Positions 1 to 64,000 of a stretch of 64,000 nucleotides of DNA are shown in pieces (within the stretch, counting starts at the first letter, position 1; each line of letters begins with the position of its first letter). The stretch comes from Rugosibacter sp. (GTDB lineage Bacteria; Pseudomonadota; Gammaproteobacteria; Burkholderiales; Rhodocyclaceae). The notes under the pieces were generated by a model. The model was given only the letters and a program-made list of their open reading frames with translations, did not search any database and was not told the DNA's origin. The stretch is taken from assembly GCA_004322535.1 (NCBI GenBank), contig SCUZ01000083.1:1-64000 (forward strand). Direction: 5' to 3'. The position numbers and the translations under genes were made by a program.

Positions 1-1
1 G

Positions 2-256
2 GCTCTTGGCGTATTCTGCGATGACAAATTCAATCTGAATCTCGCCGATATATTCTTGCGTAATATCACGCTGCACATGAATGGTTTTGCCAACGTGCAG
101 CCCTATATGTGGGAAGCCCTGCGTATGATGGAGCGTGGTGTTGTCAAACCCGAAGAATACTTCTCGCATACGTTTTCACTGTCGGATGTCGATCAAGCTT
201 TTGCTACGTTCTTTCACAAAACCGATGGCGCAATGAAAGTCTTGATCAAACCCTAG
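2..256 (+). CDS. Zinc-type alcohol dehydrogenase, C-terminal fragment
   Basis: The frame is open from the window edge, so only the last 84 residues are visible and the true start lies outside. The tail has the pattern of medium-chain zinc-dependent dehydrogenases: a segment on moving the active-site loop and helix (NGFANVQPYMWEALRMM), then HTFSLSDVDQAF and the terminal GAMKVLIKP. In that family the C-terminal half folds back on the catalytic domain after the Rossmann domain. Cofactor-binding and zinc ligands are not in view, so the substrate cannot be judged. It reads toward the epoxide-hydrolase-like gene 47 bases downstream on the same strand, so the two may be cotranscribed and act on related alcohol or epoxide substrates (inference). 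Confidence 0.7.
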   Translation, partial: ALGVFCDDKFNLNLADIFLRNITLHMNGFANVQPYMWEALRMMERGVVKPEEYFSHTFSLSDVDQAFATFFHKTDGAMKVLIKP

Positions 257-303
257 TACGCACTAAAATATGCTGCTCATTTCAAAAACGAGGATATCTC
301 ACC

Positions 304-702
304 ATGCAAAGCACCCTTGAACAACGCAATATCGACATAGTCCGCAACTTTTGCGCTGACTGGAGAAAATGCTCTAACCAGGCACTACTCCCCTATTTCA
401 CTGAAGATGCCATCTACCACAACATGCCGTGGGCGCCGCTCAAGGGACATCAAGCCATTGGGGATTTTCTTGCGCCCTTTTGGTCCATGCTCGACAGCAT
501 CACCTTCGATATCCGCAACATTGCCGCAAACGGCGCGGTTGTTTTTACCGAGCGCGTTGACTATTTTCGGTTTAAAAACGGAGGCAAACTCGATCTTCCC
601 GTCAACGGCGTGTTTGAACTTGACGCTGAAGGAAAGATTACCCAATGGCGTGAATATTGGGATCTTGCCGACTGGATAAAACAAGGTGGCCCGGCAGCTT
701 GA
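304..702 (+). CDS. Limonene-1,2-epoxide hydrolase family protein
   Basis: A 132-residue single-domain protein of the NTF2/SnoaL fold. The residues that define the limonene-1,2-epoxide hydrolase active site are all present: Tyr38 and Asn40 in IYHNMP, the Arg84/Asp86 pair in ERVDYF, and Asp120 in EYWD. In the characterised enzyme the Asp-Arg-Asp triad activates water and Tyr/Asn position it. This favours true epoxide hydrolysis over a generic SnoaL role. The start ATG at 304 follows GAGGATATCTCACC, a reasonable ribosome site. Longer in-frame extension upstream would overlap the dehydrogenase and does not resemble the family. Substrate unknown. Confidence 0.8.
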   Translation: MQSTLEQRNIDIVRNFCADWRKCSNQALLPYFTEDAIYHNMPWAPLKGHQAIGDFLAPFWSMLDSITFDIRNIAANGAVVFTERVDYFRFKNGGKLDLPVNGVFELDAEGKITQWREYWDLADWIKQGGPAA

Positions 703-816
703 GTCGAGCCTAGCTGGTTTTTCATACCTGCTTAATGCACACGCGAAATTGCAAAAAATCGGCTCTGATGATACGGCGACTCAACCGGGGTAACATCCAT
801 TGACCGTCGTTTTATC

Positions 817-850
817 CGCATTTGATGTCAGCAATGTGGCATCAAATGCG
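817..850. terminator. Hairpin between convergent genes
   Basis: An 11-bp perfect inverted repeat (CGCATTTGATG / CATCAAATGCG) with a 12-base loop lies between the convergent hydrolase and YceI genes. It has no clear T-run on either side, so bidirectional termination is plausible but unproven. Confidence 0.45.
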
Positions 851-896
851 CCGCTCTCTTCTATTCGCGATGACTCGGAGATAAGTATTACTTGTA

Positions 897-1463
897 TTAC
901 TTTTGGCTGGCCAACGGTTTGGCCACCAAAACAAAGATAACCTTAACTTCATCCGCAACAACACTCGAGTCTCCCCATGCGCCCTCGCCAATACCAAAAG
1001 CGAGTCGTTTGATAATAAAGTTTCCTGTGAAAAACCCTAGACCAGCTGCTTGATGAAAGCTCGCCTTGGTTACCATCTCCTGCGTCACATTCTTGATCGT
1101 TAGCATACCCTGCACTTCGAACAGACCGTTACCTAAGGCTTTTACGCGACGCATGTCGAAACGAGCCGCCGGAAACTGGCGCACAAAAAACCAGTCCTTG
1201 CCAACAACTTCATCATTGGCCTCAGTAGACCCTGCATCGACACTAGCCAGCTCGACATCAATGCGCGCTCGCGCCGTCTCTGGATGCGCCGGGTCAAAGT
1301 CAAGTTGCCCAGTGAATCGACGAAAACCGCCTTCGACAGATACGCCCATCTGTTTGGATACAAAGCGGATGCTGCTACGCTCAATAACCAATGGGCCATA
1401 GCCTGCCGCCCAAGCCGCTGGAGTTAGCAGCAGGCATAAAGCAAAAATCGAAAAACGATTCAT
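897..1463 (-). CDS. YceI family periplasmic protein
   Basis: A 188-residue protein with a clear signal peptide (hydrophobic core FALCLLLTPAAWA, cleavage likely after AWA near residue 19). The mature part follows the YceI lipocalin-like pattern: an opening strand on the contrast between substrate and background (SSIRFVSKQMGVSVEGGF), a middle DVELASVDAGSTEANDEV, then VRQFPAARFD, the GMLTIKNVTQ segment and a C-terminal strand. YceI proteins bind amphiphiles such as polyisoprenoids in a beta-barrel in the periplasm; some are induced by base or osmotic stress. The function of this copy is not shown by context; it stands alone, convergent with the hydrolase gene. Confidence 0.85.
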   Translation of the reverse strand: MNRFSIFALCLLLTPAAWAAGYGPLVIERSSIRFVSKQMGVSVEGGFRRFTGQLDFDPAHPETARARIDVELASVDAGSTEANDEVVGKDWFFVRQFPAARFDMRRVKALGNGLFEVQGMLTIKNVTQEMVTKASFHQAAGLGFFTGNFIIKRLAFGIGEGAWGDSSVVADEVKVIFVLVAKPLASQK

Positions 1464-1580
1464 TACGATGTTCCTTTCAGTGCTTCAAGCCCGCTTTTCA
1501 GGCCAAAAGACAATGCTAGCATAAGTAGTTCATATGCATAAAGCCTACTCTAGCGTGCAACAATTTTCCTCGATAGCGCG

Positions 1581-2638
1581 GTGCAACGCCTTGATACCCA
1601 CTGCAACCAACAGCAACTCCAAAACATATGTTCTACTTCGATTAATCGGTCTTCGACTCACACTGCCCAGTCAGCATTCGGCATGACCTTGTCAGGTAGC
1701 ACACGAAGCACTGAGACTTCCGATAAAAGGAAAGCCTACGAGTATCACGACAAGCTGAAGGCGCAGCTTTGGGATGAAAGGCGGCTTGGCGTAAAGCCTT
1801 GCTACAGTTGGCAGGAAGCAGTTGTACGGTGGATTTCGGAAAGTCAGTACAAGACCAATCATTGGCAGGATTTGGTCTATCTGAAGTGGCTTGATCAGTA
1901 TTTGGGTAATGTGTTGCTACCGGATATCAATCGGGCGCTGATTGACAAGATCATTGCGGCGCGTTTGGCCGGGGATGTTTCCAGTGCCTAGGTTAATCGC
2001 ACCATGCAGGTAGTTCGTGCCATTCTTCGCCGTGCAGTAACCGAGTGGGAATGGCTTGATAAAACACCAAAGTTTCGGTGGTTGCCAGAACCACGCCGGC
2101 GGATTCGATGACTGACCCGAGAGGAAGCGCAGCGGTTGATTGCTGCTTTGCCGGTGCATCTTGCGGCGATGACGCGGTTTAGTTTGGAAACATGTCTGCG
2201 GCGTGCGAATGCCACGGGTCTGCGCTGGTCACAGGCGGATTTGGTGTGGAAGTGCGCATGAATTCATGCAGATCAAGCCAAGGCGCGCAAGCCGATACCG
2301 GTCCCGTTATCGGCGGAGGCTGTCGAAGTAATACGGGAACAGATTGGCAAGAATCTTGAGTATGTTTTTACATATTTGGGTAAGCCAGTCACGCAGGTGA
2401 ATACGAAGGCGTGGGCGAAGGGTCTCAAGGCTGCCGGTATCGAGGATTTTCGGTGGCATGACTTGCGGCACACATGGGCGAGTTGGCATATGCAAGCCGG
2501 TACGCCGTTGTATGCCCTGCAACAGTTGGGCGGTTGGAGTCGTCGGAGATGGTGCAGAAATATGCGCATCTCTCCAGCGAACACTTGGTCGAGTATGTCG
2601 AACGCGGATCGCGATTGCGCGTGGTGGGTGGGGAGTAG
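1581..2638 (+). pseudogene. Decayed phage-type integrase (tyrosine recombinase)
   Basis: Frame 1581 onward reads as a tyrosine recombinase but is interrupted by TAG at 1989, TGA at 2109 and TGA at 2259, then shifts by one base near 2537, after which the match continues (EMVQKYAHLSSEHL) to TAG at 2636. Recognisable parts are the SAM-like DNA-binding region (WQEAVVRWISESQ), VNRTMQVVRAILRRAV, the first catalytic Arg region (ATGLRWSQADL), DQAKARKPIPVPL, the intact HDLRHTWASWH box and the catalytic Tyr in KYAHLS. Both TGA codons fall where relatives carry Trp, consistent with TGG to TGA mutation. It abuts the tRNA-Pro fragment at 2706, as an integrase of an older island would. Confidence 0.85.
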
Positions 2639-2663
2639 TAGCTACGATTTGACTACACACAAG

Positions 2664-2698
2664 TAAAAAAGGGTTCCAGCCATTTGACTGAAACCCTT
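2664..2698 (-). terminator. Rho-independent terminator of the former tRNA-Pro
   Basis: Read on the minus strand, AAGGGTTTCAG pairs with CTGGAACCCTT and is followed by a run of T. It lies just beyond the tRNA-Pro fragment, in the place a tRNA terminator would take. Confidence 0.55.
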
Positions 2699-2705
2699 GA
2701 TATAC

Positions 2706-2752
2706 TGGTCGGGGCGAAAGGATTCGAACCTTCGACCCCTTGCACCCCATGC
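2706..2752 (-). repeat. attL: 3' part of tRNA-Pro left at island end
   Basis: On the minus strand this is the last 47 bases of a tRNA-Pro, from inside the anticodon stem (GCATGGGGTGCAAG) through the T-arm and acceptor 3' strand to CCA. It aligns in the same orientation with the intact tRNA-Pro at 45835-45911. The 20 bases 2733-2752 are identical to 45862-45881; the 11 bases at the CCA end and the T-loop are also identical, while the T-stem differs (GAAGG/CCTTT here). No 5' half of a tRNA precedes it. It is therefore an attachment-site remnant, not a working tRNA. Confidence 0.85.
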
Positions 2753-2843
2753 TGGGGAGCAAACCAGAGCTGTATATTAATCAGTTGGTTATGGCGGCGC
2801 TCGCTACGCTTCAAGCCGAACGATTGACAACAGTTTATAACAG

Positions 2844-2863
2844 AGTCGCGTAAAAGTCGCGCA
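2844..2863 (+). repeat. Island-end motif, left copy (putative integrase arm site)
   Basis: AGTCGCGTAAAAGTCGCGCA, identical to 45768-45787 and in the same orientation. It contains AGTCGCG twice, eleven bases apart. It lies 92 bases inside the left attachment repeat. Doubled short motifs near both ends of an element are typical of arm-type binding sites of tyrosine recombinases; that role is inferred. Confidence 0.65.
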
Positions 2864-3018
2864 CTCAGTTTGCGCTTCTATGCATAATTCTTTTGCGTCT
2901 TGGCATTCAAAGAGTGATATTTCCAGAATGCCAGAATCACCTGAGGCAACAATATAGCCCACCAAAGTGATGGAGTCCGCACCTTACATCATTCACAATA
3001 GAGGCTATAAAATGAACT

Positions 3019-3035
3019 TGATACATTAAGTATCA
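3019..3035. promoter_or_regulatory. Inverted repeat upstream of ietA
   Basis: TGATAC and GTATCA flank a 5-base spacer, just ahead of the ietA start. Position suits an operator for autoregulation, but nothing else supports it. Together with the attachment and arm repeats, this is what the gene-poor stretch 2639-3057 holds. Confidence 0.35.
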
Positions 3036-3057
3036 GATATCGGGATTGATTCACATC

Positions 3058-4098
3058 GTGGCTAGCTCGGAACAACTCAAGGCACTTATCAAATCGCACA
3101 TCAGTCGCGACGATGGTCATTTCTATTCTGTTGCGATGCAGATGGCGGCACACGAGGCTAAGCTTGGCCATGGCAAACTGGCGGAAGAGTTGCGGGACAT
3201 CATTGACGCCGCAAAGGTACGGCTCGGAAAAGATGCCACCGGAAAGTTGGTACCTATCGGCAGTGCATCCAAACCGCGGGGTGAGCTTGCGAACCTTCTC
3301 ACGGTAACCTACCCTGCCAGTCGGCTCGCAGACATGGTGTTGGATGATCGGGCCGCCAATCAATTGAAGCGCATCATAAAAGAGCAGCGATTATTGGCGC
3401 GCATCAAAGAGCATGGGCTCTCCCCACGTCGAAAGCTGTTGTTAGTTGGCCCACCGGGAACCGGCAAGACGATGACCGCGTCCGCCTTAGCAGGCGAGTT
3501 GGGCATCCCGCTGTTCCTTGTGCGACTCGATTCGCTAATTACCAAGTTCATGGGTGAGACGGCAGCCAAGCTGCGTCAGGTGTTCGATGCCATCGCTGAC
3601 CTGCGCGGCGTCTACTTTTTCGACGAGTTCGATGCAATTGGATCGCAGCGGGGAATGGGCAATGATGTGGGCGAGATTCGCCGTGTGCTGAACAGCTTCC
3701 TGCAGATGATCGAGCATGACCAGTCCAACAGTCTGATCATCGCTGCAACCAACCACCCCGAAGTTCTCGACTACGCGTTGTTCCGCCGTTTTGATGATGT
3801 GGTGGAGTATCGCTTGCCTACATCCGCACAGGCGCTTGATCTGATCCGCTCGCGCTTGGGGTCGTTTGCCCCCAAGCCTTTCAAGAAGGACGGCCTGCTA
3901 GAGCAGGTGGAAGGTTTGAGCTACGCTGAGATTTGCCGCGCTGTGGACGAATCTATCAAGGACGCGATCATGCATGACCAATCTAAAGCGCAACGGTCTG
4001 TGCTTGGGCATGCGCTAGAGGAGCGCCGCCTCATCAGTACAAAGCAGGCCCAGAATAACAAGCACACGTCAAACGATGTCGGATCAAGCACAAGATAG
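3058..4098 (+). CDS. ietA: AAA+ ATPase, IetA-like (partner of IetS protease)
   Basis: A 346-residue AAA ATPase. A helical N-terminal region (residues 1-100, SSEQLKALIKSHIS) precedes one AAA module with Walker A GPPGTGKT (131-138), Walker B VYFFDE (185-190), a sensor-1 Asn in AATNHPE and a likely Arg finger at RRFD (243-246). It overlaps the protease gene by 23 bases in a different frame, which implies coupled translation. AAA ATPase plus subtilisin-like protease pairs of this layout are known as IetAS: in Agrobacterium Ti plasmids IetA acts as antitoxin and IetS as toxin, and homologous pairs are listed among anti-phage systems. The start is uncertain: GTG 3058 gives the family-like N-terminus, while TTG 3046 adds four residues; neither has a strong ribosome site. 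Confidence 0.8.
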   Translation: MASSEQLKALIKSHISRDDGHFYSVAMQMAAHEAKLGHGKLAEELRDIIDAAKVRLGKDATGKLVPIGSASKPRGELANLLTVTYPASRLADMVLDDRAANQLKRIIKEQRLLARIKEHGLSPRRKLLLVGPPGTGKTMTASALAGELGIPLFLVRLDSLITKFMGETAAKLRQVFDAIADLRGVYFFDEFDAIGSQRGMGNDVGEIRRVLNSFLQMIEHDQSNSLIIAATNHPEVLDYALFRRFDDVVEYRLPTSAQALDLIRSRLGSFAPKPFKKDGLLEQVEGLSYAEICRAVDESIKDAIMHDQSKAQRSVLGHALEERRLISTKQAQNNKHTSNDVGSSTR

Positions 4099-6619
4099 GC
4101 GCCCGCATCTTGTATTAACCAATACCTCCAAGGCTCAGCCATTCACCGCCCCTTCGGCCGGTGGCGGAGGAGCAGTTGAAATCCCCAAGCCAAATCGTGC
4201 TCAGCACGGCGCCGCGCTTCAAGCACAACTGCTCGCACTCAAGCCTATTGCCGAGCAGGCTGTCGGTATTCAAACAGAGAATGGTCTCCAAAGCGGCCTC
4301 GGCTTGCAGATTCAATTTGTCGGTCTGCCAGATGTCGCACTTGCCTTTGAAAGCCTGGGGGATGAACGTGGCAGCGACCAAAGCAGGCAGATCGAAGTTC
4401 TAAGCGTTAGAGCTGATGGCAATAGCACAGTTGCCAACGTCTTTGTGCCAGATGGGAAGCTCGAACACTTCGAGAAGTACGTGACCGAATACCTGGCAGC
4501 AAAGACGAACAAAAAGGGTGGGTTGATCGACCACGGTACGCTGCTCAACGCCATAGCGTCTATTCGTAGCGCGGAACTTCGTGCTCTTTGGACCGATGAA
4601 CCCGCGCTGCTCCCTCAGGATATGGCTGAGCAGTTCTGGTGGGAGGTTTGGTTGCCGATGCGGGGGCGTCGGAATGATGTGGTCGAGGATTTCCGAAAGT
4701 TGGTTGGTTTGGCCGAATGTCAAGTCAGCGAGCACCAGATCAACTTCCCTGAGCGCACCGTGGTGCTTATGTTCGGGTCGCAGCAACAGCTCGCGCAGTC
4801 TGTAATGACGTTGAACTGTGTAGCCGAGTTGCGCAGGGCAAAGGATACCGCCGAATTCTTTGATGGCATGACGCCACCCGAGCAACAAGAGTGGGTTGAT
4901 GAAACACTGGCAAGACTTACGCTGCCACCTGACGCAGAAACGACCCCTCGGGTCTGTCTGCTTGACTCGGGCGTTAACCGGGGACATCCATTGCTTGCGC
5001 CGCTCATCGCCAGCGACGACCTGCACACGGTAAATCCCGCTTGGGGCACCGATGATACCGCCAACCACGGGTCAGGTCTTGCTGGACTCGCAGCCTTTGG
5101 AGACCTGACCGACACGCTCGCTTCCAACGATCCAGTATTGTTGGCGCATCGCTTGGAATCCGTAAAGCTCACACCCGAACATGGAGCGAACCAAGGAGAT
5201 GCGAAACACCACGGCTATCTTTTTGTAGAGGCAGTCAGCCGTCCAGAGATAGCGGCTCCAACCCGGCCTCGTGTTTTCACATCGGCAGTGACTTCAGATG
5301 ATGACCGTGATCGTGGCAGGCCTTCCGCATGGTCAGCTACGGTTGACACGCTTGCCGCCGACTACAACGGCGATGGACAGTTCCCGCGTTTATTTGTTCT
5401 CTCTGCGGGCAACACTAACAACGAATTGGCATGGAATACCTATCCGGCTAGTTTAACTACAAACCGTATACACGATCCTGGACAGGCATGGAACGCTCTC
5501 ACGGTTGGCGCCTATACCAACAAGGTTCTCATCACGGAGGACGACGCTCAACATTTCCAGCCTATTGCACCTGCTGGTGGTTTGAGTCCTTACACCACAA
5601 CCTCAGGCGATTGGAATCAAGCTTGGCCACTAAAACCTGACGTAGTCTTTGAAGGCGGTAATGTTGGCAAGAGCGACGACGGTTCGGCGGGAATTTCGAG
5701 CCTGCATCTGTTGACGACAAACAACCTACCGATTGAGCGCCTATTCACCACCACCAACGCGACCAGTGCGGCATCGGCCTTGTGTGCCCGCATGGCAGCT
5801 CAACTTATGGCTGCTTACCCGGCACTACGGCCCGAGACCATTCGTGCGCTCATCGTTCACTCTGCGGAGTGGACGGATGCTATGCGCGATGCCTATTTGC
5901 CAACCCACAAGACCCCAACCAAGTCGGACTATGTTCATCTAATTCGGCATTGTGGCTGGGGTGCACCGAACCTCGACCGAGCGATGTGGAGCGCCGGCAA
6001 CTCGCTGACCTTAGTTGTCGAGGATGTAGTGCACCCATACAAAAAGGTCAAAGGCAAAGGTATTGTGAGCCGCGACATGAATCTGCATTCACTACCTTGG
6101 CCGAGAGAACAGCTTCAAGCATTGCCGCCTGATACCAAAGTAGAACTGTGGATCACGCTATCCTATTTCATTGAACCAAACCCTTCGGCGCGTGGCACGT
6201 CCTCCAAGTTTCACTACCCATCACACAGGCTTCGCTTTGACGTTCAGCGGCCATTAGACGCAACGACCGAGGACTTTGTCGCGCGAATCAATGCAGCAGT
6301 CGAACGCGAAGATGACGACGACCCCATCGATCCCAAAGACCCAAATTGGGTTCTCGGTGACCTGAAGCGGCATCGTGGCTCACTTCATCAAGATATCTGG
6401 CGAGGTACGGCTGCTGAGTTGGCCAGTCGTGGCTATATCGCTGTCTACCCAGCCAAAGGCTGGTGGCGCACACGTCAGGCGCAAGAACGCTATGACTTGC
6501 CCGCCCGATATAGCCTCGTCGTCTCAATCCGCACGCCTCAGACTGATGTGGATCTGTACACCCCAATCGCCCAACAGGTAGCTACCCAGGTCGGCGTGCA
6601 GGTTGTCGTGGACACATAA
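4076..6619 (+). CDS. ietS: Subtilisin-like S8 serine protease, IetS-like
   Basis: An 847-residue protein without signal peptide, hence cytoplasmic. Residues 1-280 are a non-catalytic N-terminal region. The S8 domain follows, with Asp297 in CLLDSGVN, His331 in NHGSGLAG and Ser564 in ATSAAS, and the oxyanion Asn in LSAGN near 445, so the triad is complete although the His box (HGSG rather than HGTH) is divergent. About 250 residues follow the catalytic Ser and end in a predicted beta-rich tail. In IetAS the protease is the toxic or effector part and the AAA ATPase restrains or feeds it. What triggers it here is unknown. Convergent or downstream partners are absent; the pair stands alone next to the left island end. 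Confidence 0.8.
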   Translation: MSDQAQDRRPHLVLTNTSKAQPFTAPSAGGGGAVEIPKPNRAQHGAALQAQLLALKPIAEQAVGIQTENGLQSGLGLQIQFVGLPDVALAFESLGDERGSDQSRQIEVLSVRADGNSTVANVFVPDGKLEHFEKYVTEYLAAKTNKKGGLIDHGTLLNAIASIRSAELRALWTDEPALLPQDMAEQFWWEVWLPMRGRRNDVVEDFRKLVGLAECQVSEHQINFPERTVVLMFGSQQQLAQSVMTLNCVAELRRAKDTAEFFDGMTPPEQQEWVDETLARLTLPPDAETTPRVCLLDSGVNRGHPLLAPLIASDDLHTVNPAWGTDDTANHGSGLAGLAAFGDLTDTLASNDPVLLAHRLESVKLTPEHGANQGDAKHHGYLFVEAVSRPEIAAPTRPRVFTSAVTSDDDRDRGRPSAWSATVDTLAADYNGDGQFPRLFVLSAGNTNNELAWNTYPASLTTNRIHDPGQAWNALTVGAYTNKVLITEDDAQHFQPIAPAGGLSPYTTTSGDWNQAWPLKPDVVFEGGNVGKSDDGSAGISSLHLLTTNNLPIERLFTTTNATSAASALCARMAAQLMAAYPALRPETIRALIVHSAEWTDAMRDAYLPTHKTPTKSDYVHLIRHCGWGAPNLDRAMWSAGNSLTLVVEDVVHPYKKVKGKGIVSRDMNLHSLPWPREQLQALPPDTKVELWITLSYFIEPNPSARGTSSKFHYPSHRLRFDVQRPLDATTEDFVARINAAVEREDDDDPIDPKDPNWVLGDLKRHRGSLHQDIWRGTAAELASRGYIAVYPAKGWWRTRQAQERYDLPARYSLVVSIRTPQTDVDLYTPIAQQVATQVGVQVVVDT

Positions 6620-6650
6620 ATCAGACAAGTTTTAAGCGTAGTCCCACCAA

Positions 6651-7028
6651 TTGATAATGTGCTTGAGAGAACAGCGCTGCGATGGAATAAGGTCGCAATT
6701 TGCGACCTTAAAGACCGGGCACGGTCAACACCGCAAGTACCTGCCTTTTGCCTTCCCCTATCATGGCCGCTACGGTGCTAAATTCGCCCCGCGCAGTCGA
6801 GGTATCAATCTACATAGTGCGCGCCTTTGTGCCGTTACGCGAGCTGCTCACTGGCCACAAGGAATTGACGAAACATCTAGACCAACTGGAAGCCCGCATG
6901 GAGCGCAAGCTCATCACCCAGGACAGGCCATCGCTGGCATCCTGGATGCCATCCGCCAGCTCGTGGCGCTACCTCCGGCACCCAAGAAACGGCCCATCGG
7001 CTTCATTACTCCGCAGGACAGGGCGTGA
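6651..7028 (+). pseudogene. Remnant of an ORF6N-domain (KilA-type) protein
   Basis: The DNA reads in two frames as the second half of an ORF6N protein. RSQFATLKTGHGQHRKYLPFAF is read in the frame of 6651, TVLNSPRAVEVSIYIVRAF and RELLTGHKELTKHLDQLE in the frame of 6748, and AIAGILDAIRQL with KKRPIGFITPQD again in the frame of 6651 up to the stop at 7028. The N-terminal DNA-binding half is missing. At least two frame changes are needed, one near 6760 where relatives have extra residues (TEHG) and one near 6920. ORF6N genes are common phage and plasmid baggage. This explains the gene-poor stretch between ietS and the next gene. Confidence 0.7.
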
Positions 7029-7059
7029 ACACATTGAAGTGACAGGAAAGGAAGTCAGC

Positions 7060-7485
7060 ATGGAACGCAAACTAGGTACGCTGCTTCGCATGAGTGACAA
7101 ATTATCAGCAGAAGCCAAAGCCGCTTTCGCTGAAATGGATCGGGAGCGAACTGAAGCACTCCGTCAACTCCCCGCGATCCGCGCGGCTGGAGTGGAAGCA
7201 CTCAAGCGTTTGCTCGCCGTCGCCCGAGGTAATAGTGGCCAATGCCGCTATGTCGCTGGCTTCCTGCTTGGCTTATACAACGGCGACCGGTTCAAAGTTG
7301 ATCTGACGGATTTTCGCGGCCTCGACCGTAAAATTTTCCGGGACTGCATGGCGGTGCTGGCGATGGACTACCAACCAGAGAAGGAAGTCCATTGCTACTT
7401 CGAGGGCGGCGGGAAGATATGGGAGCAACTGGCAAAGGACTGGAATATCCCGGACTACACTCGCGCCACGTTTGAGGAACAATAA
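7060..7485 (+). CDS. Conserved hypothetical protein, DUF7673-like
   Basis: A 141-residue soluble protein that I associate only tentatively with the DUF7673 family of plasmid and island proteins. The ATG at 7060 follows AGGAAAGGA, a good ribosome site, and this excludes the much longer in-frame extension that runs back through the ORF6N remnant. Residues 1-45 are helical and charged. The core holds GQCRYVAGFLLGLYNGDRFK, then DLTDFRGLD, a CMAVLAMDY segment and the terminal GGGKIWEQLAKDWNIPDY. No catalytic motif is seen and no function can be offered. It lies on the plus strand between the ORF6N remnant and the convergent hipBA pair. Confidence 0.65.
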   Translation: MERKLGTLLRMSDKLSAEAKAAFAEMDRERTEALRQLPAIRAAGVEALKRLLAVARGNSGQCRYVAGFLLGLYNGDRFKVDLTDFRGLDRKIFRDCMAVLAMDYQPEKEVHCYFEGGGKIWEQLAKDWNIPDYTRATFEEQ

Positions 7486-7554
7486 AAGGGTAGCCTCCCC
7501 AATACTGAATGTTGTCGTGGCCTACATTTGATTTGCGACATCTTCTATCTTTAT

Positions 7555-8844
7555 TCACGTAGCTTTGAGTCGCGCAGCCATGTCACGGATAACGGCATAG
7601 CGAATTGTCCGTAACGTCCTAAGCTCCCCGGCACGGACAGCTTCATTGATGATTGGCATTTGCTCGAAGGCCGTATAAACAACGTCAGCTGCCTTCTCGA
7701 TCTTATCGGTGAACTCGTCCATCAAACGATTTGCCGTTCGCTTCGAAGCGCCAATATTTTCGGCGAAAGCAATATAGTTCTGACGGTTCACCGCATCGAA
7801 TGTGGTGGCCTCGCCAATTTGCATCGTCAGTGGCGTCATGGGCCAGCGCGGTGTATTGCCGATCTCGGCACGATAAGACTCGGTCGAGACCAAGTCGTAG
7901 AAAGGTGCCAGCTCAATCCCTGTCGCTTTCACCAGGAAGGAAAGATTCTTGAGGTGAGCATCTCCATTGCCCACCAACAGGTTGAACAACGCCCAACTGA
8001 GAAGATTCTGCCGCACAAGTGCCCGGTTCTGACACATCGCAATGCATCTCACGAGGGTTTCAGCGCCGGCCTGCTGGTACTTGAAAGTCCGATCCAAACC
8101 GAGCAACTGGCAGGCATCGATGACGTGAAGCCGCATGGATTCGCTGCCAATCGCTTTGCGGTCGAAGCGTTCGATCAAATAGACCGGATCAGGTACATAA
8201 CGTATCTCAACCTCGGGCACAGACAAGCCCATCGCCAGCGCCAGCCGCATAACAAAAAACTCATTGGCCACGGAGTGTGGATAGAGATCGGTGTCTTGAT
8301 GCTCGGGCTTCAGAATATGTGTGGATGGCGTATCTCCCACCGGGTGATAGAGCTGCCCTTCCCTGACACAAATGGCGATCTTGTGCTGGGCGCCGGCCAG
8401 CGACATACGCTTGGGCGCACCGGCCGCCAGCCCTTTATGCGGCAATTGCGCAATTCGCGCATGCAACTCTTCATCAGACAGAAGCTGATAGCCCGAATCC
8501 GGCGATGCCTCGCCTGGCGCGAGCAGTGTGATGGCGCCGGCAGATTCGCGGCCATAGTAAGCAAGCAGCCCGAAGGCGTCGGCGGAAGGGATGTTGGCAT
8601 CCTGGGCCAGAAGATCCCGTGTCGTCTCCTCTGGCAGCAGGTTGTCGAAGAACCACTGGACCGGACGATCCGAAGCGCCGTCGAGCGTTTTTTCGGCGGA
8701 TCGCGGCAGATTTGGCGCGAGGTCAAAACTGTCCTTGGATTTTGCCCAGGCGGGATCGTATTCGAAAGACCAGATGCCGCCTTCGTCACACAGGGTGCCG
8801 ACCGCCACCCGATTGATCGTGGCAATGAGGCGACGTTCACTCAT
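7555..8844 (-). CDS. hipA: HipA-type serine/threonine kinase toxin
   Basis: A 429-residue HipA family kinase. The N-terminal subdomain carries PVQWFFDNLLPE and the couplet domain; the ATP loop region is SLAGAQHKIAI; THILKP holds the ATP-binding Lys; VPEVEIRY and VYLIERFDR follow; the catalytic loop is GNGDAHLKNLSFL near residue 295; and APFYDLVS takes the place of the DFG segment. Known HipA toxins phosphorylate aminoacyl-tRNA synthetases such as GltX or TrpS, stop translation and cause dormancy. The start overlaps the hipB stop by four bases (ATGA), the normal antitoxin-first layout. All key kinase motifs are intact, so the toxin is probably active. Confidence 0.9.
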   Translation of the reverse strand: MSERRLIATINRVAVGTLCDEGGIWSFEYDPAWAKSKDSFDLAPNLPRSAEKTLDGASDRPVQWFFDNLLPEETTRDLLAQDANIPSADAFGLLAYYGRESAGAITLLAPGEASPDSGYQLLSDEELHARIAQLPHKGLAAGAPKRMSLAGAQHKIAICVREGQLYHPVGDTPSTHILKPEHQDTDLYPHSVANEFFVMRLALAMGLSVPEVEIRYVPDPVYLIERFDRKAIGSESMRLHVIDACQLLGLDRTFKYQQAGAETLVRCIAMCQNRALVRQNLLSWALFNLLVGNGDAHLKNLSFLVKATGIELAPFYDLVSTESYRAEIGNTPRWPMTPLTMQIGEATTFDAVNRQNYIAFAENIGASKRTANRLMDEFTDKIEKAADVVYTAFEQMPIINEAVRAGELRTLRTIRYAVIRDMAARLKAT

Positions 8845-9095
8845 CGTGTCGTCGCTTTCTTGACGGTATTCGGCTCAATCCCGGACGGCAGTTCAAGATG
8901 TACACGAATTCCCAATTCCTGCAGCAGTTCGAGCAGTTTACCGATCTGTGCTGTTGGTTTTCCCTTCTCAACCTCGCCGACGAATGTATGGGAAAACCGC
9001 GCCACGGCATCCTGACGCAACCCCTGCTGCTTTCGGGTCTTTCTAATGATCTTGCCGATGGTGTCGAGCGAATCAACAGGGATCATCGTCGCCAT
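8841..9095 (-). CDS. hipB: HipB-type antitoxin (Xre helix-turn-helix)
   Basis: An 84-residue Xre-type regulator: helix-turn-helix at about residues 12-60 (TIGKIIRKTRKQQGLRQDAV, then FVGEVEKGKPTAQIGKLLEL) and a short basic tail (VKKATTR). In the family HipB binds HipA and represses the operon through palindromic operators. Two CATATG-centred palindromes lie directly upstream. It is cotranslated with hipA. Confidence 0.88.
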   Translation of the reverse strand: MATMIPVDSLDTIGKIIRKTRKQQGLRQDAVARFSHTFVGEVEKGKPTAQIGKLLELLQELGIRVHLELPSGIEPNTVKKATTR

Positions 9096-9109
9096 ATCAA
9101 GCTCCTTAA

Positions 9110-9174
9110 ATAGCCATATGGCTATCTTTTATCACAAACCAAGGCAAAGATCAAAAATAGTAGTCATATGGCTA
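9110..9174. promoter_or_regulatory. Paired operator palindromes of hipBA
   Basis: ATAGCCATATGGCTAT at 9110-9125 is a perfect 16-bp palindrome. TAGTCATATGGCTA at 9161-9174 repeats its core with one mismatch. Both lie within 80 bases upstream of hipB, centre to centre about 50 bases apart (near five helical turns), which suits two HipB dimers acting together. Assignment as operators is inferred from position. Confidence 0.65.
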
Positions 9175-9305
9175 TTTTTTGCGGAGAGGGAGCCGTATCC
9201 GCCAGAATCTAGCCAGTTGAATAGTTTTATCAGCTCGCTACCAGACACAAGTCTGGATAGCGTGGATTCAAGAAGTTGATGCTCGAAGGTAGTGGCACCA
9301 CCACA

Positions 9306-9584
9306 TCAACTGAAAAACTCGCTATCGGAGCCAAGCCTGGCTAGCTCTAAGGTTTCAGCATCAGACTTGCGGTAGATCAGCAGCAAGTCGGGGTTGACGT
9401 GGCATTCACGATAGCCTGCCCATCCACTCAAGTCATTATCGCGATATCGGGCGTCCAGTGGCCGGTCAGTTGCCAGCGCCTGCAAAACAGGCACCAGACA
9501 TTCATCAAGCGTCGCCCGGTGTTGACCTTTGGCTTCGCGCTTGTAGTCGCGCCTGAAAGCCGATGGACGTTCAATCGTTTTCAT
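9306..9584 (-). CDS. yafQ: YafQ/RelE-family mRNA interferase toxin
   Basis: A 92-residue RelE-fold toxin. It opens with a basic helix (IERPSAFRRDYKREAKGQHR), then GWAGYRECHVNPDLLLIYRK, the hallmark region of YafQ where His and Asp act in mRNA cleavage on the ribosome, and closes with LARLGSDSEFFS, whose LxRxGSHSELF-like end is the family signature (Asp replaces the common His). The gene overlaps its antitoxin by 14 bases. Confidence 0.88.
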   Translation of the reverse strand: MKTIERPSAFRRDYKREAKGQHRATLDECLVPVLQALATDRPLDARYRDNDLSGWAGYRECHVNPDLLLIYRKSDAETLELARLGSDSEFFS

Positions 9585-9837
9585 GCAAATCGGCCATCAG
9601 GGCGTCAACACTGGCAAAGCGCTTACCCTTGCCAGCCTGAAGCTCGGCAATAGCCTTTCGTGTTGCGGCATTTGGTACTTTCACCTCGAAAGGTAGGCGC
9701 TGCTCATCGGCGATGCGCATCATCAACAGCCGAATGGCATCGGAGATGGACAAGCCCATCGCTTCCAGCGCATCGGAAGCCCGCTCCTTGGTTGCGGTAT
9801 CGATGCGGGCACGGACGTAGGTATCAGCGGTACTCAT
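9571..9837 (-). CDS. dinJ: RelB/DinJ-family antitoxin
   Basis: An 88-residue antitoxin. Residues 1-40 are the ribbon-helix-helix DNA-binding part (ARIDTATKERASDALEAMGL, then SISDAIRLLMMRI); the C-terminal half (LPFEVKVPNAATRKAIAEL) is the toxin-wrapping part. ATG at 9837 is preferred because GGAG lies seven bases upstream; ATG at 9849 would add four residues. Order and overlap with yafQ are standard. Confidence 0.85.
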   Translation of the reverse strand: MSTADTYVRARIDTATKERASDALEAMGLSISDAIRLLMMRIADEQRLPFEVKVPNAATRKAIAELQAGKGKRFASVDALMADLHEND

Positions 9838-9872
9838 GGCAATCTCCATAGATTGGTTCCTGAATGCATACC

Positions 9873-9891
9873 GTAGTCCCGATATGACTAC
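9873..9891. promoter_or_regulatory. Inverted repeat upstream of dinJ-yafQ
   Basis: GTAGTC and GACTAC flank seven bases, about 40 bases upstream of the dinJ start. It is a candidate DinJ operator by position and symmetry. Confidence 0.5.
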
Positions 9892-10052
9892 AAATCAAGC
9901 CTTTCAAAACAGCCCCAGCCTGTCTGAATATGTCATGTCAGGTGAACATTTAAGGCCCTTGGAACATTCACTACCTTTTGTTCATAATTGTTCTGAGTTC
10001 ATAGTAAATGAACGGACTTACATGATGAACAAGATAACTGAAACGGTCCCTC

Positions 10053-10169
10053 TTGCAACTGGCACAACAATCCGGCCTCGATCTCGAACATGCCCGCAGG
10101 TTGATCGAAGCCCTGTGCAACGAACTCGCTGCAGCCATCAAGAATGGCAATGCAGCCGACACATTCTGA
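10053..10169 (+). CDS. Small ORF, possible hypothetical protein
   Basis: A 38-residue reading frame (LQLAQQSGLDLEHARRLIEA then a helical tail ending NAADTF) with helix-like composition. The only start options are TTG 10053 or CTG codons and no clear ribosome site is seen. I do not recognise it. It lies in the otherwise gene-poor stretch 9892-10430 and may be a fragment of a decayed gene. Confidence 0.25.
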   Translation: MQLAQQSGLDLEHARRLIEALCNELAAAIKNGNAADTF

Positions 10170-10181
10170 GAAAATACCCGG

Positions 10182-10337
10182 ATGACCAGATCAGAACTCG
10201 TTGAGCGCCTTTCACGCTACTACCCTAGGAAAGCAGAAACAGACAACCCGGTTTTGCTCTACCAGCGTGCAGCGCCAATTCTTGAACTACTGGAGCGCTC
10301 GCTGCAGGCTAATGCTCCAGTCACTTGGGGCGTTTGA
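10182..10337 (+). CDS. Small ORF, possible hypothetical protein
   Basis: A 51-residue frame starting MTRSELVERLSRYY, twelve bases after the previous small ORF and in the same phase. It reads like a real protein (charged helices, LLERSLQANAPVTWGV at the end) but is not recognised. The opening resembles the first residues of IHF beta, yet the rest does not fit that family. Confidence 0.3.
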   Translation: MTRSELVERLSRYYPRKAETDNPVLLYQRAAPILELLERSLQANAPVTWGV

Positions 10338-10430
10338 TTACTTTTCTCTGGTAGATGTCATCGGTCGCTGCGGCCTCACCGGCAAGCAAACCGGTGCCCT
10401 AAGACCACATGCCTTAGTGATGATCATTGG

Positions 10431-11309
10431 TTACTTAGATTCCTTGATCAATTCGTTGCGAATCGACAATAATTCCTTCTTGCGGTTTGCGTCGGTTTCC
10501 GGATAGTGCATTTTGAGTGTGTTGAAGGTATCCAGAACGATTCGGGAAACGATCAGGCGGGCGTTCTCCTTGTCATCTGCGGGTACCACATACCACGGCG
10601 CCTCTTCCGTACTTGTTGCGCTCAAGCATGCTTCGTAAGCTTGCATGTACTTATCCCAGTATTTCCTCTCTTCAATGTCGGCAACGCTAAATTTCCAGTT
10701 CTTGTCCGGATCATCGATGCGATCGAGAAAGCGCTTGCGTTGCTCCTCCTTCGACAGGTGAAGAAAGAACTTGATGACCCGCGTACCGTTCAGATGAAGA
10801 TGGTGTTCAAGATTCACGATGGAATGATATCGATCCTGCCAGATCGTATTCTGGTCGACGATACCATCCGGCAGCCGCTGACCGAGCAGAATTTCCGGAT
10901 GCACGCGAACGATCAACACTTCCTCGTAATAGGACCGATTGAATATCCCGATGCGGCCGCGTTCCGGCAGCGACTGTGTCGTGCGCCAAAGAAAATCGTG
11001 ATCCAGTTCGGTGGCGCTTGGATGCTTAAAGCTGAACACCTGGCAGCCCTGCGGGTTGATGCCAGACATCACGTGTCTTATTGCGCCGTCCTTGCCGGCG
11101 GCGTCCATGGCCTGGAAAATCAGTAGCACGGCGTAGCGGTCGGAGGCATAGTGAACGCGCTGTAGCATGCTCAACTCGTCCACGTGTTCCTGCAATATCT
11201 TGGCGTAAGCCTTCTTCGATTTGTACACGGACTTTACGAGCGTGGGCCATTTTTTGAGATTGACCAATTTCCCTTCCTGTACACGGTAATCGTTGGAGTC
11301 TATTTTCAT
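10431..11309 (-). CDS. ppk2: Polyphosphate kinase 2 family (class III-like) phosphotransferase
   Basis: A 292-residue PPK2 enzyme. Walker A-type loop [11 protein letters not shown] lies near residues 66-76, followed by [24 protein letters not shown], the Walker B-like [17 protein letters not shown] and the lid region [15 protein letters not shown], then [15 protein letters not shown]. These are the standard PPK2 motifs and the version with DAAGKDG and NRSYYEEV points to class III, which can phosphorylate AMP and ADP from polyphosphate. ATG 11309 is preferred over the upstream starts because AAGGA lies about six bases before it. With the polyphosphate-glucokinase-like gene at 37.2 kb it suggests use of polyphosphate as an energy store. 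Confidence 0.88.
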
Positions 11310-11453
11310 CATCTTCCTTTCGGCGGTCACTATGCGAGCTGAACTTTTACGACAGTCCCGGTTCAAATGAGACAATCGCTCTGACGATCAACAGAATTGC
11401 ACAACGACAGAATGACTGAATCGAATCTGAATGCCAAATGAACAATACACCCT

Positions 11454-12539
11454 ATGGTTTCAAGCGAGTTGATTGACTGGAATCTTTACCCGTGGCTTGA
11501 GACCGGCTTCAGTGCTGCTGTCGCACTGCTGGTCATGGAGTTGGTCTATCGTTTCGGTTGGGTGTTCATCAAGCGGGTGACGGGGCAGCATACTTTGGTC
11601 GGTGTGGCGCTGCGACAAGTGCGCCGGCCGTTCGAGTTTTTTCTGCTGCTGTTCGGATTGCAAATTGTCTGGGTCAACGCGCCCGCCGACCTGCACTATA
11701 TCGCTCTGGTGCGACACATCAGCTCGGTATTGCTGATCGCCACCATCACCTGGCTTGGTATCCAGGCCATCCGCGGCGTGAGCGAAGCGCTGATTGCGCA
11801 GAATCCAATCGACGTAGCCGATAACCTGGAAGCGCGCCGTATCATTACCCAAACACGCGTCATTTCGAGGTTGCTGATCAGTTTAGTGGCCCTGATCGGT
11901 TTTTCCACGGTCCTGATGAGCTTCCCAAGCGTGCGCCAAGTCGGCATGAGCCTGCTCGCCTCCGCTGGTGTCCTCGGTCTTGTCGCGGGTATTGCCGCCC
12001 GCCCAGTGCTGGGCAACCTGATCGCCGGTCTACAGATTGCCCTGAGTCAACCAATCCGGATCGACGATGTGGTGATCGTGGAAAACGAGTGGGGCTGGAT
12101 CGAGGAAATCACCGGCACCTACGTGGTTGTCAGACTCTGGGACGAACGCAGACTGGTGGTGCCGTTGCAATGGTTTGTCGAACATCCGTTTCAAAACTGG
12201 ACGCGCAGCAGTGCGCAAATCACGGGTACGGTTTTTCTCTGGGTTGATTACCGCATGCCCCTGCAACCCCTTCGCGACGAGCTGCAACGCATTTGCGACG
12301 AAGCCGGCGACTGGGACGGGCGTGTCGCGTTGTTGCAAGTCACCGACTCCAACGAGCGTGCCATGCAATTGCGCATGCTGGTAACGGCAGCGGATTCGCC
12401 ACGCTGCTGGGATTTGCGCTGTCTGGTCAGAGAAAAACTTGTGGCATTCATCCAGGCCAATTACGCCGAGTACCTGCCTACCGTTCGCGCCGACATCATT
12501 GCGCCGAACCAAGGCTTTTCTGAGGTGCTGACGAAGTAA
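11454..12539 (+). CDS. MscS-family mechanosensitive channel
   Basis: A 361-residue membrane protein with about four transmembrane segments (near residues 18-38, 60-80, 85-110, 135-155) and the pore-lining MscS helix LLASAGVLGLVAGIAARPVL (near 165-185), then the beta domain starting DDVVIVENEWGWIEEITGTY and VPLQWFVEHPFQNWTR. Such channels open under membrane tension and release solutes at hypo-osmotic shock. It starts a plus-strand group with lapA and the antiporter gene. The gap to the divergent ppk2 (about 145 bases) could hold promoters for both. Confidence 0.85.
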   Translation: MVSSELIDWNLYPWLETGFSAAVALLVMELVYRFGWVFIKRVTGQHTLVGVALRQVRRPFEFFLLLFGLQIVWVNAPADLHYIALVRHISSVLLIATITWLGIQAIRGVSEALIAQNPIDVADNLEARRIITQTRVISRLLISLVALIGFSTVLMSFPSVRQVGMSLLASAGVLGLVAGIAARPVLGNLIAGLQIALSQPIRIDDVVIVENEWGWIEEITGTYVVVRLWDERRLVVPLQWFVEHPFQNWTRSSAQITGTVFLWVDYRMPLQPLRDELQRICDEAGDWDGRVALLQVTDSNERAMQLRMLVTAADSPRCWDLRCLVREKLVAFIQANYAEYLPTVRADIIAPNQGFSEVLTK

Positions 12540-12740
12540 TCTTCAACCCGCAGGATGCATTCTGTGTGTGATGAATTGAGCAGCGGGGATTGTCTGGATG
12601 GAACTGTTACGATGCTGCAATGGTTCTGTAAGATTTGTTGCTGCCGGTAGTCGATTCCATCTTCCAATGCCAAGGAAGCCGCGCTTGCTGAGAATAAATG
12701 TATGGGCACAAGTCCCGCATGGCTTTGAGAGGAGACTCAC

Positions 12741-13121
12741 ATGCAATTGACTGTCATTTCCGCCATATTGGTTGCCATCCTTAGCGGTGTCTTCGCGATG
12801 CAGAACAATGTACCGGTGACGGTTAACTTCCTTCTCTGGCGCTTCGACAGTTCCATCGCCATGGTTTTACTGGTGGCGTTGGCCATCGGGGCATGCGTCA
12901 TTGCCCTGTTGACAACACCTGCCACGCTGAAACGGCAATGGCAGTTGTCGCGACAGAAACGCAGTATCGAAGAGTTGGAAAAAACCTGTACTACCCTGCG
13001 CAGCAGGATTGGCGAACTGGAAGCCCATTTACCTCCCGAGGCTGCGGCAGAACCGCCACCCTATGTCGGACTGAAACAAATCATCCTCGGCAGGGGGAAC
13101 GATCCATCCGATGCATCGTAA
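12741..13121 (+). CDS. LapA-domain (DUF1049) inner-membrane protein
   Basis: A 126-residue protein with two N-terminal transmembrane helices (residues 5-22 and 42-62) and a cytoplasmic coiled coil (LSRQKRSIEELEKTCTTLRS). The VFAMQNNVPVTVNFLLWRF motif between the helices is typical of LapA-domain proteins; LapA with LapB controls lipopolysaccharide assembly in E. coli, though many paralogues have no known role. The C-terminal PPYVGLKQIILGRG is repeated nearly unchanged in a second copy at 38042-38425. GAGAGGAG precedes the ATG at a good distance. Confidence 0.82.
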   Translation: MQLTVISAILVAILSGVFAMQNNVPVTVNFLLWRFDSSIAMVLLVALAIGACVIALLTTPATLKRQWQLSRQKRSIEELEKTCTTLRSRIGELEAHLPPEAAAEPPPYVGLKQIILGRGNDPSDAS

Positions 13122-13221
13122 TTTTTTGTCTGTCAGAATCATATTCACAGCACAGTCGAAACGAAATGCCAGGCTGATGCGTTGCTGTAGCAATTGGACG
13201 CCAATCGGGGACTGCTGACTC

Positions 13222-14469
13222 ATGTTTGATATTGCCGTTGCCTGCCTCGTTCTGACTGCCGTCATGGCCTATCTCAATCACCGCTTCGTCGGCCTGCCGA
13301 CGACGATTGGCGTCATGAGTATCGCCCTGCTGTTGTCTTTCATGCTGATCGGGCTGGATAAGCTCGGGGTCGGCATTTTCCGTGAATACGAACAGGCGCT
13401 GCTTTCTTCCATCAACTTTTCCGATGTGCTGATGCAGGGCATGCTCTCAATGCTGTTGTTTGCCGGCGCGCTGCATGTGGATCTCAGCGAACTGCGCTCG
13501 GTGCGCTGGCAGGTGGGCATTCTGGCGGTGCTGGGCACCTTGATGTCGTCGTTGATGGTCGGCTTCGGGCTCTGGTATGTACTGCCACTGCTTGGCGCTT
13601 CATTGCCGCTTTCCTATTGCCTGATTTTTGGCACACTGATTTCGCCGACCGACCCGATTGCGGTCATGGGCATCCTGAAATCGGCAGGCGCGCCGAAACG
13701 TCTTGAACTGGTGATTGCCGGCGAATCGCTGTTCAACGATGGCGTCGGCGTCGTGCTGTTTTCGCTGGTGGTCGCCATGGCCGCCAGCGGTGAAGCACCC
13801 ACCGTGAATGAAGGACTGAAGCTGTTGTTGGAGGAAGCCGGCGGCGGCATCCTGTTCGGCCTCATGCTTGGCTATCTTTGCTTTGTCATGCTTCGAAGTA
13901 TCGACAGCTATCAGGTAGAGGTGCTAATCACATTGGCCGCGGTGCTTGGCGGCTACGCCCTGGCTACACGACTGCATGTTTCAGGTCCGCTGGCGATGGT
14001 CGTGGTCGGGCTGGTGATTGGCAATCATGGCCGTGCGCTGGCCATGTCCGATGAAACGCGACAGCATGTGGACATGTTCTGGGAGTTGCTGGACGAAATC
14101 CTCAACTCCGTTCTCTTCGTACTGATCGGTCTTGAGGTAATCATCATTCCAGTGTCGGGCAACATTTTTGTTGCCGCTGCTGTGGTCATCGTCATTACGC
14201 TGATTGCCCGTCTGATTTCCGTCGCCGCGCCGATGAATATATTCCGCCGGGTCTTCGACCTGCCGTCAGGCTCATGGTGCGTATTAACCTGGGGCGGTTT
14301 GCGTGGCGGCATCTCCGTCGCCCTCGCGCTGTCGTTGCCGGTTGGGCCTGAGCGCGATTTTGTGCTCGCGCTGACCTACGCGGTTGTCGTCTTTTCCATA
14401 CTGTGCCAAGGCCTCACCATAGGCAGGGTGATCAGAAAAACCTTAGGTGCCAGGAAGCATGCCGACTGA
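13222..14469 (+). CDS. NhaP-type Na+/H+ antiporter (CPA1 family)
   Basis: A 415-residue protein with 12-13 predicted transmembrane segments. The ion-binding region FNDGVGVVLFSLVV lies near residue 170, preceded by ISPTDPIAVMGILK, and the C-terminal part holds LTWGGLRGGISVALALSLP, all landmarks of CPA1 antiporters. It exchanges Na+ (or K+) for H+ across the inner membrane. No long cytoplasmic regulatory tail is present. It follows lapA by 100 bases on the same strand. Functional link with the N-type ATPase operon nearby is plausible, since both set sodium and proton gradients. Confidence 0.88.
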   Translation: MFDIAVACLVLTAVMAYLNHRFVGLPTTIGVMSIALLLSFMLIGLDKLGVGIFREYEQALLSSINFSDVLMQGMLSMLLFAGALHVDLSELRSVRWQVGILAVLGTLMSSLMVGFGLWYVLPLLGASLPLSYCLIFGTLISPTDPIAVMGILKSAGAPKRLELVIAGESLFNDGVGVVLFSLVVAMAASGEAPTVNEGLKLLLEEAGGGILFGLMLGYLCFVMLRSIDSYQVEVLITLAAVLGGYALATRLHVSGPLAMVVVGLVIGNHGRALAMSDETRQHVDMFWELLDEILNSVLFVLIGLEVIIIPVSGNIFVAAAVVIVITLIARLISVAAPMNIFRRVFDLPSGSWCVLTWGGLRGGISVALALSLPVGPERDFVLALTYAVVVFSILCQGLTIGRVIRKTLGARKHAD

Positions 14470-14655
14470 ACCCGGTTGCAGATAGCTCTTGTCGGTGATC
14501 TGAAGGCAAGGCGCGTCGATGTCGGGTTGCTGCGATCATATGATCGCTTTGGCCAACTCCTGGCTTTGAGCGACTGAAAAGGGGTTAGCATTTTGTGTCA
14601 CGTATTGATCCGAAAGGAGCCATTCTTTTCCAGCGACGATCCAACCACAATACCA

Positions 14656-14690
14656 CCCTTACCGAAGCTCTCGTTTTAGTGAGGTAAGGG
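14656..14690. promoter_or_regulatory. Inverted repeat ahead of the DUF389 gene
   Basis: CCCTTACC and GGTAAGGG form a perfect 8-bp stem with a 19-base loop, 12 bases before the ATG at 14703. It may be an operator or a 5'-leader hairpin near the ribosome site. It is the only structure seen in the 233-base gap after the antiporter. Confidence 0.35.
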
Positions 14691-14702
14691 GCACTCTGTA
14701 CA

Positions 14703-16127
14703 ATGTTAACAACATACGCAAACCGAAAATTCAAAATGGCTAGAGAACACTATTTTTTAAGTGCATTCAAAAAACTATTTGATTTGCGTAGCGACATGGA
14801 CGAGCCCAGCGACATCGAGGCCAGCATCAGCCATGGTATAAAAATTCACGGCACCAACCTGTGGATTCTCATGTTTGCCATTTTCGTGGCATCTATAGGG
14901 CTTAACGTCAATTCAACCGCAGCCATTATTGGTGCCATGCTGATCTCTCCACTAATGGGCCCCATCATGGGGATAGGCTACGGTGCCGGCATTGACAATT
15001 TTGGACTGATTCGACAATCTTTTCGCAGCCTGACTGTCTTTGTTCTGCTCAGCTTGCTGACCTCCACAATTTATTTTTTTCTGACCCCGCTACAGCAGGC
15101 GCAGTCCGAATTGCTGGCGCGCACCTCACCAACTCTTTGGGATTTATTGATTGCGCTATTTGGCGGTATGGCTGGAATTATCGCAGTCACTCGTAAAGAC
15201 AAAAGTAATGTCCTTCCCGGAGTAGCGATTGCTACCGCCTTGATGCCACCCCTGTGCACTGCGGGCTTTGGAATTGCGACAGGCCAGCCAAGATTCTTTT
15301 TTGGAGCGTTCTATCTCTTCACCATCAACGCGGTTTACATTGCTCTTTCGGCACTCCTTTTTACCCGACTGCTACGGTTGCCTCGCCAGAGCTTCCCTTC
15401 CGTTTCAATTCAAAAACGCGCGCGGATAGTCATCACTACAGCCATAATTGCCACAATTATCCCTAGTGCTTACTTGGCTGTACAACTCGTTAAAAAGGAA
15501 GTTTTTATAACACAGGCAAATAGCTGTCTGACGGCAATAGCAAAGACTGAGAAAAACCTGTTCCTGCTCCAAAAGGATATCAATTCAGATACAAACGTAA
15601 TCACGCTAACAGTTGCTGGAAAGGGACTGGACAAAGCAACGATCGAGCGCATAAATGCGCAGTTTGACCAATTCAGTCTGAAAGGAGCAAAACTGATCGT
15701 AAATTCGTTTCAGGAGGATAACGGGCTGAATCTAAACCAGTTAAAAACCGAGATGCGACAGGATTTGTATCGCAACAGCCTGCAATTGCTGGAGAGCAAG
15801 AATGCCAAAATTCAGGAGCTTGAAGACGTTATCCGCAATCAGAAGGTCGATCAAAGCAAGCATGAGGAACGCCTGAGCGATTACGAACAGGTTAGAGAGG
15901 AATTGAAAGCCCAATATCCTGAATTAACGAATGTGCAAATTGCCCATGGCCAGAATGCACCTCAATCTGGCACCACAACTGACCTCAGCGCGCCCTCCGA
16001 TGACACGCTAATTGTTTATTTGGAGTTGAGAAAACCACTTTCAAGAGCGAACAAGACACGCATCCGGAAATGGATGATGTCGCATTACAAGTTGAAAAAT
16101 GTATATGTCTTCAGCAAAAATAGTTAG
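14703..16127 (+). CDS. DUF389 / TIGR00341-family membrane protein
   Basis: A 474-residue protein. Residues 45-240 hold about six transmembrane segments with the DUF389 signature: NVNSTAAIIGAMLISPLMGP, then GMAGIIAVTRKDKSNVLPGV and IATALMPPLCTAGFGIATGQ. A seventh segment near 250 (ATIIPSAYLAVQLV) leads into a periplasmic or cytoplasmic tail of about 210 residues with a coiled coil (ESKNAKIQELEDVIRNQKVD). The family role is unknown; the repeated GAMLISP/ATALMPP elements look like transporter re-entrant loops. ATG 14703 is the longest start; ATG 14736 (MAREHYFL) is an alternative. Confidence 0.8.
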   Translation: MLTTYANRKFKMAREHYFLSAFKKLFDLRSDMDEPSDIEASISHGIKIHGTNLWILMFAIFVASIGLNVNSTAAIIGAMLISPLMGPIMGIGYGAGIDNFGLIRQSFRSLTVFVLLSLLTSTIYFFLTPLQQAQSELLARTSPTLWDLLIALFGGMAGIIAVTRKDKSNVLPGVAIATALMPPLCTAGFGIATGQPRFFFGAFYLFTINAVYIALSALLFTRLLRLPRQSFPSVSIQKRARIVITTAIIATIIPSAYLAVQLVKKEVFITQANSCLTAIAKTEKNLFLLQKDINSDTNVITLTVAGKGLDKATIERINAQFDQFSLKGAKLIVNSFQEDNGLNLNQLKTEMRQDLYRNSLQLLESKNAKIQELEDVIRNQKVDQSKHEERLSDYEQVREELKAQYPELTNVQIAHGQNAPQSGTTTDLSAPSDDTLIVYLELRKPLSRANKTRIRKWMMSHYKLKNVYVFSKNS

Positions 16128-16359
16128 TCTGACATTTCGCTTATCGGGAACCGGCAACAACGGAGTAAGTCAATCTTGATGCTGTCTCCGGAAATAATGA
16201 CTTGCTGCATTGTCATAGTTAAATGAAGGCCAACGGCCAGTTGAAATAATTCATGAAATACTCGAAAGATTTCCAATCCCATTGGGGGATAACTGATTTT
16301 CGTGAAAACAGTTCCGGGCAGTCTTTTTCGTACTCGGCAAAATTGAAGAAGGGCAACCC

Positions 16360-16743
16360 ATGTACTACATAGTCGATACCAGGAAGTCGTTCGAGCAAGC
16401 GGCGACGGATCTTGCCGCGGTAGTAACGCACAATGGGTTCGGAGTACTTCATATCCATGATTTGGGGGCTACGCTGCGCGGCAAAGGCATTGAGTTTGGC
16501 GACGAGTGTAAAGTCTTCGAGGTATGCAATCCGCAACAAGCGGCAAAGGTTCTGTCCACCGACATGCGTCTCAACATGGCATTGCCTTGCCGCATCTCGG
16601 TTTTTACGGAGGATGCGAAAACCAGGATCGGACTGATCCGACCGCTGCCGATGCTGACTGCCCTGTCTGATGATCCGGGCTTGATTCAAGTCGCGAGAGA
16701 GGTTGAGGCGTCGATGATAAAAATTGTCGACGATACGAAGTGA
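16360..16743 (+). CDS. DUF302-family protein
   Basis: A 127-residue soluble protein. The pattern SFEQAATDLAAVVTHNGFGV, then HDLGATLRGKGIEF, CKVFEVCNPQQAAKVLSTD, NMALPCRISVFTED and the closing segment matches DUF302, a small alpha/beta domain of unknown function, sometimes linked to redox or sulphur proteins. AAGAAGGG precedes the ATG. It is convergent with atpG; nothing ties it to the ATPase. Confidence 0.8.
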   Translation: MYYIVDTRKSFEQAATDLAAVVTHNGFGVLHIHDLGATLRGKGIEFGDECKVFEVCNPQQAAKVLSTDMRLNMALPCRISVFTEDAKTRIGLIRPLPMLTALSDDPGLIQVAREVEASMIKIVDDTK

Positions 16744-16810
16744 ATCATCTACAGCTCGCTCTATTTCTTTGATCGCCCGCGTTCTGATTGTGTTAGGACT
16801 ACTTTTATAA

Positions 16811-17698
16811 CTACGCCTTGTTTAACGCTTCAAACCCTGAGATCACATCGAACAACTCTTCGTCGATGCTGCTCTGACGCAGGCGGTGGAAGCTGCCGTT
16901 GAGCGTCTCCAGCAACTCGTCGATATTCTTGTCGGCACGTTGCATCGCGGCCAGGCGGCTTGCGTTCTCGCTTGCGAGGGATTCGGCGCAGGCCCTGAAC
17001 AGCGAGACGAAAAGATATTCGCGGATCAGCGCGCGCAGAGTCGCGGTGGTATCGCCAATGACCTCGGGCGGATTCTTGGTCGGCCACGGTAACTCGGCCA
17101 GATCGCGGCGCCACTTATCGTCCAGCGGCAGCAGCCGCTGCGTGACGGGTTCGTAAGCTGCGCCGATGTTCGGGCGGTTGTAGAACAAATGAAGCTCGCC
17201 GAACTCACCATCATCGCGGTCTGCTTCGCTCTCGACCAGTATTTGTCCCACTAGCGGGGCAATGGCGGCGATGGAATTCGGCACCGTGAAGCTGCCGGCC
17301 AGTGGCAGGCCGGCATCTAACAGGCGCCCGTACACACGCTCGCCGACCGCCCAGACCTGAGGTGTGCCAGGCAGTGCGGCCAGCTTGGTTACCGCGAAAT
17401 CCGCCACCACGTCGTTGAAGCGGCCAACCAGTCCCTGATCGGAACCGAACACAATGGCACCCACGATGGCCACATCGGCGCGACCTTTGCGTGCGGGCAT
17501 CGCCGCAGCCGGCGCACTTTTACGGAAACAGATGCTCAGGCCCAGTTCCACTGTCCGATAGTAGTCGCCCAGAGCACGCACCGATAGCTCATACTGGCCG
17601 ATGCTGGATGCGGCCAGGGCCTTCATGGTGCGCACGACGGACTGAAGTTCTCCAGCGCTGTCGATCTTGCGGCGCAGGCTCGCCGTGGTATCGCTCAT
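16811..17698 (-). CDS. atpG: N-type F-ATPase gamma subunit
   Basis: A 295-residue gamma subunit, the rotor stalk that turns inside the alpha-beta ring. The two long coiled-coil helices are visible: residues 1-45 (SLRRKIDSAGELQSVVRTMK) and the C-terminal helix (NASRLAAMQRADKNIDELLE, then DEELFDVISGFEALN). The middle GSDQGLVGRFNDVV is the conserved Rossmann-like part. The last gene of the N-ATPase operon, as expected for the atpDCQRBEFAG order. Its ATG overlaps the stop of the hpf-like gene by one base (TAATG), so the two are translationally coupled. Confidence 0.9.
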   Translation of the reverse strand: MSDTTASLRRKIDSAGELQSVVRTMKALAASSIGQYELSVRALGDYYRTVELGLSICFRKSAPAAAMPARKGRADVAIVGAIVFGSDQGLVGRFNDVVADFAVTKLAALPGTPQVWAVGERVYGRLLDAGLPLAGSFTVPNSIAAIAPLVGQILVESEADRDDGEFGELHLFYNRPNIGAAYEPVTQRLLPLDDKWRRDLAELPWPTKNPPEVIGDTTATLRALIREYLFVSLFRACAESLASENASRLAAMQRADKNIDELLETLNGSFHRLRQSSIDEELFDVISGFEALNKA

Positions 17699-18063
17699 TA
17701 CTCGTCCGCGAGTGTCGATCCTAGTGGGGACAAATCGGCCGGATGCCGCATTTGATCGCGCAGCTTGCCGAGCGTGGTGTCGATCACCTTGGTCAATTTA
17801 TCCATGGCACCTGCGGTTGCCTCTCTCAGCGTCGACGAGTGATGCGTAACCGCAATCGGTGGATGGCCGCCAAGGCGGGCTTCCATCGTGCAGCGCTTGT
17901 CATTGGGCCCACTCTTGCCGCCGTTCTCGTCGGCGAGGTGGACCTCCACCCGCGTGATGTGTTCGCTTTGCCGGCTAAGGCAATCCTTCACGATGTCGCT
18001 GGCCCAGACGGAGAGCGCTTCGTGACCTTCGATGTTGTTGGCGGCATTGACTTGTATCTGCAT
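17698..18063 (-). CDS. HPF/RaiA-family ribosome-associated protein inside the ATPase operon
   Basis: A 121-residue protein of the ribosome-hibernation fold: MQIQVNAANNIEGHEALSVW, then HITRVEVHLADENGGKSGPN, KRCTMEARLGGHPPIAVTHH and a C-terminal helix (AMDKLTKVIDTTLGKLR). HPF and RaiA bind the small ribosomal subunit in resting cells; this short form lacks the dimerising tail of long HPF. It lies between atpA (58 bases upstream) and atpG (one-base TAATG overlap). The usual N-ATPase operon runs atpA straight into atpG, so this is an added gene. GGAG precedes its ATG. A link between ATP hydrolysis and ribosome resting is suggested by position only. Confidence 0.85.
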   Translation of the reverse strand: MQIQVNAANNIEGHEALSVWASDIVKDCLSRQSEHITRVEVHLADENGGKSGPNDKRCTMEARLGGHPPIAVTHHSSTLREATAGAMDKLTKVIDTTLGKLRDQMRHPADLSPLGSTLADE

Positions 18064-18121
18064 GGTGGTGCTCCTGTGGTGATGATGCGAGGTGCGGCGG
18101 TACGGTACCGGTTGGCGGCCG

Positions 18122-19711
18122 CTATTTCCCATCCGCGGGTTTGGGGTTGGGTTCGACTTCAGCTTGCGGTTTTGATTCCGGCTTGGGCTGGAAGGGGACA
18201 AGCGCCTCGCGGGCGATGTCTATGATGGCCTTGCGATCTTCATCGCTCAGCTTGTCGGCGCTGTCGAAGCGCGCGGCGACCTCGGTCGGAACTTTCGCGG
18301 CGGCCTCTTGCACAGCGTGCTCGGCAAGCTTCATTTTGTCGAGCGGCACGGTATCGAAAAGCTTTGCGATCAACGCCAGTAAAGCGGCGATCTGCGCGGG
18401 CACCGACACGGGGGCGAATTCCGGTTGCTGAAGGTAGGAGCGAATGCGCTTGCCGTGCTCCATGGTCTTCTTTGTGTCGTCATCGAGGCGAGCACCGAAG
18501 CGGGAAAAAGTTTCGAGTTCCTCGAACTGAGCGTAGGCGAGCTTGAGATCGCCTGCCACGGTGCGATAGACCGCGCGTTGCGCCTTGCCGCCGACCCGCG
18601 ATACGGATTTGGCGACATCGACCGCGGGCAGCACGCCCAGTTCGAACAGCGACGGCGAGAGATATATCTGCCCATCAGTAATCGAAATGAGATTGGTCGG
18701 AATGTAGGCCGAAATATTTTGCGCTTCAGTTTCGATGATGGGCAGGGCCGTGAGCGAACCGCCGCCGCGGTCCTTGGAAAGATGTGTTGCTCGCTCCAGC
18801 AGTCTCGAGTGGATGTAAAAAATGTCGCCGGGAAATGCCTCGCGGCCGGGTGGGCGGCGCAGCAGCAGTGAGAGTTCGCGATAGGCACGGGCGTGGTGGG
18901 TTAGGTCGTCATAGACGATCAGCACGTCGCGCCCTGCTTCCATGAAATGCTCAGCAATGCTGGTCGCAGCGTAGGGTGCAATATAGGTGAGACCGGGCGG
19001 ATCGTTGCCCTCGGTGACGACCACGACGGTGTAGTCCATCGCACCTTTTTCCTGCAGGCTGGCCACGACCTTGGCAACGGCGGAAGCGCGTTGGCCGATG
19101 GCGCAGTAGACACAAACGACATCGCGCCCGCGCTGGTTGAGGATGGTGTCGAGCGCGATGGCGGTCTTGCCGGTGCGGCGGTCACCAAGGATGAGTTCGC
19201 GCTGGCCATGCCCGATGGGAATCAGCGCGTCAATGACCTTGAGGCCAGTCTGCAGTGGCACGGTAACGGGGGCGCGGTCCATGATGGCGGCGGCCGGGCG
19301 TTCGATCGGCAAGCGTGCGCCCTCCGCTATCACCCCCTTGTCATCGAGCGGCCGGCCGAGCGGATTGATGACGCGGCCAAGCAGGGCGTCGCCCACCGCA
19401 ACATCCATTACCCGTCCCGTGCGTTCGACCGCATTGCCTGCTTGCAACTTCGCGTAGTCGCCAAGCAGCACGACGCCGATGTCATCCTCGTCCACATTGA
19501 AGGCGATGCCGAAAATGCCCCCGGGAAACTTGAGCAATTCCTCGAAGCCGACGTCGGGCAAGCCGGAAACGTGGGCAATGCCGGTGGTAACACTGGTGAT
19601 GGTGCCGACTTCGCGCAGAGTCAGTTGCGGCGCGAAGGCTTCGCGAACCTTGCCGATGTCGGCGAAGGTGCAGTCGAGGACGCTCTGCAAGGTCTCGGGC
19701 GCTGAATTCAT
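18122..19711 (-). CDS. atpA: N-type F-ATPase alpha subunit
   Basis: A 529-residue non-catalytic nucleotide-binding subunit of F1. Walker [10 protein letters not shown] is near residues 175-183, [18 protein letters not shown] is the Walker B/DELSD-type region, and [20 protein letters not shown] and the catalytic Arg-bearing [11 protein letters not shown] segment follow. The N-terminal helix that would contact a delta subunit is present. A Pro/Lys-rich tail of about 25 residues ([18 protein letters not shown]) is unusual. It overlaps atpF by four bases (ATGA). Confidence 0.93.
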
Positions 19712-20520
19712 TGCGGTCTGGTTGCGGGCTTGAGTTTGTTTTCAGGTTTTACTTCGGGCTTGTCCTTCTCTTTCAGCAGTTCGCCCACGCTCCGCTCCAG
19801 CGAGGCGAGGTATTCGTCGATGCTCCATGCGACTTTTTGTCCGTTCGCGCTGAGTTCGATGCCGCTGATGAGGTCGGGCGCGGTCTCGAAGCGAACCGGT
19901 ACGTTGGTCGAGAAATTGGCGTTGATCGCTTTTTGTATCGCCTTCTGTTGCGCTGCCGACAAATCGAAAGTGCTTCGCACCAGCGCCGGGTCAGAGACGG
20001 TCCTGAGCGCCTTGGCGAAAGATGTCTTCGCCTCGTCCGGCATCGACTGCAAACGCTCGATAAAGATATCGCCCATGCGCTCTTCGAGGCTGGCCCCGGC
20101 TAGATCGGTCAGCGTTTTTCTGGCGATGGCAAACACTTCGTCCTGGATTCGGCGACTAAGTGCCTTGCTCAGGTTGCGCGCATCACTGATCAGCATTTTC
20201 TGGCACTTGGCACTCAATGCATCGGCGGCCTTGCGCGCCTCGTCGAGCAGGTGCTGGCGTTCGGTTTTCGCCTCTTCGGTTGCCTTGCTCAGTAGCGCAG
20301 CTCGCTGCTGGTCGAATTCTTCGTTCTTCTGCTGGAACTCGTCGCGCTCTTTTTGCGCTTCGGCTTTTTTCGCGGCGGCGTCGGCGAGCTTCGCGGCGAT
20401 CCGCTTCTCGCGCGCGTCGATGGCGTGAAGAATCGGCTGGTAAAGAAAGCGCTTCATCAACCATACCAGGATGAGGAAGTTGAGCGCTTGCGCGCCGACG
20501 GTGAACCAGTCGATCAGCAT
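19708..20520 (-). CDS. atpF: N-type F-ATPase b subunit with delta-like C-terminus
   Basis: A 270-residue protein, much longer than the usual b subunit of about 156. Residues 8-27 are the single membrane anchor, 35-135 a long charged coiled coil (the stator stalk), and 176-245 resemble the end of a delta subunit: [18 protein letters not shown] and [20 protein letters not shown] match the delta pattern of a helix followed by a beta hairpin. No separate atpH is present in the operon, so this looks like a b-delta fusion, which would explain the missing gene. The tail is Pro/Lys rich ([18 protein letters not shown]), like that of AtpA. Confidence 0.88.
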
Positions 20521-20523
20521 GGC

Positions 20524-20805
20524 TTACTTGCCCGCAGTCTGGGCGATGACATGATTCCAGAACGGGTTGGCGAAAATGAGGATCATCGAGACCACGAAGC
20601 AATAGATGGCGGTGGATTCAATCATCGCCAAGCCTACAAACAGCGTTCGAGTGATGGTGGCCGAAGCGTCGGGCTGCTGCGCCAGTGAGGCCAGCGCGGT
20701 GGCAACGGCTCGGCCTTCGCCGAGCGACGGCCCGATGACGCCGATGGCGATGGTGATGCCGGCGGTGAAAATCGATACCACCGCGATGATGGTCATGCTG
20801 TCCAT
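20524..20805 (-). CDS. atpE: N-type F-ATPase c subunit (rotor ring)
   Basis: A 93-residue hairpin of two membrane helices. The ion site is in view: Glu63-Ser64-Thr65 and Tyr68 in MIESTAIY on helix 2, and Glu30 in GPSLGEGRA on helix 1, exactly 33 residues before Glu63. Na+-ATP synthases have Gln at the helix-1 position; two carboxylates per subunit are the mark of N-type ATPases. The ESTxxY motif is shared with Na+-binding rings, but whether Na+ or H+ is carried cannot be decided from sequence. Only three bases separate it from atpF. Confidence 0.93.
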   Translation of the reverse strand: MDSMTIIAVVSIFTAGITIAIGVIGPSLGEGRAVATALASLAQQPDASATITRTLFVGLAMIESTAIYCFVVSMILIFANPFWNHVIAQTAGK

Positions 20806-20830
20806 GTTGTCTCCTTTGGTGAGGGTTGCT

Positions 20831-21526
20831 TCAAGACTTAGGTTCCGCTTTAGTTTTTGGCTTGCGAACGCGTATCGCGGCCGCGATGTAGACGGCGGCC
20901 AGAATGCTAAAAATGTAGGCCTGCACCATGCCGGTAAGCAGGCCGAGCAGGGTCATGAAAATCGGGAACACAAACGGCGTGATGGTGAGCAGGATGGCGA
21001 TGATCATCGACCCGCTCATCATGTTGCCGAACAGCCGTACTGCCAGCGCGAGAGTGCGCGAGATTTCGCTGATGATGTTGAACGGCAACATGATGACCGT
21101 CGGCTCGATGTAGGCCTTGAGGTAACCACCCAGGCCCTGATCCTCGATGCCGAACAGCGGTACCGCCACCAGCACGCACAGCGCGAGTGCCGCCGTGGTC
21201 GACAGTGAGCTGGTCGGCGGCTCGTAGCCGGGAATGACAGTACACAGCGCGGCTGCAGCGACGAAGAGGAACAGCGTACCGAGAAAGGGAAGAAATTTCC
21301 GCGCATGCGGCAAGCCGACATCTTCAATCTGTTTCTCGATGCCAGTAACGACGATTTCGAGGAAGTTCTGCCAGCGTGAACGTTTCAGCCCAGTGGAAAG
21401 CTTGCGCGTGATCAACAGCGAGCCGACCGTCAACAGCAGCATCAACCCCCAAGTGAACACAATCGTGCCATTAAGCTTGAGAAACCCGTGCTGCCAAAAA
21501 ATGATTTCGTCAGGACTAAGGCGCAT
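20831..21526 (-). CDS. atpB: N-type F-ATPase a subunit
   Basis: A 231-residue membrane subunit that forms the ion half-channels against the c ring. About five to six transmembrane segments. The essential Arg is in SRTLALAVRLFGNMMSG; the preceding IEPTVIMLPFNIISEI and the last helix GMVQAYIFSILAAVYI are standard. It overlaps atpR by 11 bases. Confidence 0.92.
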   Translation of the reverse strand: MRLSPDEIIFWQHGFLKLNGTIVFTWGLMLLLTVGSLLITRKLSTGLKRSRWQNFLEIVVTGIEKQIEDVGLPHARKFLPFLGTLFLFVAAAALCTVIPGYEPPTSSLSTTAALALCVLVAVPLFGIEDQGLGGYLKAYIEPTVIMLPFNIISEISRTLALAVRLFGNMMSGSMIIAILLTITPFVFPIFMTLLGLLTGMVQAYIFSILAAVYIAAAIRVRKPKTKAEPKS

Positions 21527-21803
21527 GACTCACCTCTTGCGCGCGGGTAATCCGCAAGGCGATGAAACGCGTGACGACAAAGCCGAGCAAACATGCCAAC
21601 AGTCGCTGCCAATCCGCGTGGCCAACAACATAAAAACCAGCTAGCGCCATGCTCATGCGTAACAGCAGGCTGCCGAGGAATAGCAGCGCCGGACGTTTGG
21701 ACGAGACGGCTTTTTGTATCGTCCACCACAGGCCTAAAAAAAAGAATGCACCAAGGGCCATGCCCACCAAACCGGCCAGCGTCAAAGCAGACGTTTCATT
21801 CAT
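21516..21803 (-). CDS. atpR: N-ATPase small membrane protein AtpR
   Basis: A 95-residue protein with three hydrophobic segments (residues 7-27, 40-60, 65-83). A charged Arg sits inside the second segment (LLLRMSMALAGFY). AtpR is found only in N-type operons between atpQ and atpB and may help build the c ring. ATG 21803 follows GGAGCG at good spacing; a longer start at 21824 lacks such a site. It overlaps atpQ by eight bases. Confidence 0.82.
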   Translation of the reverse strand: MNETSALTLAGLVGMALGAFFFLGLWWTIQKAVSSKRPALLFLGSLLLRMSMALAGFYVVGHADWQRLLACLLGFVVTRFIALRITRAQEVSHAP

Positions 21804-22126
21804 CGTCACGCTCCGGTTCGTCACGCATGGCCTTGTTTTCCTTGTCTACCCAGTGCCAGGCATTCAGGCAGCCGACGGCGAGACCTGCCATCAGCAAGGC
21901 CAGCGTCCATGAACGCTGGCCGGGATGGTGATTGTCGAGCCAGATACCGAACGCCGCACCTAGCAGCGTCGGCACGACGATCGACCAGCCGACCAGACCC
22001 ATCATGCCCAGACCGAACCACACGCCTGCCGCCGGGTTGCGACGCGCCTTGAGCTTGCGCGCAGCTTTGGCGCCCACCCGATCAGCGAACACCGACGTTT
22101 TTTTCCCGGTTTTTGCGGTCGGCTCG

Positions 22127-22134
<8 letters not shown>
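21796..22134 (-). CDS. atpQ: N-ATPase membrane protein AtpQ (AtpI-like)
   Basis: A 112-residue protein with a basic N-terminus (KAARKLKARRNP) and two transmembrane helices: GLGMMGLVGWSIVVPTLLGA and ALLMAGLAVGCLNAW, with a conserved GIWLDNHHPG turn. This is the AtpI/AtpQ pattern; AtpI assists assembly of the c ring in other F-ATPases. It overlaps the atpC end by eight bases. Confidence 0.82.
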
Positions 22135-25347
<3,213 letters not shown>

Positions 25348-25381
25348 GGCTATGAGAACTGAAATGTCCGCGTATTCGCCT

Positions 25382-26113
25382 TCATTCGATTTCTTTAAAC
25401 CGCGACTTGTGCTGATTCTGAAGTTCACCGCCTTCGTTTTCCCAACGCTCAATCGCTCGCTGTTTCATGGTCAGAGGATCGGACGTGCTTGTGTGGGGCA
25501 ATTGATCCCGAATTTCGTGTGAGGCTGCATTCCACAATGCGATGACTGCGACGTTTTTATGTCGCGGGTCGTAACAAAGTATGCTGACTGACGCCGTTCC
25601 CAGCGGGAAATGGGTGGCTCCAGCCAAGACCAATCCTATCCATCGTGCCGCCAGCACACCTCCGAATTGGCCATGGGAAAAAAGCGCGACGTTTCCCCTC
25701 AGGGTATTGAGGTGAACGATGAGACGATCAGCGCGTGTCGATACTTGCTCGGGCATTTCGCCTTGCGGACAACCGTCGCGAAAGATATTCCAGTCTGGAC
25801 GTTGCTTGTGAATGTCATCTGACTGACGTCCTTCGTAATCACCATAGTCCCATTCAGCGAGATCAGGTTCGATTTCGGCTTTTGCGCCCAGCCCGGACAA
25901 ATCACACGCTTGCCGCGCGCGTTGGCGCGGACTAGTCAAAACGTGGGCGAATGGGATATCCCGTAACTGGAGGGCCAGTGCCCGTGCTTCTTCCTCGCCG
26001 TGCTCAGTCAATGGAATGTCGGTACGACCGGTAAGCTGACCCGAGAGCGACCAATTAGTTTCCCAATGGCGTATGAGATAGAGACAAAGCGGTACGCTGG
26101 TTAGCTTGCTCAT
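25382..26113 (-). CDS. Histidine phosphatase family protein with RHW in the active-site motif
   Basis: A 243-residue phosphoglycerate-mutase-like protein. The catalytic His is in YLIRHWETNWSLSGQLTGRT, where nearly all relatives have RHG; here the codon is TGG instead of GGG. The rest of the site is intact: Arg in TSPRQRARQACDL, Glu in DLAEWDYGDYEG and the second His in ALFSHGQFGG. The last 50 residues are an unrelated charged tail. It acts on a phosphorylated metabolite, perhaps a sugar phosphate given the aldolase and trehalose genes near it. Its ATG overlaps the aldolase stop (ATGA). Confidence 0.82.
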   Translation of the reverse strand: MSKLTSVPLCLYLIRHWETNWSLSGQLTGRTDIPLTEHGEEEARALALQLRDIPFAHVLTSPRQRARQACDLSGLGAKAEIEPDLAEWDYGDYEGRQSDDIHKQRPDWNIFRDGCPQGEMPEQVSTRADRLIVHLNTLRGNVALFSHGQFGGVLAARWIGLVLAGATHFPLGTASVSILCYDPRHKNVAVIALWNAASHEIRDQLPHTSTSDPLTMKQRAIERWENEGGELQNQHKSRFKEIE

Positions 26114-27119
26114 GTCTTTTCCATCGCGGCAACGTATTCGCCCGCGCGCGCCGCACGGTTGCAGCGGGCTCGATGCAGCAGATATTTTTGGGCTGCATCC
26201 ACGTTGGAGTTTTGGCCGGACCAGATCTCCAGCGCCGATTGCTGGATGGCGCGGGAAAACGAAAACGTCAATGCCCAAGCCAATCGTGACTTGAAGCGAA
26301 AATTCATGGCATTCAAACGGGCCGAGGCCCGATCGCTCGGTTGGCCGCCTGACAGGAACGCAACACCGGGAACGGCGCGCAAAAGACACTTCACGATGGC
26401 ATCGGCCACCTCATCTATGATTTCATCCGTGGGACAGGTCAATCCCGGAAGCACCATGTTGGGCTTCAGGATCATGCCCTCAGCATCACCCGCTGTGCGT
26501 AAAGCTGCCTGAACACGTTTCGCAGGACTTCCTCCGTTACTTCACTGCAACGCTGCAAGGTGTGCTCCCCCTCCATCAGCACTTCCGGCTCGACGATGGG
26601 AACCAATCCGGCTTCCTGACACAATGCAGCGTAACGAGCCAGCGCCTGTGCGTTGGCCTCGATGCAAGCCCGGCTGGGAATATCGTCACCGATAGTAATC
26701 ATTGCGCGCCAATTGGCGAAACGGGCGCCCATCTGGAAGTATTCAGCCAGTCGCTCGCGCAATCCGTCCAGGCCCTCGGTGATTTTCTCTCCGGGATGAC
26801 CGGCCAGATCCTTTGCACCAGTGTCTACTTTGATACCGGCAATGATTCCCGCATCGCTGATGGCTTTCACAAATGATGTACCGTCTTTCTTTTGCTGGCG
26901 AATCTTCTCATCGTAGAGAATCACACCGCTGATGCACTCACCGAGACCAGGCGTGGTCACGATCAATTCCCGCCAAGTACACCTTGCCTTCTCGGTCTGG
27001 GGGATCCCCAAGCTGGCAAATCGCTTGTTGCAGGTCGGATTGCTTTCATCCATCGCCAGCAGGCCCTTGCCATCGGCGATCATGGCCCACGTAGTAGCGA
27101 TCAGGGTTTGGGCATCCAC
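26110..27119 (-). pseudogene. Class I fructose-bisphosphate aldolase, split by a frameshift
   Basis: Two overlapping frames make up one aldolase. Part 1 (26472-27119, 215 residues) has KGLLAMDESNPTCNKRF, AGIKVDTGAKDL and IVEPEVLMEGEH. Part 2 (26110-26475, 121 residues) starts MILKPNMVLPGL with the Schiff-base Lys and contains FLSGGQPSDRASARLNAM. The break is one missing base in CTGAGGGCATGATC, where relatives read Leu-Glu-Gly-Met-Ile. The stop of part 1 and the ATG of part 2 overlap as ATGA. It may be a true pseudogene, a sequencing error, or two polypeptides made by coupling; part 1 alone cannot be catalytic. Function in the family: cleavage or synthesis of fructose-1,6-bisphosphate. Confidence 0.82.
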
Positions 27120-27165
27120 GAATCCAGCCTCTTATTTCCGTGCAATGACTCAAAGCGATCATGTT

Positions 27166-27363
27166 TTAGGAGCATTTCAATTCGTTTTTAATATCACCAA
27201 GAGCCTGACGCATCGCCGCAAGGATCAACTTGTCCGAGAAAGGCTCTTCGATGTCGGGCACGTCACATTCAAATATCGAGCGGTACTTTTCGACCATCTG
27301 TTTCAGATCGGCCGTCAGTTGCTCGCGATGCGCTTCCAGCTCCAATAGTTCAATCTTTGCCAT
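27166..27363 (-). CDS. Small hypothetical protein ahead of the aldolase
   Basis: A 65-residue, mostly helical and acidic protein (LELEAHREQLTADLKQMVEK, then DVPDIEEPFSDKLILAAMRQ). No motif and no family recognised. It is the first gene of the long same-strand run aldolase-phosphatase-glucoamylase-ATPase and lies 46 bases before the aldolase. Confidence 0.6.
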   Translation of the reverse strand: MAKIELLELEAHREQLTADLKQMVEKYRSIFECDVPDIEEPFSDKLILAAMRQALGDIKNELKCS

Positions 27364-27501
27364 GGCATATAGTCTTCAGTGAGCGATATCAATGTCAAAT
27401 GACGATTTGGTATGGCAATGCAGTGTATTGCTTGTATACGCAGCATTTATGTCAGGTGAGCAGCCAGCCCGACGTTCTCTAATTCAGGTAACGTATCTAC
27501 C

Positions 27502-27867
27502 TCAAGCGGTCTCCAGCCACTCCAGTGCCTTCACGTCTTCGGAAAAAGGGAAGTGTTTTACTTCGGCCGACGTAAAGTGCTTGCCAAGCGATTCCCCTAT
27601 GCCGGTGATCGGACTATCCGTCACGACTGCCACACGTTCGACCAGTCTATGATGCTCGCGAACAAAATGCATGTGTGCGGAGAATCCCCCGAGGTTTTCC
27701 CATCCGGGAAATTCCTTCGAATGAATCAAAACGCCATGGAGCTTTGCGTGGTCTGAAAGATAGGCATTCACAGCAGCGCTAAGGCCGCCAAAGTCCTCTT
27801 TACTGAGAGGCGCCTCGGGTTTGAGCACCAAAATGCCTTCCGGCTTCATTATCGAGTAGGTGAGCAT
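27502..27867 (-). CDS. SpoIIAA-like (STAS superfamily) domain protein
   Basis: A 121-residue single domain. PEGILVLKPEAPLSKEDFGG, then KLHGVLIHSKEFPGWENLGG, VERVAVVTDSPIT and KHFPFSEDVKALEWLE fit the SpoIIAA-like fold, a small lipid- or protein-binding relative of STAS anti-anti-sigma factors. ATG 27867 (MLTYSIMKPEG) is preferred; the frame stays open to 28152 but the extra 95 residues do not look like a protein domain. Role unknown. Confidence 0.72.
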   Translation of the reverse strand: MLTYSIMKPEGILVLKPEAPLSKEDFGGLSAAVNAYLSDHAKLHGVLIHSKEFPGWENLGGFSAHMHFVREHHRLVERVAVVTDSPITGIGESLGKHFTSAEVKHFPFSEDVKALEWLETA

Positions 27868-28306
27868 GTGATCCACCACGAATGTGTTTGCCAGCGTAGG
27901 CGATTGCAGCTGATCATTCTGTACGACAGCGAACATAGCGTGTTCGCAGATGGTTGGGGATTCAGATGAGGACGCGTTCGTGACCCTGCCCAACCTCGAG
28001 GCCTGAAACTGGTTGGTTTCGACTGCCAACAACGTCAGCCATGGCATCTTTATCAGAGGGAAAGGGATCATCGGCGACTGGGCACTTTGCACCGAAAAAT
28101 CCGACGGACACTGGCGCAACATCTCGAACTCAAGGGCATAATCGTCATGCATATGTTTACTCAGGTCAGTAGGGTAAAGCGTGCCTTGGCGTAATTGCTA
28201 GAAAATTCGTTCCGGTTGGCCACGATTGACTGAGAGGTGCTCAACCTAACCGGCACAACTTGGAAAACACAAGCGAAGCGGCAGTTAGTCGGTTTATCAT
28301 TCACGA
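27868..28306. other. Gene-poor stretch between SpoIIAA-like and marR
   Basis: 439 bases without a convincing gene. The minus frame is open as far as 28152 in phase with the SpoIIAA-like gene, but its composition (PMIPFPLIKMPWLTLL and many polar repeats) does not resemble a family. Divergent promoters for the SpoIIAA-like gene and marR probably lie here; none could be fixed with confidence. Confidence 0.4.
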
Positions 28307-28825
28307 ATGGCTGAACAAACTACCAATGGCTCTGTACGCCCGAAACACCGTACGCAAAAAGTGCAAAGTGCTGAACAGGATGTGCTGGCCAAGTTCCGGG
28401 TGATATTTAAATCCATCAAAAAGCACTTCCATTGGGTAGAGCAGCAAACCGGCGTAAATGGTGCTCAACTGTGGGTTCTTGCGGTTATCGCAGAAACACC
28501 CGGCATCAAGGTAAAGGAGCTTGCCAAAGTGCTGTCCATTCACCAGTCGACTGCCAGTAACCTGATTGACCGACTCGTCAAACAAGGAATGATTCGCCGG
28601 GAAAGAAGCGAAGAAGATCAGCGGGTTGTGCATCTATTTGCGGAAGCCCGTGGAAAAAAACTGATAAAAGCAGCTCCCAAACCTCTGCGAGGTGTATTGC
28701 CAGATGCGTTGAATCATATGAGTGCCTCCGATTTGATACAACTGAATCTTCTTCTGGCCAAGCTGCTTGGAAAAATGAAAGTCCGCGACGATTCTGGCAA
28801 GTCAACGCCCCTTGCCAACATCTGA
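28307..28825 (+). CDS. MarR-family transcriptional regulator
   Basis: A 172-residue regulator. The winged helix-turn-helix spans about residues 45-120: GAQLWVLAVIAETPGIKVKE, then VLSIHQSTASNLIDRLVKQG and the wing RRERSEEDQRVVHL. A basic N-terminus (PKHRTQKVQSAEQ) of about 30 residues is extra. MarR proteins repress nearby genes and respond to small ligands. It is convergent with the ClC gene, with a 24-base overlap of the 3' ends, so its target may be upstream or elsewhere. Confidence 0.85.
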   Translation: MAEQTTNGSVRPKHRTQKVQSAEQDVLAKFRVIFKSIKKHFHWVEQQTGVNGAQLWVLAVIAETPGIKVKELAKVLSIHQSTASNLIDRLVKQGMIRRERSEEDQRVVHLFAEARGKKLIKAAPKPLRGVLPDALNHMSASDLIQLNLLLAKLLGKMKVRDDSGKSTPLANI

Positions 28826-30175
28826 TATCCGGTTTTCGGATGGGATAGGATTTTTTGGATCAAGTTCCTGCCCAGACGGTTGTTCCCTAAAATCTCTCGC
28901 CAATTGTTGATAGAGCTCAGGGCCAATGCGCGAGCTTACGGCTCGGGCAATAAGTGCCACCGCCATCAAGCTGATGACCATATCGTGCCCATCGATCATT
29001 TCCATCACAATGATGGCGGCCGTAATAGGCGACTGCGTCACCGCTGCAAGAAACCCGACCATGCACAAGACAACCACTGGCACGGCATCCGGCCCAAGTC
29101 CCAGTAGAGGGGAAATCGTCGAGCCAAGCGCCCCGCCAACCGCCAGTGAAGGAGCAAATAGACCGCCGGGAATACCCGAGTAATAACTGACCAACGTCGC
29201 CAGATATCGGGTGACTGACGCGTACCAAGGTACGGAAAGTTCGCCCAATACAACTTGAGAAGTGGCGGCATAGCCGCTACCGTAAGACATCCCATTACCA
29301 AGCCAGCCAATCAATGCGACCGTTATGCCGCAAGCACCGGCAAAAAGTATCGGATTCGCACGGCGCAAGCGCCAAATGAAGAAATCAGGCACGCGTTGTG
29401 GCCAAAGCAGCAGGGAGCTGAAAAGCCCGCCGAGCACGCCACATAGGATTCCGCAAAATGCTACAGGAACAAACAATGACCTCTGCGTCCCAACGGCCTT
29501 AAGGTGGCCAAAGTAGCTGTAATTGCCCATGAGGGCGATCGCAACAAATCCTGACAGAATGATCGTGCTCATCAGTACGCCGCTAGTGCGGGTTTCGAGA
29601 CGACGTCCCAATTCCTCAACCGCGAAGACGATCCCCGCTAGAGGAGCATTGAAGGCCGCGGCAACACCCGCCGCACCTCCAGCCAGTATCAAGTCCTGAG
29701 CACGCAACGCCCGGGTATGGGGCAGATAACGATGCGCCATGTGCATGATTGATGCAGCCACCTGCACGGAAGGCCCTTCTCTGCCCGCCGAGAATCCACC
29801 CACCAGCGCCAGAGCACCAAACACGACTTTTCCGCAGGCGATCCTCATAGAGACCAACGTGCCGACGTCTCGTCCCAGCGCAATCTCGCGAGTTGCTGCA
29901 ATGACCTGGGGAATTCCGCTACCCTGACTTCCTGGCGCAAAACGGCGCGTCAGCCAGACGACGAGCATTCCGATCGACGGTGCCAGAAGAAAAGGTAGCC
30001 ACGGCCGACCTTCAGTGACGTGAAAAAATGTCGCCAGTGCAAGGTCGGCAAGTTTAGCAAACCCAACTACAACGAGGCCAGCCATACCGGCCGCCCCCCA
30101 AAGTGTCAGTCGCGTCCGCCAGCGCAGACTACTTAAGGTGCCTCGAAAAAGGTTCATTTCATGACTTTTCGACAA
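28802..30175 (-). CDS. ClC-type chloride channel or Cl-/H+ antiporter
   Basis: A 457-residue membrane protein of the ClC family. The three selectivity-filter motifs are present: GSGIPQV near residue 85, GREGPSVQVAASI near 130 with the gating Glu, and GIPGGLFAPSLAVGGALG near 340. No C-terminal CBS domains. Bacterial ClC proteins swap Cl- for H+ and help survival of acid shock. The start is ATG 30175 or ATG 30157 (MNLFRG). It slightly overlaps or abuts the OmpA-like gene upstream, so the two are likely cotranscribed. Confidence 0.88.
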   Translation of the reverse strand: MSKSHEMNLFRGTLSSLRWRTRLTLWGAAGMAGLVVVGFAKLADLALATFFHVTEGRPWLPFLLAPSIGMLVVWLTRRFAPGSQGSGIPQVIAATREIALGRDVGTLVSMRIACGKVVFGALALVGGFSAGREGPSVQVAASIMHMAHRYLPHTRALRAQDLILAGGAAGVAAAFNAPLAGIVFAVEELGRRLETRTSGVLMSTIILSGFVAIALMGNYSYFGHLKAVGTQRSLFVPVAFCGILCGVLGGLFSSLLLWPQRVPDFFIWRLRRANPILFAGACGITVALIGWLGNGMSYGSGYAATSQVVLGELSVPWYASVTRYLATLVSYYSGIPGGLFAPSLAVGGALGSTISPLLGLGPDAVPVVVLCMVGFLAAVTQSPITAAIIVMEMIDGHDMVISLMAVALIARAVSSRIGPELYQQLARDFREQPSGQELDPKNPIPSENRISDVGKGR

Positions 30176-30707
30176 GCTTCAATTCGACACTGCGACGCAG
30201 CAGACGGCATGACTCCGTCGAACAGAGACGTTCATTGAACGTTTCACAACCTCGCGCGTGTTTTTGAATCTGATTGAGCTTGACCCCCTGCCCCACCAAC
30301 TCGTTCTTTACCGCCTCAATTCGTTTGGTGGCAATTGCGATGCACATCTCCTTGCTGCCAAGGTCATCAGTCCTGCCCTCCAATATCAGGTTGTGTTGAC
30401 GATCGATTTTCAACTTTCTGGCATAGCCTCGAATCTTCTCTCGCGCCTCTGCAGTCAGGGCTGCGCTGGCTGTTTCAAAGAACACAAACTGACCCGAGTC
30501 CAGTTGTAGTTCGGACTCAATTGCAGGGATCGCCTCAGCATCCGGAGCGGTCGGTCCAATTGAAACTGAAGGCAAATCATCAGAGGGCAGATCAAGCTTG
30601 CCTTGGGGCGGTGATGTTGGCTGTACCGAGCTTGTTTGCCCGCGTTGTGGTATCGAATTGCATGCCGCAAGTATCAAAAACATAGAGAAAACAACCCTTC
30701 TAATCAA
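30159..30707 (-). CDS. OmpA-family lipoprotein
   Basis: A C-terminal OmpA/Pal domain (SGQFVFFETASAALTAEARE, LILEGRTDDLGSKEMCIAIA, TKRIEAVKNELVGQG and LRRSVELKL) binds peptidoglycan in this family. The N-terminus has a lipobox, MFLILAAC, after RRVVFS, so it should be a lipid-anchored envelope protein. The start is uncertain: TTG 30707 gives a normal 15-residue signal; the frame is open to 30866. Four extra Cys (MCIAIA, GCETFN, LCSTESC) suggest disulphides. It lies divergent from a second OmpA-like gene and just upstream of clc. Confidence 0.75.
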   Translation of the reverse strand: MIRRVVFSMFLILAACNSIPQRGQTSSVQPTSPPQGKLDLPSDDLPSVSIGPTAPDAEAIPAIESELQLDSGQFVFFETASAALTAEAREKIRGYARKLKIDRQHNLILEGRTDDLGSKEMCIAIATKRIEAVKNELVGQGVKLNQIQKHARGCETFNERLCSTESCRLLRRSVELKLVEKS

Positions 30708-30892
30708 TATAGGGAAAGACGTTGTCAACACCGCATTTGCACAACCAAAAAACACTGAACTACGAATACTTAGCATTCTCAATGCTGTTGCTCCTCGTGC
30801 TTCCAAGGCGTCACTATAAGTCGCAAAGACTTGCGATATTGATTTGTTTCTATTATATTTGTACAAATGTTAATAAGAATAAGGAAATTTCC

Positions 30893-31408
30893 ATGCGTCA
30901 CTCATTATTCGCGATCGTGTCTGCCTGTGCCCTGCTATCCGCTTGCTCAACGGCACCAAAGGAAGTTGCAGCATCTGCTACCGAACCCATCGCCGCTACA
31001 TCAAAATATGCAAAATCTTCGGTCATGGTCGAGACAGATATTCAGCGACAAGATCGCATGATTAAATCTCTGTCTGATAAAAGTATTTTCTTTGATTTCG
31101 ACAACTATTCAATCAAGACGCAATATGAGAGCGTGATCAAAAAAGACTATGAGTTTCTCAAATCGGCGCCGAAAGTTGCCGTCGCGTTGCAAGGTAATGC
31201 CGATGAGCGCGGCAGTACCGAATACAACTTGGCTCTTGGTCAAAAACGCGCGGAAGTGGTCAAGCATGAACTCAAGCTGTTGGGCGTTCCCGAAGATAAA
31301 TTGGAAGCTGTCAGTTATGGCGAGGAAAAACCTCGCGCAACATGCCATGAGGAAAAATGCTGGTCAGAAAACCGTCGTGTCGATCTGGTTTTTTTACGCC
31401 AGCCATAA
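30893..31408 (+). CDS. Pal-like OmpA-domain lipoprotein
   Basis: A 171-residue lipoprotein: signal SLFAIVSACALLSAC with lipobox LSAC, a Ser/Ala-rich linker and an OmpA/Pal domain (SIFFDFDNYSIKTQY, VALQGNADERGSTEYNLALG, QKRAEVVKHELKLLGV, SENRRVDLVF). The Asp and Arg that hold diaminopimelate are present in NADERG and NRRVD. Pal ties the outer membrane to peptidoglycan; a core pal gene would sit with tolB, so this is probably an accessory copy. Two Cys (ATCHEEKCW) may form a disulphide. AAGGAAATTTCC gives the ribosome site. Confidence 0.85.
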   Translation: MRHSLFAIVSACALLSACSTAPKEVAASATEPIAATSKYAKSSVMVETDIQRQDRMIKSLSDKSIFFDFDNYSIKTQYESVIKKDYEFLKSAPKVAVALQGNADERGSTEYNLALGQKRAEVVKHELKLLGVPEDKLEAVSYGEEKPRATCHEEKCWSENRRVDLVFLRQP

Positions 31409-31448
31409 AATTCATGTAGCCAAAATCCCTTGTCGTTGAAGTATCTTT

Positions 31449-31475
31449 GGGGGGCATCCGCCCCTCATTTTTTTC
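31449..31475 (+). terminator. Rho-independent terminator after the Pal-like gene
   Basis: A GC-rich imperfect hairpin (GGGG and CCCC arms around GGCATCCG) is followed by TCATTTTTTTC, 40 bases after the stop. Confidence 0.5.
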
Positions 31476-31594
31476 TATAGCGCCATCGCTCTCCGCTGAG
31501 CCATCCGAGCCGCCAACAGTGTGGCGAGCGTTTCCAATTTGATGTCAATCACTTGAAACGCGGAAATTGCTGATTCAAACAAATAGGAGAAAGC

Positions 31595-33847
31595 ATGAGA
31601 CTCTCACTGCGCTTTGTCATTCCGCTTTTGATTACGCTCGGAATCCTGGCTTACGCAGTAGTACCACTGGTGGACAAACTCACCTTGCGCTGGTCGATGC
31701 ACGACCTTGATATTCGGGCGACACTCATTGCCAACACTATTCAGGAACCGCTACAGGATCAAGCAGAATCCATCCAACCGAAGAAGCTGCTCAGTCTGTT
31801 CAAGCGGGTTACCGATGATGAGCGTGTTTACGCATTAGGTTACTGCGCAGGTAATGCAGCCACGATGTTGGCTACGCCAAGCATGCCAAAGACCATAAGT
31901 TGCACTGACCTGGATCAATTCCGAACTACCGGCGGCACGGTTCTGAATGGTGAACGCGGATTGTTGCATGTTGCCATCCGTTCCTTGAGCACCGGAATCA
32001 ATTCATCTGGCAATCTGGTTCTCATTCACGACATGAGTTTCATCGAGAGACGCAGCGCGGAAAGCAAGATATACGTTTTCTATTTCTTTGCCGGACTAGC
32101 CCTTATTGTTTCCATTCTGACCGTCATCATTGCTCAACTCAGTTGGCGTGGTTGGATGCAGGGCATCCGTTCGCTTATGCGTGGTGAGGGGTTGCTACGG
32201 CAGCCAGGTGCTTCGATCCATGTACCGGAACTCAGACCGATTGCGCGAGATTTGCAACGACTGGTTGCCGATCTGGAATCGGAACATCGATCTCGTGACG
32301 AGAGTCAGATTTCATGGACGCCAGAAAGCCTGCGTACCATCCTGCACGGCGAGTTGAGCGGCAAAGATGTCATCGTTGTCTCCAATCGAGAGCCTTACAT
32401 TCATCAGCATACTGGTGCCAGGATCGAGGTGCAGCGCCCCGCCAGTGGATTGGTTACCGCTCTGGAACCGATCATGCGCGCTTGCTCTGGTATCTGGATT
32501 GCCCATGGCGGTGGCAGCGCAGATAGAGACACCGTTGATCAACATGATCGTGTCGCGGTTCCTCCGGACAACCCCGCCTACCAATTGCGCCGCATCTGGT
32601 TGACCAAGGAGGAGGAAGCCGGCTACTACTATGGGTTCGCTAATGAAGGTCTTTGGCCCTTATGCCATATCGCCCATGTACGCCCGACTTTCCGATCCAG
32701 CGACTGGGCACACTACGTCACCGTTAACCAGAAATTTGCTGATGCTGTTGTCAAGGAAGCCAAGACCATAGATCCCGTCGTGCTGGTGCAGGACTATCAT
32801 CTTGCGCTGGTGCCACGCATGCTGCGAGAGAAATTGCCGGACGCCACGATCATCACTTTCTGGCATATTCCCTGGCCAAATCCGGAATCTTTCGCGATCT
32901 GCCCCTGGCGCGAAGAAATTGTTGCCGGCTTGCTCGGCAGCAGCATTCTCGGCTTCCACACACAATTCCACTGCAACAATTTTGTCGATACCGTGGATCG
33001 CTTCATGGAGGCACGGGTAGATCGCGAGGCGCTCGGCGTTACGCTTGGTGGCAAGAAAACGCTGATACGACGCTACCCGATCTCCATTGACTGGCCGCCC
33101 GAAAAGGCGCTCATGGCAAAGCCGGCCGAACAATGCAGGCAAGATATTCGCGAACAACATAGCCTGCCCATAAACCAATTCATCGGCATTGGCGTAGATC
33201 GTCTCGATTACACCAAAGGCATCATTGAACGCTTCCGCGCCGTGGAGCGTCTGTATGAACTGAAGCCGGAGTGGATCGGCCGTTTCACCTTCATCCAGAT
33301 CGCTGCGCCAACCCGTTCCAGCATCTTCGAATATAAATCCCACGAGGAACTGGTCATACAGACGGCAGCACAAATCAATGAACGCTTTGGCGGTCACGGT
33401 GCACCTGCAATCATCCTTAAAGTCGAGCATCATGAGCCGTGGCAGGTTTACGAACATTACCGCGCCGCTGAGCTTTGCTTCGTCAGCAGCCTGCACGATG
33501 GGATGAATCTCGTTGCCAAGGAGTTTGTTGCAGCACGCGAAGATCAGCGCGGCGTATTGGTCCTGAGCCAATTCACCGGGGCAGCAAGGGAACTCCCGGA
33601 GGCATTGACCGTCAATCCCTACGATGCCGACCAATGTGCCGCTGCCTTGCATGTCGCACTCACCATGCCCCTTACCGAGCAACGTGACCGTATGCGACTG
33701 ATGCGGGGCTTGGTATCCGAATTTAACGTCTACCGCTGGGCAGGCCGTATGTTGCTCGACGCAGCAACCATGCGGCGGCGTATCCATCTCGTAGAGAAAT
33801 CGGAATCTTTGACCATTTCAAAAGGAGTAGGCAGAAGTAATGACTAA
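31595..33847 (+). CDS. otsA: Membrane-anchored trehalose-6-phosphate synthase (GT20)
   Basis: A 750-residue fusion. Residues 5-24 are a transmembrane helix, 25-150 a periplasmic domain, 155-178 a second helix (IYVFYFFAGLALIVSILTVI) and 180-250 a HAMP-like linker (MQGIRSLMRGEG, LRPIARDLQRLVADL). The GT20 domain starts near residue 258: VIVVSNREPYIH, HGGGSADRD, LVQDYHLALVPRML, FWHIPWPNPE, GVDRLDYTKGIIERF and SSLHDGMNLVAKEFVA. It joins glucose from UDP- or ADP-glucose to glucose-6-phosphate at the inner face of the membrane. The front part has the layout of a membrane sensor, so activity may respond to an envelope or osmotic signal. It overlaps otsB by eight bases. Confidence 0.9.
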   Translation: MRLSLRFVIPLLITLGILAYAVVPLVDKLTLRWSMHDLDIRATLIANTIQEPLQDQAESIQPKKLLSLFKRVTDDERVYALGYCAGNAATMLATPSMPKTISCTDLDQFRTTGGTVLNGERGLLHVAIRSLSTGINSSGNLVLIHDMSFIERRSAESKIYVFYFFAGLALIVSILTVIIAQLSWRGWMQGIRSLMRGEGLLRQPGASIHVPELRPIARDLQRLVADLESEHRSRDESQISWTPESLRTILHGELSGKDVIVVSNREPYIHQHTGARIEVQRPASGLVTALEPIMRACSGIWIAHGGGSADRDTVDQHDRVAVPPDNPAYQLRRIWLTKEEEAGYYYGFANEGLWPLCHIAHVRPTFRSSDWAHYVTVNQKFADAVVKEAKTIDPVVLVQDYHLALVPRMLREKLPDATIITFWHIPWPNPESFAICPWREEIVAGLLGSSILGFHTQFHCNNFVDTVDRFMEARVDREALGVTLGGKKTLIRRYPISIDWPPEKALMAKPAEQCRQDIREQHSLPINQFIGIGVDRLDYTKGIIERFRAVERLYELKPEWIGRFTFIQIAAPTRSSIFEYKSHEELVIQTAAQINERFGGHGAPAIILKVEHHEPWQVYEHYRAAELCFVSSLHDGMNLVAKEFVAAREDQRGVLVLSQFTGAARELPEALTVNPYDADQCAAALHVALTMPLTEQRDRMRLMRGLVSEFNVYRWAGRMLLDAATMRRRIHLVEKSESLTISKGVGRSND

Positions 33848-34616
33848 TGCGCCTCCGAAACCTTCGGCTGATTGGGCCTACTTTCTGGACGTCGATGGGA
33901 CCTTGATCGACTTGGCACCGACACCGGAAGAGGTTTTCGTCGATCGCGATCTGCTTTGGCTGATCGAAAACGCCCATTCGCTTTGCAATGGTGCCGTAGC
34001 GCTGGTCAGTGGTCGTTCACTGGTTGATCTCGATTCTCGTCTTGGCATGCCGCTTTTGCCAATGGCTGGTTTACATGGACTGGAGTGGCGCAACACGACC
34101 ACCGGACGCATTCAGCGTCGCGTGGTACCAGCGAATAACATTCAGGAAATCAGGGGCAAGCTTTTGCTGCTGCAACAACGTTACCCACAATTAATCGTCG
34201 AAGACAAAGGGGAGACGTTGGCCTTGCACTACCGCAAGGTACCTCGGCTCGGCGGCTATCTGCATCGACTGATACAGAAATTGGTCAACATGACCGACAA
34301 CAACTTGCAGGTACAGCCAGGCAAGCGAGTGATCGAGATCAAACCAAAAGGCTATGACAAGGGCAGCGCCATCGAGACTTTTATGGCGACCCCACCCTTT
34401 GCCGGCAGAACGCCGGTTTTTATAGGTGACGACCTGACCGACGAACATGGGTTCGACGTTATCAACCGCTTGGGTGGTATATCGATCAAAGTTGGACGAG
34501 GGAAAACCCAGGCACTTTTTCATCTGCCTAGCGTCGAGGCTGTTCACGAATGGCTGGAACAGATTGCACTCTCAAGTGAGATGCAGATCAGAGGAGAAAA
34601 AATTGCAATCACTTGA
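33840..34616 (+). CDS. otsB: Trehalose-6-phosphate phosphatase
   Basis: A 258-residue HAD-superfamily phosphatase. Motif 1 FLDVDGTLIDLAPTP holds the nucleophile Asp and acid/base Asp; VSGRSLVDLDSRLGM, AGLHGLEWR, the Lys in PKGYDKGSAIE and FIGDDLTDEHGF complete the site. It removes phosphate from trehalose-6-phosphate. Coupled to otsA upstream (8-base overlap) and to the GH15 gene downstream (14-base overlap). Confidence 0.92.
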   Translation: MTNAPPKPSADWAYFLDVDGTLIDLAPTPEEVFVDRDLLWLIENAHSLCNGAVALVSGRSLVDLDSRLGMPLLPMAGLHGLEWRNTTTGRIQRRVVPANNIQEIRGKLLLLQQRYPQLIVEDKGETLALHYRKVPRLGGYLHRLIQKLVNMTDNNLQVQPGKRVIEIKPKGYDKGSAIETFMATPPFAGRTPVFIGDDLTDEHGFDVINRLGGISIKVGRGKTQALFHLPSVEAVHEWLEQIALSSEMQIRGEKIAIT

Positions 34617-36390
34617 TCTCGGCATCATTGGCAATGGCACGATCGGCGCACTGATCGACTCCCGTGCAGAAGTTGTGTGGTCCTGCTTCCCGCGTCTTGA
34701 CGGCGATCCGCTGTTTTGCTCGCTCTTGCGTGCGGGGCGTGGAAAAGAGGCTTTCGGCTTTTTTACGATTGATCTGGTCGATCTCGCCAGCTCGCAGCAA
34801 CACTATGTCGACAACACAGCCATTCTGGTGACGGTCCTACACGACAAACATGGTGGGCGTATTGAAATCACTGATTTCATGCCCCGTTTTGAGCAGCATG
34901 GAAGAGTGTTCCGGCCAATGAGTCTGGTCCGCCGCATCCGCCTTGTTTCTGGAAGTCCTCGCATCCGTATCCGACTGCGTCCTGCCGGCCACTACGGGAC
35001 ACATCGACCGACGATGACCTGGGGCAGTAACCATATTCGCTATGTCACGCCTGATTTGGTAGTACGGCTGACCACAGATGCCTCGATCACAGCCATTCAG
35101 CAGGAAACCTCGTTCTTTCTAGAAAATGAAATCACTCTCATCCTAGGCCCGGACGAAACCTTGCAGGGTGCAGTCGGGCAGGCGGGACAGCGCTTGTTTG
35201 AAGATACGGCAAGCTACTGGCGGGACTGGGTTCGCAGTCTCGGCATCCCCTTCGAGTGGCAGGATGAGGTAATTCGTGCGGCGATTACGCTGAAACTCAA
35301 TGCCTACGACGACACCGGCGCCATCATAGCCGCCATGACTACCTCGATTCCTGAGGCGCCGAACAGCGAACGAAATTGGGACTACCGCTATTGCTGGCTG
35401 CGTGACGGCTATTTCGTCGTCAATGCACTTAATCGACTTGGCGCCACCAAGACGATGGAACGTTACCTCGGCTATATTGTCAATATTGCCGCAGGCGCTG
35501 CAGATGGCTTACTGCAACCGGTCTACGGCATCGACGGCCGCGCAAACCTCGATGAACAAGAAGTGGCGGCACTCCCTGGATATCGTGGTATGGGTCCGGT
35601 GCGCATTGGCAATCAGGCCTTCCAGCAGGTGCAACATGATGTCTATGGGTCGGCGATTCTGGCGGCGACACACGTTTTCTTTGATCAGAGACTGGCCCGT
35701 TCAGGTGACGCAGCGCTTTTTCAACGTCTCGAATCGCTCGGAGACAAAGCGGTAGAGCTCTATGCGCGCCCCGATGCCGGGCTATGGGAGTTGCGGCGCA
35801 GAGCACGCGTTCACACCTTTTCAGCTGTGATGTGCTGGGCTGCCTGCCATCGCCTGACCCTTATCGCCACCAAGCTTGGCTTGGCAAAGAAGGCGATCCG
35901 CTGGCAAGCCCGCAGTGACCGCATTCATCGCGATATCCTCGAACGTGCATGGAGCAACCGGCGTAAAAGTTTCGTCTCAACTTTTGGTGGAAACGAACTT
36001 GATGCCAGCCTGCTCCTGTTGGCCGAAGTTGGCTTTATCAGTGCGGACGACCCGCGCTTTGCCGCCACCGTCACTGCGATCGAACGAGAACTCAAGCATG
36101 GCGATTTTATTTTCCGCTATGTTGAAAAGGACGATTTCGGCGTACCGGAAAACGCCTTTTTGGTTTGTTCATTTTGGTATGTCAACGCACTTTCGGCGCT
36201 TGGTCGACGCGACGAGGCGCGACAACTGTTCGAAAAACTGCTTTCATTCCGCAACCAGCACGGGTTGCTTGCAGAGCACATCAACCCTCGAACCGGGGAG
36301 CAATGGGGCAACTACGTTCAGACCTACAGTATGGTGGGACTGATCAATTCGGCCATCCGTCTGTCGATCCGATGGGATCAGGCATTCTGA
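34603..36390 (+). CDS. GH15 glucoamylase-type hydrolase, probable trehalase
   Basis: A 595-residue cytoplasmic GH15 protein: N-terminal beta domain ([31 protein letters not shown]) and an (alpha/alpha)6 barrel with [15 protein letters not shown], a likely general acid Glu in [14 protein letters not shown] and the base Glu in [19 protein letters not shown]. Actinobacterial relatives are trehalases, and a place directly after otsAB makes trehalose the best substrate guess. The start is TTG 34603, five bases after AGGAG; no ATG gives the conserved N-terminus. The cluster would thus both make and break down trehalose. Confidence 0.85.
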
Positions 36391-36392
36391 TC

Positions 36393-37260
36393 ATGCAAAA
36401 ACAAATCGACGCACTAATGATTGCTGCGATGGGGCATACCGACGCAATTGCCCGTGTCGTTTTGATCCTGATCGCGATTGCCGTGTTGCTAAATCTGACG
36501 CGACGGATAATTCCCCGCGTTCGAGATTACATCGCTTCGCAACAGAGCAATCAGGAGGACAGTCGCCGTGTCCTGACACTGTCCAGGGTGTTACGTTATT
36601 CCATCAATGTTGCGATTGTCGTAATCGGCGGCATGCTCATACTGGGTGAAATCGGTATCTCTGTCGCTCCGATTCTTGGTGCGGCCGGCGTCGTCGGTCT
36701 GGCGATCGGCTTTGGTGCGCAAAGTCTGGTGAAGGACTATTTCACCGGATTCTTCCTGTTGCTGGAGAACCAGATTCGTCACGGGGATGTCGTCGAAACA
36801 GGGGGGGGGGAAATCAGGCTTGGTAGAAGAGCTCACATTGCGTTACCTGAAGCTGCGTGATTACTCAGGCAACGTGCATTACATTCCCAACAGTAATATT
36901 TCTACCGTTACCAACATGAGCCTCGGTTTTGCGTATGCCGTAATTGACGTAAGCATCGCCTACAGCACGGATATTGACCACGCTATCACGGTAATGCGCG
37001 CTGTCGGCGAGAGCATGAGACAAGAAACTATGATCCGAGACAAGCTACTGGAAGATATCGAAATAGCCGGTGTCGAAAATTGGGCTGACTCGGCCATCGT
37101 CATCCGCTGCCGCCTCATGGTCGTCCCTTTGGGCCAGTGGGATGTAAGGCGTGAATACCTGAAAAAACTAAAAGAAGCATTCGATCAAGCCGGAATTGAA
37201 ATCCCCTATCCACACGTCAAGCTGGTGACATCACAAACCGTTGGAAAGCAGATTGCCTGA
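36393..37260 (+). pseudogene. MscS-family channel interrupted at a G10 tract
   Basis: The first frame (from ATG 36393) gives two to three membrane helices and the pore helix [19 protein letters not shown], then [20 protein letters not shown]. At 36801-36810 ten consecutive G shift the frame, and it ends at 36860. The remaining beta domain is read in the next frame ([20 protein letters not shown], then VHYIPNSNISTV) to 37260. Nine or twelve G would restore one protein of about 288 residues. A G run of this length can vary by slippage, so the gene may be switched on and off rather than dead; an assembly error is the simple alternative. It follows the GH15 gene by two bases. Confidence 0.82.
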
Positions 37261-37947
37261 GCATGGTCGACTGCTCTCTGACCAGAGGCGAAATCCACCC
37301 AACAAAGCATTGTTGTTATTGCCCAAAAGAGTTTCTGACGGCAGTTCTTTTAATCTTGAAGCGTTGCCGCCACCTAAAACGATGTAGTCGGGCAACAATG
37401 CCTTGCGGAATACCTCAATAACATCGGTTACTGTGCCTCGCCATTTTTTGTTGCCAAATCGTATGCGCCCTTCTTCACCAACATAGTCTTCAAATGTATT
37501 CCCTCCTGAGTAAGGCAGGTGCCCCAGTTCGAGTTCGACGACCAGATCATCGATAATCATCGCGGACCCAAGCCCAGTCCCAAGGCCGAGAAAAAGCATC
37601 TTCCCGCCTGTATATCCTCCAAGCGCCTGCATTGCAGCGTCGTTAATGATTTTCACGGGTCGCCCAAAAGCTTCCTGAAAATTGAAACCAATCCAGCCGG
37701 AGCCGAGATTGTATGGCTCACATGCAATCCCGCCTTGGCGAACGACACCTGGATAACCAATGGACACGACATCAAAGTCCCATCGTTTGGCTACCAATCG
37801 CAGCGCGTCCATCATCAGCGGTGGTGTCATTGTTGTCCCGGACTTGAATTTAACGGAACGTTTGCGGCCCGTCACAACGCACTTAACGTTCGAACCGCCA
37901 ATATCAAGCACAAGTACCCTTATACTTTGAAGGGAAGGTTGCTTCAT
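37231..37947 (-). CDS. ROK-family sugar kinase, polyphosphate glucokinase-like
   Basis: A 238-residue ROK-fold kinase. VLVLDIGGSNVKCVVTG is the phosphate-1 loop, IGYPGVVRQG and KIINDAAMQALGGY hold the catalytic Asp, and LFLGLGTGLGSAMI is the second phosphate loop; YIVLGGGNASRL ends the adenosine site. The short form without the ROK zinc motif resembles polyphosphate/ATP glucokinases. The product, glucose-6-phosphate, is a substrate of OtsA. It is convergent with the MscS gene and overlaps it by 30 bases at the 3' ends. Confidence 0.8.
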   Translation of the reverse strand: MKQPSLQSIRVLVLDIGGSNVKCVVTGRKRSVKFKSGTTMTPPLMMDALRLVAKRWDFDVVSIGYPGVVRQGGIACEPYNLGSGWIGFNFQEAFGRPVKIINDAAMQALGGYTGGKMLFLGLGTGLGSAMIIDDLVVELELGHLPYSGGNTFEDYVGEEGRIRFGNKKWRGTVTDVIEVFRKALLPDYIVLGGGNASRLKELPSETLLGNNNNALLGGFRLWSESSRPCSGNLLSNGL

Positions 37948-38041
37948 AAATGATATGACAAGACGATAGACTGCTCCAATTTATAACGCGGCTTCAGAGC
38001 AATTGGCTAATAGGCTGATTCATTCAGCACATGAGAAATGG

Positions 38042-38425
38042 CTATTTCCTATCATCAATATTGCCGCTTTTCCCCAAAATGATGTCCTTAAGACCGACGT
38101 AGGGCGGCTTCTGGCTAGCTGGGGAATCGGCAGGCAAACGACTCTCCAAATCGGCAAGGTTTGCTTTCTGACTGCTACAGGTGCTCTCCAGTTCCGACAC
38201 CCGCTTGTTCAGCCGTTTTATTGCCCATTGTCGACGCAATGTTCCCGGCGTTGACACCAGCGCGACGATGAAGCCACCCAAAGCAAGCGCTATCAACAGC
38301 ACGATAGCAAGGGAACCATCAAAGTGCCAAAGTAGAAACGTCACCGCAACGGGAATATTATTTTGGAGCGCGAAGATGACGGCACATGCCGCGAAGATCA
38401 TCGCCGTTATGGTAAGCAGTTGCAT
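38042..38425 (-). CDS. LapA-domain protein, second copy
   Basis: A 127-residue paralogue of the protein at 12741-13121, with the same layout: two transmembrane helices, the turn IFALQNNIPVAVTFLLWHFD, a coiled coil (KRLNKRVSELESTCSSQKAN) and the C-terminal PPYVGLKDIILGKSG. The close match over the whole length suggests duplication within the island or arrival of both with related modules. It lies 15 bases downstream of the diguanylate cyclase gene, so they may share a transcript. Confidence 0.82.
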   Translation of the reverse strand: MQLLTITAMIFAACAVIFALQNNIPVAVTFLLWHFDGSLAIVLLIALALGGFIVALVSTPGTLRRQWAIKRLNKRVSELESTCSSQKANLADLESRLPADSPASQKPPYVGLKDIILGKSGNIDDRK

Positions 38426-38440
38426 GCTTTTCCCCTCTCA

Positions 38441-39328
38441 TTATGATTCCGGCTTGTTCCGCATGGTAACAAATCGGCGAGATCGCATCTCGCATTTACC
38501 GTTTTCCTTGACCTCATACATCAATTCATCGGCAGCTTTCAGCATTGCGGGAAAAGTACGGTCAGCTGCGCCAAACCATGCTACGCCAACGCTTACCGTC
38601 ACAGGGGAAAATTCTTGAAGTGCGTGAATAATCACCGATGAAATCTTGCGCCCGGTCACCGTCGCTTCTTCATACTCCGTTTCTGGCAACAGAACGGCAA
38701 ATTCGTCGCCGCCAAATCGGGCGGCCAGATCGGTCGAGCGTATGGAGGCCAGCAGCGCCTTCGCTGTTGTTTTCAATGCAGCGTCTCCCACGGCATGACC
38801 TTTGGTATCGTTGAGCTTTTTGAAGTTATCCAGATCAAGAAACACAACAGCCAGAGGGTGTTTGTAGCGAATTGCGCGCTCCACTTCGGTAACGCCAGCC
38901 TCAATAAACACGCGCCGATTCAAAAGCCCCGTCATCGCATCCCTGGTCGCATATTCGTGTTCGCGCGCGAACTGTAGCCGAACCTGGGCCGCAAGTAATG
39001 CCACCAGACTATAGGTCAGTAAACGTGTTATCGCATTTGCCCAAGGTATCCAAAGGGCGTTGAATTGCGATACGGAGACAATGTCTACCATCGCCAATAC
39101 GGAAGCAGATAAAACGGCCATGAGCACACCGCTTTTCTTTCCCCCTATCCATGCGATAGCCAATACGGGCAACAAAGCTATTGAAGCCAAGGTGAAGTCC
39201 GCGTCGGTGGCCGTCCTAATCAAACCGAGCGAGCAAACGAAACTGACGCATATCAGCCATGACACCCATCGGCGCCAACCAGTCCAAAAATCAGCCATGA
39301 GTAATCTAGTTGCCCCTAACTTGATCAT
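38441..39328 (-). CDS. Membrane-bound diguanylate cyclase (GGDEF)
   Basis: A 295-residue protein. About five to six transmembrane helices fill residues 15-120, followed by a GGDEF domain (AMTGLLNRRVF, VVFLDLDNFKKLNDTKGHAV, ARFGGDEFAVLLPET). The active motif is intact, and an inhibitory RxxD site (RSTD) lies five residues before it. It should make cyclic di-GMP from two GTP at the membrane. Its input domain is not recognised. Confidence 0.9.
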   Translation of the reverse strand: MIKLGATRLLMADFWTGWRRWVSWLICVSFVCSLGLIRTATDADFTLASIALLPVLAIAWIGGKKSGVLMAVLSASVLAMVDIVSVSQFNALWIPWANAITRLLTYSLVALLAAQVRLQFAREHEYATRDAMTGLLNRRVFIEAGVTEVERAIRYKHPLAVVFLDLDNFKKLNDTKGHAVGDAALKTTAKALLASIRSTDLAARFGGDEFAVLLPETEYEEATVTGRKISSVIIHALQEFSPVTVSVGVAWFGAADRTFPAMLKAADELMYEVKENGKCEMRSRRFVTMRNKPES

Positions 39329-39454
39329 TTAGTCTCTTTCGGTCCTGGGCGGAGTCCTGTATCAATCACAGAGTAATGTCGCGACGTTTCACAGGAGTCG
39401 GTGTTTCAAAAATAACTGAATGCTCCGCGCGCGAAACAGCCTGCCTGCGTTGTG

Positions 39455-40378
39455 TCAAATTGCTCCGCCAGCATCACTATTTTTTCCCAGTCGAATATTC
39501 AGAGGCGGCAAATCAGTCAACTCGAACGTCGCCGAGGCCAATCGTATTCGATTGGTCGACTTGTCCACTTCTTCAAGCATGCGGGTAAATAGCCGATCTT
39601 TAACCGTTCTTCGCTTGCGATAGTCGACAATATAACGCGCAGTGAATTCAATCCAGTTGTCGTTCGCTTCCATGGTGATCATCGGCTCCACCTGGGCATC
39701 TTCCAGCTGATATTTCCTGACTGCCTCATCCCATGCCTTACGCGAGTGCAGCGCATGATCACCGCAGATTTCATTCACTACACCTCTCAGAGTCTCACGG
39801 GCGAACTCCCAATCCGATCCATAGCGCACAGGCAGGGTAATTTCGTCCCAAAGAAACGGGAAATCTGCGGAGTAGTTGAATACTGGTTCCTTCAATACAA
39901 AGCTATTCGATATACGGACGATACGTCCGTTGTATAGATCGCCCTTTACCCATTGCCCGCACTCCATCAACGTGGTTCGTAGCACGCCGATATCGATTAC
40001 ATCGCCGCGAATGCCATTTAACTGTACGCGATCCCCTGGCCGGTAAAAACCGCCGAATGACAGCGCTACCCAACCGGCAATACTGGCGATGACTTCTTGC
40101 AAGGCAAAGGCTATACCGGCACCCGCGACTCCAAAGGCTACGGTCAATTGCCCCAAACTACTGCTGTATACCCCCGTGACAAGCAGGAACGCCACACCAT
40201 AGCCGAGAAAGGAAACGATCTTGCGCGCACGGTACCGAGTTTCAGAGTCTTCAATGCGGCGCGCCATCGCCCTTTGAAGAAAATGAACGCTTCCAAAGAT
40301 GAATATTATCCCCGCAGCGGCAGCCGCCAATTTACCTACCGTCGGGTCATATAGCCAGCCTTGAATAGTTGCTTCCAT
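39455..40378 (-). CDS. MscS-family channel protein
   Basis: A 307-residue protein with three transmembrane segments (residues 15-35, 55-75, 80-110) and an MscS pore region AFGVAGAGIAFALQEVIASI. The beta domain starts PGDRVQLNGIRGDVIDIGVL, and RIVRISNSFVLKEPVFNYS follows. The C-terminal half (residues 170-300) is larger than in MscS. Likely an osmotic release valve or a related channel. Confidence 0.82.
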   Translation of the reverse strand: MEATIQGWLYDPTVGKLAAAAAGIIFIFGSVHFLQRAMARRIEDSETRYRARKIVSFLGYGVAFLLVTGVYSSSLGQLTVAFGVAGAGIAFALQEVIASIAGWVALSFGGFYRPGDRVQLNGIRGDVIDIGVLRTTLMECGQWVKGDLYNGRIVRISNSFVLKEPVFNYSADFPFLWDEITLPVRYGSDWEFARETLRGVVNEICGDHALHSRKAWDEAVRKYQLEDAQVEPMITMEANDNWIEFTARYIVDYRKRRTVKDRLFTRMLEEVDKSTNRIRLASATFELTDLPPLNIRLGKNSDAGGAI

Positions 40379-40443
40379 TGTCGTTTACCTGAGGTGAGGC
40401 GCGCTATAAAGAGTTCCATTTTCTTTGGGTAAGTAAGGTGGCC

Positions 40444-42141
40444 TCATTTACTGGTCTGAAATCGAAATGACGGAGTACTGTAGTCTTTAGGCAGATAGTC
40501 TGTTGGCACTGCGGCATTGTTCCCATCGCGCAGCGCTCCATAATGCGGTGACATAATTTCGACCCCGGCACCGTTGAAACCATCCGGGATGTTCTGATGC
40601 AAATCAGAATAAATACGTGCCATTGAGGCGGGCTGGTTCGTATAAGCGTTCAGTTCATAACTGACATAAAAGTCATCCAGACTGGTCTGTAGGACAAAGG
40701 GCTTGGGATCATTCAAAATATCCGAAGTTAGAGTTGCGGCAGCGATCAGCAATTCATGAACCTGGCGCCATGGCACGTCGTAACCGATGGTTACACTCGT
40801 ATGCAGAATCAGGCCGTGCTCTTTTGCTGAAGTGCTGAAATTGACGATATGACTGCTTAGCACCATTGCATTGGGGATGGATGTTTCAACATTCTTGATA
40901 GTACGAACGCGCGTCACCAGTAAAGTCTTATCAACTATATCGCCGACGGTATCGCCAATTTTCACCCTGTCGCCAATTTGAAATGCTCGCGTGTAAGTCA
41001 GTACCACTCCCGCGACAATATTGCTCACCGCCGACGTAGAGCCTAGAGAGAAGAGCACGCCTAAGAAAACCGAAATGCCCTGAAAAGCGGGTGATTGGGC
41101 ACCGGGCAGGTATGGAAACATGACGACAGCCGCGAATGCCAGGATCAGGAATCTGCATATCTTGAACGTCGGATCGGCCCAGTCAGCATAAAAACCCGAA
41201 GGCCGAATCGTTCCCTTGTCAATTTCGGTGAAAATAAACCTCGTGAGTTTGATCGAATAAAACGTGACCACTGAGATAACACCAATGAAAAAAATATTCG
41301 GCAAAAATGCGATTGCTGCCGCCAAAACCATACGGACAGGACGCAGAATGAATTCAATAAGAATGGCGGTCCATCCCTGCGTCCACGGGAAAAAACTGAA
41401 GACCAATGTAAGGTAAAAATAAAATAACGATGCCATGGTGCCGATCTTTACCACCTTAACCAGCGAAACTAACAAGCTAGCTATACGTTCCGCAGAAAGC
41501 AGGGTGACCCGTTGAATCCGCAATGCCCGAATGTGGTATCCCTTGCTTGCTACCAGTTTTTGGCACACTCGTGCGGATATCTTTCCTGAAAGGTAGAAGG
41601 CAAGGATCAGGACAACCGTCGCAAGTGCAGTCCACGCTGCGCCGAAAGTAAGAGACTCGACGCTGTAGTCGTGTTGCATGTCTCTCACAACAGACTTTAT
41701 GATCTGCGCATACTTCGCCGCCAATTCCTGGCGCGACAGGCCAGCTTCGGCCCCATCCTGGTCAATGACAGCCATGATCACAACATCAGCGGCAACGATT
41801 TCGGTATTGGTCTCCATCTCCTCTACATGTATCTCGTCCAGCGAAAATTTCGGATCTTCATACAGCTTTCGGATTCTTTCCGAGACAAGTCTGGCCCGCT
41901 CTTCCGCGGATACCGAGTAGATTTTTTCCTGCACACTGAACAACGTTTTATCCCTCAGTTTTACGGGGTACGACTTGGACACGCTAATTGGTCCGGATGT
42001 TGATACTTTTGCCTGTTCCAAAGACGGTGCTTGTTTAACCGCTGCCGGTGGCTGTCCATAAGCCATCTCAATGCTGACAGAGAGACATAGAATGATCAGC
42101 AACCGACAAAAGAGTCGCATCAAGTTTTGTAGATCGGTCAT
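40444..42141 (-). CDS. Large MscS-family channel with N-terminal periplasmic part
   Basis: A 565-residue protein. A signal-like segment (LFCRLLIILCLSVSIEMAYG) precedes a periplasmic region of about 130 residues (EERARLVSERIRKLYEDPKF and YAQIIKSVVRDMQHDYSVES), then four to five transmembrane helices between 165 and 345. The MscS core is at FQGISVFLGVLFSLGSTSAV and FQIGDRVKIGDTVGDIVDKT, with IPNAMVLSSHIVNFS after it. Close relatives are annotated as small-conductance channels of the YnaI/MscM type. ATG 42120 (MRLFCRLL) is an equally possible start. It follows the smaller MscS gene by 65 bases on the same strand. Confidence 0.82.
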   Translation of the reverse strand: MTDLQNLMRLFCRLLIILCLSVSIEMAYGQPPAAVKQAPSLEQAKVSTSGPISVSKSYPVKLRDKTLFSVQEKIYSVSAEERARLVSERIRKLYEDPKFSLDEIHVEEMETNTEIVAADVVIMAVIDQDGAEAGLSRQELAAKYAQIIKSVVRDMQHDYSVESLTFGAAWTALATVVLILAFYLSGKISARVCQKLVASKGYHIRALRIQRVTLLSAERIASLLVSLVKVVKIGTMASLFYFYLTLVFSFFPWTQGWTAILIEFILRPVRMVLAAAIAFLPNIFFIGVISVVTFYSIKLTRFIFTEIDKGTIRPSGFYADWADPTFKICRFLILAFAAVVMFPYLPGAQSPAFQGISVFLGVLFSLGSTSAVSNIVAGVVLTYTRAFQIGDRVKIGDTVGDIVDKTLLVTRVRTIKNVETSIPNAMVLSSHIVNFSTSAKEHGLILHTSVTIGYDVPWRQVHELLIAAATLTSDILNDPKPFVLQTSLDDFYVSYELNAYTNQPASMARIYSDLHQNIPDGFNGAGVEIMSPHYGALRDGNNAAVPTDYLPKDYSTPSFRFQTSK

Positions 42142-42374
42142 GGGTATCGCTCGTCTTTGCGCAACTTTTTGTAGATTACGATCTATGATCCCGTGACGTC
42201 AGGAGTATCGGCTGCAACCGTTATAGTTTCTACTAAGCAGATCCTCAATATTATATACACGACGGACACCAAACCTCATTTCGCCGTTGTCTGTTAGCCT
42301 GAGATAGCGACTGGATCAATCGGTTTCAGTCAGAAAGGGGAGGTGACTTCTCCTTCCTCCTCTTTCGGAAGCGA

Positions 42375-43447
42375 TTAACACCGTTTGAGCAATTCCTCAA
42401 ATTGCGCGATTGGTAGAGGCTTGCTGAATAAATAACCTTGGTACTTCATACAGCCATGATCCGCGAGAAAAATTCTTTCCTCTTCGGTTTCCACGCCTTC
42501 GGCAATAATGTCCAGACTCAGGCTTTTCGCCATTGCAATGATGGTGATCACAATAGCCCTGTCGTTTGGATCCGTGGAAATGTCCCGCACGAATGACCGG
42601 TCGATTTTGAGTTGGGCAAGCGGTAGCAGCTTGAGATATTGCAGCGAAGAATAACCAGTGCCAAAATCATCAAGTGAGAACCCGATGCCAATTCTCTTTA
42701 ACCTGTCCATCGTCACGATTACGTCTTCGATATTCTCCAGTAGCATGCCTTCGGTGATTTCTAGCTTGAGACGGGACGGATCAACGCTGTAGCTTTGGCA
42801 GTACATTTCCACTTGGGCCGCGAAATCTGCTTGATGAAATTGCCTGGCACTGACATTCACCGACAACACCAAATCACGCGTGAGTACATCGTGGTGCCAC
42901 ACCTCAAGTTGTGCGCAGGCGGATTCCAAAACCCATTGCCCTATCGGAAGAATCTGTCCAGTTTCTTCAGCCAGTGGAATAAATTCCCCCGGAAGCACAA
43001 CAGCGCGTACTGGGTGGATCCAACGAATCAACGCCTCAGCCCCGACCGGACGAGAAGCGCCATCTATCTGTATCTGGTAATACAGACTGAATTGTTGTCG
43101 AACTAGCGCATGACGTAATACCGTCCCCAAGGAAACCCGTGCATTGATGCTCTCCTGCATTTTTGGGTCGAAGAATCGAATGGTATTACGACCTGATTTC
43201 TTGGCCTGATACATGGCGATATCAGCCCTTTTCAATAACTCATCGGTCGATACGGAATCGTCGCTGAACAGGATCGCTCCTATGCTGGCACTACCATGAT
43301 ATTCACCCGACTCAAGCACAGCCACTTGGCACAGAGCGACGAGAATTTTCTCGGCGACAATTTCACTTTGAGTTGCTGCCTCAACGGGTTGTTCGTTCAA
43401 GTCCAGCAGCATTACCACAAACTCATCTCCACCGAGACGCCCCACCG
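42375..43447 (-). pseudogene. GGDEF-EAL protein truncated at its 5' end
   Basis: The frame begins inside a GGDEF domain (GTVGRLGGDEFVVML), lacks its first half and any sensor domain, and then has a full EAL domain: GAEALIRW, NVSARQF, LKLEITEGML, DDFGTGYSSLQYLK, KIDRSFV and IAEGVETEEER, all catalytic residues kept. Upstream of about 43447 the matching DNA gives way to a plasmid gene on the other strand. The ATG at 43445 is internal to the domain and has no ribosome site, so expression is doubtful. The EAL part alone could cleave cyclic di-GMP if made. Confidence 0.8.
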
Positions 43448-43814
43448 TACCATCGTCGGCGGTGGCGACACGATGGCGGATACCGCCAACGGCTTCAATT
43501 CAATTGCACGGGGTATCGACTCCACCAAAATCGTGCTCTGGCTCAACGAACATTTCGGTGAGCTGAAAACGGCGGATGGCAAACCCTTCATGGACACCAG
43601 CGTCTATCAGCAAAACAAGGTCAAGGTGGCCGGCGTGGTGACCTTGTACAAACGCAATGCCGCCACCTTTGGCGATGACATCCAAAAGCTGAACACGAAC
43701 CGCCACACCATCGGCGAGGCTACGACATCGCCCGATTACACGCTGATGGAGAAACAGCGCATCAAGACATTCGGTCGTGATGTGTTCGATCAGTTGCGGG
43801 CGGTGCCATGGTGA
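43446..43814 (+). pseudogene. C-terminal fragment of a StbB/ParA-like plasmid protein
   Basis: From about 43446 the plus frame reads RTIVGGGDTMADTANGFNSI, then KIVLWLNEHFGEL, KVAGVVTLYKRNAATFGDDI and a C-terminal RIKTFGRDVFDQL. The pattern fits the second half of the StbB-type ATPases found next to mobilisation genes on plasmids. The P-loop half is missing; leftwards the same frame runs into antisense of the GGDEF-EAL gene. The identification is tentative. Its stop overlaps the next gene's ATG (TGATG). Confidence 0.5.
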
Positions 43815-44287
43815 TGGATACACGGCGCCTGCGGGCGACCATCTTCGAGCATAGCGGGATCGCGGTCGAAGACGGCGATCCGATCATGGCGGTGTTGGTG
43901 GCGTCAGCGCACCAAACGGAAGAAATTGGCGCACGCCTGTTGCGCCGAATGAGTCCGGTGCGCGTCGTAGTAGCCGTGGCGATCACGGGGTTTGTGTTCG
44001 CCACGGCGGGCAGTCTCGTTACCTGGCGCGTTGAACAGCGGCTGTTTGCTGTTGAACGCGCTGACTGGATGCGCCAGCAAAGCGATCCACGCCGGGAAGC
44101 GCTGCTGCGCTCCGGTCAGGGGGTGGCTGCGCTGGCGCTGGCGGAGTCGGGAGTTGCTGAACTGCTCGCCAAGTGCAATGGTCGGCGCTCTTGGCGAGTC
44201 GAAGACGGGTATTGCATTCCAGCAACGCCGGATGGCAAACCCGATGGTTTCAGGGTCAGAGTAAGTCCTCGGATGGATGGGACATGA
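43814..44287 (+). CDS. Plasmid mobilisation/stability protein (StbC/TraM-like)
   Basis: A 157-residue protein: a soluble start (RLRATIFEHSGIAVEDGDPI, then MAVLVASAHQTEEIGARLLR), one transmembrane helix near residues 60-80 (VVVAVAITGFVFATAGSLV) and a C-terminal part of unknown fold. The opening on a variable DDPI motif followed by a membrane helix recalls StbC and TraM proteins encoded after stbB on plasmids, and the gene is in that place. ATG 43814 is coupled to the StbB fragment stop; ATG 43808 is two codons longer. Function uncertain. Confidence 0.5.
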   Translation: MDTRRLRATIFEHSGIAVEDGDPIMAVLVASAHQTEEIGARLLRRMSPVRVVVAVAITGFVFATAGSLVTWRVEQRLFAVERADWMRQQSDPRREALLRSGQGVAALALAESGVAELLAKCNGRRSWRVEDGYCIPATPDGKPDGFRVRVSPRMDGT

Positions 44288-44315
44288 CACACACCATCGT
44301 CCAATAGGCCAACAA

Positions 44316-44729
44316 ATGACAACCTCTGCGGCCATCTTGCCTCGCTTCATTCGCATGAGCGATGCCCCTCGGTACTTGGGCATGTGCCGTACTGTCTTCA
44401 ATCAAACGGTACGTCCACATGTCAGGGAGTTCCCCATAGGCAAACAGGGCATTGCATTTGACCGAACCGAACTTGATCGTTGGGCTGACTCCTATGTTTC
44501 CGGTCAAGCAATTGACAAAAAAAGCATTCTGGCGGACGATTCTATGCGTAGCGAGCGTCGCCATAGTGACTTTGGAGGTACACAACTATGGCACGCAAAT
44601 CAATCAGCGGACTCACGCTGCGAGGTGGTATCTGGCACATCAACAAGGTCGTCAAAGGCCAACGAATTTACGAAAGCACTGGATCTAGTTCGAGGGAAGA
44701 GGCAGAACGCTTCCTCATCCACCGCCTAG
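44316..44729 (+). CDS. Helix-turn-helix protein, probable excisionase
   Basis: A 137-residue protein. Residues 1-65 form an AlpA/excisionase-type winged helix (RFIRMSDAPRYLGMCRTVFN, then REFPIGKQGIAFDRTELDRW); the rest is polar and probably unstructured (SGTSTRSSKANEFTKALDLV). Its last 142 bases overlap the integrase start in another frame. The tail still looks like the tail of related proteins encoded before integrases, so the overlap is probably real. It likely guides excision of the island and may regulate the integrase. Confidence 0.68.
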   Translation: MTTSAAILPRFIRMSDAPRYLGMCRTVFNQTVRPHVREFPIGKQGIAFDRTELDRWADSYVSGQAIDKKSILADDSMRSERRHSDFGGTQLWHANQSADSRCEVVSGTSTRSSKANEFTKALDLVRGKRQNASSSTA

Positions 44730-45766
44730 AAAGACTTCGGCAATCGACGGTCTATGGTGTACGTCAGGTACGACAGTGGCGCGAGGCTGCAACAAAGTAT
44801 CTGCTGGATTTCCAGCACCAGCCGTCGATTTGGCTGACCGCTCTTTATCTTGAACAGCTTGACCCGTTCATCGGCGACCTTCCTTTGACTCACATTGACG
44901 ATGAAGCTCTGCGCCCATATGTAGAGTTCAAAAAAAATGAGACCGTTACCCTAGACGGCAAGAAAAAGAAGGGGGTCGGCAATAGAACGGTGAACATCGC
45001 TCTGCAAAGAGTAGTGCGTGTCTTGAATCTTTGCGCCAGGAAATGGCGCGACGAAAACAAGAAACCATGGCTCGATACCGTGCCGATGATCACCATGCTT
45101 GACGAGAAGAAAGGTAAACGTCCGCCCTACCCTCTTTCCTGGGACGAGCAGAAGTTTTTCTTTCGCGAGTTGCCTGACCATCTGAGAATCATGGCGCTAT
45201 TTAAAGTAAATGCAGGTTGCCGTGAGCAGGAGGTTTGCAAACTCAGTTGGGCATGGGAAATCGAAGTGCCGGAGTTGGAAACAAGTGTGTTCCTGATCCC
45301 CGCTGAATTTGGCGGGCGCTTCGAGAAATCCGGAGTGAAAAATCGGGAGGAAAGGCTTGTAGTGTTGAACGACGTGGCGAAATCGGTCATTGATGGACAA
45401 CGCGGGTCGCACCCTGTTTGGGTTTTTCCTTACGAGGGTCGCGCCCTGCACCGAATGAACGACTCGGCATGGCGGAAGGCACGCAAGAGGTCTGCTGTGA
45501 AGTGGAAAGAGGAAACAGGAAAAGAACCGCACCAATATTTTGACCAGGTGCGCGTCCATGACCTCAAACACACCTTCGGACGGCGGCTTCGTGCGGCGGG
45601 TATTTCAGAGGAGGATCGTCAAGTGTTGCTGGGCCACAAGAACGGCAGCGTGACGACCCACTACTCGGCAGCAGAACTGTCGAACCTGATAGCCTCAGCC
45701 AACAAGGTAGTTGCGACCGATTCGCGGAGTCCTGTGCTAACTATTCTTAGAAGAAAGGTAGCCTAG
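44588..45766 (+). CDS. Site-specific tyrosine recombinase (island integrase)
   Basis: A 392-residue integrase. The arm-binding and SAM-like core-binding parts take residues 1-170; the catalytic domain holds Arg in NAGCREQEVCKLSW, HDLKHTFGRRLRAAG, LLGHKNGSVTTHY with His and the nucleophile Tyr. The second catalytic Arg of HxLRH is Lys here (HDLKH); many island integrases of this branch appear to share that. It ends 68 bases before the 3' end of the intact tRNA-Pro, the standard place for an enzyme that uses that tRNA as target. ATG 44588 follows GGAGGTACACAACT. Confidence 0.9.
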   Translation: MARKSISGLTLRGGIWHINKVVKGQRIYESTGSSSREEAERFLIHRLERLRQSTVYGVRQVRQWREAATKYLLDFQHQPSIWLTALYLEQLDPFIGDLPLTHIDDEALRPYVEFKKNETVTLDGKKKKGVGNRTVNIALQRVVRVLNLCARKWRDENKKPWLDTVPMITMLDEKKGKRPPYPLSWDEQKFFFRELPDHLRIMALFKVNAGCREQEVCKLSWAWEIEVPELETSVFLIPAEFGGRFEKSGVKNREERLVVLNDVAKSVIDGQRGSHPVWVFPYEGRALHRMNDSAWRKARKRSAVKWKEETGKEPHQYFDQVRVHDLKHTFGRRLRAAGISEEDRQVLLGHKNGSVTTHYSAAELSNLIASANKVVATDSRSPVLTILRRKVA

Positions 45767-45767
45767 A

Positions 45768-45787
45768 AGTCGCGTAAAAGTCGCGCA
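45768..45787 (+). repeat. Island-end motif, right copy (putative integrase arm site)
   Basis: AGTCGCGTAAAAGTCGCGCA, identical to 2844-2863, two bases after the integrase stop and 47 bases inside the tRNA end. Confidence 0.65.
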
Positions 45788-45793
45788 AAAATG

Positions 45794-45817
45794 AAAAAGC
45801 CAACCGTCAAGGTTGGC
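45794..45817 (-). terminator. Rho-independent terminator of tRNA-Pro, supplied by the island
   Basis: On the minus strand GCCAACC TTGAC GGTTGGC is followed by TTTTTC, 17 bases past the tRNA 3' end. Because it lies inside the attachment repeat it is carried by the island, not by the original chromosome. Confidence 0.8.
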
Positions 45818-45834
45818 CTAAGTCATTGAATCTT

Positions 45835-45911
45835 TGGTCGGGGCGGCGGGATTCGAACTCGCGACCCCTTGCACCCCATGCAAGTGCGCTACCAGGCTGC
45901 GCCACGCCCCG
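45835..45911 (-). tRNA. tRNA-Pro (anticodon GGG)
   Basis: A 77-base tRNA with encoded CCA. Acceptor CGGGGCG/CGCCCCG is fully paired, D-stem GCGC/GCGC, anticodon stem CTTGC/GCAAG with loop ATGGGGT (anticodon GGG, codon CCC), T-loop TTCGAAT. The T-stem GCGAG/CCCGC has one A-C mismatch (52-62). The 3' part from the anticodon arm on was supplied by the island on integration; the displaced original 3' part is at 2706-2752. Confidence 0.95.
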
Positions 45912-45940
45912 ACAAGCGCAAATTATAGCAACAGAATGAT

Positions 45941-46381
45941 CTATTTAAGCCCGTCTGCACGCAAAAAATCAATAATCGCAGTAATTTCTTTTCGTAACGA
46001 ACTGGTTTGCATATCGAATTGCAAACCAAATTGTGCAGCTGATTGCACCTCAAGTGACACATCCACCGGTGTATTCATCGGCGCATTTTGGCCATTTAAC
46101 TTTAGTGCGGATGGGTCATCCAGTCGATGCCGCGCACCATTAATCGTAAACCCGTCCTGGTAAAGCAGCTCTCGAATTCGGCGCGCCAACAATACTTCAT
46201 GGTGTTGGTAATAGCGCCGATTTCCGCGTCGCTTGACTGGACGAAGCTGAGTAAATTCCTGCTCCCAATAACGCAGTACATGCGGTTTAACACCACAAAG
46301 CTCGCTCACTTCACCAATAGTGAAGTAACGTTTGGCTGGAATCGGTGGCAGCTCGTCCCGGCTATTACTGGGTATTGCCAC
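45941..46381 (-). CDS. MerR-family transcriptional regulator
   Basis: A 146-residue regulator with an N-terminal winged helix ([25 protein letters not shown], then [20 protein letters not shown]). The C-terminal part is poorly conserved. This gene follows ihfA in most betaproteobacteria and overlaps its end by 17 bases. Target and signal are unknown. Confidence 0.88.
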
Positions 46382-46685
46382 GTCGGAATTCCTCTACAGC
46401 CATTTTTAGTTTTTGGCTGGCATGGAAAGTAACGACACGCCGTGCCGTAATAGGGATTTCTTCACCTGTCTTGGGGTTGCGGCCTGGGCGCTGTGGCTTG
46501 TCACGCAATTGAAAATTGCAGAAACCAGAAAGTTTGACGTCATCCCCTTCCTCTAACGCACTTTTCACTTCGTCGAAAAAAGCTTCCACCATATCTTTTG
46601 CTTCACGCTTGTTTAAACCCACTTTTTCAAAAAGAAGATCCGCCAGCTCTGATTTGGTTAATGTCATACAGGCTCCTGCTACCAA
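46365..46685 (-). CDS. ihfA: Integration host factor alpha subunit
   Basis: A 106-residue HU/IHF-fold protein: [40 protein letters not shown] and the DNA-binding arm [20 protein letters not shown]. It pairs with IHF beta to bend DNA in recombination, replication and transcription. The order pheT-ihfA-merR is conserved. IHF may also help the nearby island integrase, a common requirement of that enzyme family. Confidence 0.95.
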
Positions 46686-46699
46686 TAATTAACAAAAAT

Positions 46700-49102
46700 T
46701 CAACGCAATGAAGCACCGAAGTCATTTTGCGCAACGACTAAAAGCCTAGCAACAACGTCCTCGATTTCCGCATCCTCGAGAGTCCGTTGAGTATCTTGCA
46801 TAACTATGTGAAAAGCAAGACTTTTCTGATTTTCACTTAAACCTTTCCCTTGATATACATCAAACAGCATGATGTCACGCACTAGCGCAGGAGCGGCTGC
46901 AAGCAAGGCATTTCGCACGGCCGAGGATGGCTGTGTTTGTGGGACAACCAGCGCAAGGTCACGTATCACTGCGGGCAAACGTGATACTTCGGTGTATTCA
47001 GTTGGCGGAGTCATTAACAAGGCGGTCAGCTCAAGCTCAAACACCACGGGAGCTTGCCCAAGCGAGTATTTTTCCACCCAGCGAGGGTGCAACTCACCCA
47101 GCACGCCCACTGGCTGATTGTTTAGCATGGCACGGGCACTACGCCCGGGGTGAAACGCGGAATGGATTACGGGTTCAAAGCTTAATTCGTGTGGTGAAAA
47201 AAGCACTTCAACATCAGCCTTTACATCGTAAAAATCCACACGTCGTGGTGGCACACCCCATTGATCAGGTGCGGCAAAGCCTGCTGCTAAGCCCGCTAGT
47301 CGAAGCGGCTGATCAAAACCCGTCACTGGCGCACTGCTGCTCGTTCTGAAAAAACAGCGCCCAAGCTCAAAAACTCGCACCCGCTCCGTTTGTCGTTTAC
47401 GGTTTGTGACTAATGTATCAACCAAGCCACCGATGAGCGTTGAACGCATCACGCTCATGTTGCTGGCAATAGGATTAGCCAACACTATGGGCTGGGCATT
47501 GACTGTAGTATTTGAAAAATCAGCCTCCCACGCGGCATCGACAAAGCTGTAATTGACAATTTCATGGTAGTCGCGTTGAGCTATTGCTTGCCGAATCTGC
47601 ATCGGGCCACGACTAAACTCGGCCGCAGGCATCATGGCAACTCGCGCTACAGGCGGGATAGAAGGAATATTGTCGTACCCGTGCAGACGCGCGATTTCCT
47701 CAATCAAGTCTTCTTCAATTTCAATATCGAAGCGGAAAGAAGGTGGCGTAAAAACCAGATGATCGCCTTCTTGCGCCACATTTAAACCCAAGCTGCTAAG
47801 CAGTACAGCTGCACGCTCTGCCGTGACATCAATACCCAAAACTTTTGTGGCACGTGCCGGACGAAGCATAACCGGAGCGCGACGAGGCAAATGCTCGGGA
47901 GAAACAGCCTCGACAATAGGACCTACTTTGACACTCTCACCACCCCCACATGCAAGGATTAATGCGGTTGCCCGCTCAATCGCCAGGCGTGGCAAATCAA
48001 AATCAACCCCGCGCTCATAACGATGCGAGGCATCCGACGAAAAGCCTAAAGTCCGCGCTTTGCCCGCAATAGCCACTGGGGCGAAAAAAGCGCTTTCCAG
48101 AAAAATATCGGTTGATACCGCTGTCACGCTTGAAGGCTCGCCTCCCATGATTCCTGCCAACGCGAGTGCGCGCTTCTCGTCAGCAATCAGTAGCATGTCC
48201 GGCTCAGGCTCAATCTCTACGCCATTGAGCAGCAACAAACGTTCATCGGGCCGCGGGTAACGCACATGGATATCACCTGAAAGTTTGGCGTCATCAAACG
48301 CATGCAAGGGCTGGCCGAGTTCCAGCATGACGTAATTGGTGATATCCACCACCGCTGAAATCGAGCGAATACCACTGCGCTCGATACGCCGCTTAATCCA
48401 TTCAGGAGTTCGCGCTTGTGCATTCACACCCCGCAGAACACGGCCGCAATAGCGCGGGCACGCGTCTGGCGCATCAAGGAAAATTGCGCGTTGACCTTGA
48501 GAGTCAGTCGCCACTGACGCAGCGTCAGGCAATACAGGCAAAGTCAGCGGTGCGCCTGTCAATGCCGACAGTTCGCGCGCAATGCCTAGCAACGACAGAC
48601 AATCTGCACGGTTAGGTGTCAACTTGATGGTGATGAGATGGTCATCAAGATCAAGGGACGTACGAATATTTTCGCCGACAACTGCATCTTCTGGCAGCAC
48701 CAGCAAACCGCCATGATCATCAGCTATGCCCAGCTCGCGTGACGAGCACAACATGCCAAAGCTATCCAGGCCGCGCACTTTGGCTCGTTTAATTTCCATC
48801 GTGGGCAAGCGGGCGCCCACCACCGCACAAGGTACTTTTAATCCGGTAGCCACATTGGGCGCGCCGCAAACAATTTGCAAAATCTCACCCTGCCCTGCAT
48901 CCACAGAACAGAGATTGAGCTTATCGGCGTCAGGGTGTTTTTCGACCGTCAATACTTGCGCAACAAACACGCCAGAGAACTCGGGCACAGCGACCTTCAC
49001 TTCTTCCACTTCCAAACCCGCCATGGTAAGCACATGACAGAGCGCTTCAGTATCGAGTGGCGGGTTGCACAGGCTACGCAGCCAGGATTCGGAGAATTGC
49101 AT
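46700..49102 (-). CDS. pheT: Phenylalanyl-tRNA synthetase beta chain
   Basis: An 800-residue subunit. MQFSESWLRSLCNPPLDTEA opens the protein; an EMAP-like tRNA-binding domain (residues 40-150) has VFVAQVLTVEKHPDADKLNL; the B3/B4 editing domain (CPRYCGRVLRGV), B5 (RHVLGIDV-type segment) and the C-terminal ferredoxin-fold anticodon-binding domain (SRLPAVIRDLALVV) follow. With PheS it charges tRNA-Phe and removes mis-attached Tyr. ATG 49102 is chosen for the conserved MQFSE start; ATG 49108 is two codons longer. Confidence 0.95.
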   Translation of the reverse strand: MQFSESWLRSLCNPPLDTEALCHVLTMAGLEVEEVKVAVPEFSGVFVAQVLTVEKHPDADKLNLCSVDAGQGEILQIVCGAPNVATGLKVPCAVVGARLPTMEIKRAKVRGLDSFGMLCSSRELGIADDHGGLLVLPEDAVVGENIRTSLDLDDHLITIKLTPNRADCLSLLGIARELSALTGAPLTLPVLPDAASVATDSQGQRAIFLDAPDACPRYCGRVLRGVNAQARTPEWIKRRIERSGIRSISAVVDITNYVMLELGQPLHAFDDAKLSGDIHVRYPRPDERLLLLNGVEIEPEPDMLLIADEKRALALAGIMGGEPSSVTAVSTDIFLESAFFAPVAIAGKARTLGFSSDASHRYERGVDFDLPRLAIERATALILACGGGESVKVGPIVEAVSPEHLPRRAPVMLRPARATKVLGIDVTAERAAVLLSSLGLNVAQEGDHLVFTPPSFRFDIEIEEDLIEEIARLHGYDNIPSIPPVARVAMMPAAEFSRGPMQIRQAIAQRDYHEIVNYSFVDAAWEADFSNTTVNAQPIVLANPIASNMSVMRSTLIGGLVDTLVTNRKRQTERVRVFELGRCFFRTSSSAPVTGFDQPLRLAGLAAGFAAPDQWGVPPRRVDFYDVKADVEVLFSPHELSFEPVIHSAFHPGRSARAMLNNQPVGVLGELHPRWVEKYSLGQAPVVFELELTALLMTPPTEYTEVSRLPAVIRDLALVVPQTQPSSAVRNALLAAAPALVRDIMLFDVYQGKGLSENQKSLAFHIVMQDTQRTLEDAEIEDVVARLLVVAQNDFGASLR

Positions 49103-49128
49103 AATCAAATGATCAACGTGAGCATGTT

Positions 49129-50190
<1,062 letters not shown>

Positions 50191-50236
50191 TCATCTAAAT
50201 AGCATGTGCAAAAACGATATCAGCGGTTGCAATTGA

Positions 50237-50275
50237 AAAAGGAGGCCCAAGAGTTTTGGGGGCCTCCTTTTTTTT
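50237..50275 (-). terminator. Hairpin between rplT and pheS, possible attenuator
   Basis: GGAGGCCCCCAAAACTCTTG and GGGCCTCC on the minus strand form a strong stem followed by TTTTTC; a T-run on the other side gives termination in both directions. In E. coli pheST is controlled by attenuation in the same place, but no Phe-rich leader peptide was found here, so plain partial termination is as likely. Confidence 0.65.
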
Positions 50276-50288
50276 GCTTAAGCTACAT

Positions 50289-50654
50289 TCAAGCTGAAGG
50301 GGAAAGCTGAGCCCGGGCCTGATTCGCCAGCGCAGCAAATGCCGGCTTGTCAAACACGGCCAGATCAGCCAGAACCTTGCGATCCACTTCGATGGAAGCT
50401 TTTTTCAAGCCATTCATCAAGGTACTGTACTTCATACCCAATTCACGCGCAGCGGCATTGATACGGGCAATCCACAACACACGGAATTGACGTTTGCGTT
50501 GCCGACGGTCGCGATAGGCATATTGGCCTGCCTTCATCACCGCTTCTTTGGCGATGCGATATACCGTACTGCGACGACCGCGGTAACCCTTGGCCTGATC
50601 GAGAACTTTCTTGTGACGCGCGCGCGCCGTTACACCACGTTTTACTCTAGGCAT
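50289..50654 (-). CDS. rplT: Large ribosomal subunit protein bL20
   Basis: A 121-residue protein starting [20 protein letters not shown], with the basic N-terminal extension and the globular domain ([37 protein letters not shown]). It binds 23S rRNA early in assembly and, in some bacteria, represses its own operon. Twelve bases follow rpmI. Confidence 0.97.
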
Positions 50655-50666
50655 GTTTTAGTCTCC

Positions 50667-50864
50667 TTAAGCGTTCGGCAGCATTGCGCGAACAGATTTA
50701 ACATCGGAGGCATGAACCGTGAGCATACCGCGCAACTGACGCTTGGTCTTGGTCGTTTTTTTGGTGAGAATGTGACGTTTAAACGCCTGTGAGCGCTTGA
50801 TACTACCGGAAGCGCGCACGATAAAGCGCTTCTTGGCACCGCTCTTGGTCTTCATCTTCGGCAT
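50667..50864 (-). CDS. rpmI: Large ribosomal subunit protein bL35
   Basis: A 65-residue basic protein: [20 protein letters not shown], then [23 protein letters not shown] 50864 gives the standard start; GGGAGATCTTCG lies before it. The preceding 138 bases (50865-51002) to infC carry no gene and could hold the bL20 autoregulatory leader, although no structure was identified. Confidence 0.97.
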
Positions 50865-51002
50865 CGAAGATCTCCCTATTACATGACAGCCAGGTGTTTC
50901 CCGCCTTGGGAATGCTTGATGACCTGCCATCACTTCTTATCCCCACCAGGCTCACGCATAGCAGAGAAATTCTATTAAACTACAATTACTTAAATCATAC
51001 TC

Positions 51003-51530
51003 TTAATGTACTTTCTTCTTGGAAGGCGCCAGCACCATGACGAGCTGGCGGCCTTCCATTTTTGGAAACTGTTCAACCATTGCCTGTTGCTCAAGATCGG
51101 CCTTGATACGTTCCAGCATACGCATACCGATTTCCTGGTGGGCCATTTCGCGCCCTCGAAAACGCAAGGTAATTTTTGCCTTGTCGCCTTCACCAAGAAA
51201 CTTTATAACATTACGCAACTTGATCTGGTAATCATTTTCATCCGTACCAGGACGAAACTTGATTTCCTTGACCAACACCTGCTTTTGCTTCTGTCGCGCC
51301 TCATGCAAACGCTTGGCTTCCTGATACTTGAACTTGCCAACGTCCATGATCTTGCATACAGGGGGCACGGCGGTCGGCGCAATTTCTACCAAATCCAGAC
51401 CAGCCTCTTCGGCTAGTGTCAATGCTTGACGTATTGGAACAATGCCTAACTGTTCGCCATCTTCCCCGACTAAACGAACTTCAGGGGAGGTAATTTCGTC
51501 ATTTAGACGCTGCGACTTATCTTGAGCGAT
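51003..51530 (-). CDS. infC: Translation initiation factor IF-3 (ATC start)
   Basis: A 175-residue factor: N-terminal domain ([40 protein letters not shown]), linker helix ([20 protein letters not shown]) and C-terminal domain ([35 protein letters not shown]). IF-3 keeps ribosomal subunits apart and checks the start codon. No ATG, GTG or TTG gives a full N-terminus: a TGA stands six bases upstream of ATC 51530, which follows GGAGATTTGAACC. A rare AUU/AUC start by which IF-3 limits its own translation is known in E. coli. The nearest standard start (TTG 51422) would remove 36 conserved residues. Confidence 0.93.
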
Positions 51531-51558
51531 GGTTCAAATCTCCATAAAAACAAAAAAA

Positions 51559-53487
51559 TCAGGCCACAAAAGCTGCGCCACGCTTGCTGTTTTTCTCATT
51601 CAGCAAGTGTTCAACCAAGGATTGAAGGGACATTTGCCCGAGATCTTGATTGCCACGGGCACGCAAAGCGACCAACCCGGCGGCTTTTTCCTTGTCACCT
51701 ACAACAACGATATAAGGCCGCTTCAACAAACTATGCTCGCGTATTTTATAGTTTATTTTCTCTCCGCGCAAATCACTTATCGCGCGAAAGCCTGCTTTTT
51801 GCAATAACTGGGTCACTTCCATTACATAATCGGCCTGTGCTTCGGAGATATTCATCACCACAATCTGCACCGGTGCCAGCCACAGAGGGAAAGCGCCTGC
51901 ATGGTTTTCGATCAGAATGCCGATGAAACGCTCAAGCGAACCAAGGATCGCCCGATGCAACATCACCGGCGTGTGGCGTGAGTTATCTTCGCCAACAAAT
52001 TCAGCGCCCAGGCGTTGCGGCATGGAAAAATCAACCTGCACCGTACCGCACTGCCAGGAGCGGCCAATCGCATCCTTGATATGGAATTCGATCTTGGGGC
52101 CATAAAACGCCCCTTCACCGGGGAGCTCTTCCCAGGCCAAGCCGCTGGCCGTCAGCGATGCACGCAAGGCATTTTCAGCCTTGTCCCATGACGCATCCTC
52201 GCCTACCCGGCTTGCCGGGCGCAGAGCCAGTTTGACAGCCACCTCGGCAAAGCCAAAATCGGCATACACGCGGCGTACGAGGTCATTAAAAGCCGTCACT
52301 TCCTGCTGAATCTGGTCTTCGGTGCAGAAAATATGCCCATCGTCCTGCGTGAAACCGCGCACGCGCATCACGCCGTGCAGCGCGCCCGAAGGCTCATTGC
52401 GATGGCACGAACCAAACTCGCCATAACGCAACGGCAGGTCGCGATAAGAGCGGATACCCATATTGAAAATCTGCACGTGCCCCGGGCAGTTCATTGGCTT
52501 TACCGCATAGTCGCGCTTTTCCGATTCGGTAGTGAACATGTGCTCATGGTAATGCTCCCAGTGGCCGGACTTTTCCCACAGCGTGCGCTCCAGAATCTGC
52601 GGGCAGCGCACTTCCTGGTAGCCGTTGTCGCGATACACCTGACGCATGTACTGCTCGATCTCCTGCCACACCGTCCAGCCATGGGGATGCCAGAACACCA
52701 TGCCCGGCGCTTCTTCTTGCAGATGAAATAAATCGAGCTGACGGCCGAGCTTTCTGTGATCGCGTTTTTCGGCTTCTTCGAGCATGTGCAAATAGGCGTC
52801 AAGATCTTCTTTTTTCGCCCATGCCGTGCCGTAAATCCGCTGCAACATCGCGTTTTTAGAGTCGCCGCGCCAATAGGCGCCCGCCACTTTCATCAATTTG
52901 AAAACCTTGAGCTTAGCCGTTGAAGGCACATGCGGGCCACGGCAAAGGTCGACAAAATCGCCTTCACGGTAGAGCGACACATCCTCGCCTGCAGGAATCG
53001 CGGCAATCAGCTCGGCCTTGTAATGCTCACCCAAACCGGTGAAAAACTGAACCGCCTGATCACGCGGCACCACTTCGCGCGTCACAGCAAAATCCTTCTT
53101 CGCCAGCTCCGCCATGCGCTTTTCAATCGCCTCCAGATCCTCTGGCGTGAAGGGGCGGGTGTAGGCAAAGTCGTAATAAAAGCCGTTGTCGATCACCGGG
53201 CCTATCGTTACCTGCGCTTCGGGGAACAAGTCTTTCACCGCATAAGCCAGCAGATGCGCGGTGGAATGCCGAATCACTTCCAGGCCATCGGCATCCTTAT
53301 CCGTCACAATTGCCAGTTGTGCATCCTGCGTAATCCGGCATGAGGTATCCACCAACTGGCCATCCACACGACCCGCCAACGCAGCCTTGGCCAGCCCTGC
53401 GCCAATGGACGCAGCAACTTCGGCCACCGTCAACGGCTGTGGATATTCACGTTTTGAACCATCGGGCAGGGTAATGACAACCGGCAT
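51559..53487 (-). CDS. thrS: Threonyl-tRNA synthetase
   Basis: A 642-residue class II enzyme, normal length. TGS domain ([20 protein letters not shown]), editing domain with [20 protein letters not shown] and [11 protein letters not shown], catalytic motif 2 [20 protein letters not shown] with TQDDGHIFC, motif 3 [19 protein letters not shown], and the anticodon-binding domain. It charges tRNA-Thr and edits Ser. First gene of the run, 28 bases before infC. Confidence 0.97.
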
Positions 53488-53540
53488 GAATGCTTGCTCC
53501 AGAACAACAAATTAAAACCTGAAAATCCCAATTAGAAAAC

Positions 53541-53578
53541 GGCCACACAATCTCGGGTGGCCGCTGCCCATTCTGGCA
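53541..53578 (-). promoter_or_regulatory. Two hairpins in the thrS leader
   Basis: GGCCAC/GTGGCC (53541-53562) and CTGCC/GGCAG (53564-53578) lie 54-91 bases upstream of thrS. E. coli ThrRS represses its own mRNA by binding leader stems that mimic tRNA-Thr; whether these stems do so is not known. The gap 53488-53700 holds nothing else that I can identify. Confidence 0.35.
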
Positions 53579-53700
53579 GGATGATGCTGCAAATCAACTG
53601 TCAGGAACGGCGCGAATTCTAACACGGCACTATCGCGGCAAAGCGCGCAACAGAGCCAAATGCCGTCTCCTTGCTCACGCGCAGGGAACGGGAGGGCTTC

Positions 53701-56193
53701 TTACCCGCGCAAAGCCACGATCGCCGGTTGGCGCAATAGCCTGGCTGAACCTATCCACCCTATCGCTGCCACCAGCGCACTGCCTGCTGCCATACCGATG
53801 AACCACAGTTGCGCTTGCGGCAAATAATCCAGCTGAAACACAAAGCGCCCCAAGCCCCAGCCGATGAGGCTTGCCGCTACGCCGGCCAAGAACCCCGCCA
53901 TCGCGCCCAGCATCAGAAACTCGGCCAGCAGCGCGCGCACCAGTTGCCGTCGTCGCGCACCCAGCGCACGCAATACAGCCAGCTCATGCTGGCGCTCATC
54001 GCTACTGGCTTGCAGCGCCGCATATAGAACCGCCAGCCCGGCCAGCACGGCAAAGCCAAACACCAGTTCCACGGCACGAACCACTTGGTCAAGGGTGTTG
54101 TTCAACTGCCGCACCAGGGAGGCCACATCGATCACCGTCAAATTGGGAAACGCCTTGATCAACTGAGGGATCAACGCCCCGCGATTGTCCGGCAGATAAA
54201 AGCTGGTGATATAGCTTGCCGGTGCGGCATCCAGCACACCCGGCGGCGCGATGACGAAAAAATTTACCCGCATCGAATCCCAATCCAGCGCGCGCAATGA
54301 AGTAATTGTCGCCTCAACGCGCTGCCCGGCAATGTCGTAAACCAGGCGGTCGCCCAGTTTCAGATTCAGCGTTTTGGCAATGCCCTGCTCCACCGAAAAC
54401 TCCACCGCTTGACTTTGACCATGCCAACGTCCGCTAGTCACGCGATTGCCTGCGGGCAGATCAGCCGACCAGGAAAGATTGAACTCGCGATCAATCAGGC
54501 GTTGCGCCTGCTCGTCCGTGTACTTTTTAGGGTCAATCGCCGCACCATTGACTGCCACCAAACGGCCGCGCACCATCGGTGCTAACACCGGCAGCGGCAA
54601 GCCCTGTTGGTTAAAAAAATCGGCGATGGCAATACGCTGAGCGGGCTGGATATTGATCACAAAACGATTCGGCGCATCCGCTGGCAGCTTCTTTTGCCAG
54701 CTCGCCAATAAATCGCCCCGCGCCACGGTGAATAGCAGCAGCGCCGTCAGCCCCAAAGCGAGAGCCACCGCCTGCACCAGCGTCGTCTTCAACCGTCGCC
54801 GCAAGTTCACCAACCCATGCCGCCAGCCATAGCCCTTGCCCGTCGGCCGCACTAGCTCTAGCAGCGCCACCCATCCGCGCAACACCAGCGTAAACACAAT
54901 CAGCGCAGCAAGAAATCCGGCCAGCACGATCAAGCCCAGTTTCAAGCCGCCCGCCATCCACAGCATCAATGCCGCCAGCAAAACGCTGCCCAAGAGATAA
55001 GCCATGACCGAGGCAGGCTCGAATTCCATTTCTCGGCGCAACACGCGCAAGGTGGACGCACGGCGCAGCCGCAGCAGCGGCGGCAAGGCAAAGCCACCGA
55101 TCAGTATCAAACCCACCAGCACGCCATGCAGCCAAGGCATGAGCGAAGCCGCAGGCAAAGCGGTGACCAAGAAGCCGCCGAGCAACTGCTGCAACAGCAT
55201 CTGCACCGCATAGCCCAGGCCGCAACCCACCAACGTGGCCAGCACGCCAAACAGCAAAAATTCGCCGCCATGAATCAGCAGCAGTTGCGCACCCGACGCC
55301 CCCAGGCAGCGCATCACAGCGCAGCCATCCAGATGCCGCCGCATGTAACGCTCCGCCGCCAAGGCCACCGCCACTGCCGCCAGAATCACCGCGAGCAGCG
55401 CCGCCAAGCGCAAAAAGCGTTGCGCACGTTCGGTGATGTTGCGGATTTCCGGCCGCGCGTTATCCAGGCTTTCCAGCTTCTCGCCGCGCCCCAGCCGCGT
55501 CTCGGCCCATGCGCCAAAACCAGCCACCGCCGCAGGTTCGCCCGCCAGATGCAGCCGATAACTCACGCGGCTGCCGTTCTGAATCAGCCCCGTGGCAGGC
55601 AAGTCCGCCAGATTGATCATCAAGCGCGGCGCAATGGCAAACAGATTCGTGCCGCGATCCGGCTCCAGCGTCAATATCGCATCAATGTTTACGTCGATAT
55701 TGCCCAACGCCAGATGGCTGCCCTTCGATAAATTCAAGGCCGTCGCCAGCCGCTCATCCGGCCAGGCCTCGCCCACGCGCGGCACAGCTTTCGTTGTCGC
55801 ATCCGCCATGTTTAACGCCGCTGCAATGCGCAACGCACCGCGCAGCGGATAGTTCTCCGACACCGCCTTGATCTCGGCCAGCTGAGTTGCCAACCCGGCC
55901 GCGCCATTAATCTGCACCATGCTAGGAAAAGTCACACTCTGCGCCACCCGCAAGCCGCGCGCTACCGCTTCACGCGAATAATCCGCCGCCCAGGGATGAT
56001 CCGCCGTGAGCAGCAAATCACCACCCAGCAACTGATGCGCTTCAAGCTTCAACCCCTGCTCCACGCGATCGGTCAAAAATCCCACGCTGGTCAACGCCGC
56101 CACCGCCAGCACAATCGCTAGGCCCACTACCGTAAGCTCCCCCGCCCGCCAGTCGCGGCGCAGCATGCGCCAGATTAAATTGAGGTTATACAT
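53701..56193 (-). CDS. FtsX-family ABC transporter permease (YbbP-like)
   Basis: An 830-residue permease with two FtsX modules. Transmembrane helices cluster near residues 25-45, 265-290, 315-345, 360-380, 400-470 and at the C-terminus (GMAAGSALVAAIGWIGSARL). Large periplasmic loops lie between. Signature pieces are RMLRRDWRAGELTVVGLAIV at the start, AERYMRRHLDGCAVMRCLGA and SSDERQHELAVLRALGARRR. YbbP-type permeases work with a YbbA ATPase; none is adjacent in view on the 3' side. ATG 56193 gives the family start MYNLNLIWRML; the longer frame runs into the small ORF upstream. Confidence 0.85.
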   Translation of the reverse strand: MYNLNLIWRMLRRDWRAGELTVVGLAIVLAVAALTSVGFLTDRVEQGLKLEAHQLLGGDLLLTADHPWAADYSREAVARGLRVAQSVTFPSMVQINGAAGLATQLAEIKAVSENYPLRGALRIAAALNMADATTKAVPRVGEAWPDERLATALNLSKGSHLALGNIDVNIDAILTLEPDRGTNLFAIAPRLMINLADLPATGLIQNGSRVSYRLHLAGEPAAVAGFGAWAETRLGRGEKLESLDNARPEIRNITERAQRFLRLAALLAVILAAVAVALAAERYMRRHLDGCAVMRCLGASGAQLLLIHGGEFLLFGVLATLVGCGLGYAVQMLLQQLLGGFLVTALPAASLMPWLHGVLVGLILIGGFALPPLLRLRRASTLRVLRREMEFEPASVMAYLLGSVLLAALMLWMAGGLKLGLIVLAGFLAALIVFTLVLRGWVALLELVRPTGKGYGWRHGLVNLRRRLKTTLVQAVALALGLTALLLFTVARGDLLASWQKKLPADAPNRFVINIQPAQRIAIADFFNQQGLPLPVLAPMVRGRLVAVNGAAIDPKKYTDEQAQRLIDREFNLSWSADLPAGNRVTSGRWHGQSQAVEFSVEQGIAKTLNLKLGDRLVYDIAGQRVEATITSLRALDWDSMRVNFFVIAPPGVLDAAPASYITSFYLPDNRGALIPQLIKAFPNLTVIDVASLVRQLNNTLDQVVRAVELVFGFAVLAGLAVLYAALQASSDERQHELAVLRALGARRRQLVRALLAEFLMLGAMAGFLAGVAASLIGWGLGRFVFQLDYLPQAQLWFIGMAAGSALVAAIGWIGSARLLRQPAIVALRG

Positions 56194-56404
56194 GACAGCT
56201 TCTTGTCTCTTGCGACGGTGCGTCACCGTCGAGCAACCGTTTTTTAGCCAAATTCCAATCAATGAAATAAGCCTCGCCCGCCGTCAGCGTGGCCTCGGTT
56301 TCACTCAGCGCATCGGCATGCCATGCAGGAGATAGCAACGACATATCTTCGCAGGAAGTTCTCATCCAAATATCTTCCAGTCTTTGATTAAACCTTGATG
56401 TCAC
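56186..56404 (-). pseudogene. Degraded addiction-module antitoxin-like ORF
   Basis: The C-terminal part SLLSPAWHADALSETEATLT, then AGEAYFIDWNLAKKRLL, resembles the end of small addiction-module antitoxins (TIGR02574-like: SPAWH, GEA.F.DW..AK). The N-terminal 25 residues are not conserved and there is no obvious start or toxin partner, so I regard it as a remnant. A start at ATG 56344 (MSLLSPAWH) is possible. It overlaps the permease start by eight bases. Confidence 0.4.
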
Positions 56405-57016
56405 ATCGTCCAGCAGTCAAATTGACTACGTGGAAAAGTCGGCGCTGGTGATACGGCAACTCACCTCTTTGCCTTGCCACCGCACCGAGATTTAGCGTCT
56501 ATGGATTGAAACCGCCAACGCATAAGATCGCCATGCAATTTCGACACGTCTGTGCATATAAGCCTCAATTCATATTAGCCTGACTGAGTATGCCACCGAT
56601 TCAAGAGAAGTAAGAAAAGAACAATGAGCGCAACCGAGCAAGTGTTAATCGAAAAGGTCAGGCAGTTGCCGCCTGTGCCAGCGAAGCGAGCTTTGCTGCG
56701 GTATGGAGTAACAACGAAGACGCCGCTTACGACCAACTGTGATGGTGGCTCATTCTTTTCAATAGCGCACAGTGTGAAAGGCCATCAGCCAACAAGAGGC
56801 CAACATTTTTATTTATTGCGCCGTATCTGAATTCTCTGCCTGCCCCGGAATTAGCCCTCACAGACCGTCTTCGCGTAGTGCTGACGCATCAAAACCATCC
56901 ACGAGCTTTATTGCCCTGACATTCAAATTAGCTAGCGGCGTCCGCCCAGCGTTCTGAGAAAGTTAAAGCGCATGGTCGGATGTCAAGTGTCAAGGGTTAG
57001 TAGTTGATGTGCTTTT
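56405..57016. other. Gene-poor stretch with a truncated antitoxin start
   Basis: 611 bases with no full gene. The plus ORF 56624-56830 begins MSATEQVLIEKVRQLPPVPA after an AAGAAAAGAAC site and looks like the first 20 residues of a small antitoxin, then loses similarity. With the fragment at 56186-56404 it marks decayed toxin-antitoxin genes. Nothing else is recognisable. Confidence 0.4.
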
Positions 57017-58378
57017 TCAACCACGCATTTTCTCAATCGCTTCTTCCACCCGATCCACCGCGATCACTTCAATGCCTTTGATCGGCTGCTTGGGCGCGTT
57101 GGCCTTGGGCACGATGGCGTGGGTGAAGCCGAGCTTGGCGGCTTCTTTTAGCCGCTCCTGCCCGCGCGGGGCCGGGCGGATTTCGCCGGCCAGGCCGATT
57201 TCGCCAAACACGGCGAACTTGCCGGGCAAGGGTTTGTTGCGCAAGGACGAAACAATCGCCAAGAGCACGGCCAAGTCCGCTGCCGGTTCGGTGATCTTCA
57301 CACCGCCGACGGCGTTCACGAACACGTCCTGATCGGAACACACCACACCCGCGTGCCGGTGCAACACCGCTAGCAGCATGGCGAGACGATTCTGCTCCAG
57401 CCCCACCGTTAAGCGGCGCGGATTGCCAAAGGCAGTGTCGACCAGGGCTTGAATCTCGACCAGCAGCGGGCGCGTGCCTTCCTGCGTGATGAGCACGCAG
57501 GAACCGGCAACATCCAGCGAGTGTTGCGACAGGAACAAGGCCGACGGGTTGGACACGCCGCGCAGGCCTTTTTCGGTCATGGCGAATACGCCGAGTTCAT
57601 TCACTGCGCCGAAGCGATTCTTGAACGCGCGCACGAGGCGGAAGCTCGAATGCGTATCGCCTTCGAAATACAACACGGTGTCCACAATATGTTCCAGAAC
57701 GCGCGGCCCGGCCAGCGAGCCATCCTTGGTGACATGGCCGACCAGAATGATGCAGGTGCCGCTTTGCTTGGCAAACCGAGTTAGCTGCGCAGAGCATTCG
57801 CGCACCTGGGCGACCGACCCCGGCGCGGATTGCAGTGCGTCCGACCACAAGGTTTGAATCGAATCGATCACGGCCACTGCCGGGCGCGAGGCCACCAGCG
57901 TAGCGAGAATTTTTTCGAGATTGATCTCGGTGAGGATTTGCATGTTGCCGACATCCAGCTGCAAACGCTGCGAGCGCAAAGCCACCTGCTCGCCGGATTC
58001 TTCACCCGAGACATACAACACGTTTTCATTCGTCTGCGCCAGGCGCGCCAGCGCTTGCAAAAGCAAGGTGGACTTGCCGATGCCCGGATCGCCACCGATC
58101 AGCACCACGCCACCAGCAACCAGCCCGCCGCCCAGCACGCGGTCGAATTCCTCAATGCCGGTGGGCTGGCGGGGTTCTTCGCGCGGTTGAATCTTGCCCA
58201 GCGTCTGCAAACTGCTCACTCCGGCCAGCGAGGCAAAGCTGCGCCCGGCGGGGGTGGCGGTTTCCATCACGGCTTCAACCAGCGTGTTCCATTGTGCGCA
58301 ACCGGGGCACTGACCCTGCCATTTGAGGGCTGTTGCGCCGCATTCGGTGCAGGAATAGATGGATTTCGGTTTGGCCAT
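57017..58378 (-). CDS. radA: DNA repair protein RadA
   Basis: A 453-residue recombination helicase. Zinc finger Cys10-x2-Cys13...Cys24-x2-Cys27 (CTECGATALKWQGQCPGC), RecA-like core with Walker A GGDPGIGKST near residue 95, Walker B VAVIDSIQTLWSD, the RadA-specific KNRFG motif and a Lon-protease-like C-terminal domain (VNAVGGVKITEPAADLAVLL) lacking protease activity. RadA extends strand exchange by driving branch migration. ATG 58378 is right for the family; the longer frame is not. It lies 25 bases after alr on the same strand. Confidence 0.96.
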   Translation of the reverse strand: MAKPKSIYSCTECGATALKWQGQCPGCAQWNTLVEAVMETATPAGRSFASLAGVSSLQTLGKIQPREEPRQPTGIEEFDRVLGGGLVAGGVVLIGGDPGIGKSTLLLQALARLAQTNENVLYVSGEESGEQVALRSQRLQLDVGNMQILTEINLEKILATLVASRPAVAVIDSIQTLWSDALQSAPGSVAQVRECSAQLTRFAKQSGTCIILVGHVTKDGSLAGPRVLEHIVDTVLYFEGDTHSSFRLVRAFKNRFGAVNELGVFAMTEKGLRGVSNPSALFLSQHSLDVAGSCVLITQEGTRPLLVEIQALVDTAFGNPRRLTVGLEQNRLAMLLAVLHRHAGVVCSDQDVFVNAVGGVKITEPAADLAVLLAIVSSLRNKPLPGKFAVFGEIGLAGEIRPAPRGQERLKEAAKLGFTHAIVPKANAPKQPIKGIEVIAVDRVEEAIEKMRG

Positions 58379-58403
58379 TTTTTGTATTTTTGTGATTTTC
58401 AAT

Positions 58404-59501
58404 TCATTGATTGACTTCGATGACAGGCACGCGCGGCGTGATGGCACAAAACAATTCATACGCAACGGTTCCAGCGGCAGTCGCCACGTCATCCGCAGGG
58501 AGACCTTCGCCCCAGAGCGTTACCTTTGTGCCCACGATCGCCGTATCGCCAGCGCCGATTTTTTCAAGCCCGGTCAAATCAACGCACAGCTTATCCATCG
58601 ACACGCGACCCAGCGTGCGCACGCGTTGCCCTGCCACTAGCACCGGCGTGCCGGTAGGCGCATGGCGCGGGTAGCCGTCGGCATAACCGCAGGCCACGAT
58701 GCCGATGCGCATCGGCTGCTCGGCAACGAAAGTGCCACCATACCCCACGCGGCCGCCCGCTGCGATGTCGCGCACACCGATCAGCTTGCTGGCCAGCGTC
58801 ATCACGGGTTTGAGACCAAGCTCCTCTGCGCTCTGCCGCGCAGGAAAAGGGGACGCACCATACAGCATGATGCCCGGCCGCACCCAGTCGGCCTGGCTTT
58901 CAGGAAAGCGCAGCAGCGCGGCGGAATTGGCCAGGGACAACGGCAACGCATGCCCGTTGGTCATCGTGCGCAAACAGTTCATCTGCTCTGCGATGCCACG
59001 GTCTTCGTCCGCATCGGCAAAATGTGTCATCACGGTAATGGATGCGGCACAGCCAGCGGCTTCCAGCCGCGCCAGCACAAAGGCAAACTCGTCGGCGGTA
59101 AATCCCAACCGGTGCATGCCGGTATCAAGTTTCAGATATATTGGCAAATGCACTGGCAAGCGCGCGGCAATCAGCGCATCCACCTGCCACAACGCATGCA
59201 GTACAGGTGTGAGTTCCCACTCGGCGAACAGCGGCAACTCGTCCGCCTGATAAAACCCTTCGAGCAACAAAATCGGCTGACGAATGCCGGCTTTGCGCAG
59301 TGCGATGGCGCTGTCGATTTCAATCAGCGTAAAGCCATCGGCCACGTCTTCTAAAGCACGCGCTGCGGGCAGCACGCCATGCCCGTAGGCATTGGCCTTG
59401 ATCACGCTCCAGATGTTCGAACGATTCGCCACCTGGCGAACCCTGGCATGGTTGTGGCGTAATGCGGCCCAATCAAGGCGCGCATGAATCGGTCGGGACA
59501 T
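58404..59501 (-). CDS. alr: Alanine racemase
   Basis: A 365-residue PLP enzyme of fold type III. The PLP Lys35 is in VIKANAYGHG, the catalytic Tyr near residue 253 is in GRVGYGGTFV, and IGIVACGYADGYPRH and RVSMDKLCVDLTGL are further family marks. It converts L- to D-alanine for peptidoglycan. Placed directly before radA in several Nitrosomonadales and divergent from lplT. Confidence 0.95.
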   Translation of the reverse strand: MSRPIHARLDWAALRHNHARVRQVANRSNIWSVIKANAYGHGVLPAARALEDVADGFTLIEIDSAIALRKAGIRQPILLLEGFYQADELPLFAEWELTPVLHALWQVDALIAARLPVHLPIYLKLDTGMHRLGFTADEFAFVLARLEAAGCAASITVMTHFADADEDRGIAEQMNCLRTMTNGHALPLSLANSAALLRFPESQADWVRPGIMLYGASPFPARQSAEELGLKPVMTLASKLIGVRDIAAGGRVGYGGTFVAEQPMRIGIVACGYADGYPRHAPTGTPVLVAGQRVRTLGRVSMDKLCVDLTGLEKIGAGDTAIVGTKVTLWGEGLPADDVATAAGTVAYELFCAITPRVPVIEVNQ

Positions 59502-59730
59502 GTGATCAATAGAGGGTGAGTGGTGCTGGATTACACAGCGGGGTCAAGGTTGCAATTCAATCACAAAATCACTCGCCTTGACCAACTCGCCAGCGTTCAT
59601 GCGAGAGCGTCATATCCTTGTTGCAGCTTTCGTGCTATAAAACCGCAACTTTTAACCATGGTCGCTTGTCTGACACGGTGCCTGCCGTTTTCCTGCACGC
59701 CGTTCCTTACGCGCACCTCGCATCCCATAC

Positions 59731-60993
59731 ATGAAGTTAGGTTTTTATATCATCATGGCCGCGCAGTTTTTTTCTGCGCTGGCCGACAATGTTTTGTTGA
59801 TTGCTGCCATTGGCATGTTGCACGCCATGCAGGCCCCGGTGGAATACACGCCGCTACTTAAAACCTCATTCACAGTTTCGTATGTGCTACTGGCAGCCTT
59901 TGTCGGTGCTTTTGCCGACTCCATGCCCAAATGGCGAGTCATGTTTATCAGCAATGGCATCAAGATTTTGGGCTGCAGCTTGATGTTTTTTGATGTGCAT
60001 CCACTGCTTGCCTATGCCGTCGTCGGGCTGGGTGCCGCCGCTTATTCACCCGCCAAATACGGCATCGTGACTGAATATCTGCCCCACCGCCTGTTAGTGG
60101 TTGCCAACGGCTGGATCGAAGGACTCACCGTGCTGGCCATTATCCTGGGCGTGGCACTCGGCGGCTTGTTGATCAGGCCGGATATTGCGCAGTCCTTGCT
60201 GGCGTTTGATTTTCCATTGATTGATACCGGCATCAATACCACGGGCGAAGTAGGTTTGGTAGTGACGGGCGCTTTATATCTTTTGGCAGCAGTTTTTAAT
60301 CTGTATGTGCCCGATACCGGAGTTGACCACAAGGCCATCAAGAACAATCCTGTGTATCTGGTACAAGAATTCACGCACTGCTTTAAACTGTTATGGAAAG
60401 ACAAGCTCGGTAGAATCTCTCTGGCCGTCACCACACTGTTTTGGGGTGCAGGCGCCACCTTGCAGTTTCTGGTGCTGGATTGGGCCAAAATTGCACTTAA
60501 CATTGATCTCTCGCAGGCCACTTTGCTGCAAGGCCTTGTGGCTGTGGGTGTAGCCATTGGTGCGGTACTTGCTGCGCGCATGATTACCTTGCGTGAATCA
60601 GTGCGCGTGATTCCCATGGGCATCGCGATGGGTGTCGTTGTGATGGGCATGATCTTTGTGCACAACACCGTAGTGGCTTCGATACTGCTGGTTTTTATTG
60701 GCATCCTTTCTGGATTTTTTGTGGTCCCGATGAATGCCTTGCTGCAACATCGAGGGCATATTTTGATGGGTGCAGGACACTCGATTGCGGTGCAAAACTT
60801 CAATGAAAATCTGTCCATTTTGGTCATGACGTCACTGTATTCCGCTCTGCTGGGGATCCAGCTTTCGATCTATTGGATCATTGCGCTCTTTGCATTTTTT
60901 GTCATCAGCAGCATGTGGCTGGTGATGCGTCATCATCAGGCAAACCAGCGTGAACATGATGATGTCGTGCACCTGGATGACGGCGCACTATAA
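59731..60993 (+). CDS. lplT: Lysophospholipid transporter LplT (MFS)
   Basis: A 420-residue major-facilitator protein with 12 predicted helices. LplT landmarks: MAAQFFSALADNVLLIAAIG, VLLAAFVGAFADSMPKWRVM, AAYSPAKYGIVTEYLPHRLL and NGWIEGLTVLAIILGVALGG. It flips lysophospholipids inward for re-acylation by Aas. No aas gene is in view. The C-terminal 30 residues are charged and cytoplasmic. The 229 bases between it and alr (59502-59730) should hold divergent promoters; I saw no clear elements. Confidence 0.92.
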   Translation: MKLGFYIIMAAQFFSALADNVLLIAAIGMLHAMQAPVEYTPLLKTSFTVSYVLLAAFVGAFADSMPKWRVMFISNGIKILGCSLMFFDVHPLLAYAVVGLGAAAYSPAKYGIVTEYLPHRLLVVANGWIEGLTVLAIILGVALGGLLIRPDIAQSLLAFDFPLIDTGINTTGEVGLVVTGALYLLAAVFNLYVPDTGVDHKAIKNNPVYLVQEFTHCFKLLWKDKLGRISLAVTTLFWGAGATLQFLVLDWAKIALNIDLSQATLLQGLVAVGVAIGAVLAARMITLRESVRVIPMGIAMGVVVMGMIFVHNTVVASILLVFIGILSGFFVVPMNALLQHRGHILMGAGHSIAVQNFNENLSILVMTSLYSALLGIQLSIYWIIALFAFFVISSMWLVMRHHQANQREHDDVVHLDDGAL

Positions 60994-61065
60994 GTAGAGC
61001 GTCAAGCGCAAAAAAAACAATAAACCCAGACTGCTTGAATCCGTGTGGTTATAGTTGCGTAGTGG

Positions 61066-61572
61066 TTATAGACGTACAGGTCTGTTGGGTAATTCGTTCG
61101 GGTTTTTTATACCTGCCGGAAAATGCTGCACCAACAACTCGCTGGCTTTCGTGATCGCTTCCAGCGCACCACCACGATAGTTTTTTTGTCTAAACGCCGC
61201 TTCCAGGCCACGACACAAGGCATCCCATTGAGCTTGCGGCACACGTTGTGCAATGCCTCGATCAGCAAGAATCTCTACCCGGCGATCGATGAGCTGCACA
61301 TAGATCAATATGCCGCTGTTTTCTTCTGTGTCCCACACGCCCAACTGCGCAAATAATTGCGTTGCCCGATGCCGCACAGGAAAATCACGCCACAGGGCAA
61401 TCATCGGCAATGGCCCTTCAAACACAAACCGTAATTCGCCACGATGGATTTTTTCAGAAGCCGACACAGCGGATTCAATCGCCGTTAAATCTGCAGGACG
61501 AAAAACGCCCTGCGCGAACCAGTCCGGGGTGAGCAAATGCGTGATTATGCGTTGCAGATTCATTTTCACCAT
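61066..61572 (-). CDS. TPM-domain protein, short form
   Basis: A 168-residue protein of the TPM (DUF477) superfamily without signal peptide: IESAVSASEKIHRGELRFVF, RATQLFAQLGVWDTEENSGI, LIYVQLIDRRVEILADRGIA and WDALCRGLEAAFRQKNYRGG. Plant TPM proteins help photosystem II; bacterial ones are unknown but usually sit with a membrane-bound TPM protein and LemA, as here. It overlaps the next gene upstream by seven bases. Confidence 0.85.
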   Translation of the reverse strand: MVKMNLQRIITHLLTPDWFAQGVFRPADLTAIESAVSASEKIHRGELRFVFEGPLPMIALWRDFPVRHRATQLFAQLGVWDTEENSGILIYVQLIDRRVEILADRGIAQRVPQAQWDALCRGLEAAFRQKNYRGGALEAITKASELLVQHFPAGIKNPNELPNRPVRL

Positions 61573-62420
61573 CTCCCCGATGCACCACCGCCGCCAAAGC
61601 CACCGCCACCACCGCTAAAACCGCCGCCGAATCCCCCAGAGCGGCCGCCCATGCCGCCACCTAACCCGCCGCGCATAAAAGAGAAGAACAGAACAAAGAT
61701 GCCAAACACCAAACCAATAAGCCACGAGCCCAGCAGCCAGCCACCAATCAGGACGCCGATGCCTGCGGCAAGCAAGGAACCGCCCAAACCCAGCAAGCGG
61801 TTCAGCAGCGGTGCAAAAAACGCGGCACCCGCCAGCAACGGCAGCAACCCGCTCTCAATTTGCCCCCCCCTGTTGGCGGCTGAACCGGCACTTGGCGGAG
61901 GTAGCGGCTCACCCTCGATAACGGTTTGAATTGCCGTGACTCCGGCATCAATACCGCCGAAGTAATCGCCCTCGCGAAAACGCGGCGTAATCACTTCGCT
62001 GATAATTCGCTTGGCGGTAGCGTCATTGAGCGCTCCTTCCAACCCGTAACCTACCTCGATGCGCAGTTGCCGGTCATCTTTAGCGATAAGCAGAATGACG
62101 CCATCATCGACCCCCTTGCGCCCTACCTTCCACGCTTCTGCCAGACGTATGCCAAACTGTTCGATGCTTTCCGGTTGAAAAGTCGGCGCTAGCAACACGG
62201 CGATTTGCGCGCCTTTTTTCTGCTCGAAAGCGCTTAATCTTGCCTCCAGTGCAGCGCGCTGGGGTGCGCTTAAGGTACCCGTCAGATCTGTTACTCGCTG
62301 AGTTAGCGGCGGCAGAGCCAGCAAGCCATCAGCCGCGCTAGCAACGGGTAGCACGACCAAGGTTCCCAGTGCAAGCACTGCAACTGGCAATGCTCGCATC
62401 CAGCGCAGCAGCTTCATCAT
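61566..62420 (-). CDS. TPM-domain membrane protein (YgcG-like)
   Basis: A 284-residue exported protein: signal peptide (residues 5-30, VAVLALGTLVVLPVASA), TPM domain (RVTDLTGTLSAPQRAALEAR, IAVLLAPTF, DGVILLIAKDDRQLRIEVGY), two or three transmembrane helices (LLGLGGSLLAAGIGVLIGGW) and a Gly/Ser-rich tail (FGGGFSGGGGGFGGGG). The normal partner of LemA. ATG 62420 is preferred over TTG 62423. Confidence 0.87.
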   Translation of the reverse strand: MMKLLRWMRALPVAVLALGTLVVLPVASAADGLLALPPLTQRVTDLTGTLSAPQRAALEARLSAFEQKKGAQIAVLLAPTFQPESIEQFGIRLAEAWKVGRKGVDDGVILLIAKDDRQLRIEVGYGLEGALNDATAKRIISEVITPRFREGDYFGGIDAGVTAIQTVIEGEPLPPPSAGSAANRGGQIESGLLPLLAGAAFFAPLLNRLLGLGGSLLAAGIGVLIGGWLLGSWLIGLVFGIFVLFFSFMRGGLGGGMGGRSGGFGGGFSGGGGGFGGGGASGRW

Positions 62421-62428
62421 CAACCTCG

Positions 62429-63058
62429 TTAGTTGCCGGATGCAGCTGGTGCGGTTGCAGGTGCGGGAGCTGTACCAAATTGCACACGCGGTGGAGTGGC
62501 AATGGATTTTTCATTCTCAACGGTAAAGTTGGCTTTAGGCTTCCAGCCCATAAGCATGGCCGTCAAGTTATTAGGAAAGACGCGAACCGACACGTTGTAA
62601 TCCTGCACCGACTTGATGTAGCGATTACGCGCAACGGTGATGCGATTTTCTGTGCCTTCCAACTGCGCTTGCAGGTCACGAAAGCTCGCATCGGCTTTCA
62701 GGTTGGGATAGTTTTCAGCGACTACCAGCAGTCGTGCCAACGCTCCACCCAACTCGCTCTGCACTTTTTGAAATCTGGCAAAAGCCGCTTCATCGTTGAT
62801 CAGTTCAGGCGTGGCTTTCAATCCGGCAACATTGGCGCGGGCTTCTGTCACTCGCGTTAATACGTCTTTTTCATGCGCGGCATAGCCTTGCACGGTAGCC
62901 ACCAGATTCGGGATGAGGTCTGCACGGCGTTGATATTGGTTGAGTACCTCAGACCAGGCACTCTTCACCTGCTCATCATTTACCTGCACCTGGTTGTAGC
63001 CACAACCAGAAAGCATTAAGGCGAGAAATGAAAACAAGGCCACCATGCGTAATTTCAT
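62429..63058 (-). CDS. LemA-family lipoprotein
   Basis: A 209-residue protein. Signal with lipobox LMLSGC (Cys19), then the LemA core: YNQVQVNDEQVKSAWSEVLN, QYQRRADLIPNLVATVQGYA, VLTRVTEARANV, NYPNLKADASFRDLQAQLEG and TENRITVARNRYIKSVQDYN. A Pro/Ala-rich tail ends it. LemA proteins form long helical bundles at the membrane; function is poorly known. First of the three-gene set lemA-TPM-TPM. ATG 63058 gives the normal lipoprotein start. Confidence 0.9.
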   Translation of the reverse strand: MKLRMVALFSFLALMLSGCGYNQVQVNDEQVKSAWSEVLNQYQRRADLIPNLVATVQGYAAHEKDVLTRVTEARANVAGLKATPELINDEAAFARFQKVQSELGGALARLLVVAENYPNLKADASFRDLQAQLEGTENRITVARNRYIKSVQDYNVSVRVFPNNLTAMLMGWKPKANFTVENEKSIATPPRVQFGTAPAPATAPAASGN

Positions 63059-63211
63059 TTGAGTCTCCCGAAAATAATTGACAGATGCAAATAATACTTG
63101 CACCTGTCAATATGCAGTTTTGCCACCTTAAAATCAAGGACTCATTTTGCATGATCTGGCTGCACACGTCGGCCAGATGATAGATCATGGCCGATAGGCT
63201 GGCAGACAAAA

Positions 63212-63802
63212 TTATGCTCGTGCCGCAATTGCCACTGTTCGAGACTCTGTCTTGACTGCCGAGGAACTTATGTCAGCGGCAGTTGACTGAATGTCGCCAC
63301 CTATCTGCCCGCCTTCTTCAATCAGAATTTTTCCATAACGGATCTTGCCGGTAACGCGACCAGTCGCATGAATGATCAACTGGCTTCGGGCAGTGAGTTC
63401 ACCCTCAAAGATGCCGTATATTTCTGCAGTATCGATACTCACGGTGCCACAGAATATGCCCTGTTCGGCAATGCGGATGATATGGCTATCCATGGTCGCT
63501 TCGACCCTGCCCTCCACAACCAGCGTATCGCAATCAAGAATTTCTGCGCCCTTGAGCTTGACATCGGGACCTACGAGCAGACGGTTGCCAACACTTTTCT
63601 CGGCTTTCAACAATTGTGTGGCGGAGACAGATGAAGTATCAGAAGGGACCGAGTTCGCAGTGTCTGCTATGGGTATGGGTAGCGATTGAGCTGCAGCGGG
63701 TTTGGGTACCGGTGCAGGCATGGGAATCGATGGCCGGCCAAACAGACCACGCGCACTATTCGATCCATCGGACTTGCCGGTGAAATCTGGAGTTTTAAGC
63801 AT
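63212..63802 (-). CDS. Bactofilin-family polymer-forming protein
   Basis: A 196-residue protein with a disordered N-terminus (Pro/Ala rich, residues 10-60) and a bactofilin beta-helix: SVGNRLLVGPDVKLKGAEIL, DCDTLVVEGRVEATM, GTVSIDTAEIYGIFEGELTA, RSQLIIHATGRVTGKIRYGK and ILIEEGGQIGGDIQST. Bactofilins polymerise without nucleotide and place cell-wall or stalk proteins. Often next to an M23 peptidase gene, which was not found in the 198 bases left on that side. Confidence 0.92.
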   Translation of the reverse strand: MLKTPDFTGKSDGSNSARGLFGRPSIPMPAPVPKPAAAQSLPIPIADTANSVPSDTSSVSATQLLKAEKSVGNRLLVGPDVKLKGAEILDCDTLVVEGRVEATMDSHIIRIAEQGIFCGTVSIDTAEIYGIFEGELTARSQLIIHATGRVTGKIRYGKILIEEGGQIGGDIQSTAADISSSAVKTESRTVAIAARA

Positions 63803-63834
63803 GGATTTTCCTTTTCAGAAATGACTACAGGACA

Positions 63835-63852
63835 GCCGGACGATCATCCGGC
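63835..63852. promoter_or_regulatory. Perfect hairpin upstream of bactofilin
   Basis: GCCGGACGATCATCCGGC: 6-bp stem, 6-base loop, 33 bases before the bactofilin start. It may be the end of an upstream transcript or a leader stem. No gene could be assigned in 63803-64000. Confidence 0.35.
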
Positions 63853-64000
63853 CCTTGTGCTACTGAATAAACCATACGCATGAACTTTCCTTTTATTTTG
63901 CTTGTAGCCAGCAATCCGTCATATCTCTTCACCGTCGCATGGCATTCCCGCGTTCAGGACGAAAGACCGAAGCTGACGTATCTCAAGTGCCGTTGCCCCA

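Follow-up and report, generated by a model that had tools for sequence, protein, structure and literature searches.

The 64,000-nucleotide stretch of Rugosibacter sp. DNA analyzed here (the window) contains a 43.1-kb element inserted at a tRNA-Pro gene and enclosed by two 20-bp copies of tRNA-Pro sequence, or cores. Its phage-type integrase likely cuts and rejoins these cores, and the N-terminal domain of the enzyme is predicted to hold a paired GTCGCG motif located just inside both ends; we assign this reading a probability of about 0.85. The insert is absent from G007, a complete genome of the same genus, and belongs to an already known kind, the phiPSA1-type tRNA-Pro integrase elements.

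Borders of the insert and the empty site

An intact tRNA-Pro (GGG) on the minus strand, the sole tRNA-Pro called by ARAGORN in the window and concordant in Rfam, stands at the right border. At the left border lies a 3' tRNA-Pro fragment (2706-2752), which matches the last 47 bases of the intact gene at 87%. Within the window, the exact 20-bp core CGACCCCTTGCACCCCATGC occurs only once in each. The borders and flanks comprise the following features:

1-1515, strand not assigned: chromosomal left flank, with the end of an oxidoreductase gene, a SnoaL-like gene and yceI (Pfam for 109-702 and 897-1463; alignment beside the G007 tRNA-Pro)
1516-2655, plus: extra stretch of about 1.1 kb that holds a decayed tyrosine integrase from another subfamily (not aligned in G007; C-terminal piece matches Phage_integrase; relatives often near tRNAs)
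2656-2732, minus: native 3' end of the tRNA-Pro, probably displaced (T-arm GAAGG/CCTTT), and a terminator resembling the native one (91% to G007 over 98 bases)
2733-2752, minus: left 20-bp tRNA-Pro core copy (exact match)
45835-45911, minus: intact tRNA-Pro (GGG) with core copy at 45862-45881 (ARAGORN, Rfam, exact core match)
45941-50187, minus: chromosomal right flank, with a MerR-type regulator, an HU/IHF-type protein, pheT and pheS (Pfam)

Joining the flanks at the core yields the tRNA-Pro of four same-genus genomes (G007, G006, G004 and G005) at 77/77 bases. In G007, a terminator comes after this tRNA, and then the yceI, snoaL and oxidoreductase sequences found at window positions 1-1507; at 94% identity, positions 1-1507 align to G007 and 1-1553 to G004. 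The tRNA-Pro stands beside pheT in 26 of 29 loci from relatives. An earlier note on this DNA had read the 43 kb as one insert between a tRNA-Pro fragment and an intact tRNA-Pro sharing an identical 20-bp block, and the exact core matches, the empty-site comparison and the synteny in G007 bear it out; we observed neither the 20-bp motif described below at many places in the genome nor the same 43 kb away from a tRNA-Pro. Two details had escaped that note: to the left of the shared 20 bp, the fragment carries a paired T-arm variant in which it departs from the intact tRNA-Pro, and the terminator after it resembles that of the relatives' own tRNA-Pro.

The note had further proposed that an older island, which used the same site, lies left of 2706. 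The decayed integrase of another subfamily that it placed beside the fragment is present at about 1581-2638, where, of the two pieces scanned, the C-terminal one (2376-2666) alone scores as Phage_integrase. We rejected the older island itself beyond about 1.1 kb: positions 1-1507 are ordinary chromosome, as their alignment to G007 and G004 attests, and about 1516-2655 alone is extra relative to G007. An earlier element at the same tRNA-Pro is a plausible source of the decayed integrase because at 17 of the 19 loci read that bear its relatives a tRNA gene, for Arg, Ser, Thr, Lys, Asn or Val, lies no more than about 1.5 kb away. Homology to G007 continues beyond the tRNA-Pro fragment to 2656, so the decayed-integrase stretch could instead have landed beside the tRNA. 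A second tRNA-Pro fragment closing off this stretch was not found in the contig, which starts at window base 1.

The integrase and its attachment sites

The features involved in the proposed recombination, from left to right, are:

2779-2791, plus: perfect match to the IHF consensus WATCARNNNNTTR
2797-2805, plus: GCGCTCGCT block, 44 bases after the core (sequence comparison with distal ends)
2844-2863, plus: left putative arm-type site, a pair of GTCGCG units spaced 11 bases apart (motif search of window and genome)
44277-44729, plus: small candidate excisionase gene that overlaps the start of the integrase (phrog_13517; weakly phrog_66, an excisionase family, 1.9e-4)
44588-45766, plus: tyrosine integrase (Phage_integrase 3e-13; PHROG integrase; model and fold match)
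45768-45787, plus: right putative arm-type site (motif search; counterparts downstream of the integrase in related loci)

The intact integrase ends next to the intact tRNA-Pro, as the note had observed, and over all 392 residues it is 64-66% identical to eight phage records; the closest integrases are 82% identical to it, and among plasmid records three from Pasteurella match at 52-53% identity. In 66 of 80 related loci a tRNA-Pro (GGG) lies downstream of the integrase, no other tRNA was called first, and none was called in 14. All 80 loci have a homologue of the 44277-44729 gene upstream of the integrase, no more than 600 bases away. The modelled catalytic part folds like the integrases of Tn1549 and lambda. 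The N-terminal domain gave no match to solved structures by sequence, and its model gave none at E <= 0.001 in Foldseek, where structural matches were weak and the top one was unrelated; blanks of this sort do not speak against membership in a family. All 81 integrases read carry HDLK in place of the usual HxxR, so activity is not to be assumed. With HDLK for HxxR and a weak N-terminal fold match, the island enzyme differs from the arm-binding tyrosine recombinases of lambda and Tn916/Tn1549; given the replaced motif, we describe it as likely working like lambda Int and do not place it as a standard member.

The motif AGTCGCGTAAAAGTCGCGCA reads on the plus strand at both putative arm-type sites, and the integrase frame stops one base before the right copy. 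With up to two mismatches it occurs nowhere else in the 2.57-Mb genome, which upholds the note's identical motif just inside both insert ends, and with up to three mismatches it appeared in 0 of 100 shuffles. We consider it likely, on sequence grounds, that the motif is an integrase arm-type site, the predicted grip site of the phage-type enzyme. None of six arm strings occurred in the literature searched, which covers few subscription papers.

The order integrase, arm, core, arm is common to the island ends and phage DNA. In phiPSA1, psageB2, CF418P1 and one IMG/VR contig, the free attP reads integrase, arm, tRNA-Pro core, GCGCTCGC block and arm; the left end of the island has a GCGCTCGC-type block at the same offset, between the core and the left motif, which the note did not mention. 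We listed 40 distal ends of related elements by hand, counting also those whose contig has no partner end, and 37 of them show a GCGCTCGCTG/GCGCCCACTG-type block at offset 43-46. The stretch from core to left motif also holds an IHF-like site, likewise missed before, which we scored against the IHF consensus WATCARNNNNTTR; this consensus is perfect in 2/40 Pseudomonas-type distal ends and 0/3 phage attP sites.

In the mechanism that we propose, the integrase would cut and rejoin the 20-bp tRNA-Pro cores, its N-terminal domain would bind the paired GTCGCG motif inside both ends, the product of the small upstream gene would serve as excisionase, and IHF would bend the stretch between the core and the left arm. 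The incoming element likely brought a tRNA 3' part of its own (T-arm GCGAG/CCCGC), and insertion likely moved the host's 3' end (GAAGG/CCTTT) and terminator to the far side.

The insert shares with phiPSA1-type elements full-length integrase homology, an adjoining tRNA-Pro (GGG), direct arm repeats inside both ends and a GCGCTCGC-type block at offset 44. Like phiPSA1, psageB2 and Achromobacter phage CF418P1, whose integrases are 64-65% identical to its own, it combines a tRNA-Pro core with two same-orientation arms, the GCGCTCGC block and a small gene upstream of the integrase; unlike these phages, it has no recognised phage structural gene, and their arms are GTCACT or GTCCCC where the island has GTCGCG. 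A search of IMG/VR with the window integrase alone confirmed no relative, and a motif search gave one. The viral contig IMGVR_UViG_3300048579_000117 (L344) has GTCGCG arms in a free attP, the same T-arm variant, the N-terminal sequence GLTQRDGIWHINKV and an integrase 64% identical to that of the island; unlike the island it is a viral contig of about 53 kb, and the likeness covers integrase and attP. Likened by description, prophage 04 of Pseudomonas fluorescens Pf-5 is a phage remnant that, like the island, sits in a tRNA-Pro, but it is a 13.5-kb defective prophage (PMC2647930).

Cargo of the island and its possible origins

The genes recognised between the two ends are:

3046-6619, plus: IetA and IetS defence genes (PADLOC IetA 5e-75, IetS 1.3e-35; AAA and Peptidase_S8)
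7555-9849, minus: HipA-like gene and YafQ-RelB toxin-antitoxin pair (Pfam)
11454-16127, plus: MscS-type channel, LapA-domain protein, Na/H exchanger and DUF389 protein (Pfam)
16811-24014, minus: operon for an N-type (alternate F1F0) ATPase, including a frame with an S30AE domain (eight NCBIfam models above cut-offs; S30AE)
28802-30175, minus: ClC-type chloride channel (Pfam)
31595-36390, plus: trehalose-phosphate synthase and phosphatase, GH15 glycosidase (Pfam)
38441-43445, minus: GGDEF protein, two MscS-type channels and EAL protein (Pfam)

The predicted roles of these genes are ion and osmotic homeostasis and defence against phages. The N-ATPase operon of alternate subunits passes curated cut-offs, making the insert an example of such an operon inside a bordered element. 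The recognised cargo is not phage-like: no capsid, terminase or tail gene was recognised in 40 island frames (Pfam) or 10 frames (PHROGs). Neither relaxase nor type IV secretion genes were found in the 40 frames scanned, and no gene explaining transport between cells was recognised in the island.

The ends and integrase alone may have come as a phage-type element, with the cargo gathered in later steps and the 43 kb never moved whole. Among 33 core-bounded segments, which represent all neighbouring same-contig cores from a search of 50 genomes, 24 measure 41-58 kb and related elements thus appear mostly to be phage-sized prophages; set beside the island's cargo, this favours stepwise gathering, as do N-ATPase operons from other genomes of the same order, where the stretches read lack this integrase. 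However, no transposase was recognised in the 40 frames, and G+C is even across the island at 0.54, and we regard this course of events as unlikely.

A phage satellite, equipped with integrase, excisionase and attP while lacking capsid genes, whose phage-sized DNA a helper phage packages, is a distinctly improbable description of the island. The phage integrase and phage-type attP agree with it, as do related elements that share these ends and measure 8.9 and 13.1 kb; the related prophage-like segments span sizes that include 43.1 kb, although that agreement may be chance. No packaging or capsid-redirecting gene was recognised, and cargo of the island's kind (ion/osmotic, defence) is not known to be typical of phage satellites.

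Arm motifs and integrase N-termini across the family

The matching ends of the 43.1-kb insert have counterparts in most elements of the family. Two of the 33 segments (the first of G077 and the outer of G097) carry another integrase family, with TTTTGCGC arms; among the 31 elements with this integrase family the arm sequences of the two ends agree in 29, and two, both in G087, lack clearly matching arms. Over all 33 segments the end-to-end arm match score summed to 530.5, against a mean of 343.5 and a maximum of 437.5 in 10,000 shuffles. That the 20-bp motif is an unrelated repeat, such as a regulatory site, present at both ends incidentally, is very hard to credit even with its binding by the integrase a prediction, since the genome holds just two copies and equivalents both flank the core in phage DNA and occupy both ends of those 29 elements.

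Arm class follows N-terminal domain identity even with catalytic identity matched, in a comparison whose pairs share members and whose 186-pair line leaves out L136, a chimera. By nearest neighbour, arm class was predicted correctly for 70/74 integrases from residues 1-34 and 69/74 from residues 63-392. We therefore dropped the N-terminus as the better predictor; shared ancestry alone could explain such tracking, and the matched comparison alone separates the N-terminal domain from ancestry as a correlate of arm class. Six of 80 integrases (L110, L111, L114, L143, L146 and L153) had no arm class by our patterns and were dropped from both analyses. The GTCGCG arm is also found beside other tRNAs, used by divergent integrases, and is thus not private to this N-terminal sequence. 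Tentatively, and at somewhat less than even odds, arm motif and N-terminal domain may form an interchangeable lock-and-key module, passed from one integrase to another whatever tRNA is targeted. For Cluster K mycobacteriophages, a published report describes an attP whose core is accompanied by paired 11-bp arm sites, and proposes, from few phages, that arm sequence and integrase N-terminal residues vary together; unlike the island, that attP has an unrelated target (tmRNA) and partly inverted arms (PMC3203893).

We also considered arm class as a rule for which elements stack. Eight of 40 automatically classed distal ends had an outer neighbour with a classifiable arm, of which seven differ and one agrees; a count by eye gave nine and two. 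Because several arm classes are about equally frequent, most pairs are expected to differ in any case, leaving the rule without support.

Many tRNA-Pro prophages and islands carry paired GTCNC motifs and a GCGCTCGC-type block as markers of both ends, so that sequence alone could serve to call the borders of such elements. Integrase arm recognition has so far been worked out in a few model phages, and the series of arm classes would make it testable across a large family. If the lock-and-key reading is true, these elements constitute a natural series for decoding arm recognition in a phage integrase family.

Borders of the insert and the empty site

The window comprises bases 1-64000 of contig C8 in a 2.57-Mb genome of 115 contigs. 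An earlier note had described a tRNA-Pro fragment and an intact tRNA-Pro sharing an identical 20-bp block, with a matching motif inside both ends of the intervening segment. Both observations held: an exact 20-mer is present in fragment and intact tRNA, at 2733 and 45862 (43,129 bases apart), and AGTCGCGTAAAAGTCGCGCA lies inside each island end in the same orientation. The features concerned are as follows.

2706-2752, 47-base piece of the tRNA-Pro 3' end (sequence match to the intact tRNA)
2779-2791, perfect match to the IHF consensus
45835-45911, minus strand, tRNA-Pro (GGG) (ARAGORN, Rfam)

The motif is not scattered through the genome, a pattern the note had named as speaking against an island; allowing up to two mismatches, no further copy of AGTCGCGTAAAAGTCGCGCA was found in the 2.57 Mb, and none arose in 100 shuffles of the window. 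A TAAGTCATTGA block lies within 45800-45834, immediately outside the tRNA 3' end, and a loose TAAGT..TG pattern that fits it matches 71 of 80 integrase-side ends.

The right-flank gene pheT, searched in 61 genomes including the window's own, was matched in 57. Among the 29 loci of relatives listed from this search, 26 have a tRNA-Pro (GGG) called by ARAGORN. When the window flanks are joined at the core, ARAGORN accepts the product as a tRNA-Pro, which equals that of four comparison genomes (G004, G005, G006 and G007) at 77/77 bases and differs from that of G002 and G008. In the complete genome G007, tRNA-Pro and a terminator are followed by yceI, snoaL and the end of an oxidoreductase gene, the content of window positions 1-1507; G008 carries snoaL and the oxidoreductase end within ~2.3 kb of a tRNA-Pro (73-74% identity). 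The proposed comparison with an empty relative thus bears the insertion out, and we conclude that the 43-kb segment is a genuine insert whose attP layout is of a classical type. Unlike the joined-flank tRNA, the window's own tRNA-Pro shares with G002 a paired variant of the T-arm, GCGAG/CCCGC, suggesting that the insert likely brought its own tRNA 3' part and pushed the native one away. The displaced native part, which aligns to G007 at 91% over 98 bp, has kept a native-like terminator.

The note had also placed an older island left of 2706. Sequence left of 1515 is chromosome common to relatives, which rules out such an island beyond ~1.1 kb; our leftward reading ends at window base 1, where the contig begins. 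What stands is the 1.1 kb itself (~1516-2655), which does not align to G007 and holds fragments of a tyrosine integrase that differs from the intact integrase. An earlier element at the same tRNA-Pro is plausible because relatives of this decayed integrase have tRNAs of several kinds within ~1.5 kb in 17 of 19 loci read. The genome contains no second good match to the tRNA-Pro 3' half; besides the tRNA-Pro (CGG) gene, the next matches span 19-31 bases. Behind the native T-arm, G004 and G005 have a degraded version of the element's right end (L034 1-1039 and L037 1-1019), which suggests earlier arrivals of similar elements at this site; the DNA past these remnants has no match to the window's frames.

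Cargo of the island

Island frames were scanned with Pfam (40 frames) and with PADLOC, NCBIfam and PHROGs (10 each). Profile matches indicate cargo of defence or toxin-antitoxin type (IetAS, HipA, YafQ-RelB), ion-related genes (MscS-type channels, a Na/H exchanger, an N-type ATPase operon, ClC), trehalose genes, GH15, and GGDEF and EAL proteins. Among the scanned frames, none was recognised as a gene for capsid, terminase, relaxase, type IV secretion or transposase. An MscS-type gene (36165-37260) is divided between two frames and a class-I aldolase frame (26472-27119) reaches no further than position 210 of the 349 in its profile; both genes look broken.

N-ATPases are regarded in the literature as laterally transferred, and that of Burkholderia pseudomallei is reported to be proton-coupled (PMC5376962). 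Of 399 genomes sampled from the order, 19 besides the window's own carry close relatives of the beta subunit. The surroundings, up to 40 kb, were read in 11 of these. The 10506-11126 frame (206 aa; no Pfam, PADLOC or PHROG match) has a homologue near the operon in six, and a nearly full-length EAL homologue lies there in four; the window's integrase was found in none.

The integrase family and its attachment site

The intact integrase (44588-45766) has 6532 relatives at E <= 0.001 among 7999 scored. We read 80 genome loci of related integrases, mostly from Pseudomonas but also from Azotobacter, Stutzerimonas, Alcaligenes, Pantoea and a Pedosphaera bin. ARAGORN placed a tRNA, always Pro (GGG), within 700 bases downstream in 66 and made no call in 14; among eight more matches sampled in the order (window included), the more distant adjoin Pro (GGG), Pro (CGG) or Arg (ACG). 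HDLK replaces the HxxR usual for tyrosine recombinases in each of the 81 integrases read. The same tRNA-Pro also serves a second integrase family (L188, L246, L249, L271), whose elements carry TTTTGCGC arms at either end and are stacked with those of the window's family in Pseudomonas. Small elements with the same ends, G096 C11 428172-441260 (13.1 kb) and G081 C94 28576-37499 (8.9 kb), may be satellites or remnants.

Phages phiPSA1, psageB2 and CF418P1 carry, in uninterrupted phage DNA, the order integrase, arm, terminator, tRNA-Pro 3' end, GCGCTCGC block, arm; the SC_8_H2H8_2017 phage record differs, running on into a whole tRNA. An IMG/VR contig, L344, has the phage order with the window's arm class and T-arm variant, and its integrase, 64% identical to the window's, is similar in N-terminal sequence. 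GCGCTCGC lies 44 bases past the core in the window, and GCGCTCGCTG or a close variant 43-46 bases past it in 37 of 40 distal ends.

Perfect IHF matches occur in 7 of 8 IMG/VR sites with the arm motif at other tRNAs (0.08 expected) and in 2 of 40 Pseudomonas-type ends (0.24 expected), 17 of which match within one mismatch (3.8 expected); three attP sites of tRNA-Pro phages include no perfect match and one within a single mismatch. From these counts IHF use is predicted, with the window making a stronger case than the Pseudomonas elements.

Arm classes and the integrase N-terminal domain

Next after the integrase, 74 of the 80 loci have a two-unit direct repeat, the predicted arm-type site, with a spacing of 11 or 12 bases and units of GTCACG (20), GTCCCG and variants (34) or GTCACT (20). 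Among 40 of these genomes, eight contain the 11-base pattern in repeated form, as pairs on one strand separated by 12.9 to 55 kb. A core-based scan of 50 genomes yielded 33 core-bounded segments, in which the far-end arm matches the integrase-side arm: the summed score of 530.5 (shuffled mean 343.5) was reached by 0 of 10,000 shuffles of ends among elements. Another integrase family, with arms of its own, accounts for two of the 33, and two of the remaining 31, both in G087, have no clear arm match. A literature search, with most subscription papers outside its scope, returned no occurrence of the arm strings. AGTCGCGYAAAAGTCGCG is present in 11 IMG/VR contigs (L340-L350) and may be an attP arm of wide occurrence; nine of these contigs have a GACCCC tRNA-like string no more than 250 bases away, a weak test, and ARAGORN calls tRNA-Pro (TGG) in L340 and tRNA-Arg (TCT) in L343.

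Integrase residues 9-30 vary with arm class: for example, WHIDKK accompanies GTCACG arms, WQIDKV GTCCCGA arms, WKIDK plus one extra residue the 12-base GTCACT arms, and WHINKV GTCGCG arms (the window and L344). The GTCGCG motif also adjoins cores of other tRNAs with divergent integrases. By simple nearest-neighbour prediction, the link was not separable from shared ancestry. We compared pairs with rest-of-protein identity of 0.82-0.90, leaving L136 out of cross-class pairs. The 182 same-class pairs averaged 0.87 in N-terminal identity, with a minimum of 0.74, whereas the 186 cross-class pairs averaged 0.65 and did not exceed 0.71. This matching does separate the arm-class link from shared ancestry; because the pairs share members, they are not independent samples. 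L136 is a chimeric integrase: its N-terminus is T-type, its last stretch is identical to that of A-type integrases, and the arm beside it is A-type. Recombination between stacked elements would be expected to give such a make-up; it is also a natural mismatch between arm and N-terminal domain.

A link of the same kind between arm sequence and N-terminus was proposed earlier for mycobacteriophages (PMC3203893). The general interest lies in the arm-class series more than in the window alone.
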